Part shown: positions 1 through 28,474 of the stretch, one piece after another
How the letters are laid out: every line of letters begins with the position of its first letter
Numbering within the stretch: position 1 is the first letter of the stretch
Virus record (IMG/VR): IMGVR_UViG_3300034095_001209
Location: 1-28,474 of that record
Direction: 5' to 3' (one strand)
From: a virus
DNA length: 28,474 nt
Made by a program: the position numbers and the translations under genes
Notes under the pieces: generated by a model
Seen by the model: the letters and a program-made list of their open reading frames with translations, nothing else
Told to the model about the DNA's origin: nothing
Database searches by the model: none

Positions 1-126
1 AAAGTTAGAGACGCTATTCAAGATTTTATTAGACAACTATTCACAAGAAATAGGGCGTTTGCAAAATCAGATTTAGAGATGTTTACGGATGTTTATAAAG
101 TATTGGAGAGGTCACTAGTAAATTAA
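1..126 (+). CDS. C-terminal end of an unidentified protein (partial)
   Basis: An open frame runs from the first base of the window to a TAA at 124-126 and encodes the last 41 residues of a protein that starts outside. The piece is helical-looking with mixed charge (it contains VRDAIQDFIRQLF and ends in LERSLVN). No motif allows a family assignment. An 80-nt gap with a small stem (near 137-160, not followed by T residues) separates it from the next gene. Confidence 0.6.
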   Translation, partial: KVRDAIQDFIRQLFTRNRAFAKSDLEMFTDVYKVLERSLVN

Positions 127-204
127 TTTTTTGTTGTTGGCTTTACTACCAGCAAAGAAAATTTATGTTATAAAAAATAAAAAGTTTTACTAAATCAAAA
201 AAAA

Positions 205-375
205 ATGGAAACATTAGAAATTATTAAAAATTTGGCAGAGTCACTTTCAGTTGACACTACCAAGTACTATGCTGGTAACAAATCTGCAGGTACAAGAGCA
301 AGAAAAACCGCTCAAGAATTAAAAGCTAAACTTCAAGATTTGAGAAAAGAAATCCTTGAGTTTAAAAAAGACTAA
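205..375 (+). CDS. Histone H1-like Hc1-type DNA-binding protein, 56 aa
   Basis: This short frame encodes a lysine-rich 56-residue helical protein. The core, YYAGNKSAGTRARKTAQELK at about residues 21-40, matches by recollection the signature of Bacteroidetes Hc1-type histone H1-like proteins (GN-AAGTR-RK-MQ-LK). The full length is also normal for that family. Such proteins bind DNA non-specifically and are thought to compact the nucleoid; here it could act on phage or host DNA. The ATG follows an A-rich stretch without a Shine-Dalgarno sequence, which is usual in Bacteroidetes. An AATTTATG box lies about 37 nt upstream. The assignment is from pattern recognition, not a search. Confidence 0.75.
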   Translation: METLEIIKNLAESLSVDTTKYYAGNKSAGTRARKTAQELKAKLQDLRKEILEFKKD

Positions 376-379
376 TTAA

Positions 380-580
380 GTGTTGTTAGATTATTTAAAA
401 TATCTTACACTTTTTATTATGGTATCATCATCCGTTGGTATCATTAGTCTAATTGTAAGCTTTTTTATGTCTGTATTTTCAAACCCACCTAAAAAGTTTG
501 TTCTCACAGATAAAGAAAGGATTTTTTACGGACTACTAATCAGTTACTTTTTCACTTACATAATTGCTTATTTGATATGA
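380..580 (+). CDS. Small two-span membrane protein, 66 aa
   Basis: The frame begins at a GTG four bases after the Hc1-like gene and encodes a very hydrophobic protein. One membrane segment covers about residues 6-34 (LTLFIMVSSSVGIISLIVSF). A short polar loop follows (NPPKKFVLTDKER), then a second segment from about residue 48 to the end. Its TGA overlaps the ATG of the next gene as ATGA, so the two are translationally coupled. I do not recognise a family. Small membrane proteins of this kind are common in phage early regions. The GTG start is the only one that preserves the full first membrane segment. Confidence 0.6.
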   Translation: MLLDYLKYLTLFIMVSSSVGIISLIVSFFMSVFSNPPKKFVLTDKERIFYGLLISYFFTYIIAYLI

Positions 581-1029
581 CATTTTCAGAATTTATAAAC
601 AAAACAGATGGATATTTAAAATCCTGTAGAATATTAGAAGACTATGTGTCTTTTGATTTCTATTTACCAGAAACTTGGAATATACCAAACAAAATGGTTA
701 AAGATTTCGAGGTTATTCCCGGTGATAAGTCTTCGAGTAAAAGGTCCATCTCCTTTGTTTGTAAGAATGAAAAAAAAGTAATAGATAATTTAGAACAATC
801 TTTCGATTTAATTATTCGTTTCAATAAAGAAAGAGAAGAGAAAGAAAGATTGTTCAAAGCCAAAATACAAGAATTGAAAGGTCTTTTTGAGAAAGAAGAT
901 ATTGATTCACTCAGGACCTTAAAGTTTGATTTAGATGAATATGAAAAACTAGTTGGTTATGAATACGAACAAGAAGAACGAGGAACTGTTGACGTGGTAC
1001 AAGACGGAGACAGTCAAGGACGAGATTAA
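577..1029 (+). CDS. Unknown phage protein, 150 aa, charged C-terminal half
   Basis: The gene starts in an ATGA overlap with the membrane protein upstream. The N-terminal part (about residues 1-75) looks like a small mixed alpha/beta domain. Residues about 80-110 (FNKEREEKERLFKAKIQELK) form a probable coiled coil, and the end is strongly acidic. The last 71 nt overlap the next gene in another frame. No catalytic motif is visible and no family is recognised. Position in a run of overlapping small genes suggests an accessory phage function. Confidence 0.65.
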   Translation: MTFSEFINKTDGYLKSCRILEDYVSFDFYLPETWNIPNKMVKDFEVIPGDKSSSKRSISFVCKNEKKVIDNLEQSFDLIIRFNKEREEKERLFKAKIQELKGLFEKEDIDSLRTLKFDLDEYEKLVGYEYEQEERGTVDVVQDGDSQGRD

Positions 1030-1162
1030 AGTTAACAGGGTTAAGATGGATTTCATTAATGAAATTAAAAAAGTGCCTGTTTCAAAAATAAACAACACAG
1101 ATATAGTTGAGAAAAAATACACCCTATGGGAGAGAATCAAACGAGTTTTAGGGATGAGTTAA
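959..1162 (+). CDS. Small basic phage protein, 67 aa
   Basis: This frame overlaps the end of the previous gene by 71 nt and ends in TLWERIKRVLGMS, an amphipathic ending often seen in small phage proteins. The preferred start is the ATG at 959; a TTG two codons earlier is possible. The protein is rich in lysine, asparagine and glutamate with no recognisable domain. It is supported by the protein-like ending and by its overlap with the next frame at 1126, which continues the same coupled chain. The extensive overlap lowers confidence a little. Confidence 0.55.
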   Translation: MNTNKKNEELLTWYKTETVKDEIKVNRVKMDFINEIKKVPVSKINNTDIVEKKYTLWERIKRVLGMS

Positions 1163-1353
1163 AAAAACTAGCAGAAGTTTCAGAATTATTAGAAAATAGT
1201 ATTTTTTCAAAAGGTGCCTTCTCAGTTATTGTAGAATTAAAGGAAGAACACTTTAAAGAGGTTGTTGGTTACCTAAGCCCAAGAGATTTAAAACAAAAGA
1301 AAATAGTGATTGATATATCAGGTGTTGAGTTCACTATCGTTTTGAGTAAGTAG
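1126..1353 (+). CDS. Unknown small phage protein, 75 aa
   Basis: The ATG lies inside the end of the previous gene (37-nt overlap). The protein has an N-terminal helix (about residues 8-26) followed by alternating hydrophobic strands such as FSVIVEL and KIVIDISGVEFTIVL. This suggests a compact alpha/beta fold that ends right after a beta strand. No family is recognised. The gene converges on the minus-strand gene at 1334, overlapping it by 20 nt, so no terminator separates them. Confidence 0.6.
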   Translation: MGENQTSFRDELKKLAEVSELLENSIFSKGAFSVIVELKEEHFKEVVGYLSPRDLKQKKIVIDISGVEFTIVLSK

Positions 1354-1978
1354 TAACTTGTTTATATAGTTTTTTTCTATCAAAACCATTTTCTTCTAAA
1401 ATATTATACAACCATTTACGTTGTACTGTTGAAGTGTCCTTAACAAACATAGCATCATTCCTACCATTATTCATAAAGTAAGATTCTAATATAGTTATAA
1501 AACGGTGACTATCGATTGAATTTTTCAGTGAAAATAATTTAAAGTCATTGTCTATCTGAACAACAACTTTATTATTTAAAGAAAATATGTTTTTGAACTC
1601 TTTTTTGTTACAATAAGTTTTTAAAAACTCCTCAAGAGATATTCTTTTATTATCTTGCCAGTCATACAACTTCTCTTCAAGTTTAAAAGGTTTAACTTCT
1701 ATTATAGAAAAACCTGAGTCATCGTCCACAAATACTTTTTCATTTCTTCCGTACACATCGGATTTAAATAATAATAGTTGATATGTGTTTTGATTTGTCA
1801 TCAAGGATAATTCGTGCTCAACTTCTTCTGCGTTTTCATATAACATTTCAAATACAGGTTTTGAAGATTTTAAATACCGTTCATAAAACTCTTTAGCTTT
1901 TTTTTCTGTTTTAAAAGATTTGATAATTTTTTTCTTTTGTTTATTCTTAAACAATACAACGATGTAGTTATCCGTCAT
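1334..1978 (-). CDS. Unknown protein, 214 aa, divergent from dnaJ
   Basis: A minus-strand frame encodes a lysine-rich N-terminus (NKQKKKIIKSFKTEKKAKEF) and a mixed alpha/beta body with a FSIIEVKPFKLEEKLYDW segment. I do not recognise a family. Its ATG (complement of 1976-1978) shares two bases with the dnaJ ATG at 1977-1979. The promoter and ribosome-loading region of each gene must therefore lie inside the coding sequence of the other. The 3' end overlaps the plus-strand gene that ends at 1353. Confidence 0.65.
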   Translation of the reverse strand: MTDNYIVVLFKNKQKKKIIKSFKTEKKAKEFYERYLKSSKPVFEMLYENAEEVEHELSLMTNQNTYQLLLFKSDVYGRNEKVFVDDDSGFSIIEVKPFKLEEKLYDWQDNKRISLEEFLKTYCNKKEFKNIFSLNNKVVVQIDNDFKLFSLKNSIDSHRFITILESYFMNNGRNDAMFVKDTSTVQRKWLYNILEENGFDRKKLYKQVTTYSKR

Positions 1979-2957
1979 GGCAAAAGATTATTATGAAATA
2001 TTAGGTGTTGATAAGAAGGCTTCACAAGATGAAATAAAAAAGGCATATAGAAAATTAAGTAAACAATATCATCCAGATGTAAATAGTGAGGGTGCTGAAC
2101 AGTTTAAAGAGATTGCTACTGCATATGATACATTAGGTGACCAACAAAAGAGACAACAATACGATATGGGTCCTCAAAATCCTTTCGGTGGTTTTGGTGG
2201 TGGTGGTGCAGATTTCTTTGATTTGTTTAACCAAGCTCAAAGAAGACAAAACAGAACACCTGATAAAGTTATTACGGTTGAAGTAAGTCCGATGGAGTCC
2301 TACACAGGAATAGAACGTGAATTAAACATTCAAACAAGAGATGCTTGTGGTGGATGTGGTGGAACTGGTGGAGAAAGAAAAGTTTGTAATGTTTGTGCAG
2401 GACGAGGAGCAATACAACAAAAAGTTGGTAATGGATTCTTCCAACAAATAGTGCAGACACCCTGTGGAGCTTGTAATCAAAGTGGTTATCAAGTTATTAA
2501 TGCATGTTATAACTGTGGTGGTTCAGGTGTTAAACCAAACATAGAAACACTACGAGTAACATTACCTGTTGGTATGGATGACGGTGATTTTTACAGAATA
2601 CAGGGAAAGGGAGATTTCAATTTACAGCAAGGTAAAGGTGACTTAGTAATTCAAATTAGAATGAAGTCGTTGGATGGGTTTGAAAAAATTGGTATGGACT
2701 TGGTTTATAATATTATAATGTCACCGTTGGACTTCTTATTTAAAGATAATATTGTTATACCTCACCCTGACGGTGAAATAAAAATAACATCACCATCTAA
2801 TCTAAATACGAGAAAACCTTTGAGATTAAAAGGTAAGGGTTACAAAATACAGGGGGGTGTTGGTGACATGTATTTGAAGGTCTATGTAGATAAAGAAAAC
2901 ACGGACCAAACTAACTACCAACAATTCAAAGACTTATTTGATAAAGTCTACAAGTAA
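1977..2957 (+). CDS. dnaJ: DnaJ (Hsp40) co-chaperone, 326 aa
   Basis: This is a complete type I DnaJ. The J-domain occupies about residues 1-65 with HPD at 32-34, the tripeptide that stimulates DnaK ATPase. A Gly/Phe-rich linker follows (GGFGGGG). The zinc-binding region contains four CxxCxGxG-like repeats (CGGCGGTG, CNVCAGRG, CGACNQSG, CYNCGGSG), all eight cysteines present. The C-terminal substrate-binding domains end at residue 326, shorter than the roughly 375 of typical bacterial DnaJ. No dnaK or grpE is in the window, so it would have to work with host DnaK, perhaps in phage replication or capsid assembly. Its start overlaps the divergent minus-strand gene. Confidence 0.95.
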   Translation: MAKDYYEILGVDKKASQDEIKKAYRKLSKQYHPDVNSEGAEQFKEIATAYDTLGDQQKRQQYDMGPQNPFGGFGGGGADFFDLFNQAQRRQNRTPDKVITVEVSPMESYTGIERELNIQTRDACGGCGGTGGERKVCNVCAGRGAIQQKVGNGFFQQIVQTPCGACNQSGYQVINACYNCGGSGVKPNIETLRVTLPVGMDDGDFYRIQGKGDFNLQQGKGDLVIQIRMKSLDGFEKIGMDLVYNIIMSPLDFLFKDNIVIPHPDGEIKITSPSNLNTRKPLRLKGKGYKIQGGVGDMYLKVYVDKENTDQTNYQQFKDLFDKVYK

Positions 2958-3083
2958 ATGGTATAGTTGCACTGTACCATATACTGAGGTACCCAAAATG
3001 TATATCGAAAGTGCGGTAATCCACAACTGAGTTGAACTTAATTTTTGATTGCAAGATTTACAATTTTTATCTTTTTGTTCCAT
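2934..3083 (-). CDS. Small CxxC single-span membrane protein, 49 aa
   Basis: Starting at the ATG complementary to 3081-3083, this frame encodes a short cytoplasmic head with a CKSC pair (about residues 9-12). A single hydrophobic span follows (WITALSIYILGTSVYGTVQL). A longer frame extends upstream, but the ATG chosen gives the most protein-like product. The end overlaps the last codons of dnaJ. Similar tiny proteins with a CxxC head and one membrane span occur in large Bacteroidetes and marine phages by recollection. The function is unknown; the cysteine pair may bind a metal. Confidence 0.5.
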   Translation of the reverse strand: MEQKDKNCKSCNQKLSSTQLWITALSIYILGTSVYGTVQLYHLLVDFIK

Positions 3084-3087
3084 AGAA

Positions 3088-3095
3088 TATTTATA
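3088..3095 (+). promoter_or_regulatory. TATTTATA box before the HELQH gene
   Basis: The sequence ATATTTATA ends 3 nt before the ATG at 3099. It is one of about ten copies found just upstream of genes in the same orientation. I infer a phage-specific promoter element; if so, the transcript is leaderless or nearly so. Confidence 0.45.
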
Positions 3096-3098
3096 GTT

Positions 3099-4043
3099 AT
3101 GAGTAAGTCTACAAATAATAATTATACAGTAAACCGTTATGTAATTTTGGAGGCATCCAAGAGACAAAAATTAAGTGAAAAAACAATCCAAGACTTACGT
3201 AAAAGTGCTATAGAAACGTTCAAAGCCTATCAGGATGAAGATAGTGATTTTCAAAAAGTATCCTCAATATATGTTGAAAATTCACTCGGAGAAAAGGGTG
3301 AAGTTGAAGTTTATTATTTAGATGAATTGGAGACTGAAGCGGTTACTGAATTTAAGTCTGACGGACCTAATGAGTTATCACAATACTTTATCGTTGTTAA
3401 TCCTGATAATGGGATGTACCCATCACTAAAGTCCACCTATAATGCAATTTACCACGAACTACAACATCTTACTGACCCGGCAATGACAACGAGGAAAAGT
3501 GAAAAACATATGTCCAAGTATTCAACTAAAGATGATGAAAAATACTATGGACATGATGCCGAGTTTAAGGCAATGTCAAATGAGTTTTTAGAAGCATTGG
3601 AAAATGAGTACCTTGACAAGAATACATCTTTAGACAAGAAAGAAGTTTTAGAATCACTAAACAATATAAAGATGTTCTTTAAACAAAATGAAAAGTTATC
3701 TAAAGTTACTTTTGGTATTCTACAGTCGATGGCGGGTGGTAAAGACAATGAATTTGAATTGTATATACCTGAAGATTTGATGACACTACCATATTACTTA
3801 AAGTTTATATGGTTACTAAAAAGATACAATCCGAATAGATGGAATCAGTTCCTTAATATGTTGTACACCACCGTTGAAGATATTGAATTACAACTTAGTC
3901 AGGGGGAGAAACAAGAGATGACTGAAAAAGAATTTAAAAAGCCAAGAAAGTACAGTAAGTCCTACTGTGAAAAAACCCCATGTGGGGACATGGGGTTCAC
4001 TCAGAAGGCCTCATGTAGACCTTACAAAAATTGTTATAAGTAA
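3099..4043 (+). CDS. HELQH zinc metallopeptidase-like phage protein, 314 aa
   Basis: The central feature is YHELQHLTDP with HELQH at residues 119-123, the HExxH zinc-binding motif of metallopeptidases; an acidic third ligand is not obvious. The C-terminus has a cysteine-rich tail with CEKTPCGDMGF, QKASC and RPYKNC. By recollection this tail recurs on unrelated proteins of large marine phages. The ATG at 3099 was chosen over upstream alternative starts because it is the first ATG after the TATTTATA box and removes a hydrophobic, intergenic-looking extension. It may be a virion-associated or maturation peptidase, but substrate and role are not shown. The last codons overlap a terminator that serves the opposite strand. 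Confidence 0.7.
   Translation: MSKSTNNNYTVNRYVILEASKRQKLSEKTIQDLRKSAIETFKAYQDEDSDFQKVSSIYVENSLGEKGEVEVYYLDELETEAVTEFKSDGPNELSQYFIVVNPDNGMYPSLKSTYNAIYHELQHLTDPAMTTRKSEKHMSKYSTKDDEKYYGHDAEFKAMSNEFLEALENEYLDKNTSLDKKEVLESLNNIKMFFKQNEKLSKVTFGILQSMAGGKDNEFELYIPEDLMTLPYYLKFIWLLKRYNPNRWNQFLNMLYTTVEDIELQLSQGEKQEMTEKEFKKPRKYSKSYCEKTPCGDMGFTQKASCRPYKNCYK
3971..3998 (-). terminator. Intrinsic terminator for the minus-strand secreted peptide gene
   Basis: A perfect 10-bp stem (AACCCCATGT with ACATGGGGTT, GGGG loop on the plus strand) is followed on the minus strand by six T residues. It lies 46 nt past the stop of the minus-strand gene at 4044. It sits inside the plus-strand HELQH coding region and encodes part of its cysteine-rich tail. 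Confidence 0.75.
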
Positions 4044-4277
4044 TTATTTATTTGTGTTTCTGATTCTTCTGTAATCATCTGCACTGATGGTTGTTCTCGA
4101 AACAATAACATAATATTCACCATCCCTCTCAACCCAACGTTCTCTTTGAATTGGTCGCACCTCAGACACCACTTCAGTTTGTTGATGTCTTCTGTGTTTC
4201 TTCTTTCCTTTACCTCCTTGAGCAAATGATGGTACTATCATTAAACCCATCATCAAAACCAACATTATCTTTTTCAT
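4044..4277 (-). CDS. Secreted small basic protein, 77 aa
   Basis: The protein begins with a classical signal peptide: KK, then hydrophobic LVLMMGLMIVPS, then FAQ with likely cleavage after AQ near residue 20. A strongly basic stretch follows (GGKGKKKHRRHQQ), then a short globular part containing REGEYYVIVSRT-like strands (observed as DGEYYVIVSRT). It should be exported across the inner membrane of the host. No family is recognised. It is transcribed alone: a TATTTATG box lies 47 nt upstream and a strong terminator follows. Confidence 0.75.
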   Translation of the reverse strand: MKKIMLVLMMGLMIVPSFAQGGKGKKKHRRHQQTEVVSEVRPIQRERWVERDGEYYVIVSRTTISADDYRRIRNTNK

Positions 4278-4324
4278 TTTGTTTTTATTTTATTGGTTTA
4301 TGGAAAGTGTTAACACTCTCTTAA

Positions 4325-4332
4325 CATAAATA
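4325..4332 (-). promoter_or_regulatory. Possible TATTTATG promoter box for the secreted peptide gene
   Basis: Read on the minus strand the sequence is AATATTTATG, a one-base variant of the TATTTATA box seen before other genes, located 47 nt upstream of the start at 4277. The longer leader makes this weaker than the other copies. Confidence 0.3.
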
Positions 4333-4396
4333 TTACAATTGTCTAACAAATTGGGCATTCATTAAAAATTTAACATTGGGATTTTTTTCAGATTGA

Positions 4397-4428
4397 TTTG
4401 CCTTTTTAGTTTAGTTTTACTATATTTG
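4397..4428 (+). promoter_or_regulatory. Bacteroidetes-type promoter of the D12 methylase gene
   Basis: TTTG at 4397-4400 and TATATTTG at 4421-4428 are separated by 20 nt, which fits the Bacteroidetes primary-sigma consensus (TTTG, about 19-20 nt, TAnnTTTG). The start codon is 15 nt downstream of the second box. Confidence 0.8.
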
Positions 4429-4443
4429 TATAAAAGAAAAAAT

Positions 4444-5283
4444 ATGCTCAGTTACATTGGAGGTAAAAGTAAGATTGGTAAATGGATTACACCATACTAT
4501 CCGACTGATATGGAAACATATGTTGAGACATTCGGTGGAATGTTTTGGTGTTTTTATAACATGGATTTAGAAAAGTATCCAAACTTGAAGACAGTAGTCT
4601 ATAACGATTTTAACCCTTTGAACTATAACCTGTTTAAGTGTTTGGAAAACCCAACGGAATTACTAAAGGCAGTCAATTCAATTCCATGTCAAGAAAAGGG
4701 GATTGATAGGACACCTGAACTTCACAAAATCCTTTTTGGTAACTTCCAACAATCATTATTTAGTGGTGAGTTGGTAATCAAAAGTCCTGACTATATGATG
4801 GCTGCACAATATGCTTACATACTCACTCAGGTATTCAGTGGTTCAAAACCCGAATCAAGTTCTTTCATCGACTTAAAGGGTAAATACAAATCAAAATACT
4901 TAACATTCAGAGATAAGTTGGCTAATCCAAAATGGGTTGAAAAGTTTTTAAAAATTACAAATGTTGAAAACTTAGATTTTGATACTGTAATTCAAAAGTA
5001 TGATTCTGAATCAACTTATTTCTATTTGGACCCACCGTATTGGAAAACAGAGAATTACTACTCTAATCACGATTTTGATAGAGGAGACCATGAAAGATTG
5101 GCAAAAACACTTCACCAAGTAAAAGGTAAGTTTTCACTATCTTATTATGAGTTTGATTTACTTCATGAGTGGTTTCCACAACCACAGTATCGATGGGAAA
5201 GTAAAGAATTTGCCAAAGCTGCCGCAGCAACAAAGGGTAAAACGCAAAACAAAGCAACCGAACTTTTAATTTTGAATTATTGA
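4444..5283 (+). CDS. dam: D12-class (Dam-like) DNA N6-adenine methyltransferase, 279 aa
   Basis: The protein opens with SYIGGKSKIGKWI, the SAM-binding motif region of D12-class methyltransferases. It carries VVYNDFNP as the acidic motif and FYLDPPYW with DPPY at residues 196-199 as the catalytic motif. The length is normal for the family. It transfers a methyl group from SAM to adenine N6 in a short DNA site, which could protect phage DNA from host restriction. No cognate endonuclease is beside it, so it is an orphan. The ATG at 4444 is used because it precedes the family motif directly and follows a near-consensus host-type promoter. The target sequence cannot be read from this gene alone. 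Confidence 0.9.
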   Translation: MLSYIGGKSKIGKWITPYYPTDMETYVETFGGMFWCFYNMDLEKYPNLKTVVYNDFNPLNYNLFKCLENPTELLKAVNSIPCQEKGIDRTPELHKILFGNFQQSLFSGELVIKSPDYMMAAQYAYILTQVFSGSKPESSSFIDLKGKYKSKYLTFRDKLANPKWVEKFLKITNVENLDFDTVIQKYDSESTYFYLDPPYWKTENYYSNHDFDRGDHERLAKTLHQVKGKFSLSYYEFDLLHEWFPQPQYRWESKEFAKAAAATKGKTQNKATELLILNY

Positions 5284-5321
5284 TAAAAGTTGTATTTTTG
5301 TAACAAATATCAATAACAATA

Positions 5322-5329
5322 TATTTATA
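5322..5329 (+). promoter_or_regulatory. TATTTATA box before the leucine-rich WCT protein, with a host-type box upstream
   Basis: TATTTATA lies 17 nt before the ATG at 5347. A host-type pair, TTTG at 5271-5274 and TATTTTTG at 5293-5300 with an 18-nt spacer, lies just upstream. The gene may therefore be read from two promoter classes. Confidence 0.45.
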
Positions 5330-5346
5330 TAAAAAATAGAAAAGAA

Positions 5347-6648
5347 ATGAAATTCAATGATTTGTTAAAGAGTGTCATCTTAGAGAACAGCCGTTATGAT
5401 ATCTTGAAAAAGACGTTGACTATGCCTCGTAAGAAGGATGACAAGGTTATACCTGCCAAGATGACTCTTCAGGAGTTTGACAAGATTGTTTTAGCTGACC
5501 CTACAACACGTAGAGCTGGTGATGAAATTAAGAAGGCGGGTACATATGTTAACTGGTTGGTGAAACAATTCCTTTCTTTGGTTCCTGAGGACGAACAAGA
5601 AGGTACTCCACGATACAAATCAGAACTCAAAAGAAAGAAAGATTTGTTTTTTGAGGATTTATATAAAACGACTCAAGACTTACAGAAATTTGATAAGTTC
5701 AAACAAAAAATTCCGGAGGATATTCGTGATATTAACAAGTTGAGTATTGACGGACTTTTCAATGTAGTTAAAGACTTTGACCTTACCTTGGCAACAACAA
5801 GTAAGGCGGAAAGAAAATCAATGCCTTCACATCCAGGTGGTGATATGGTTTTTGATGGTGATAGATGGAGAGTTGTTAAAATTGTAGATAAAGGTTCTTT
5901 AGGTAAAGAAGCTGCATGTTTCTACGGTGGTAACAACGAAGAAACACGTTGGTGTACATCAGCACCTGGATTGAATTACTTTAACAGTTACATTTCTCGT
6001 GGTCCATTGTATGTAATCATGGATAAGAATGATGCAAAACTTGGTAACAAAACAGGACTACCAATGCACAGATATCAGTGGCACTTCCAAGACCAACAGT
6101 TCATGGATATCCAAGATAGACAAATGGATTGGATTGGTTTCTTGAATGGTGAAGGTGCTGAAATGAAACAGTTTTTCAAACCTGAAATCATGAAGAACTT
6201 GTCAGGACCTACAGGAAATTCTGTAGTTGTTGAATACCCACGTGATGCCACATCTAAGTACATAGCTCTTTACGGTTTTGATGAATTTTTCGAATCACTT
6301 CCAAAGACGTTACAAAGATTTGATTTTACAAGTAGTGGTAATAATCGTTATGGTGAGAAGAGTAGTGAAGTTAACTTGGAATTACCTGAAAAGATTGGAG
6401 ACTACGACAATTTAGAAGTACTTCACTTAGATGGTGTGGTTAATAAGTTACCTAACACTATTGGTAAATTGAAAAAACTCCAATTCTTGTCTCTTCCAAA
6501 CAATAAAAACTTACAAGAATTACCGGAATCAATTGCTGACCTACCATCTCTTATGGTATTGAACTTAAAGAATTCGAATCCTAATATTAAAATCCCGAAG
6601 AGAGTTCAGGATAAAATTGATAGCAACGATATTCACGTCGTTAAGTAA
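5347..6648 (+). CDS. Leucine-rich-repeat protein with WCT-motif domain and N-terminal leader, 433 aa
   Basis: Three parts can be read. The N-terminus, MKFNDLLKSVILENSR, resembles the short (I/L)-x-E leaders that direct T4-type proteins into the prohead. A central domain has an invariant-looking TRWCTSAPG (W202-C203-T204), followed by an aromatic-rich region (PLYVIMDKND, RYQWHFQDQQFMDIQD). The same domain occurs in the gene at 13333. The C-terminal part, about residues 350-425, has leucine-rich repeats (LEVLHLDG, LPNTIGKLKKLQFLSLPNN, LPESIADLPSLMVLNL), a protein-binding scaffold. The function is unknown. The combination suggests a protein that acts on a host or virion partner. A terminator follows immediately. 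Confidence 0.75.
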   Translation: MKFNDLLKSVILENSRYDILKKTLTMPRKKDDKVIPAKMTLQEFDKIVLADPTTRRAGDEIKKAGTYVNWLVKQFLSLVPEDEQEGTPRYKSELKRKKDLFFEDLYKTTQDLQKFDKFKQKIPEDIRDINKLSIDGLFNVVKDFDLTLATTSKAERKSMPSHPGGDMVFDGDRWRVVKIVDKGSLGKEAACFYGGNNEETRWCTSAPGLNYFNSYISRGPLYVIMDKNDAKLGNKTGLPMHRYQWHFQDQQFMDIQDRQMDWIGFLNGEGAEMKQFFKPEIMKNLSGPTGNSVVVEYPRDATSKYIALYGFDEFFESLPKTLQRFDFTSSGNNRYGEKSSEVNLELPEKIGDYDNLEVLHLDGVVNKLPNTIGKLKKLQFLSLPNNKNLQELPESIADLPSLMVLNLKNSNPNIKIPKRVQDKIDSNDIHVVK

Positions 6649-6654
6649 TAACTA

Positions 6655-6684
6655 AACAGGACCTTGAGTCCTGTTTTTTTTTTT
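6655..6684 (+). terminator. Intrinsic terminator after the leucine-rich WCT gene
   Basis: AACAGGAC and GTCCTGTT form an 8-bp stem with a CTTGA loop and are followed by eleven T residues. The T run runs directly into the promoter of the next gene. Confidence 0.9.
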
Positions 6685-6686
6685 AG

Positions 6687-6694
6687 TATATTTG
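6687..6694 (+). promoter_or_regulatory. Host-type TATATTTG box, near-leaderless
   Basis: TATATTTG ends 4 nt before the ATG at 6699. The expected upstream TTTG position falls in the terminator hairpin (CTTG at 6663-6666, a 20-nt spacing). The terminator and promoter thus overlap, and the transcript would begin at or next to the start codon. Confidence 0.6.
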
Positions 6695-6698
6695 TACT

Positions 6699-6974
6699 AT
6701 GAATGTTGATATTGAGATTTATATGAGTGAGTTTGTTAGGTTTTTTAAAGAAAACCCTAACGACCTGACTAACCTTATTGGTAAGGCAAAACAAGAAGAT
6801 TTTTTTAATGGTGTTAAACAACTTGCCGAAAAAAATTGGGAAGAAGGGAACGACGTACAACTTACTCAAAAACAAATGATTGCTCTTATTGTTGAACTAA
6901 ATGATAAGACCGAAGATATGATTGTTAAGATACCTATGATGGTAACAAAACACGGTAATATATTTCTTAATTGA
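6699..6974 (+). CDS. Unknown small phage protein, 91 aa
   Basis: The gene follows its own TATATTTG box by 4 nt. The protein is acidic and helical and contains FFKENPNDLTNL near residue 15. A very similar phrase (VKENPNDMEL) occurs in the short protein at 15697, so the two may share a small helical module. No catalytic residues or membrane segments are visible. A later M (at IYMSEF, residue 9) is an alternative start if the transcript begins slightly downstream. Confidence 0.65.
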   Translation: MNVDIEIYMSEFVRFFKENPNDLTNLIGKAKQEDFFNGVKQLAEKNWEEGNDVQLTQKQMIALIVELNDKTEDMIVKIPMMVTKHGNIFLN

Positions 6975-7032
6975 TTTTTAATATACATTTCAAATAACCA
7001 TTATTATAGTGGAATCATTATTTGATTTTTAC

Positions 7033-7040
7033 TATATTTG
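7033..7040 (+). promoter_or_regulatory. Host-type TATATTTG box for the PcfJ-like gene
   Basis: TATATTTG ends 5 nt before the first ATG (7046) and 11 nt before a second in-frame ATG (7052). I see no TTTG at the expected -33 distance, so only the -7 element supports this call. Confidence 0.5.
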
Positions 7041-7045
7041 TTGTA

Positions 7046-8713
7046 ATGGAAATGACAAATCTATATAAATGGACTTACGATAAGTTTGTAGTACATAAAG
7101 CTTCAGATACTAACACCATCGAACAGAATGATAGTTCTAAAAGAGTTAAATGGGATATAGAGTCCGTATCTGAAGTTGATACGGAAGTATTAAAAAAAGT
7201 TTACGGTGATTTGTTATACAAGGTAACGGTAAATAATGTTACTTTTGTTTGCGACTCCAACGATGATAAAGTATCTTTGAAAATATACAGTACTATAAGG
7301 CGAAGAGGTTTTGGTATTAGATACTTCAAAGTAAGACGAGAGATTGTATTTGTTACTTATAATTTTAAAACTAACAATTTATATTGTGGTAATATTTTAA
7401 AAAGTAATAAGCGTACGATTCAAAAAAAAATTTACTGTAATAAGTTCGGTGAGGTTGGATTACAGAGACATATGTTAATGTTTCACAACATAATTAAAGA
7501 TTGTTTTCAAAATACAAATCCAAATCCTTTTTTTATTCAAACAGCTCTTATTGGAAAAGTTGGTGATGACCCCAAAGAAAAAAGTATTTTGTTAGACGCA
7601 ATCAAGGTTTTTTTTAATAAAATAATGGATAAGGCTCAAGTTGAATTAAAGTATGATTCAACATTACAGTATCAATTTTTTAAATTATATTTAAAAACCA
7701 ATGATGTCAAATATCACGACATGATTAATGATTATGTTGAATGGAGTTTACCCAAGAAACTTTTAAAAAAACATAAGAACTATGTTGATGCTTTTATGGA
7801 TTATTATAAATTCAAGGGAAAGAAAATCAAAAAATATATGAACCAAATTCCAAAAATAGATTGGTTCAATCTTAGTTGGTCATACAGAACATTAGGTATC
7901 GATTACTTCAACAAAATAGATAAAAAGTTTTTTAAATACAATAATAACTCTTCATATTATTTGACTAATAATTTATTTAATAATCCTGATAAGTTGACGA
8001 ACTTTGAAAAATCCAAAGTTGTTAATGCTATTAATTCTGAAGTCCCATTATCTACAATTATTGACCATTTACAGACAATAAAAAAATTAAAAGAAAAATA
8101 CAATCATGAATTTAAAATGAGGTTTACCGACCTCAGTTCTTTTAATTCGGAACATTATGAGATTTCCGAATTATACACTTCGTATAAAAAAGGTATTGTT
8201 GTAAGGTCCTATGGTGATTTTGCTGAAGAACAAATATCAGAATCAATCATGGGATTCAACATTGATTATTTTCCGGTTGTATTAAAAACTACCGGTGAGT
8301 TTAATGAAGAATCACAAAATCAACAAAATTGTGTTAGAACATATTCTGAAAAACCTAACTGTATAATTATATCTCTAAGGGCTGGTTCACATAACTCAAA
8401 CGAAAGGGCGACTATAGAATATAGATTCAGAAGGAAGGAAATGATAAGAGCACAATCACGTGGTAAGTTCAACAGGGGTTTGGAAACTTCATGGGATTTA
8501 CCTTTGGAGATTTTGGACAAAAGAGTTAAATCGCTTTGGCGTAATATGACATTAACACTTCCACGTATGAAGAAGGAAACTATGAATGGTAAATTAATTA
8601 AACAATATATTTCTATGTTTGATGAAAAAAATCCAATTATCGTTGAACCTATATGGGATGAACAGATAGATTATGATGGTGATGAAAATTTATTTTTAGA
8701 TTTTGTTGGTTAA
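7046..8713 (+). CDS. PcfJ-like protein, 555 aa
   Basis: The C-terminal third carries the pattern of PcfJ-like proteins: ESQNQQNCVRTY (C429), IIISLRAG, RATIEYRF, then IRAQSRGKFN, which matches the NCV-Y / R-T-E / Q-G-N order. PcfJ-like proteins were first noted on the conjugative plasmid pCF10 and are frequent on phages and plasmids, but their biochemical role is unsettled. The first 350 residues are lysine- and asparagine-rich with little recognisable structure. The start is either ATG 7046 or ATG 7052. The Cys-centred motif resembles the WCT motif of the two proteins at 5347 and 13333, which hints at a related fold (inference). Confidence 0.7.
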   Translation: MEMTNLYKWTYDKFVVHKASDTNTIEQNDSSKRVKWDIESVSEVDTEVLKKVYGDLLYKVTVNNVTFVCDSNDDKVSLKIYSTIRRRGFGIRYFKVRREIVFVTYNFKTNNLYCGNILKSNKRTIQKKIYCNKFGEVGLQRHMLMFHNIIKDCFQNTNPNPFFIQTALIGKVGDDPKEKSILLDAIKVFFNKIMDKAQVELKYDSTLQYQFFKLYLKTNDVKYHDMINDYVEWSLPKKLLKKHKNYVDAFMDYYKFKGKKIKKYMNQIPKIDWFNLSWSYRTLGIDYFNKIDKKFFKYNNNSSYYLTNNLFNNPDKLTNFEKSKVVNAINSEVPLSTIIDHLQTIKKLKEKYNHEFKMRFTDLSSFNSEHYEISELYTSYKKGIVVRSYGDFAEEQISESIMGFNIDYFPVVLKTTGEFNEESQNQQNCVRTYSEKPNCIIISLRAGSHNSNERATIEYRFRRKEMIRAQSRGKFNRGLETSWDLPLEILDKRVKSLWRNMTLTLPRMKKETMNGKLIKQYISMFDEKNPIIVEPIWDEQIDYDGDENLFLDFVG

Positions 8714-8728
8714 ATAAAAACTTTGATA

Positions 8729-8736
8729 TATATTTG
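8729..8736 (+). promoter_or_regulatory. Host-type TATATTTG box for the small basic protein gene
   Basis: TATATTTG is preceded by TTTG at 8702-8705 with a longer than usual 23-nt gap. The start codon is 22 nt downstream, and a terminator closes this one-gene unit. Confidence 0.55.
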
Positions 8737-8758
8737 TAGTCTAAAATAAAAACTCAAA

Positions 8759-8902
8759 ATGGCAAAAGTAAAATCAAACACCTCAGCATCGTTCAAAGAA
8801 CGTTCACAAGTTTCACGTCCTGGAGTTCATGCGAAAACCAAGACATCACGGTCAAAGAATTCTAAAAACTATAAGAAAGCTTATCGTGGTCAGGGTCATT
8901 AA
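8759..8902 (+). CDS. Small basic protein, 47 aa, conserved Bacteroidetes type
   Basis: The product is rich in Lys, Arg, Ser and Thr, with no acidic stretch and with the phrases GVHAKTKTSRSK and YKKAYRGQGH. By recollection, very similar 45-50 residue proteins occur in Bacteroidetes chromosomes and phages without known function. The composition suggests nucleic acid or ribosome binding. It stands in its own transcription unit between a TATATTTG box and a strong terminator, which argues for substantial separate expression. Confidence 0.75.
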   Translation: MAKVKSNTSASFKERSQVSRPGVHAKTKTSRSKNSKNYKKAYRGQGH

Positions 8903-8924
8903 TATTAAAAAAAGTTAAAGTTTT

Positions 8925-8957
8925 GGGCACACTCTTAACGGGTGTGCTCTTTTTTTA
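8925..8957 (+). terminator. Intrinsic terminator after the small basic protein gene
   Basis: GGGCACAC and GTGTGCTC form an 8-bp stem (one G-T pair) with a 9-nt loop and are followed by seven T residues. Confidence 0.9.
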
Positions 8958-8983
8958 TTTGTAAATTAAATTATTTTTAAACA

Positions 8984-10102
8984 ATGAAAGTTAAATTAGA
9001 ATATGTTTGGTTGGATGGTTATACACCTGAACCAAATCTACGTAGCAAAGTCAAAGTATGTGATTTAGAATTAGTTTCAGTTGAAGTACTACCAGAATGG
9101 TCATTCGATGGGTCATCAACTAAACAAGCCGAAGGACATTTCTCTGACTGTATATTAAAACCTGTAAGAGTTTATGAAAATCCTTTGAATAATGGATATA
9201 TAGAATCTTATTTGGTTTTGTGTGAAGTCATGAATCCTGACGGAACACCACACTCAAGTAATACAAGAGCACTTGTTGGTGATGATAAACCTGACCTATG
9301 GTTTGGATACGAACAAGAGTACACTATCATGCAAACTGGAAGACCTTTGGGATTTCCTCACAACGGTTACCCTGAACCTCAAGGTAAATACTATTGTGGT
9401 GTTGGTAATGGACAAGTCAATGGACGTGAGTTTGTTGATAAACATATGGAGAACTGTATCGAGGCGGGTATAGAGATTACAGGTACAAATGCTGAAGTTC
9501 TTTTAGGTCAGTGGGAATACCAAGTATTCTCAAAAGGTAAATTAAAGGCTGGTGACGACCTGTGGATTTCAAGATACATTCTTCAACAAATGTCTGAAGA
9601 GTATGTTTATGATATTGAGTTACACCCAAAACCTGTAATGGGTGATTGGAATGGCTCAGGTCTACACTGTAACTTCTCAAATGACAAGATGAGAAACGAG
9701 GGTGGTGAAGAATACTTTAAAAATATTTTTAGAGCTTTTGATAGTCGTCATGATTTACACATTCAAAATTATGGTTCAGATAACAACTTACGTTTGACGG
9801 GTAAACATGAAACACAATCTATTGACAAGTTTAGTTGGGGAATATCTGATAGAGGTTCATCTATTCGTGTACCTTTATCAACAGCTAAAGAATGGAAAGG
9901 TTATATTGAAGACCGTCGTCCAGCATCTAACGGTGACCCATATAAGATTTGTAAAGTTATTAGTGAAACTTTAGATTATGCTGAACATCTTAACCACATC
10001 AAACATAATATGGAAGACAAGGATATCACAATACCTGTACTTATTGATAATATGGATTCTTTTGAAGAAAAATTAAGAGAAGAATATTCCAAAAGAGATT
10101 AA
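8984..10102 (+). CDS. glnA: Type II (eukaryote-like) glutamine synthetase, 372 aa
   Basis: The protein makes glutamine from glutamate, ammonia and ATP. It matches type II glutamine synthetases in length and motifs: LEYVWLDG, PEWSFDGSSTKQAEG, LVLCEV, WFGYEQEYT, NAEVLLGQWEYQV, GDWNGSGLHCNFS, NNLRLTGKHET, DRGSSIRVP and YIEDRRPASNGDPY. These cover the metal, ATP and glutamate sites, so it looks catalytically intact. Type II enzymes are found in eukaryotes and some bacteria, including Bacteroidetes. Carriage by a phage is unusual and suggests an auxiliary metabolic gene that supports nucleotide or protein synthesis. The stop overlaps the next ATG (TAATG), and the operon continues into thioredoxin and glutaredoxin. 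Confidence 0.95.
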   Translation: MKVKLEYVWLDGYTPEPNLRSKVKVCDLELVSVEVLPEWSFDGSSTKQAEGHFSDCILKPVRVYENPLNNGYIESYLVLCEVMNPDGTPHSSNTRALVGDDKPDLWFGYEQEYTIMQTGRPLGFPHNGYPEPQGKYYCGVGNGQVNGREFVDKHMENCIEAGIEITGTNAEVLLGQWEYQVFSKGKLKAGDDLWISRYILQQMSEEYVYDIELHPKPVMGDWNGSGLHCNFSNDKMRNEGGEEYFKNIFRAFDSRHDLHIQNYGSDNNLRLTGKHETQSIDKFSWGISDRGSSIRVPLSTAKEWKGYIEDRRPASNGDPYKICKVISETLDYAEHLNHIKHNMEDKDITIPVLIDNMDSFEEKLREEYSKRD

Positions 10103-10482
10103 TGGATAATAACAAAGTACCTGAATATATTATTGACCGAGTTAATAAAGAACTCGGTCAATATCCTTGTATCCTACAAACAAACTTCTTTAAGGAAGAG
10201 GCAATTGCGGTATTAGAAAAGAACTCAGAAGAGTCTTGGTTCAATCACTATACTGATGATGTTAAATTCTATAAACTTGAAGGATTGATTAAGTATTCAG
10301 ACACTAACATCTATATTTATTACAAGAGAAAAAGCTCCGATGAGAATGTTTTTCGGTTCGTATTTCTAATCAATTCAAATCAAAAAGACACATGTCTTTT
10401 TATGATACATAAATTAAAACAATATAAAGTACAAGATTTTTATGCAAATTCTAACATCACAACAACTGAGAGAAAAAATTAA
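10102..10482 (+). CDS. Unknown protein, 126 aa, between glutamine synthetase and thioredoxin
   Basis: The ATG overlaps the glutamine synthetase stop by one base, and the end overlaps the thioredoxin gene by 41 nt, so it is firmly part of this operon. The middle has a strand-rich pattern (NIYIYYKRK, VFRFVFLINSN) after a helical N-terminus. No motif or family is recognised. The operon position alone would suggest a nucleotide, redox or nitrogen-related role, but nothing in the sequence confirms that. Confidence 0.65.
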   Translation: MDNNKVPEYIIDRVNKELGQYPCILQTNFFKEEAIAVLEKNSEESWFNHYTDDVKFYKLEGLIKYSDTNIYIYYKRKSSDENVFRFVFLINSNQKDTCLFMIHKLKQYKVQDFYANSNITTTERKN

Positions 10483-10762
10483 TTCAGGTGAAAACTTCAT
10501 CGTAGATATGTATGCCGACTGGTGTGGACCCTGTAGAATATTGGGACCTATTTTTGAAAAATTCGCAAAACAACTTGAATCTGATGGTTCTAGTGTCGGA
10601 GCATATAAATTTAACATTGAGAGTGACAAGGAACTCGCCGTTGAACTTGGGGTTCGTTCAATCCCAACAATCAAAGCCTTCAGTTCTGGTAATGTGGTAT
10701 CAACTAAGGTTGGTATACTACAAGAGTCACAACTTAAAGAATTAGTATCTGAAGTATTCTAA
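10442..10762 (+). CDS. trxA: Thioredoxin, 106 aa
   Basis: The thioredoxin fold is complete: the active site DWCGPC (WCGPC at residues 27-31) follows the strand FIVDMYA, and the cis-proline loop RSIPTIKAF is present. Thioredoxins reduce disulfides in ribonucleotide reductase and other targets, and T7-type phages also use host thioredoxin as a polymerase clamp. Here the neighbour is a glutaredoxin, and a thymidylate synthase lies 15 kb away, which fits a role in supplying deoxynucleotides. The gene starts inside the preceding unknown gene and its stop overlaps the glutaredoxin ATG (TAATG). Confidence 0.93.
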   Translation: MQILTSQQLREKINSGENFIVDMYADWCGPCRILGPIFEKFAKQLESDGSSVGAYKFNIESDKELAVELGVRSIPTIKAFSSGNVVSTKVGILQESQLKELVSEVF

Positions 10763-11040
10763 TGAAAAAGGTAATCCTTTACACCATGAAAGGTTGTCCC
10801 TGGTGTCAGATAATGAAAGACGAACTCAAAGAAGCTCGAGTTAAATACGTCGAAAGAGACATTGACGACCACAAAGATGAATATGATATCCTTGTTGAAG
10901 CAACATCAAATGATTATTTACCAGCTCTTATGTTGATAACAATCAACAAAGGTGAATCGTCGGATGTAAAACTTATGGTACCCGACAGAGATTTTAAAGA
11001 AATATCCGAGGCGGTTGAAAAAGTTAAAAACTATCTTTAA
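10762..11040 (+). CDS. Glutaredoxin, 92 aa
   Basis: The N-terminal strand KVILYTM is followed by the active site GCPWC (CPWC at residues 12-15). A YLPALMLI segment stands where the TVP-type cis-proline loop normally lies, so that loop is slightly divergent. Length is normal. Glutaredoxins donate electrons from glutathione or thioredoxin reductase to ribonucleotide reductase. Its ATG overlaps the thioredoxin stop, and a strong terminator ends the operon. Confidence 0.88.
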   Translation: MKKVILYTMKGCPWCQIMKDELKEARVKYVERDIDDHKDEYDILVEATSNDYLPALMLITINKGESSDVKLMVPDRDFKEISEAVEKVKNYL

Positions 11041-11068
11041 AAAAAAGGGACCCTAAGGTCCCTTTTTT
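11041..11068 (+). terminator. Bidirectional intrinsic terminator between converging operons
   Basis: GGGACC and GGTCCC form a stem with a CTAA loop, flanked by six A residues on the left and six T residues on the right. It can stop the glutaredoxin operon on the plus strand and the minus-strand gene that ends at 11067. Confidence 0.9.
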
Positions 11069-11789
11069 ACATTAATATCATTTCGGAGGTTTTATCTCGT
11101 TTTTTCCAAGAATAATTGTCTCTAACAAAAATCTCATCCTCAAAGTTGTAATTATTCAAATCCAAGTGATTGATAATCTCATTCATCTTGAATGGAAATA
11201 AGTCTCTAACTAAAGATTCCAACCATTCATTAGAAACTATTAAATTGGATGGAATAAAACTTATATCAATATTTTCTTCATCAATGTTTTCAAGTAAGTG
11301 TTGTCTACCATTCATTGAAATTGTGATTCTATTACACAAATTCCTTTCAATTAGGTTGTACGAGATATACTTCAAAAGTACCAAGTATGTTTTTATTGTA
11401 TTTACGGATAAACCAAAATATTCATCTGAAACGATTGGTTGATTTTTAGGTGAACTATCATCTTTAAAGTCCAATGAACTATTATAAAAACTTTCCATTA
11501 TGTTTAAATGATTCAACGTATACTCATTGTATGAAATCAAATCAATAAAGTTTAATGGTTTATAATTTTCATCGTTTGTTTTTAAAACCATATACTTGTT
11601 TACTACCTCACTAATATTAATTGGGGTAGTTAATGTTGTCATACCATCAACAACAAAAAAATTATTATGTTTAGTTACAAAGATTCTTGTTTTATTGTTT
11701 TGTTCTATTTTTTTAAATTCTTCAATTATAATATTGGCTATTAAATTACATAAATTTTTTCCTTTTAATTTAGAGTAGACATTGTCCAT
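11067..11789 (-). CDS. Unknown protein, 240 aa, weak resemblance to SAM synthetase N-terminus
   Basis: A minus-strand frame rich in Asn, Ile and Leu. Residues about 11-65 (LCNLIANIIIEEF, then TRIFVTKHNNFFVVDGMT, then PINISEVV) follow the order of the S-adenosylmethionine synthetase N-terminal domain: a D-Q/D helix, then a VA-E strand, then GE-T, then VDI. The catalytic residues of that enzyme are not preserved, so this is at best a distant or decayed relative. The remaining residues show no motif. A TATTTATA box lies 58 nt upstream on the same strand (11848-11855). The convergent terminator lies at its 3' end. Confidence 0.55.
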   Translation of the reverse strand: MDNVYSKLKGKNLCNLIANIIIEEFKKIEQNNKTRIFVTKHNNFFVVDGMTTLTTPINISEVVNKYMVLKTNDENYKPLNFIDLISYNEYTLNHLNIMESFYNSSLDFKDDSSPKNQPIVSDEYFGLSVNTIKTYLVLLKYISYNLIERNLCNRITISMNGRQHLLENIDEENIDISFIPSNLIVSNEWLESLVRDLFPFKMNEIINHLDLNNYNFEDEIFVRDNYSWKKRDKTSEMILM

Positions 11790-11901
11790 TTTTGATTTAA
11801 TTTTTTTAAGTATTTATTGACTCAATAGTATTAAAACTTTTTAACACTATAAATAAAAAATTATAAAAAATATAATATAAATTAAAAAAAGAAAAATTCA
11901 G

Positions 11902-12876
11902 TTAGATATAATCTGAATACAAATCATTGATTTGTTTTTCTAATAAACGGTAGTCAGGGTATTCGGGAGCTCTAAAATCCAAATAGTCTTCAGTTTCATT
12001 AAACCAATCTTGGATAACATTTTCCAAATTTCCTTGATACTCAAATTGATTATCAGGTTCGGTAACGTGCATATTGATGTATTCAGGTACTATTCTTTTC
12101 AATAGATTAGTGACATCAACTCTGAATGTTTCTTTATTTACTATAGTTCCATCAATCTTTTTGATTTGGCTAGTTATATAGTCACCCCACTTTTCAGTAC
12201 CAAAGAAATCTTTTAATTCTCTATTAACCAAGTTATAAATTTCTTCTTCGTATGCGTAGTTCTCGGCAGTTGAATAAAGACTTGTAAGGTTAGACGACAG
12301 TTCATCATCTAACTTAGAAATCATATCTGATAATTCATTTTTTGTGGTATTTTTCATGAATTCTTGGGTGATTATCTCACCATCATATTCTTCACCTTCA
12401 TGTTCTACAAAAAACTTATGTAACAAATTATCAAAGTTTCCTTCATCTAATTCTTCGACCACCGTTGACACATCAACACTATCATTATTATACCAATCCG
12501 ATGGTTCGTCTGACAGTACTCTTTTTGCAACATCTCTAGCGGTACCGTCCCTTCCTCTATCATCAAAGAACTCTGATAAATCATCTCTACTCATTATCAT
12601 GTAATACTTGTCACCTTCTTTTTTTACATCAGTTAAAAATTCATCAACAACATAGTCAATTGTAGATTGAGGATTTTTGTTATACAGAATCTGAAGGTAT
12701 GCTTGAGGTATTTCCTCCATAAAGAAATTCGTAACGTAATACATAGACACATCCATTTTCTTTTCCAAGAAATCGTAAAAAGAAATGTAGTCGTCGTTGA
12801 ATACTTTTTTGACAAAGTCTTTTATCATACTGTATTCCTGCTCAATGAATAGGTCGTTTAATTGGTCGATTGTCAT
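11902..12876 (-). CDS. Unknown acidic protein, 324 aa
   Basis: A long minus-strand frame, strongly acidic, with many Asp-Tyr and Asp-Trp combinations (SDWYNNDSVD, DYLDFRAPEYPDYR) and no signal peptide or membrane span. The composition resembles the acidic C-terminal half of the protein at 13333 (NDWVSESPEDYID). The two may bind the same kind of partner, though I cannot align them convincingly. A TATTTATA box ends 3 nt before its ATG, the same spacing as in the HELQH gene. An acidic DNA-mimic or structural protein is possible but unproven. Confidence 0.65.
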   Translation of the reverse strand: MTIDQLNDLFIEQEYSMIKDFVKKVFNDDYISFYDFLEKKMDVSMYYVTNFFMEEIPQAYLQILYNKNPQSTIDYVVDEFLTDVKKEGDKYYMIMSRDDLSEFFDDRGRDGTARDVAKRVLSDEPSDWYNNDSVDVSTVVEELDEGNFDNLLHKFFVEHEGEEYDGEIITQEFMKNTTKNELSDMISKLDDELSSNLTSLYSTAENYAYEEEIYNLVNRELKDFFGTEKWGDYITSQIKKIDGTIVNKETFRVDVTNLLKRIVPEYINMHVTEPDNQFEYQGNLENVIQDWFNETEDYLDFRAPEYPDYRLLEKQINDLYSDYI

Positions 12877-12879
12877 ATC

Positions 12880-12887
12880 TATAAATA
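12880..12887 (-). promoter_or_regulatory. TATTTATA box before the acidic 324-aa gene
   Basis: On the minus strand TATATTTATAG lies 3 nt before the ATG at 12876, directly downstream of the terminator of the preceding minus-strand gene. This places a new transcription start exactly where one is needed. Confidence 0.5.
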
Positions 12888-12888
12888 T

Positions 12889-12913
12889 AAAAAAAGGGGA
12901 AAACTTCCCCTTT
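12889..12913 (-). terminator. Intrinsic terminator after the 44-aa gene
   Basis: On the minus strand GGGGAA and TTCCCC form a 6-bp stem with a GTT loop, extended by AAA/TTT pairs, and are followed by a run of seven T residues. It lies 27 nt past the stop at 12940. Confidence 0.85.
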
Positions 12914-12939
12914 GATAAAATTAAAGAAAAAATAGTGTA

Positions 12940-13074
12940 TTACTTTTTCTCGTAATACTTTTCTACAGTTTTCTTAATGGCGTTTTGCACCACTTGTGAA
13001 GCCGAACTCTGTTGTGTTTGAACAGTCTGTTGTGTAGCCTGACCCTGATTTTTGTTTTTACATCCGCAACCCAT
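12940..13074 (-). CDS. Small Gln-rich protein with MGCGCK start, 44 aa
   Basis: The product begins MGCGCKNKNQ, continues as a Gln/Thr/Ser-rich linker (ATQQTVQTQQSSASQ) and ends with a basic amphipathic helix (NAIKKTVEKYYEKK). The paired cysteines at residues 3 and 5 next to the start could bind metal. By recollection, tiny proteins with an MGCGCK start are frequent in Bacteroidetes phages. The unit has its own terminator and a TATTTATG box 38 nt upstream (13113-13120). The function is unknown. Confidence 0.65.
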   Translation of the reverse strand: MGCGCKNKNQGQATQQTVQTQQSSASQVVQNAIKKTVEKYYEKK

Positions 13075-13186
13075 GATTATTTATTTTTTTTGGTTTTATT
13101 TTAGATTATATACATAAATATATTCGATTTGTTTTTACAGTAAATAATTCAAAAAAATAGGATTTTATTTATTTAGTTTGTAGGTT

Positions 13187-13312
13187 GTGGTTCCTGTGAT
13201 ATTCCAATATTATCAGAGATATTATAACCAAGAATTTGTTGATTTGGTTTACAACAATTTAAAAGATTACTTTGAATACTTCGGTTATTCAAAAGATTCT
13301 TGGGTATTGTAA
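13187..13312 (+). CDS. Possible 41-aa ORF or gene remnant
   Basis: The stretch 13075-13332 has no strong gene. An open frame from a GTG at 13187 to TAA at 13310-13312 encodes an aromatic-rich peptide (QYYQRYYNQ, LKDYFEYFGYSKDSWVL) that looks protein-like. It lacks an ATG and an obvious promoter, and the codon before it is a stop. It may be a short real gene or the 3' remnant of a lost gene. The TATTTATC box of the next gene begins right after its stop. Confidence 0.25.
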   Translation: MVPVIFQYYQRYYNQEFVDLVYNNLKDYFEYFGYSKDSWVL

Positions 13313-13320
13313 TATTTATC
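13313..13320 (+). promoter_or_regulatory. TATTTATC box before the second WCT-motif gene
   Basis: AATATTTATC lies 12 nt before the ATG at 13333. It is a one-base variant of the TATTTATA box found at comparable distances before other leader-carrying genes. Confidence 0.4.
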
Positions 13321-13332
13321 TTAAAACATTTT

Positions 13333-14934
13333 ATGAGTTTGGGTAAAGTATTGTTAGAGGGTAGAAGGGAAGACTTCATTCAGAAGTACAGAGGTAAGTT
13401 CAATTTGGAACAATTGAAGAGTATTATCGCATCTGCCACTCAACTTTCACAGAATCTAAAGTTTATTGATTTCTTGGGTAGAAACATATCTCCTTTGAAC
13501 TTTGAACAAAACTTACAGGATGCTGTAAAATTAGTCCCTGAGTTTGTTCGTTATCAAGAAAACTTACCGGTGAAAGATATTAATCAATATGAGAGTATTG
13601 AGCAGTTAAGTGACGTTTTATCTACCCATACCAACAGACAAAGAAGAGACGTTGAATACAACGAAGGTGCCGTTAAAATTTATGAGGACGACAACTTTGT
13701 TGTTGTAAGTCCAACAACTCATGAGGGTTCTTGTTATTATGGTGCTGGTACCAAGTGGTGTACTGCAACAAGAGACTCCACAAAACACTTTGATAGTTAT
13801 AACTATAGAGGTAAGTTGTTCTATGTTATATCTAAAAAGATACCATCAGATAACAAATACTATAAGATTGCCATTTACAAATTATTTGATGACAGGGAGC
13901 AATACTATGATGCTGTTGATGATAATATTTCGGCTTATGATGTCCTAAAAGTATTTGGAGATACTTGGAAAAAAGTAATTGGGTCAATAAATAAATTTAT
14001 GTCTGAGAACTATTCAGATAAACAAAAGATATGGTCTGACCAAGCTACTGCAAATGCGGAAGAACAAAGAATTCGAAAAGAGGCTGAAGAGGCTAAACGT
14101 AGAAGAATTTTGGCAAGACAAGAGGAACTCCGTGAGAGTGATGCTTGGGCTGAGGGTAATTGTGATGATATCATTGCAACATCAGCAAGAGCAGTTTACC
14201 AATTAATTCAATCAGAAGGTGATGTTGAGGAAGGGGAGGACATTTACTATTTGGTTCGAGAAGAGTATAACCACTATAGTTTACCAGTATTCAAGTGGAT
14301 GGGTGAGACTCATAATAATGAATATGCTGTAGGGGATGATTCTGATGCTGATGAAGCTGCGTATGTAAACATAGATGAATTTGTTAGTGAAAACGGTATA
14401 AGAGCATTTAGAGAAGGTTTTGCCGATAATTACATTGATGTAAATGCTGTTACTTCTGTGGCTGAGGAATTGTATAATGATTGGGTTTCTGAATCGCCAG
14501 AAGATTATATAGATGAAGGTAGAAGACAACCAACTGAGAAACAACAACAATTCTTGGAGTTTTATAAAAAGAAACTTGAAGTTCTAAGAAAGAAATTAGA
14601 ACAAACAACAGACCCAGAAACAAAAGAAGATTTAGAAAATAATATAACGGAGGTTGAAGGTGAAATTGAAGAAATACAAGAAAACCCTGAGGGTGACTTT
14701 ACAGATGAAGATATTGAAAATGCGGTGGAAGCCTTAGTTAGTAATGTAGAATACGACCCGTTAGGATTTTTAAATGATTTTGATATGGAAGTTGAAAATT
14801 ATATAGACAGGGAGGCTTTGGTTAAAGGAGTTATTGAATCAGATGGCAGAGGTGTTGGATTAGCCGGATACGATGGTGAGGAACACGAACAAGAGGTGTG
14901 TGGTGAAACGTATTTTATATACCGAATAGATTAA
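13333..14934 (+). CDS. WCT-motif protein with coiled coils and acidic C-terminus, 533 aa
   Basis: The start, MSLGKVLLEGRRED, carries an L-L-E tripeptide within the first ten residues and resembles T4-type prohead-targeting leaders. Residues about 110-215 form the same domain as in the gene at 5347: SCYYGAGTKWCTATRD (W142-C143-T144), then GKLFYVISKK and YKIAIYKLFDDREQYYDAVDD. A charged coiled coil follows (EEQRIRKEAEEAKRRR). The long acidic region contains YVNIDEFVSENG and NDWVSESPEDYID, and a second coiled coil lies near residues 405-450. The ATG at 13333 is preferred because it follows the promoter-like box. A virion cargo or structural role is plausible; no activity is shown. Confidence 0.75.
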   Translation: MSLGKVLLEGRREDFIQKYRGKFNLEQLKSIIASATQLSQNLKFIDFLGRNISPLNFEQNLQDAVKLVPEFVRYQENLPVKDINQYESIEQLSDVLSTHTNRQRRDVEYNEGAVKIYEDDNFVVVSPTTHEGSCYYGAGTKWCTATRDSTKHFDSYNYRGKLFYVISKKIPSDNKYYKIAIYKLFDDREQYYDAVDDNISAYDVLKVFGDTWKKVIGSINKFMSENYSDKQKIWSDQATANAEEQRIRKEAEEAKRRRILARQEELRESDAWAEGNCDDIIATSARAVYQLIQSEGDVEEGEDIYYLVREEYNHYSLPVFKWMGETHNNEYAVGDDSDADEAAYVNIDEFVSENGIRAFREGFADNYIDVNAVTSVAEELYNDWVSESPEDYIDEGRRQPTEKQQQFLEFYKKKLEVLRKKLEQTTDPETKEDLENNITEVEGEIEEIQENPEGDFTDEDIENAVEALVSNVEYDPLGFLNDFDMEVENYIDREALVKGVIESDGRGVGLAGYDGEEHEQEVCGETYFIYRID

Positions 14935-14958
14935 TTCTATTTCAACTTTAAATTTTTT

Positions 14959-14966
14959 TATTTATA
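14959..14966 (+). promoter_or_regulatory. TATTTATA box before the 238-aa gene
   Basis: TTTATTTATACTATCC precedes the ATG at 14976, with 9 nt between the box and the start. This would drive the long operon that continues to 19711. Confidence 0.45.
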
Positions 14967-14975
14967 CTATCCTAT

Positions 14976-15692
14976 ATGAATTTAGATTGGATAATACAAG
15001 ACCCTATAGACTTTGAACACAAAGAATATGTTTTGATGGACTATACTCAGAAACTTGATGATGAGTTACGTGTGTTGAAATTATACCCATCGTTCCAAGA
15101 GTTATCTCTTCATTATGCCAACACCAGTGTTTTTTTAGAAAAACAAAAACTACTGTTATTAAAAAAAGAAGAGCTTGAACCCGACGAGGAAGTTCTCATA
15201 TCTGATTTAGAATATCAGACGGTTGAGATTAATAACCAAGAAGAAAAAGATGAACTTATGAAGATTGCCAAAATGGCAAACACCAAGTTCAAAGAGTATT
15301 TTATGATTGCCAAGTCTGTTTGGCAAGTTGTTTATGATTCCTTAGATATGGAGTTTGTAAACATGTCACCAATTGAAAGATATGATATTGGATTCTTAAG
15401 GGTTAACTACGACTCAAAGTTTTTGATATTTCAATATCGTATTGAAACCACAATGGAAGATAACCCAACAAATAAGTGTAATGTTGAGCTTATCTATTCA
15501 GGAAAAAAGAAAGACTTTTATAAAACTGCGTTAGAAAATACAACCTTTGAGTTGACAGACTACTCTATTCCATTTTTTGATTTTACATCCAAACAAAAAT
15601 TCCCTTTTGAGGAAAGTTTATTACCATTGATGAAGAGAAGAGTTCTCACTTATGTTTTTCAAACATCAAAGTTTTATAACTTTAAAAAGTAA
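14976..15692 (+). CDS. Unknown conserved-type phage protein, 238 aa
   Basis: The N-terminal part has DWIIQDPIDFEHKEYVLMDY and a helical central region with LLLLKKEELEPDEE. The second half is strand-rich with FLIFQYRIETTM, IPFFDFTSKQKFPFEES and a basic end. By recollection, similar proteins are present in large Bacteroidetes phages, but no domain name applies. There is no signal peptide or membrane span. It is the first gene of a long, tightly spaced plus-strand run. Confidence 0.7.
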   Translation: MNLDWIIQDPIDFEHKEYVLMDYTQKLDDELRVLKLYPSFQELSLHYANTSVFLEKQKLLLLKKEELEPDEEVLISDLEYQTVEINNQEEKDELMKIAKMANTKFKEYFMIAKSVWQVVYDSLDMEFVNMSPIERYDIGFLRVNYDSKFLIFQYRIETTMEDNPTNKCNVELIYSGKKKDFYKTALENTTFELTDYSIPFFDFTSKQKFPFEESLLPLMKRRVLTYVFQTSKFYNFKK

Positions 15693-15696
15693 TAAC

Positions 15697-15804
15697 ATGA
15701 CAATAAAAGAAATCATAGAATTGGTAAAAGAAAATCCAAACGACATGGAACTTGGAAGAAAAATTAGAAATTATGTCAACCAACACCTCGACAAAGAAGC
15801 CTGA
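15697..15804 (+). CDS. Short acidic helical protein, 35 aa
   Basis: The frame starts 4 nt after the previous stop and encodes a short helix pair with the phrase LVKENPNDMEL. The gene at 6699 has a closely related phrase (FFKENPNDLTNL). The end overlaps the next gene by 32 nt in another frame. The tight spacing and the recurring phrase support it despite its length. The function is unknown. Confidence 0.5.
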   Translation: MTIKEIIELVKENPNDMELGRKIRNYVNQHLDKEA

Positions 15805-16192
15805 TTTAGTTGCATGGGATGATGATAAACAAAAATATGTTTCATCAGTATTACCGTATGCTACAAACGTTTCAGGTCCAATTATCAAATTAGACGACGT
15901 TAGTGGATTCAAAGAAAGAGGGGTGGACAAAGTTCAAAAGACATTCACCAACAAATACAAAGAATTAATTCAAGAGTACAACAACTTAGTTGACGAAGTT
16001 AACCTAAATGAGTTGATATATAACTCCAACTATACTTTTGAACCTGTTATCGGTGAAATTTATCATTTGTACCAAAGAAATAATGGAGAATATTTCTTAT
16101 CTTTGATTTTACCTTCCGAATGGAATAGAAAACATATCATAACAGTTACACTTAATTCAGAGCACAAATGGGTTTCAATAAAAGAATTGTAG
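15773..16192 (+). CDS. DUF2452-family protein, 139 aa
   Basis: The sequence KKPDLVAWDDDKQKYVSSVL, then PYATNVSGPIIKLDDVSGFKERG, and the ending GEIYHLYQRNNGEYFLSLI match my recollection of the DUF2452 family, which is shared by Bacteroidetes, some eukaryotes and large phages. The activity is unknown. The ATG at 15773 is used rather than an earlier alternative because it gives the family-like N-terminus (MSTNTSTKKPDLV). It overlaps both neighbours, so translation is probably coupled. Confidence 0.8.
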   Translation: MSTNTSTKKPDLVAWDDDKQKYVSSVLPYATNVSGPIIKLDDVSGFKERGVDKVQKTFTNKYKELIQEYNNLVDEVNLNELIYNSNYTFEPVIGEIYHLYQRNNGEYFLSLILPSEWNRKHIITVTLNSEHKWVSIKEL

Positions 16193-16350
16193 ACAAAGAG
16201 TTGGTTATCAAAACCAAAGAAGAAAATCTCGGACAGTTGTTCCGTGCCGATGCCTTAATCTTTATGGATGGTTGGGCATCAAAATTTTATGAACTTTATC
16301 AAAAAGGATTGAGTAAACAGGATATTATCAAAAAAATAGAAAATGAATAA
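16168..16350 (+). CDS. Unknown small phage protein, 60 aa
   Basis: The gene overlaps the DUF2452 gene by 25 nt. The product has an FNKRIVDKELVIKTK strand region followed by two helices (LFRADALIFMDGWASKFYELYQKG, LSKQDIIKKIENE). Similar 60-residue proteins appear in large phages by recollection. There is no catalytic motif. The stop overlaps the start of the next gene by 8 nt. Confidence 0.65.
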   Translation: MGFNKRIVDKELVIKTKEENLGQLFRADALIFMDGWASKFYELYQKGLSKQDIIKKIENE

Positions 16351-16555
16351 AGATAAAAAAACAACAAAAGAATCCACATTATCATCATCACTTAAACCGA
16401 AAAAGGTTGTAGGATGGTATTGCTTAGGAAGTAAAGACAGGATGAATTGTACTGCATTTACTACTTACAACAAACCTAACCCCATTAAAAGATTCTTTAT
16501 GAGAACCTTACTAGATTTTTATTGGGTTAAAGACACAAACAATGACAAAAAATAA
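16343..16555 (+). CDS. Small protein with duplicated 45-residue core, copy 1 (70 aa)
   Basis: After a short unique N-terminus the protein contains KPKKVVGWYCLGSKDRMNCT, FTTYNKPNPIKRFFMRTLLD and FYWVK. Those 45 residues recur identically in the gene at 17800. The core is aromatic and basic with two cysteines and could be a small membrane-surface or nucleic acid-binding module; this is a guess. Its end overlaps the next ATG. The near-identical DNA shows a recent duplication or gene conversion. Confidence 0.65.
   Translation: MNKDKKTTKESTLSSSLKPKKVVGWYCLGSKDRMNCTAFTTYNKPNPIKRFFMRTLLDFYWVKDTNNDKK
16394..16530 (+). repeat. 137-bp direct repeat, copy 1
   Basis: The segment starting AAACCGAAAAAGG and ending TTGGGTTAA is repeated at 17863-17999, 1469 bp downstream, with only one mismatch (16516 T against 17985 C). 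The coding frame is the same in both copies. Confidence 0.95.
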
Positions 16556-16781
16556 AAAACAAACGGCATTTGACCAGTTATTCACATTGGTAATTAAAAA
16601 ATATGAAAATGTAGAATGGGTATTTCAATTCAATAATGATGAACCTATATTACTTGGACGACCCAAAGATGACACAAAAGAATTGATTTTGACCATTGGT
16701 AATAGGTCTGATTCTAATATTCTATTTAGTGATGGTAAAGGAAACACATTTAAAATTTTCGCAAGGGAGCAAACACTATGA
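16542..16781 (+). CDS. Unknown small protein with MTNxKQ leader, 79 aa
   Basis: The protein starts MTKNKKQTAFDQ, a variant of the MTNNKQQT leader that opens other genes in this cassette. The rest has alternating strands (VEWVFQFNND, LLGRPKDD, LILTIGN, NTFKIFA). No family is recognised. It overlaps the previous gene by 14 nt and the next by 4 nt (ATGA). Confidence 0.65.
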   Translation: MTKNKKQTAFDQLFTLVIKKYENVEWVFQFNNDEPILLGRPKDDTKELILTIGNRSDSNILFSDGKGNTFKIFAREQTL

Positions 16782-17290
16782 CAAACAATAAACAACAACC
16801 CCAACAAGAAAACCCTAATAACCAATTTAGCAATAGTGAACCTATGACATTCGCTCAAAAGGTTGAGTATGTTAAAAGTACGGAGATGACAAACAATAAA
16901 CAACAAACGGAGATGAACAAAGAATTTGTACCCTATGAACTTGCTTTAGAGTTAAAGCAACTTGGATTTGATGAAAAGTGTTTTTGCAATTGGGAAGAGA
17001 GTTGGTCACCGGAACCAGAACACGAGATTAGAATGATTCTGACAACTGACCAGACATGGTTAAGACCCGGATGGGTACGTGCACCAACATTCTCACAAGC
17101 ATTTAGATGGTTTAGAGAGAAGCACTATGTAGATTCTTATATTGGATTTAAAAAAGACACCGACAAAGAGTTTTCGTTTTACTACTACCAAATAAATTGG
17201 ACAAAAGGATTTGGATTTGAAACTTACGAGGAAGCAGAACTTGCTTGTCTTAAAAAATTAATTGAAATAGTCAAGGGAGGTAACAAATGA
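16778..17290 (+). CDS. Bacteroidetes mobile-element-type hypothetical protein, 170 aa, with doubled leader
   Basis: The body, PYELALELKQLGFDEKCFCN, later APTFSQAFRWFREKHYVDSY and ETYEEAELACLKKLIEIV, follows a pattern I recall as widespread in Bacteroidetes prophages and mobile elements, function unknown. The N-terminus contains the leader MTNNKQQ twice, at residues 1 and 37, in frame. The more natural starts for the body are ATG 16886 or ATG 16913. The region before them may be a small gene fused by leader duplication. It begins in an ATGA overlap and ends in one. Confidence 0.7.
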   Translation: MTNNKQQPQQENPNNQFSNSEPMTFAQKVEYVKSTEMTNNKQQTEMNKEFVPYELALELKQLGFDEKCFCNWEESWSPEPEHEIRMILTTDQTWLRPGWVRAPTFSQAFRWFREKHYVDSYIGFKKDTDKEFSFYYYQINWTKGFGFETYEEAELACLKKLIEIVKGGNK

Positions 17291-17583
17291 AACTATACAC
17301 TGAAGAACAATTGCTAAACACTGCTGAGGCGATTAGAGATTACCTTAAAAATTACCCAGAAAAATTCCACGAATCAATGATTGAAAAACACCTTAAGAAT
17401 TTAGCACCCGTTACCACAAAAAGAACTCTCATTATTTACAATACCAAAGAAACAACAGAAGAAGAAGCAAGGCATTTATTAGAGATTCTAAATTGTGATG
17501 ATTCAACATTGTGGGATAACGCAGACCATTGCGGAGTTCAAGTAATTGAAGTACCATTAACCTACGGACATGACAAACAATAA
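17287..17583 (+). CDS. Unknown protein, 98 aa
   Basis: The gene overlaps its upstream neighbour by ATGA and its downstream neighbour by 14 nt. The N-terminal half is helical (LYTEEQLLNTAEAIRDYL). The second half reads RTLIIYNTKETTEEEARHLL and ends HCGVQVIEVPLTYGHDKQ. There is no recognised domain. Support comes from tight coupling and normal codon use. Confidence 0.6.
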   Translation: MKLYTEEQLLNTAEAIRDYLKNYPEKFHESMIEKHLKNLAPVTTKRTLIIYNTKETTEEEARHLLEILNCDDSTLWDNADHCGVQVIEVPLTYGHDKQ

Positions 17584-17803
17584 ACAACAAACGGCAGTAC
17601 AACTAATTATTCAAGCCTTAGATATTGAATGCAAATCAAGAGGAATGAATGTAAATTGGGATATGTATTTAGAAATGGAGAAGGAAAGAATTGAAGCTGC
17701 ATACAACAAAGGAACAGTTCATGGAATTGATTATCCTGAAAGTACACTACCAATAACTGGTGAACAATACTACAACGAAACCTACGGAGGAGGTGAGCAA
17801 TGA
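17570..17803 (+). CDS. MTNNKQQT-leader hypothetical protein, 77 aa
   Basis: The product starts MTNNKQQTAVQL and contains YLEMEKERIEAAYNKG and a GEQYYNETYGG ending. By recollection this pattern (TAV-leader, MEKE-helix, QYYNETYG end) is common among small proteins of Bacteroidetes phages and mobile elements. No function is known for it. Its stop overlaps the next ATG (ATGA). Confidence 0.7.
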   Translation: MTNNKQQTAVQLIIQALDIECKSRGMNVNWDMYLEMEKERIEAAYNKGTVHGIDYPESTLPITGEQYYNETYGGGEQ

Positions 17804-18006
17804 AACAAACTAGCAAAGATTGGTTACAAGAGATATTAGAAGCTAAAATCGCAAGCTTTCCAAAACCGAAAAAGGTTGTAGGATGGTATTGCTTAGGAAG
17901 TAAAGACAGGATGAATTGTACTGCATTTACTACTTACAACAAACCTAACCCCATTAAAAGATTCTTTATGAGAACCTTACTAGACTTTTATTGGGTTAAG
18001 GAATAA
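17800..18006 (+). CDS. Small protein with duplicated 45-residue core, copy 2 (68 aa)
   Basis: A unique N-terminus (MKQTSKDWLQEILEAKIASF) is followed by the same 45-residue core as in the gene at 16343 (KPKKVVGWYCLGSKD, ending FYWVK), identical at the protein level. The different N-termini and the sharp repeat boundaries point to recombination in the coding region rather than whole-gene duplication. Confidence 0.65.
   Translation: MKQTSKDWLQEILEAKIASFPKPKKVVGWYCLGSKDRMNCTAFTTYNKPNPIKRFFMRTLLDFYWVKE
17863..17999 (+). repeat. 137-bp direct repeat, copy 2
   Basis: This is the second copy of the repeat at 16394-16530, with 136 of 137 positions identical. Recombination between the copies would remove 1469 bp, including the genes that start at 16542, 16778, 17287 and 17570. 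Confidence 0.95.
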
Positions 18007-18028
18007 TAACAATAAACAAACAAATATT

Positions 18029-18277
18029 ATGAAAACAATCAGAAATACAAAAACTGGAGAAATCAAACGAGTCGACGACAAAGACGCTAACAACATGGTA
18101 GGAACAAAATGGCAAGGTTGGGAGTACTGTTCAAAGTCTCTGTGGAAAACAGAGGTAAGAGGTTCTGTGAAGGTGGAAAGTAAGAAAGTTGAAAAAAATA
18201 CTTCTGAAAATCTATCTGATAAAAAAATTCGTAAAGAACGAAAAGACGCAAAATCACAAAAGTATGCCAACAGATGA
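18029..18277 (+). CDS. Unknown small basic protein, 82 aa
   Basis: The first half, MKTIRNTKTGEIKRVDDKDA followed by GWEYCSKSLWKTE, follows a pattern seen by recollection in small phage proteins (KTGEI-RV, then W-Y-SK--WK). The second half is a lysine-rich tail. Its ATG is the first good start after the previous gene, 22 nt downstream. It overlaps the next gene by 14 nt. The function is unknown; the basic tail could contact nucleic acid. Confidence 0.65.
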   Translation: MKTIRNTKTGEIKRVDDKDANNMVGTKWQGWEYCSKSLWKTEVRGSVKVESKKVEKNTSENLSDKKIRKERKDAKSQKYANR

Positions 18278-18449
18278 GGAAAAGTTCTTGGCTAAGCTAA
18301 GACAACCAGTACACATTTCTTTCATTGCAAAATACCTTTTGAAGGTAGATGAAGAAGAGGCGATGGAAATCATCAACAAATACATCGAACTTGGTTTGGT
18401 GGAAGAAAGCGAACATGGAAAAGGATATTATGGACTCACAAACCAATGA
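18264..18449 (+). CDS. Small winged-helix-like protein, 61 aa
   Basis: From ATG 18264 the product reads PTDEEKFLAKLRQPVHISFI, then AKYLLKVDEEEAMEIINKYI, then ELGLVEESEHGKGYYGL. A helix, a turn, a second helix and a two-strand wing with a glycine turn are the pattern of small winged helix-turn-helix domains. It could be a regulator of this operon; that is inference from fold pattern only. It overlaps both neighbours. Confidence 0.55.
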   Translation: MPTDEEKFLAKLRQPVHISFIAKYLLKVDEEEAMEIINKYIELGLVEESEHGKGYYGLTNQ

Positions 18450-18675
18450 AATAGAAAAGATGGTTAATCATCCTGACCATTACCGATTCGGTAAAAACAA
18501 TGAATATGAAGCAATCAAAGTTATTGAGGCTTGGGATTTAGATTTCCATTTAGGTAATACTGTGAAGTATATCTCAAGAGCTGGGAAAAAAGAAACCGAT
18601 AAAGAACTTCAAGACCTTAAAAAAGCATTGTGGTATCTACAACGTAAGATTGAACTCATTGAGAGCAAATGTTAA
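18415..18675 (+). CDS. DUF3310-family phage protein, 86 aa
   Basis: The sequence VNHPDHYRFG, then YEAIKVIEAWDLDFHLGNTV, then KYISRAGKK and DLKKALWYLQRKIE is the signature of DUF3310, a family of small helical phage proteins sometimes annotated as nucleotide-kinase-like. It is almost exclusively phage-borne, which supports the phage nature of the window. The start is ATG 18415 or ATG 18430, both inside the preceding gene. The stop overlaps the next gene. Confidence 0.88.
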   Translation: MEKDIMDSQTNEIEKMVNHPDHYRFGKNNEYEAIKVIEAWDLDFHLGNTVKYISRAGKKETDKELQDLKKALWYLQRKIELIESKC

Positions 18676-18833
18676 CTTATTTGTTACTTGGTATGGTGTT
18701 TACGTTTATGGTAGAATCGATGTTAGTATACGGAATTGACGAAACTCGTTTAACTATGAGGGAGAGAGTCTTCACTGTATTTTTGTGGCCAATTATGTTA
18801 TTATACTTAATATTAGAATTACTTAAAAAATGA
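18669..18833 (+). CDS. Small two-span membrane protein, 54 aa
   Basis: This short frame fills the gap between the DUF3310 and methyltransferase genes, overlapping them by 7 and 4 nt. It encodes an N-terminal hydrophobic span (LTYLLLGMVFTFMVESMLVY), a charged loop (GIDETRLTMRERV) and a second span (FTVFLWPIMLLYLILELL). The exact gap-filling position and two clean spans make it a likely gene. No family is recognised. Confidence 0.6.
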   Translation: MLTYLLLGMVFTFMVESMLVYGIDETRLTMRERVFTVFLWPIMLLYLILELLKK

Positions 18834-19711
18834 AGAATATAGAAGAATTAAAAGGAAAGATTTGGAACTCAAACACTGTTGAGTTTATGGACAACATGGA
18901 GGAGGGTTCAATCGACTTGATGGTTACCAGTCCACCATACGGTGTTGGGATTGATTATGACAGTTGGGACGACGATAAAGAATTTAATGAATATATGAAG
19001 TTCACGGAGGAGTGGTTGACTGCAGCGTACCGTGTGTTGAAAGACGATGGTCGTATTGCCATCAACATCCCTTACGAGATTAACCGCCAATCAAAAGGTG
19101 GGAGAATTTATTTTTCAGCTGAGGTATGGGCTGTTATGAGAAAGATAGGTTTTGGTTTCTTTGGTATCATTGACTTGGAAGAGACATCACCACATAGAAG
19201 CAAGACAACTGCGTGGGGAAGTTGGATGAGTCCTTCATCACCATACATTTACAATCCAAAAGAGTGTGTAATCTTGGCGTATAAAAAAGTTCACACTAAG
19301 AAAGTCAAAGGAACACCTCAATGGGAATCTTGGGTTGAAATGATTGATGACCCAAAGAACCCTGACCAACAAAAGAAGAAACAGATGTATGCTGATGATG
19401 ATAAGAAAGACTTCATCAATTTGGTGTACGGACAATGGCATTACTTTGCTGACACCAAACAACAAACCAAAGCAACATTCTCAATGGACATCCCTTGGAA
19501 GGCAATCAAGATTCTATCATACAAAGAGGATGTTATTATGGACCCGTTCAATGGTTCAGGAACAACATGTTTAGCTGCTGAGATGTTGGGAAGGTCTTGG
19601 ATAGGAGTGGACATCAGTCCGAACTACTGTGAAGTGGCACGAAAGAGAGTTAGGGAATACCAATTACAACAAAATCAACTTAAAATACAATTAGAAACCC
19701 CTACTAAATAG
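18830..19711 (+). CDS. TSPPY-type DNA methyltransferase (N4-cytosine or N6-adenine), 293 aa
   Basis: The catalytic motif TSPPYG lies at residues 33-38 and the SAM motif MDPFNGSGTTCLAAEMLGRSWIG lies near the C-terminus (only its core is given by DPFNGSGTT). The order catalytic motif first, then SAM motif, is that of the beta group, which includes N4-cytosine and some N6-adenine enzymes; TSPPY favours N4-cytosine but does not prove it. It should modify phage DNA as protection against restriction, or act as an orphan regulator. It is the last gene of the operon, and its stop codon is part of the terminator hairpin. Confidence 0.9.
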   Translation: MKNIEELKGKIWNSNTVEFMDNMEEGSIDLMVTSPPYGVGIDYDSWDDDKEFNEYMKFTEEWLTAAYRVLKDDGRIAINIPYEINRQSKGGRIYFSAEVWAVMRKIGFGFFGIIDLEETSPHRSKTTAWGSWMSPSSPYIYNPKECVILAYKKVHTKKVKGTPQWESWVEMIDDPKNPDQQKKKQMYADDDKKDFINLVYGQWHYFADTKQQTKATFSMDIPWKAIKILSYKEDVIMDPFNGSGTTCLAAEMLGRSWIGVDISPNYCEVARKRVREYQLQQNQLKIQLETPTK

Positions 19712-19720
19712 GGGTTTTTT
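19697..19720 (+). terminator. Intrinsic terminator overlapping the methyltransferase stop
   Basis: ACCCCTA and TAGGGGT form a 7-bp stem with a CTAAA loop, followed by six T residues. The last codons and the TAG stop of the methyltransferase lie inside the hairpin. Confidence 0.92.
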
Positions 19721-19730
19721 ATTTATGTGA

Positions 19731-19738
19731 TATTTATT
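19731..19738 (+). promoter_or_regulatory. TATTTATT box before the SGNH-like gene
   Basis: GATATTTATTAAAC lies directly after the methyltransferase terminator, with 4 nt between the box and the ATG at 19743. A new transcription start is expected here because the preceding operon has just been terminated. Confidence 0.5.
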
Positions 19739-19742
19739 AAAC

Positions 19743-20312
19743 ATGGGAAAACCTTTCATACTTAATGAACAAGATAGACAACGTATAAAACTCTTATATG
19801 AGGATAGTGTGGAGTCTCAGACAAAAGTCCCTGTAATACCGAGAAATATTATTATTGGTGACTCTCAAACACCTTATGTTGATAACGCAACATCTAAAGC
19901 ATCAAGAATTGGAACTACAGGTGGGGTTGAATCACTTTGGAAAGGTGGTATGGGTGTTAACTGGTTAAAGGATGCTGTAAATGCTTATCCATATGTCAAT
20001 GAGAATGTTGAAAACGTCATCACAGTAATTGGAACTAACGGTAACTTCGGTAGGGTTTTTAATGATGATGTTGCGGGATTGTTCGCAGCAATCGGTGAGA
20101 AGTTTCCAAACACAAGAATATTGGTAGTTCAAGGTTCGTGGGGTTGGGGTGGTCTTGCAAGGACTACAGAAAAACAGGTAAGGGATTATTATAAACAATA
20201 CAAGGAACTAGGAGGTATTTTGATTGAACCACCGATTGGTAACATAGAGCCACATGGAAACAATCCTGTGTACCAAAAAATTGGTTCAGCGATTGATTCT
20301 ATGATTAGATAA
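19743..20312 (+). CDS. SGNH/GDSL-type hydrolase-like protein with leader, 189 aa
   Basis: After the leader MGKPFILNEQDRQRIKLLYE (L-N-E and L-Y-E tripeptides) the protein shows IIIGDSQTP with GDS at residues 39-41, as in block I of SGNH hydrolases. VIGTNGN at about 95-101 matches the block III G-x-N, and NIEPHGNNPVYQKIG with H171 matches the catalytic His block (normally D-x-x-H, here E-P-H). These enzymes are serine esterases and deacylases acting on polysaccharide, lipid or peptidoglycan acetyl groups. A role on the host envelope fits the peptidoglycan-binding-like neighbour. Block II glycine is not clear, so activity is inferred. Confidence 0.7.
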   Translation: MGKPFILNEQDRQRIKLLYEDSVESQTKVPVIPRNIIIGDSQTPYVDNATSKASRIGTTGGVESLWKGGMGVNWLKDAVNAYPYVNENVENVITVIGTNGNFGRVFNDDVAGLFAAIGEKFPNTRILVVQGSWGWGGLARTTEKQVRDYYKQYKELGGILIEPPIGNIEPHGNNPVYQKIGSAIDSMIR

Positions 20313-20319
20313 AATAAGA

Positions 20320-20327
20320 TATTTATA
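20320..20327 (+). promoter_or_regulatory. TATTTATA box before the peptidoglycan-binding-like gene
   Basis: GATATTTATAATAAAA lies 13 nt before the ATG at 20341. The copy at 24975 has the same flanks (GATATTTATAATAAAA) and the same 13-nt distance. Confidence 0.55.
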
Positions 20328-20340
20328 ATAAAATTTGATT

Positions 20341-20745
20341 ATGAAACAATTCAGAATTAACGAACAAGAAAAAAGTAGAATACTTGGTTTACACATCGAA
20401 GCCACGTCAAGACAATACCTAAAAGAAGATTTAAACAATGGTATGACTACTATTGAGAGATATAACTACAATAGGGGTATTCAGTGTTTCTTGAATAAGA
20501 AAAATGTAAAGGATGATGAAGGTAAATCACTAAAAATGGATGGGTCCATTGGTAATTTACCTAACTCTAAAAGTGCTCAAGCAGTTGCAAAATATCAGTC
20601 AATGATTAGGGTAACCCCCGATGGTGTTTGGGGTGAAGATACAATGGATGCGATGCCAGAAAAAGACAAAGTCATTTTCAAACAGTGTATGTCTGACTAC
20701 GGAGATTTATTTGATAAAATTGCACATTACTTCGGTTGGGACTGA
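20341..20745 (+). CDS. Peptidoglycan-binding-like protein with leader, 134 aa
   Basis: The leader MKQFRINEQEKSRILGLH is nearly the same type as in the gene at 19743 (NEQ-R-RI--L). The rest includes RGIQCFLNKKN, then SAQAVAKYQSMIRVTPDGVW and GEDTMDAM. This matches the helix-turn pattern of PG_binding_1 domains (V--FQ---GL--DG--G--T). It would bind cell-wall glycan and target a lytic or structural protein there. The ATG at 20341 is chosen over an alternative start two codons earlier. Its TGA overlaps the DHH-SET gene start, so the two are co-translated. Confidence 0.65.
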   Translation: MKQFRINEQEKSRILGLHIEATSRQYLKEDLNNGMTTIERYNYNRGIQCFLNKKNVKDDEGKSLKMDGSIGNLPNSKSAQAVAKYQSMIRVTPDGVWGEDTMDAMPEKDKVIFKQCMSDYGDLFDKIAHYFGWD

Positions 20746-22814
20746 TGAAGAAGTTAATTAAAGAATCGGGTCTACGTGACATTAACGCTTTGGCGAAAAG
20801 ATACCCAAAGGCAAAGATTTACTTCCACCAAGATTTGGATGGAGTAACAACTGCAATTGCCATGAGAGAATATTTGGAATCCAACGGTATTAAAGTTGTT
20901 GGTTCTGAGGTTATCCAATATGGTGATAAAGAGTTTGCTGTAAAGAAACAAGATGCGACTGGTGATACAATGCCTGTGTTGGTTGACTTCGCTCACGGTA
21001 AACCGATGTTTGTTATCCATACAGACCACCACGATACACAGACAGGTGTTGAAAAAGATACTTCAGTTTCATTCAAACCATCACGTTCAAATGTAGCTAC
21101 AATATCTCAGGTTGTTTCACCAAAAGAAATCTTCACACAAGATGATATCACTTTGATATCAACTGTGGATTCTGCAGACTTTGCAAAATACGGGTTGAAA
21201 CCAAAAGACATCATGAACTTTATCTTCAAGTTAGATAAAGACAAATCATTACAAAGTAATAAATTCGCTTTAGGGCTAGCAGCTAACAAATTATTATTAG
21301 CTTATAAGAACAAACCAGGTTTCTTAGAAGAGTTGGTTATGAATGCATCACCATCTTTGTTGAATATCTTACAGAACACTAAGAGAATTGCTCAAGAGAA
21401 AAACTATGCAACTCCTGAGATGATGAGTTCAAACCAAAAGAATTACATTCAGTCTCAACAGAACAGTTCACGAGTTCAGTTTGAAGACGGTATCATCGTT
21501 CAGTACGGTGGTGGGGCATTATCTAAGCCAGGTGCTTATGATAGATACGTTCCGTTTGAAAACTATCCCGATGCTGACTTTTTGGTTATTGCATGGCCAA
21601 TGGGATTGGTACAAGCGTCTTGTAATCCATTCAATAAAGAAAGACAACTCAAGGGTGTTAACTTGGGTGAGATTGCCGATGAGGTAATGTTGAAATGGAA
21701 AGGTCAGTTGGAAGATAAGATTATTCCTTTATCTACTATTAAGTGGGTATCTGAAACATCGGCTAAAGAAGGTTCTGTTGGATTTACAGATGCTGACCTT
21801 GAAGCATTCTACGGTGATAAGGTACGTGAGATTGAGAACGGTGAACAATACCTTTCATCAATCAAGAAGATAATGGCTAAACCATCAAAAGATTTAAAAG
21901 ATGAAGAGTGGTCTGTGTTGGATAGGTTTGGTGTTCCTGCTTGGGATATGATTGAAGCGAACTCAGGTGGACACAAATGTATTACAAACATTTCAGCACT
22001 TAACTACTTCGGAAGGGCTAAGAGACCAAATCAGGACCCTTATAGATATAACCCTGAAGCGGACGACGCACCATACGTTAAGTTTGTTAAGATGATTCAA
22101 AGAGAGTTTGTGAATAAACTCAAAGAAAAAATCAATGACCAATCTGGTAACATAACAGAAAATGTTGATGTTAAAAAATATTATGTTGATAGGAGTAATA
22201 TACAAGGTAGAGGTTCCTTTGCTAAAAATGATTTAGAAGAAAACGAAGTCATTGGTCTTTTACACACTATAAACAAACCTGGTGTTAGTTATGATTTTAC
22301 AGATTTAGGTAAAATGCACAACCATAGTGATAATCCAAACTGTCACAATGTTTTAAAAAAAAAACAAAGATTTTTAGTGGCCTCTCGACCAATAAAAAAA
22401 GGTGAGGAGCTGACGACCAACTATAGATTACAACCAGACTTAGAGCAACCTGAACATTTCAGAGTAAATAAGTCAAACAAAGAAAGAGAAATGTTACCAC
22501 ACATTGATGGTTACAGGTCTTATAGTCCATTCCAAGATTTAGAATATATTATCGTGAATGGTAATGGTATTGACTGTGATGATATAGTTCATGACTTAAT
22601 TTTGGTTGGTGACAATGGGGTTATTAAATATGGACCTAAAAATAGTGGGGCTCATTATTTGGATGATGCTAAAAAAGTTGTTGAATTACCACTTAGAGAT
22701 AATGAAGACCCAACTGAACTTTTTAGTAGTGAATCAAATATGATGAATTGGTTGAACAAGAAGTTAGATAAAGTTGACGTTAACTTCGAAATCAGAAGAA
22801 ACTTCTTCAATTAA
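20745..22814 (+). CDS. DHH phosphoesterase fused to a SET domain, 689 aa
   Basis: Residues 1-15 (MKKLIKESGLRDINA) form a leader with I-K-E. The DHH domain shows FHQDLDGVTTAIAM (D-x-D at about 28-30), VDFAHG and HTDHHD with His-Asp-His-His near 92-96, plus STVDSADF. These are the metal-binding motifs of RecJ/NrnA/oligoribonuclease-type enzymes, which cleave phosphodiester bonds. From about residue 472 a SET domain follows: GRGSFAKNDLEENEVIGLLH, MHNHSDNPNCHN, then ASRPIKKGEELTTNYR. This is the order of SET lysine methyltransferases, including the NHS and Y motifs. A C-terminal segment of about 120 residues is unassigned. The gene is coupled to the peptidoglycan-binding-like gene. Confidence 0.85.
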   Translation: MKKLIKESGLRDINALAKRYPKAKIYFHQDLDGVTTAIAMREYLESNGIKVVGSEVIQYGDKEFAVKKQDATGDTMPVLVDFAHGKPMFVIHTDHHDTQTGVEKDTSVSFKPSRSNVATISQVVSPKEIFTQDDITLISTVDSADFAKYGLKPKDIMNFIFKLDKDKSLQSNKFALGLAANKLLLAYKNKPGFLEELVMNASPSLLNILQNTKRIAQEKNYATPEMMSSNQKNYIQSQQNSSRVQFEDGIIVQYGGGALSKPGAYDRYVPFENYPDADFLVIAWPMGLVQASCNPFNKERQLKGVNLGEIADEVMLKWKGQLEDKIIPLSTIKWVSETSAKEGSVGFTDADLEAFYGDKVREIENGEQYLSSIKKIMAKPSKDLKDEEWSVLDRFGVPAWDMIEANSGGHKCITNISALNYFGRAKRPNQDPYRYNPEADDAPYVKFVKMIQREFVNKLKEKINDQSGNITENVDVKKYYVDRSNIQGRGSFAKNDLEENEVIGLLHTINKPGVSYDFTDLGKMHNHSDNPNCHNVLKKKQRFLVASRPIKKGEELTTNYRLQPDLEQPEHFRVNKSNKEREMLPHIDGYRSYSPFQDLEYIIVNGNGIDCDDIVHDLILVGDNGVIKYGPKNSGAHYLDDAKKVVELPLRDNEDPTELFSSESNMMNWLNKKLDKVDVNFEIRRNFFN

Positions 22815-22934
22815 TTATTTTTAACTTTTTTGTCCCTGAGGGGTTGACAGAAACAAAAAAACATTTATAGTTATAGAACTTTTAAAGATTAACCGATATT
22901 TATTTATCACAATCAAAAAAAGTTTACAAAATTA

Positions 22935-22966
22935 TTTGACAATCTGAAAACGATGTCGTAAGTTTG
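22935..22966 (+). promoter_or_regulatory. Host-type promoter of the large non-coding RNA
   Basis: TTTG at 22935-22938 and TAAGTTTG at 22959-22966 are separated by 20 nt, a full Bacteroidetes primary-sigma promoter. Two TATTTAT boxes (22897-22904 and 22901-22908) lie upstream, so the second promoter class may also act here. The region 22815-22934 contains no gene. Confidence 0.75.
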
Positions 22967-22972
22967 TAAAAC

Positions 22973-23921
22973 AAATCAGAAACACGGAATCCAAATCTCA
23001 CTATCCGTAGTTATAGAGTAAGTTTCTGATACGTTCTTTGAAAATTAATGGTTGAGATATCAACTTGTTTTTTGGTGACTTGTCACCGTGACCCCTTTTC
23101 TTTTCAAGAAAAGTTGATATCAAAAACCTTCGGCGGTTTAGCGTCGTTAGATAACCTCAGTAATGAGACTAAAAGGATGGAACTTAGATTAGCCTCTAAG
23201 GGAAGTTCGCAGGACGAGAGTCTTGACAACTAAACAAAGTGACTACGGTTATTGCCCCAACGACAAGTGTTGAGGGGGAATAATCACTCCGAGTCCGTGG
23301 AATATCGGGGTTGAGGTGGTGACACCAATAGGAAAAGTCACAGGTGACGGTTCGACACTCCCTGCCATGGGTTGTAGAGCTGGGTACCAGTCTCAAGGGT
23401 TTCCGAGTCGTACAAAAAGAGATGACGAAGTCCTGACAGACCGTGAGCTGGCAGGTTCACAGGGTGGTGTGAAGCATTTTGTTCCCAAAAGGAACGGAAC
23501 TTCTCCCGAAGCACATCGTCCATTTATCCACAAGAGCTAACTTTATATGAAAATAAAGACAAAGCACAAGTTCTTCGGGCGTTGAAACTGAAAGGTGTCT
23601 AACACTTCAGGTCATCGGACTAATGGAGTCATAGGCGGACCGCAAGTCCTCTTATGTTAATCACGAAATACCTCGTGGGACGGCCATCCCTTAGTGAGCT
23701 CGCAAGGCTTAAGAGAGTAGAGTAACGGTTGAGTTGGTTTTAACGAAAAGAGTGGTGAACTTAAATTACCGACACTGACTCGATACTACGGGCAATCGTA
23801 GTGGACAATGTGAGGAACCAATATCTGGATAATCTCACGAAAGACGGGTCTTCAAAACGTGTAGTCTCAACGTATTTACACCTTCCTTAACCTCAGTCCA
23901 AAAATACTGAGGTTTTTTTTT
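22973..23921 (+). ncRNA. Giant structured non-coding RNA of about 950 nt
   Basis: Between a consensus promoter and a strong terminator there is no convincing reading frame; the base composition is richer in G and C than the flanks, and hairpins are everywhere. Stems seen by eye: 22975-22983 with 23022-23030 (9 bp) enclosing 22984-22988 with 23004-23008; GATATCAACTT near 23054 with AAGTTGATATC near 23113, enclosing a GGTGA/TCACC hairpin; CTCA-GTAA-TGAG and AGGAC-GAGA-GTCTT with GNRA loops; CTTAGA/TCTAAG; GTTCC/GGAAC; CTTTAT/ATAAAG; ACTACG/CGTAGT. Size, ornate folding and phage location resemble the GOLLD and ROOL classes, but I cannot confirm membership. No group I, group II, RNase P or tmRNA signature was recognised. 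Confidence 0.8.
23891..23921 (+). terminator. Terminator of the large non-coding RNA
   Basis: CCTCAGT and ACTGAGG form a 7-bp stem (9 bp with flanking AA/TT), with an 8-nt loop, followed by nine T residues. Confidence 0.95.
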
Positions 23922-23929
23922 GCTCTTAT

Positions 23930-23960
23930 TTTGGTGGTACGGAAAATATTTGTATATTTG
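23930..23960 (+). promoter_or_regulatory. Host-type promoter, near-leaderless
   Basis: TTTG at 23930-23933, a 19-nt spacer and TATATTTG at 23953-23960 match the Bacteroidetes consensus. The ATG at 23968 is only 7 nt downstream. Confidence 0.8.
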
Positions 23961-23967
23961 TACCACA

Positions 23968-24225
23968 ATGAAGACAGTTAAAATTATCCATCCAAAGTTC
24001 GGCGAGATTCTAAACGAGGAATACCAAGATGCAGTTCAGCACAAGATTTTCTTGACTATGATTCATTCATGTTTGGAATTGAAGCAAGATTTGACAACTT
24101 TCAACGGACGTGATTTCTTGATGCACGTTCCATTTGAAATTCTTCGTCAGAGTCTAATTCTTGGTAACGTTGAAACAGTTACACTTGGTGAATATGCTAC
24201 AATTAAATCCAAGATGGAAGGTTGA
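23968..24225 (+). CDS. Unknown small phage protein, 85 aa
   Basis: The gene follows a consensus host-type promoter by 7 nt. The product begins MKTVKIIHPKFGEILNEEYQ and continues as a helical protein (FLTMIHSCLELKQDL, FEILRQSLILGN). There are no recognised motifs, signal peptide or membrane span. The ATG at 23968 is used because longer frames would run into the promoter and terminator of the large RNA. Confidence 0.7.
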   Translation: MKTVKIIHPKFGEILNEEYQDAVQHKIFLTMIHSCLELKQDLTTFNGRDFLMHVPFEILRQSLILGNVETVTLGEYATIKSKMEG

Positions 24226-24252
24226 TTAAGTCGTATTTAATTTTTATACTTT

Positions 24253-24438
24253 ATGTCTATGGGAAGAGAGTTCAAATGTGGTGATTGGGTTGTTATTCCC
24301 AAGACTAAAGAAATTAAGTATGTTGAAGAAGTCGAAGTTTACGATGGGGATGCTGTTGTTTACACTAGTGATGGTTGTTCTTACGGTGTGGTACAGTGCC
24401 AAACGGTGCATCAGGCTTATGAGGCTGAAAACCGTTGA
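24253..24438 (+). CDS. Small SH3-like protein, 61 aa
   Basis: The product reads GREFKCGDWVVIPKTKEIKY, then VEEVEVYDGDAVVYTSDGCS, and YGVVQCQTVHQAYEAENR. The D-W-V-V-I, V-V-Y and short turns suggest a small beta-barrel of the SH3 or KOW type; this is inference from strand pattern only. It probably belongs to the transcript that starts at the promoter near 23960 and ends at the terminator near 24494. Confidence 0.6.
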   Translation: MSMGREFKCGDWVVIPKTKEIKYVEEVEVYDGDAVVYTSDGCSYGVVQCQTVHQAYEAENR

Positions 24439-24493
24439 GTTCCTGAACTCAAATCAGGTGGTGGAGTGATTGACCTTCTGGTCAGTCCCAATT

Positions 24494-24520
24494 AAAGGTC
24501 AACTTCGGTTGACCTTTTTT
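24494..24520 (+). terminator. Intrinsic terminator with TTCG tetraloop
   Basis: GGTCAAC and GTTGACC form a 7-bp stem, extended by AAA/TTT, closed by a TTCG loop, and followed by six T residues. Confidence 0.95.
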
Positions 24521-24530
24521 GTTATTAAAC

Positions 24531-24538
24531 TATTTATT
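24531..24538 (+). promoter_or_regulatory. TATTTATT box before the HEIAH gene
   Basis: CTATTTATTTAAC lies 4 nt before the ATG at 24543 and directly follows a terminator. Spacing and variant base are the same as in the copy at 19731. Confidence 0.45.
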
Positions 24539-24542
24539 TAAC

Positions 24543-24965
24543 ATGGAAGAAGGAGTAATGGTATATCCAAGTGAGTTTATGGAAAACATATTCATCAACG
24601 TGGTTTATGAGAACAATGTTCACTACCCTGAACTTAAGAAAATCTTTGACCAATATGGTTATGGTTTTTTATTCCCTGAGATGAAAACTATTATTGTTGA
24701 TGGTGAAATGTTTGGTGATGGTAAGTTATCTGATGATGATTTAAAGTTTATTGAAGCTCATGAGATTGCCCATGTAAAGTTTGGACACAACGGACCAAGA
24801 ACTCAAAAAGAAGAGTTGGAAGCTGATTTGGGAGCTTATGTTATGTTAAAGACAAAAGGATATGAGAAATCCGTCTCAAGGTTATTGGAAGAGTTTGAAT
24901 ACAGACATGGAATTGAATTCGATGAAAAGTTGTTGGATATGATACGTTCAACTTTCGCCTTCTGA
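24543..24965 (+). CDS. Zincin-like protein with HEIAH motif, 140 aa
   Basis: FIEAHEIAHVKFGH carries HExxH at residues 73-77, and EELEADLGAYVML (about 90-102) supplies the downstream acidic E-x-x-A-D-x-x-A motif seen in ImmA/IrrE-type and M48-like zinc peptidases. All key residues are present, so it is likely an active metallopeptidase. ImmA-type enzymes cleave repressors, and other relatives act on cell-wall or structural proteins; the target here is unknown. The ATG at 24543 is the first after the TATTTATT box. It is a second HExxH protein in the window, unrelated in sequence to the one at 3099. Confidence 0.8.
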   Translation: MEEGVMVYPSEFMENIFINVVYENNVHYPELKKIFDQYGYGFLFPEMKTIIVDGEMFGDGKLSDDDLKFIEAHEIAHVKFGHNGPRTQKEELEADLGAYVMLKTKGYEKSVSRLLEEFEYRHGIEFDEKLLDMIRSTFAF

Positions 24966-24974
24966 GATTAATGA

Positions 24975-24982
24975 TATTTATA
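24975..24982 (+). promoter_or_regulatory. TATTTATA box before the 99-aa leader-carrying gene
   Basis: GATATTTATAATAAAAG lies 13 nt before the ATG at 24996, with the same flanks and distance as the copy at 20320. Confidence 0.55.
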
Positions 24983-24995
24983 ATAAAAGGGTGTA

Positions 24996-25295
24996 ATGAA
25001 ACAAATTATTATTAATGAGGACCAACTTGACAGATTGAAGAAGATGCTCAAGGAAAACAACGAACAAGGTTCATACATGGCTAAACAACAACTCTTCACC
25101 ATCGCCACTTTGGCCTATAAGATGTGGGAGATGATGGAGGACGGAGAACAACTCGAAGACTGGCAAGAAAGTAAAATTGCTCAGGCTGAAATGGGTATTG
25201 TTTCAGTTGTTAAGTCTTACATGTACGACGAGGTTAAGGATAAGGTAACAGGAACTGACCAACTTGATTTTAGCGAATTAGTTATCGGTCAGTAA
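24996..25295 (+). CDS. Leader-carrying helical phage protein, 99 aa
   Basis: The N-terminus MKQIIINEDQLDRLKKMLKE has the same architecture as the leaders at 20341 and 19743 (hydrophobic, INE, then a charged helix). The remaining part, MWEMMEDGEQLEDWQESKIA and following, recalls small proteins of T4-like marine phages (EDGE-LE-W--SKI--A), which are of unknown role. It may be an internal virion protein. A terminator follows, so it is a single-gene unit. Confidence 0.7.
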   Translation: MKQIIINEDQLDRLKKMLKENNEQGSYMAKQQLFTIATLAYKMWEMMEDGEQLEDWQESKIAQAEMGIVSVVKSYMYDEVKDKVTGTDQLDFSELVIGQ

Positions 25296-25312
25296 ATCTA
25301 ATTGATTATTGA

Positions 25313-25347
25313 AAACCTTCTTCTTATTATTAGGGAGAAGGTTTTTT
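25313..25347 (+). terminator. Intrinsic terminator after the 99-aa gene
   Basis: AACCTTCT and AGAAGGTT form an 8-bp stem with a 14-nt loop, followed by a run of T residues to 25347. Confidence 0.8.
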
Positions 25348-25362
25348 AATGCCTTGAAAAAT

Positions 25363-25566
25363 ATGAATACTATAATCTTTAACACCAAACAACACACCCT
25401 AACCCTTGAATTGGTAAGTGGTACCAAAAAGTCTTACAAAGATGTAATGACTGTTAAATTAATTGATGGAATCTATGAGATATTCCAAAAACAAAGAGAC
25501 GGTTTAAATGCTCCGATAATTAGAATTCCTTCAAATAATACTATTGTATTCTACGAACATGAATAA
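25363..25566 (+). CDS. Unknown small strand-rich protein, 67 aa
   Basis: From ATG 25363 the product alternates strands and turns (TIIFNTKQHTLTLELVSGTK, VKLIDGIYEIFQKQ, PIIRIPSNNTIVFYEHE). This suggests a small beta-rich fold. No family is recognised. The last 8 nt overlap the thymidylate synthase start, which implies co-expression. Confidence 0.6.
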   Translation: MNTIIFNTKQHTLTLELVSGTKKSYKDVMTVKLIDGIYEIFQKQRDGLNAPIIRIPSNNTIVFYEHE

Positions 25567-26845
25567 TTTAGATAAATCATATCAATCACTCCTACAAGAC
25601 ATTATAGATAATGGAGTGGAAAAAAAGGACAGGACAGGTACTGGAACAATTTCTGTATTTGGAAGACAAATTCGCCACAAAATGAGTGATGGATTCCCAT
25701 TACTTACAACCAAGAAAATGGCATTTAAAACTATGGTAACTGAGCTGTTGTGGTTCCTTCGTGGTGATACAAACATTAAGTTCCTTGTTGAAAATGGTTG
25801 TCATATTTGGGATGGTGATGCGTATAAGAATTACATAAACAAACTTATTTTTAATGAAAAAGATTGTCATGTTGATGATTTAATAAACCAACCGAATAAG
25901 ACGTTTGTTCCATATTCACAAGAAGAATTCATCAACAAAATCAAAACAGATGACGAGTTTGCTAAGAAGTGGGGTGAGTTAGGTCCAATTTATGGTAAGC
26001 AATGGAGAAGTTGGACTAAAAAGAAAATGTATTTATCAACAGATGGTTCATATGAAAATATCTATGATGAGGCAGACCAAATGGTTATTGACCAAATATC
26101 AATCTTAATCAACGACCTTAAAACAAATCCTGACTCAAGGAGAATGATGGTTAACGCTTGGAATGTAGGTGAATTAGACCAAATGGTTCTTCCACCCTGT
26201 CATTATGGATTTCAAGTTTATACAAGAGAGTTGAGTGATGAGGAAAGACTTAATTGGATGAAGAACAATAAATCCAATGTAGTTTTACCAATGAGAGACT
26301 TTAATGTTGAATTTAGTATGGATGAATGGTTTAGACCCTATGGTGTACCTAAACGAGCAATCTCTTTAATGTTTAATATGAGGTCAAATGATGTCCCATT
26401 GGGTTTGCCATTTAATATTGCATCATACGCGCTTCTTTTAGAGATTATTGGTAAAATTGTAAATATGGTTCCAGATGAATTAATTGGTAATTTAGGTGAT
26501 TGCCACATATACCTCAATCAAATTGAAGGTGTTAAGGAACAAATTGGTAGACCTTATACGCCAGAAGAAAGACATGAATTGTTAAAAACCGCCATGGGAA
26601 ATTTTTACCAAACAGCAGTTGATGAACAAGTTCCTTTTGGTGGTGGATTGAGTGAATACTATGAATCATACAAAATACCATACCACTCGAGAGAACCTTT
26701 CGAATTACCAAAATTAAAATTACCAAAAACTGACGCATTTTGGAAAGGATTTGATGTTAGTTTGTTTGGTCATTTAGAACCATCGGATTTTAAGATTGAT
26801 GGATACAAAAGTCACTCATCAATAAAAATGCCACTTTCAAATTAA
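25559..26845 (+). CDS. thyA: Thymidylate synthase (ThyA type), expanded, 428 aa
   Basis: The enzyme converts dUMP to dTMP with methylenetetrahydrofolate. The N-terminal KDRTGTGTISVFGRQIRHKM, GPIYGKQWRSW, the catalytic LPPCHYGFQVY (Cys214), RSNDVPLGLPFNIASYALLL and GNLGDCHIYLNQ are all intact. Canonical ThyA is about 264 residues. Here extra segments lie at about 92-140, 226-265 and before the end, so it is an expanded version. The last 13 residues (YKSHSSIKMPLSN) are a variant of the usual ThyA ending and are repeated at the end of the adjacent homing endonuclease. It fits the nucleotide-supply role of the phage redox genes. Confidence 0.95.
   Translation: MNNLDKSYQSLLQDIIDNGVEKKDRTGTGTISVFGRQIRHKMSDGFPLLTTKKMAFKTMVTELLWFLRGDTNIKFLVENGCHIWDGDAYKNYINKLIFNEKDCHVDDLINQPNKTFVPYSQEEFINKIKTDDEFAKKWGELGPIYGKQWRSWTKKKMYLSTDGSYENIYDEADQMVIDQISILINDLKTNPDSRRMMVNAWNVGELDQMVLPPCHYGFQVYTRELSDEERLNWMKNNKSNVVLPMRDFNVEFSMDEWFRPYGVPKRAISLMFNMRSNDVPLGLPFNIASYALLLEIIGKIVNMVPDELIGNLGDCHIYLNQIEGVKEQIGRPYTPEERHELLKTAMGNFYQTAVDEQVPFGGGLSEYYESYKIPYHSREPFELPKLKLPKTDAFWKGFDVSLFGHLEPSDFKIDGYKSHSSIKMPLSN
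26804..26845 (+). repeat. thyA tail, duplicated at the end of the GIY-YIG gene
   Basis: These 14 codons (YKSHSSIKMPLSN and stop) correspond to the last 14 codons of the endonuclease at 27715-27756 (YKSHPSIKAPLSN and stop). Ten of 13 residues or more match, while several serine and leucine codons differ completely (AGT against TCA, CTT against TTA). Confidence 0.85.
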
Positions 26846-26864
26846 CTTTTCTTAAAATTACAGA

Positions 26865-26872
26865 TATTTATA
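26865..26872 (+). promoter_or_regulatory. TATTTATA box before the GIY-YIG gene
   Basis: GATATTTATATTAAAGGG lies 29 nt before the ATG at 26902. It would let the endonuclease be read separately from thyA. Confidence 0.45.
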
Positions 26873-26901
26873 TTAAAGGGTAAACCTTAAAGTAAATCAA
26901 T

Positions 26902-27756
26902 ATGAAGAAGTTTTTAGTGTATGAAATCAAAAACAATATAAACGGTAAATCTTATATCGGACAATATAGTGGATTATTATTTGATAAATATTTTGGGAGT
27001 GGAAAGTTGATTAAGTTGGCAATAAAAAAATACGGATTAGAAAATTTCTCTAAAACTATTTTAGAAGAGTGTTCTAATAAAGACGAGTTGAATGAAAAAG
27101 AAATTTTTTGGATTAATAAACTCAAAACAATTGAAAACGGTTATAATTTAACAGAAGGTGGTACAGGTGGAGACCTATCTGAATTTATTAAGTATGATGA
27201 GAATTGGGTTGAAAACCAAAGACGCTCAACAAAAAAGTATTGGGACAATATAAGTGATGATGAAAGAAAAATAAGAAGTGAAAATGTGTCTGGTGAGAAA
27301 AATGGAATGCATGGTAAAGACGGATTTTGGAAGGGTAAAAAAATGCATAAAGAAATAGTTAAAAAGCAATTAGATAATAGAAGAAGTTATAATAAAGAAC
27401 AGAACCCAAATTGGAAAGGGGGTTTAACTTACATCTATTGTGAATGTGGTAAAAGAATAGGTTACGGTCACACTCATTGTAACAAATGTAGACCTAGAAC
27501 TGAAAATAATAACCCATTTTTTGGTAAACAACATTCGGAAGAAACTAAAAAAATATTAAGTGAGAAAAGAAAAGGTAAAAAACCAACTAATATGACACAA
27601 GTCCAAATTGATGATATTGTTTATGAGAGTTTGGCGGAAGCCTCAAGACAAACAGGTATTCTATCATCAACCATTTTATGGAGATTAAAATCCAAAAATT
27701 CAAAATACGAAAACTATAAATCACACCCATCAATTAAAGCACCATTAAGTAATTAA
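26902..27756 (+). CDS. GIY-YIG homing endonuclease with NUMOD repeats and a thyA-like tail, 284 aa
   Basis: The nuclease domain has VYEIKNNINGKSYIGQ (Y-I-G at 18-20), a conserved EIFWINKL helix and GYNLTEGGTGG. Two NUMOD3-like motifs follow (GEKNGMHGKDGFWKG; NPFFGKQHSEETKKILSEKR). Between them lies a four-cysteine cluster (C180, C182, C193, C196), and a NUMOD1-like DNA-binding helix follows (VYESLAEASRQTGILSSTIL). This is the build of phage homing endonucleases that cut a specific site and spread by repair. The last 13 residues copy the ThyA C-terminus (YKSHPSIKAPLSN). It sits directly after thyA, its probable target. Confidence 0.92.
   Translation: MKKFLVYEIKNNINGKSYIGQYSGLLFDKYFGSGKLIKLAIKKYGLENFSKTILEECSNKDELNEKEIFWINKLKTIENGYNLTEGGTGGDLSEFIKYDENWVENQRRSTKKYWDNISDDERKIRSENVSGEKNGMHGKDGFWKGKKMHKEIVKKQLDNRRSYNKEQNPNWKGGLTYIYCECGKRIGYGHTHCNKCRPRTENNNPFFGKQHSEETKKILSEKRKGKKPTNMTQVQIDDIVYESLAEASRQTGILSSTILWRLKSKNSKYENYKSHPSIKAPLSN
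27715..27756 (+). repeat. Second copy of the thyA tail, at the end of the endonuclease gene
   Basis: The HPSIKAPL ending here is closer to the general ThyA consensus (HP-IKAP) than the one on thyA itself, which suggests that this copy is the displaced original tail. Confidence 0.8.
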
Positions 27757-27759
27757 ATT

Positions 27760-28377
27760 ATGAAATTAAACTCAAATATTCCGTCTTTTAAAGGACTTGT
27801 TAAAAAATCTTATTTTACTAAAAACATTGAAGACGATAAAGAGTTTTATAACGTTTATGTTTTTGGTATTCAATCTTGTGGTGGTCAAATACTTACCTTT
27901 CACGTTATGACAGATAATGGTATGTTAAGAAGTAGGGTACCGTTATCCGAAATCTATACTAAAATCCCAACAAATGATATCCCCTTCAATTTTAAACAAT
28001 TGTGGGATTGTTTCAGTGAAAACGTTTCTGTAATTGAATATGATTTTTTAGCGTTTCACAGAGCACAGATTGTTTTAAGAGACGGAACAAAAGTTTGGGG
28101 TACATATATGTTTACAGTTGATTGGTATAGTAATCCATATAGTGATGAACCATCTGATTATAAATGTGGGCATATATTTGAATCAGATGAGGGGTATTTA
28201 TTATGTCAACCAAACAATAGACTTTTTTGGAGGGATAGTAATTGGGTCACCAAATCACTACCTGAAGATTTAAAACAATTTAAAGTTGATACAGACTCAA
28301 TATCGGTTGAAAATCAATCCGATAGATGGGTGACTGAAGATAGTAATTCATTTTACTACGATATCAAAGAAAAATAA
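27760..28377 (+). CDS. Unknown phage protein, 205 aa
   Basis: The gene starts 3 nt after the endonuclease stop. The product has a strand-rich N-terminus (FYNVYVFGIQSCGGQILTFH), then RVPLSEIYTKIP and FLAFHRAQIVLRDGTKVWGT, and a PNNRLFWRDSNWVTKSLPED segment. By recollection, similar proteins are found in T4-like phages near nucleotide genes, but no function is known. No transmembrane segment or catalytic motif is visible. Its position suggests it once followed thyA directly, before the endonuclease gene was inserted. Confidence 0.7.
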   Translation: MKLNSNIPSFKGLVKKSYFTKNIEDDKEFYNVYVFGIQSCGGQILTFHVMTDNGMLRSRVPLSEIYTKIPTNDIPFNFKQLWDCFSENVSVIEYDFLAFHRAQIVLRDGTKVWGTYMFTVDWYSNPYSDEPSDYKCGHIFESDEGYLLCQPNNRLFWRDSNWVTKSLPEDLKQFKVDTDSISVENQSDRWVTEDSNSFYYDIKEK

Positions 28378-28427
28378 TGATTGGAATGGTTCTAATCTTC
28401 CTGATGGTGTTTATTATGGGGTTCTAA
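28377..28427 (+). CDS. Possible 16-aa hydrophobic micro-ORF
   Basis: A frame in TAATG overlap with the preceding stop encodes MIGMVLIFLMVFIMGF. It could be a single-span membrane micropeptide. The stop/start coupling is the same as for other real gene pairs here, but the length makes it uncertain. Confidence 0.25.
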   Translation: MIGMVLIFLMVFIMGF

Positions 28428-28472
28428 CAATAATAAAGAATAATTCGCTTCAGAATATTCCTTTTATTGTTA
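28428..28472 (+). terminator. Imperfect inverted repeat at the window end, possible terminator
   Basis: AACAATAATAAAG and, further on, CTTTTATTGTT can pair, with AATTC/GAATA near the loop, to form an AT-rich hairpin. There is no clean T run inside the window, so the call is tentative. Confidence 0.3.
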
Positions 28473-28474
28473 CA

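Follow-up and report, generated by a model that had tools for sequence, protein, structure and literature searches.

Leader genes in the window

The window, i.e. the whole stretch of 28,474 nucleotides analysed here, contains seven genes whose proteins start with a short N-terminal leader. Six of them had been named in an initial annotation, and their N-termini and ORFs agree in letters and position with the ORF list and translations of the window. The leaders, the two bodies delimited so far and the late-type promoter boxes upstream are as follows, with a vertical bar marking the junction between leader and body.

3088..3095, + strand: TATTTATA box, late-type promoter, before the 3099 gene
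3099..3152, + strand: leader (18 aa, ending in YVILE|) of a 314-aa protein; its orthologue at G001 57665 has MKTINE|GSKRVKL at the equivalent junction
5322..5329, + strand: TATTTATA box before the 5347 gene
5347..5385, + strand: leader of a WCT/LRR protein, MKFNDLLKSVILE; I11 and E13 invariant and residue 12 L, I, V, N or S in 18 aligned sequences
5386..6648, + strand: WCT/leucine-rich-repeat body, a cargo candidate (whole protein 433 aa); LRR_14 at 2e-9, below cut-off; LRR fold matches in PDB
13313..13320, + strand: TATTTATC, one-base variant of the box, before the 13333 gene
13333..13359, + strand: leader MSLGKVLLE of a second WCT protein (533 aa); junction LxE|G[RK][RK]ED
19731..19738, + strand: TATTTATT, one-base variant of the box, before the 19743 gene
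19743..19769, + strand: leader MGKPFILNE of a 189-aa protein; class A, 13.6 bits
20320..20327, + strand: TATTTATA box before the 20341 gene
20341..20364, + strand: leader MKQFRINE of a 134-aa protein; class A, 13.5 bits
20745..20765, + strand: leader MKKLIKE of a DHH-SET protein (689 aa); 14.5 bits; orthologues have other leaders at an equivalent junction
20766..22814, + strand: DHH-SET body; SET at 5.3e-10, above cut-off, DHH at 1.1e-4, below cut-off
24975..24982, + strand: TATTTATA box before the 24996 gene
24996..25055, + strand: leader of a 99-aa protein, MKQIIINEDQLDRLKKMLKE; class A, two [IL]xE sites, 16.1 bits

The initial annotation had placed an (I/L)-x-E tripeptide within the first 14 residues of its six proteins, and all six indeed contain one there. 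Its further statement that six unrelated proteins begin alike holds for four of them: 19743, 20341, 20745 and 24996 share a nine-residue leader (class A, consensus [YIKF][IV][IL][TNKS]E[SEN][QED]..), whereas 5347 and 13333 fall outside this class and are both WCT-domain proteins, which match WCT-domain proteins of G010 and G011 and have an (I/L)-x-E leader of their own. The seventh leader gene, 3099, was absent from that annotation; its junction reads YVILE|ASKRQKL, and the protein, which gave no match in a Pfam search, contains a YHELQH motif that we take to be metallopeptidase-like.

Residues 1–26 of the 5347 protein have a pLDDT below 50 in the predicted model. A fold search in the PDB returned LRR matches only, among the matches listed, and assigned nothing to the WCT domain, and tblastn against the phage collection yielded one LRR match and nothing more useful. 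The junction of the 13333 protein recurs in G010 56569, G010 66476 and G011 62333, and a megaphage relative (L209) starts with MIKNYSEFILE|N. For the 19743 body an SGNH-like character had merely been suggested in the initial annotation. The 20341 body resembles peptidoglycan-binding proteins weakly (PG_binding_1, 4.1e-4, below cut-off; phrog_2649 endolysin, 3.1e-5). Both [IL]xE sites of the 24996 leader are retained in G035 208494 and G036 12290, where the body (GSYMAKQQ) is near-identical. In G026 150452, a homologue of the 19743 body, a Sec-type signal peptide stands in place of the leader. Inspection of the leader lists by eye revealed neither a hydrophobic core nor a signal-peptidase site, i.e. 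the leaders themselves do not read as Sec signal peptides.

Leader exchange at a constant junction

From one orthologue to the next, one leader replaces another, with (I/L)-x-E retained where leader and body meet. In the WCT proteins the I and the E are invariant and the middle residue is free, with I-x-E present in 18 of 18 aligned sequences (17 of 29 loci were entered into the alignment, near-duplicates and two loci that lack a complete ORF having been excluded) and in all 27 ORFs listed. The DHH proteins have the junctions LIKE|S, IIKE|S, ILNE|T, LLNE|S and, twice, FINE|E, i.e. (L/I)-x-E in six out of six, and the HAD proteins ISE|G, LNE|G, IKE|G, FLE|N and IRE|S, i.e. four out of five, the fifth being F-L-E. 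PPK2 and RNA ligase bodies carry clade-specific leaders; the PPK2 homologue of G035 lies inside an 861-aa ORF without a leader, which counts against packaging. Bodies with leaders also include a poly(A) polymerase head domain, SET/DHH, SLT and LysM, and most cargo bodies have no usable Pfam match.

Frequency of leaders in the window and its relatives

The tripeptide alone was rejected as proof, since its excess is mild: it occurs in residues 1–14 of 10 of the 43 window ORFs (at least 60 aa), whereas 144 internal-Met windows contain it 11 times (Fisher p=0.010), four of these ten ORFs (10442, 17800, 18830 and 23338) have no further leader evidence, and control stretches contain it in 8–18%.

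A class A profile, trained on contigs of the window clade, matched 6 of the 43 window ORFs when the window was held out of training (0.15 expected); the list from the full set comprises, beyond the four members named above, 17287 and 10442, a thioredoxin and probably a false match. Class A leaders were scored in 64 of the 637 window-clade ORFs (3.7 expected), with 25 of 2666 internal Met starts matching as a control. Since the initial training of the profiles used the very ORF sets to which they were then applied, the independent figures are those from leaving one contig out (52 matches, 4.35 expected) and from the scan of two near-complete relatives of 270 and 292 kb (G035 and G036), both unseen in training. 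There, class A leaders were found in 19 of 283 ORFs (1.6 expected) and 40 of 334 (2.0 expected), jointly 59 against 3.6 expected, and class B leaders in 8 of 283 (1.6 expected) and 13 of 334 (2.3 expected). Further copies, for which the initial annotation had recommended a search, are thus present in the clade as well as in both unseen genomes. In these two genomes the bodies behind the class A leaders represent almost as many families as there are leaders, and the 158 leader ORFs fall into 120 body families. Outside the clade the profile is near background (T4, 5/245 versus 1.5 expected; immuto, 3/214 versus 0.8; two megaphages, 14/893 and 16/922 versus 5.8 each).

A few profile matches are plainly false, i.e. 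signal peptides and a thioredoxin. For these statistics genes were called as greedy ATG ORFs and not by a trained gene finder; ORFs under 60 aa, near-identical ORFs repeated between contigs of the window clade and the part of G002 below 60.7 kb were dropped.

A late-type box upstream of leader genes

The initial annotation had assigned TATTTATA to most leader genes. The exact box stands before three of its six (5347, 20341 and 24996); 13333 and 19743 have only one-base variants, and 20745 overlaps the preceding gene. The window contains eight copies versus 3.8 expected, a number reached in 2 of 100 shuffles, all on the coding strand and 3–58 nt upstream of an ORF, including the leaderless genes 14976, 26902 and, on the minus strand, 11902 and 11067. 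In G035 and G036 together, the box precedes 27 of 75 leader genes and 72 of 542 others (p=5e-6), its form TATTTATW having been picked among four motifs and then tested on these two unseen genomes. It also precedes many leaderless genes and is present before several head genes.

Protease, capsid protein and scaffold

The records of both near-complete relatives carry a gp21-type protease of family S77 (E 1e-23 and 5.5e-26, above the Pfam cut-off) together with a gp23 capsid protein. The initial annotation, which had proposed looking for such a protease and a prohead, held that the lack of a T4-type prohead protease would speak against its idea; the nearest near-complete genomes possess one. Protease and capsid protein were found on G010, G011, G029, G035, G036 and others (searches covering 25 of 80 loci of one set and 11 of 29 of another); the His and Ser motifs of the protease are kept, and the capsid protein has LINE|A opposite the T4 cut site in five out of five cases. 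The window itself, a 28 kb fragment, is devoid of head genes: searches for the S77 protease and gp23 were negative in it and in nine contigs, and PF03420 gave no result in the fragments G000–G009.

Distant megaphages have more than 100 ORFs per genome with a different leader. In T4, mutations in the capsid-targeting sequence (CTS) assign residues 4 and 7 to targeting and 8 and 10 to cutting (PMC9026906, PMC5694885). A subset of the megaphage leaders keeps this Y-x-x-F-I-x-E, i.e. residues for both functions as described there. YxxFIxE occurs at 24 of 893 and 27 of 922 megaphage N-termini (2.7 and 2.5 expected) and is repeated 11 times in each fused protease-scaffold protein; the pattern was written after viewing leaders and scaffolds, only the T4 spacing being taken from the published mapping. 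By number of internal PSSM matches, which as repeats are not independent, these scaffolds rank first (10/172 and 9/170, the next having 3 and 4). As best single PSSM match the scaffold was rejected, since it is not first by maximum score. In the window clade YxxFIxE is not enriched (G035, 1/283; G036, 2/334), the T4 targeting residues Y4 and F7 are not kept, and no array like that of the megaphages was seen in the scaffold sequences inspected. The immuto phage was discarded as a close relative; some genes are in common, but it has other leaders.

Discussion

The window comes from a jumbo phage (relatives of 270–292 kb) with a T4-type head. A leader class spread over many body families, exchange at one junction, a conserved I and E, a protease with its capsid protein and an enriched box form the sequence basis for reading its leaders, of 7–20 residues, as prohead-targeting propeptides that would be cut by a gp21 homologue. 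We consider this probable (roughly 0.78), with the leaders working like the T4 CTS rather than being its sequence relatives. The likeness to the T4 CTS seen in the initial annotation thus extends to a short leader, (I/L)-x-E and protease and capsid protein in relatives, but not to the leader sequence.

We infer core binding, cutting, packaging, injection and the cargo functions along the following lines. Late in infection, tagged proteins would be made alongside the head proteins; the leader would bind the prohead core and thereby bring the protein inside; cutting after (I/L)-x-E by the gp21-type protease would then release the mature protein, which would remain next to the DNA in the capsid and probably enter the next host. 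Leader counts in close relatives suggest a virus injecting a whole kit of ready-made proteins.

In T4, the internal proteins IPI–III and Alt carry a CTS that is cut by gp21 (PMC9026906, PMC5694885). Short propeptides (here predicted) on unrelated proteins, (L/I)-x-E, an S77 protease and a gp23 head are common to both systems. In contrast to the handful of such proteins in T4, the two near-complete relatives have 22 and 53 candidates and the megaphages more than 100 ORFs, and leaders of the window clade read differently (ITESQ, RIKEMMG, LLK..IxE) and frequently contain two [IL]xE sites. A gp21 homologue also cuts proteins of the giant phages phiKZ and SPN3US, namely inner-body and ejection proteins (PMC5694885); here, too, a large phage has many predicted head-internal proteins, some with a Glu cut motif. 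phiKZ and SPN3US differ in having an S80 protease, the motif SxE/AxE and mostly propeptides of more than 100 residues, with a gp22 counterpart not confirmed; the match found here is to S77, above cut-off, and the leaders have 7–26 residues. T4-like phages inject anti-restriction internal proteins (PMC12373910), whose bodies have only the packaging leader in common, as do the bodies described here with their putative one. In the titles and abstract beginnings searched, a scope outside most of the subscription literature, no description of such leaders in these phages was found.

Alternatively, the leaders could be structural propeptides of head or core proteins, which are cut in the head and serve architecture or DNA condensation rather than acting on the host. 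Small leader proteins adjoin head genes (G035 110015, G036 149774), and an immuto-type head-cluster protein begins with MKKSQIVKAVQEVLEEM, like the cargo leader MKKSQLRQIIKEALD; the enzymes among the bodies, from PPK2 to LysM, make this reading unlikely. Still less likely is an N-terminal module unrelated to packaging, e.g. a signal that directs proteins to some phage structure inside the cell, or an element of late genes that acts in translation initiation. AT-rich phages favour K/I-rich starts, and box and leader occur together, but such a module would not account for profile matches that are clade-specific, for the conservation of I and E around a free residue or for a megaphage motif with T4 CTS spacing that recurs in the scaffold. 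Chance or paralogy, for which the tripeptide frequency in control stretches and the domain relationship of 5347 and 13333 could be cited, is very improbable for the class as a whole given the counts in the unseen genomes and the family spread, though single members may be due to chance.

Beyond propeptides cut in the prohead, a wider proposition, for which we see about even odds, is that in phages of Bacteroidetes (~270 kb to more than 630 kb) the leader is a modular, clade-specific capsid address, i.e. a single copy of the binding repeat of the phage's own scaffold. Any gene gaining the address would be loaded, and a single virion would therefore hold dozens to more than 100 kinds of proteins, among them polyphosphate kinase, RNA ligase and a poly(A)-polymerase-type nucleotidyltransferase, and bring them into the host before phage gene expression. 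If true, this address–repeat relationship would provide a mechanism for the T4 CTS as well. If the propeptide reading is right, an N-terminal scan would sort unknown genes of uncultured jumbo phages and megaphages, in their hundreds, into one testable class of virion-carried proteins. It would also yield candidates for immediate-early effectors and for counter-defences, account for some of the content of a 600 kb phage genome and hint at how scaffold–address pairs diverge.

Leaders in the window and its relatives

The initial annotation had drawn attention to six otherwise unrelated window proteins (ORFs starting at 5347, 13333, 19743, 20341, 20745 and 24996) with similar N-terminal leaders carrying an (I/L)-x-E tripeptide, and all six quoted N-termini match window ORFs exactly. 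Within the window, the tripeptide occurs in residues 1-14 of 10/43 ORFs versus 11/144 internal-Met windows (p=0.010), which is suggestive but not proof. Close relatives were gathered with the 20341 protein (24 loci), a presumably CsgG-like gene of relative contig G001 (80 loci) and the 5347 protein (29 loci). A nine-column 'class A' profile (e.g. MKIIITESQ), trained on the window and five relative contigs (G001, G002, G010, G011, G029), matches 64/637 ORFs of these training contigs, with 3.7 expected from internal windows, 52 versus 4.35 expected when each contig is left out in turn, and 25/2666 internal Met starts. The further copies that the initial annotation suggested looking for are indeed present in two near-complete relatives kept out of training: 19/283 ORFs versus 1.6 expected in G035 (270,383 b; DHH protein 72% identical to that of the window) and 40/334 versus 2.0 in G036 (291,867 b; 60%). 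A second class, B (ENIxRIKEMMGLxxE), is found in 27/637 ORFs of the six contigs versus 4.8 expected, in 8/283 versus 1.6 in G035 and in 13/334 versus 2.3 in G036. Outside the clade, class A stays near background, if slightly above it each time: 5/245 versus 1.5 in T4, 3/214 versus 0.8 in the immuto phage, and 14/893 and 16/922 versus 5.8 in two distant megaphages, W01 (LR745206.1) and W02 (LR756502.1). These two and LR756501.1 are complete records of 635-735 kb with a DHH homologue.

The 158 leader ORFs fall into 120 body families (G035, 22 ORFs in 22; G036, 53 in 48). At least two [IL]xE sites lie within the first 26 residues of 56/75 leader ORFs versus 37/542 others in G035 and G036, a partly circular comparison, as the profile contains one site. 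In immuto-type phages, distant cargo-like proteins begin like a small protein of the head cluster, with MK[KR]Sxxxxx[IV]xE, possibly a third leader class:

NC_055915, 123355 + and 113188 +
G033, 15410 and 7038
G026, 60081 and 76753

Leader-body junctions

DHH proteins show how leaders change at a junction (slash, putative cut):

window, MKKLIKE/SGLRD
G001, MKKIIKE/SGLRD
G035, MKKILNE/TGLRN
G036, MKMVITESQYKRLLNE/SGIRN
W01, MISKYNQFINE/EVGLRN
W02, MLRKYGQFINE/EVGFKN

The window gene (20745-22814) fuses DHH to SET; its orthologues in G001 (470 aa) and G035 (471 aa) stop before the SET part. The 24996 family retains two [IL]xE sites, and its body is almost identical from GSYMAKQQ onward. I-x-E is present in 27/27 WCT ORFs (full ORFs were obtained at 27/29 loci); among the first 16 window residues only F3, I11, E13 and R16 are invariant in 18 aligned sequences, position 12 being L, I, V, N or S. 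The 5347 structure model has a mean pLDDT of 69.7, with residues 1-26 below 50. At the same place, presumed HAD proteins read ISE/G, LNE/G, IKE/G, FLE/N and IRE/S. One homologue of the 19743 body bears a Sec-type signal peptide.

Two further observations concern the window itself. Two copies of a 140-nt segment, 99% identical, lie at 16394-16533 and 17863-18002, so that the small, otherwise different ORFs 16343 and 17800 have their C-terminal half in common. At 25559-26845 and 26902-27756, a presumed GIY-YIG-like ORF lies immediately after a presumed thymidylate synthase gene, and both end in YKSHxSIKxPLSN; it looks as though the end of thyA had been copied by a homing gene.

An upstream box

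The TATTTATA box, said to accompany most of the six genes, is exact upstream of 3/6, with one-base variants for two more; the window holds 8 copies versus 3.8 expected. It lies within 80 nt of 22/83 leader genes versus 70/554 others in the training contigs (p=0.002) and of 27/75 versus 72/542 in G035 and G036 (p=5e-6). It also lies upstream of the scaffold gene in G011, G029 and G035, and upstream of further head genes; the major capsid protein (MCP) genes of G035 and G036 have none upstream. T4's TATAAATA is not enriched upstream of leader genes in the training contigs (3/83 versus 26/554 others).

Head genes and prohead protease

No head genes were detected in the 28,474-base window record. 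Profiles for the S77 protease (PF03420) and gp23 (PF07068), with T4 as positive control, both exceed the Pfam cut-off in G010, G011, G035 and G036, so that the T4-type prohead protease on which the initial annotation depended exists in the clade. Across two sets of records, all possibly fragments, the protease was found in 10/25 and 3/11, and gp23 above cut-off in 8/25 and 3/11. Gene order is that of T4, i.e. terminase, portal (both identified by likeness and position), protease, scaffold-like protein and MCP. The protease motifs [GS]E[LF][ND]HP and SSR are kept in 7/7 aligned sequences, and LINE/A stands opposite T4's LTE/A in 5/5 window-clade MCPs. In the megaphages the protease stays below the cut-off, with a weak match (E 1e-4 to 7e-6) ~2 kb upstream of gp23.

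Megaphage leaders and scaffold repeats

Leaders such as MKHLKxYKIFES or MKYLKxFNES occur in 153/893 W01 and 172/922 W02 ORFs versus 1.1 and 1.2 expected, some being signal peptides; those above 15 bits comprise 112 ORFs in 104 families and 143 in 118, respectively. A Y-x-x-F-[ILV]-x-E subset accounts for 24/893 (2.7 expected) and 27/922 (2.5). In T4 this pattern occurs in 2/245 ORFs, both starting MKTYQEFIAE, which we take to be IPII and IPIII. For the T4 capsid-targeting sequence (CTS), PMC9026906 assigns targeting to residues 4 and 7 and cutting to residues 8 and 10, with gp21 cleaving after L/I-X-E.

In the megaphages, the protease and a scaffold-like half form one fused protein, listed for 78/80 head loci; this half contains about a dozen YSEYIAEN repeats. 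The fused protein has 11 internal Y-x-x-F-[ILV]-x-E matches in W01 and 11 in W02 (next ORF, 2), and over the 80 loci 526/620 internal matches fall in 48 scaffold ORFs. Because the leader pattern corresponds to T4's targeting and cutting residues and recurs in the megaphage scaffold, we propose that the leader address may be a single scaffold repeat, which would dock on the prohead core and be cut by the enzyme that dismantles this core. No YSEYIAEN-type array is present in the window-clade scaffold sequences examined.

Some tiny leader proteins have a body imitating the MCP N-arm (W01 93266 + and 554784 -; W02 80294 +; T4 gp61.1 18966-19130 -), e.g. MRYLKPYKKFIEN..SGMGAVSSAQPGGLAGT versus SGMGAVVAAQPASLAGT of the MCP in W01, and MKTFKEFIKED..SIGTTSGAVVNKGP in gp61.1 versus NIAAGQTSGAVTQIGP in gp23.

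Candidate packaging tags and their cargo

Overall, the window leaders are, as judged from sequence, candidate packaging tags that would work like T4's CTS. Kind of system, protease type and head type are shared with T4; by sequence, the window's leaders do not belong to the T4-type CTS. The number and diversity of leaders and the scaffold repeats are apparently new; we found no description in the literature searched.

Polyphosphate kinase 2 (PPK2) carries clade-specific leaders, class B in G029 (149111 +) and G010 (29501 +) and FINE/E-type in W02 (140679 +) and W01 (143761 -); contrary to this rule, PPK2 in G035 is part of an 861-aa ORF without leader. RNA ligase and enzymes of the poly(A) polymerase type bear YxxFIxE-like leaders (W01 470485 +; W02 491690 +; W01 516201 +; W02 597869 -), and the alignment of the megaphage RNA ligase with T4 RNA ligase 1 begins only past the megaphage leader. 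Leaders on such enzymes suggest that RNA repair may be delivered, and virion-borne PPK2, if real, would be an unusual source of nucleotide phosphorylation.

Follow-up and report, generated by a model that had tools for sequence, protein, structure and literature searches.

A new GOLLD RNA with its own predicted promoter and terminator in a large uncultured phage, probably of Bacteroidota

The window, as we call the whole stretch of 28,474 nt (28.5 kb) analysed here, is of phage origin, as indicated by its source in an IMG/VR virus record, by phage-type genes nearby and by relatives that are viral contigs. Among its other genes are those for a DnaJ-like protein (1977–2957) and a glutamine synthetase-like protein (8984–10102; 372 aa, with a partial match to the catalytic domain). 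An uninterrupted thymidylate synthase gene, followed directly by a gene for an I-TevI-like GIY-YIG homing endonuclease, occupies 25544–27756; phage T4 carries its I-TevI gene within a thymidylate synthase intron. The segment of interest comprises the following features:

20736–22814, + strand: upstream DHH-SET gene (692 aa), a syntenic neighbour outside the RNA (Pfam SET, E 5e-10; DHH, E 1e-4, below cutoff)
22935–22966, + strand: Bacteroidota-type promoter TTTG-N20-TAAGTTTG (TTTG at 22935–22938, 20 nt, TAAGTTTG at 22959–22966)
22972–23919, + strand: predicted GOLLD RNA of about 950 nt, its start placed from the promoter and its end from the terminator
22975–23030, + strand: optional 5′-terminal hairpin module, TCAGAAAC...CCGTAGTT...GTTTCTGA
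23054–23131, + strand: variable 5′ stem-loop GATATCAACTT/AAGTTGATATC, from the alignment
23132–23461, + strand: core of the GOLLD 5′ domain, common to tRNA-Met-linked GOLLDs
23462–23873, + strand: GOLLD 3′ domain, a full-length match to RF02032
23889–23919, + strand: intrinsic terminator, AACCTCAGT-loop-ACTGAGGTT, a 9-bp hairpin followed by T9

The initial annotation had proposed that the RNA follows the DHH-SET gene in a transcription unit of its own, with a full promoter and, at the other end, a 9-bp hairpin with nine T residues. The RNA does follow that gene, and promoter and terminator are both present in the sequence and conserved among relatives. A single promoter copy would be weak evidence alone, since the window holds four copies of the motif against 1.15 expected. 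Of 42 non-redundant relatives, 38 have TTG-N18–22-TAnnTTTG, the promoter type of Bacteroidota, upstream of the GOLLD 5′ core, compared with 39 of 1768 random 310-nt stretches from the same contigs (2.2%), and 36/43 relatives have a hairpin with a T-run within 110 nt. Given the type of promoter, the host of this group of large uncultured phages is probably a member of the Bacteroidota. A second perfect promoter of this type (TTTG-N19-TATATTTG) is located at 23930–23960, just 3′ of the terminator and near the start of an open reading frame at 23920–24225.

We searched the window against Rfam 15 using cmscan, and the sole above-threshold match in the entire 28.5 kb was to GOLLD (RF02032) at 23462–23873, with 303.4 bits (cutoff 150), an E-value of 3.1e-86 and coverage of model positions 1–416. 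A permissive scan, up to E 0.5, returned neither ROOL nor any other large RNA, and weak matches in the leader to mir-361 and mcrA, on the opposite strand and below their own cutoffs, were dismissed as chance. The initial annotation had proposed a structured RNA of about 950 nt, with GOLLD and ROOL as the known phage classes of that size, and left the choice between these and a new class undecided; the end-to-end match to RF02032 settles it as GOLLD. Segment 22972–23919 is almost certainly a GOLLD RNA by sequence, and the window RNA adds a new and otherwise typical member to a class whose identity was already known. That it should instead be ROOL, OLE or an undescribed class of large RNA has next to no probability: its size and phage setting would suit ROOL too, and no Rfam family matches its 5′ half, but GOLLD alone matches, and across the whole model, while in every contig that is long enough the 5′ half leads on to a GOLLD 3′ domain. 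The 5′ region of published GOLLD RNAs is, moreover, less conserved (PMC12286853), which would explain why the 5′ domain is missing from Rfam. We therefore rejected this alternative. Because the Rfam model is confined to the 3′ domain, with its 416 positions, the 5′ half was tested separately.

Relatives were gathered by two independent routes, through the upstream DHH-SET gene and through RNA motifs. In the IMG/VR records examined first, reached by one or other of these routes, GOLLD scored above cutoff in 44 of 81 and gave any match in 46, always as a single copy. A profile of the 5′ core (23132–23461) matched 197 loci, 175 of which also have the GOLLD 3′ domain, starting 1–4 nt past the 5′ core where both matches are complete; the remaining 22 all end at the 5′ core. 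The 5′ core is, consequently, an integral part of the RNA, and the window RNA shows the GOLLD arrangement in which a structured 5′ domain of some 400 nt immediately precedes the 3′ domain. Some 26 loci match GOLLD in the 3′ domain and give no match to the 5′ profile of the window; two of them start at the 3′ domain, and the others appear to carry divergent 5′ domains, consistent with PMC12286853. Bacterial genome contigs gave 27 pattern matches, none recognised as GOLLD by the DNA profile save a weak one (L228) that found no confirmation in the Rfam search, and annotated phage records had no DNA-level match to the RNA or to the window. GOLLD RNAs were also seen in two very large uncultured phage genomes, L293 (LR745206, 635 kb) and L294 (LR756502, 642 kb); in the former, a tRNA-Met lies shortly 5′ of GOLLD and ARAGORN reported odd tRNA-like genes nearby. 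GOLLD is now placed in phage genomes of up to 642 kb. With both the 5′ core and the 3′ domain complete at over 160 loci, of which 44 are distinct, the lineage allows long-range contacts to be read by covariation.

Covariation was assessed in an alignment of 44 non-redundant sequences from these loci (mean identity 72%) by a G-test with average-product correction, against a null in which substitutions are redistributed over the phylogeny. It was positive in both halves of the RNA: of the predicted pairs, 18 of 95 reach significance in the 5′ domain and 24 of 118 in the 3′ domain, compared with 0–2 of about 200 in slid controls, in which pairing drops from ~97% to 33–42%. As the structure tested was derived from the same alignment, the percent-paired figures lean towards it, with the significance counts less affected. 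A stricter test over all column pairs left five significant ones, every one fully base-paired. The folding energy of 22972–23919 (z = −2.4; none of 20 dinucleotide shuffles as stable) gives modest support by itself, and the comparative evidence is decisive. The alignment defines these elements of the RNA:

23297–23301, + strand: 5′-domain loop GUGGA, pairing with UCCAC (23527–23531) at the linker flank, a contact between the two domains
23362–23367, + strand: loop CUGCCA in the 5′ domain, kissing partner of 23449–23454, from covariation
23449–23454, + strand: loop UGGCAG, partner of 23362–23367, from covariation
23505–23579, + strand: helix CCCGAA/UUCGGG (23505–23510 with 23574–23579) enclosing the variable linker, from covariation
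23682–23685, + strand: loop with the self-complementary core GGCC, a candidate for a symmetric kissing contact between half-shells
23702–23703, + strand: self-complementary dinucleotide GC in loop CGCAA

In the six-pair loop–loop helix formed by 23362–23367 and 23449–23454, the three central positions that vary are paired in 44/44 sequences through compensatory changes (TA/CG/GC, GC/CG and CG/TA). Two central covarying positions of the contact between 23297–23301 and 23527–23531 are paired in all sequences, as are all six positions of the helix around the linker (44/44, with compensatory changes). These pairings lie outside the nested structure, as does a further covarying one, 23803–23806 with 23864–23867. 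Among the self-complementary loops, GGCC at 23682–23685 is kept in 33/44 sequences and reads AGCU in L173, while GC at 23702–23703 becomes CG in L147 and L151; a GC/CG switch has been published for the symmetric kissing loop of GOLLD bridge B8 (PMC12286853). Position and pattern make these two loops candidates for bridges B8/B9, and their self-complementarity suggests that the half-shell interfaces are conserved in this GOLLD lineage.

The same set of relatives bears on whether the region could be a protein-coding or decayed gene that merely looks structured. Open reading frames of 61–74 aa do occur inside it; however, they are unconserved, with the frame through 23316–23540 open in only 3 of 44 relatives and that through 23462–23873 in none of the 44, and indel lengths among relatives are not multiples of three. 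These findings, together with the covariation and the Rfam match, leave a coding origin with a negligible probability, and we rejected it. The description of about 950 nt lacking a convincing reading frame was accordingly borne out, the conserved reading frame that would have contradicted it having been sought in the 44 relatives and not found.

Of the perfect stems singled out in that description, both exist, and they differ in conservation. The 9-bp stem 22975–22983/23022–23030 is conserved, with a compensatory A-U to G-C change in L206, as part of a 54-nt module common to the distant GOLLDs L148 (11800–11854), L206 (9853–9907) and L151 (2496–2549). In nearer relatives, and in most, this module is replaced by a short hairpin of 5–7 bp, often with a GAAA loop, or by nothing. 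Since distant members share the module while closer ones have short hairpins or nothing, the 5′ end appears to be exchangeable, a minor novelty. The GATATCAACTT/AAGTTGATATC stem was seen only in L155 among the relatives inspected and hence is a local elaboration.

The upstream gene at 20736–22814 encodes a DHH-family-like N-terminal region fused to a SET domain; in many relatives the match stops near residue 475, so that these may lack the SET part or have another in its place. One could envisage that the RNA and this DHH(-SET) protein form one functional module, for instance an RNA cage holding nucleic acid for a DHH phosphoesterase. In every contig anchored on the DHH gene that continues for more than 2.7 kb beyond it there is a GOLLD on the same strand, its 3′ domain starting 0.65–3.8 kb downstream, and most GOLLDs found by the protein-independent pattern have DHH upstream. 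On the other hand, DHH is absent from large contigs with the same GOLLD type (L181, 129 kb; L183, 165 kb; L148, 117 kb; L182, 92 kb), and in the 635-kb LR745206 and the 642-kb LR756502 a distance of more than 300 kb separates GOLLD from the DHH relative. These DHH-less contigs and unlinked megaphage copies rule out an obligatory pair, and we take the linkage to reflect synteny within a single lineage, which accounts for the remaining cases; the RNA is preceded by a promoter of its own. A functional module with the DHH protein is therefore very unlikely, and it is equally doubtful that the exchangeable 5′ module could serve as an address or cargo tag on a GOLLD cage functionally tied to that protein. 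For this lineage, the usual genomic neighbour of GOLLD is now testable. As to tRNA genes, near which GOLLD is often but not obligatorily found, none was detected in the 28.5-kb window; a tRNA-Met lies shortly 5′ of GOLLD in L148, L182 and L190–L192, as in LR745206.

The sequences show membership in GOLLD, covariation in a 5′ domain that runs on into the 3′ domain, promoter and terminator signals kept across the lineage, and conserved loop contacts. The best explanation overall, which we hold with good confidence, is that the locus specifies a GOLLD RNA and belongs to a large uncultured phage, probably one with a host among the Bacteroidota. GOLLD env-38 forms a hollow RNA cage of 14 copies, as determined by cryo-EM, in which the variable linker is in the interior (PMC12286853). 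By analogy, host RNA polymerase would make the ~950-nt RNA from its own promoter during infection, the 5′ domain would cap the cage, the 3′ domain would make up a ring (PMC12286853), and 14 copies would close into a hollow shell with the short linker facing inward. In the literature consulted, cage assembly has been solved for env-38 only, but formation of a 14-mer of the published type by the window RNA during infection seems quite likely. It is improbable, in comparison, that the RNA acts mainly as a monomer or regulator (antisense, sponge or ribosome-binding) with the cage being incidental. Pull-downs have reportedly shown ribosomes bound to GOLLD, according to PMC12286853, which cites earlier work, and phage long RNAs have been suggested as regulators of expression (PMC9241854); against this, the published GOLLD multimer is stable at nanomolar concentrations (PMC12286853), and the self-complementary loops are conserved, which suggests selection for homomeric contacts. 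For the cage reading, one could speculate that the shell serves in the lytic cycle to sequester a macromolecule of phage or host, for example a tRNA or a ribosomal particle, but any sequestering role is at present unlikely and speculative. GOLLD of a Lactobacillus brevis prophage accumulated in lytic growth and was dispensable for phage production, as related in PMC7567579 (citing Harris and Breaker, 2018), and so its role may be conditional.

Compared with known systems, the window RNA shares with GOLLD as defined by RF02032 the full-length 3′ domain match, the phage genome, the architecture of 5′ and 3′ domains and the short variable linker; it differs in that Rfam models the 3′ domain only and in the absence of the tRNAs that GOLLD is often near. 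It resembles ROOL as a large phage RNA, ROOL being an octameric cage, but has no sequence or structure match to it. GOLLD env-38 was compared by its published description. Relatives with the window-type 5′ domain (L148, L182 and L190) have a tRNA-Met upstream, as described for env-38 (PMC12286853), and domains of about 425 + 408 nt versus 420 + 413 nt in env-38. The window RNA lacks the upstream tRNA and, because of extra 5′ stem-loops, is longer (about 950 versus 833 nt), but it keeps the self-complementary cores of the candidate kissing loops.
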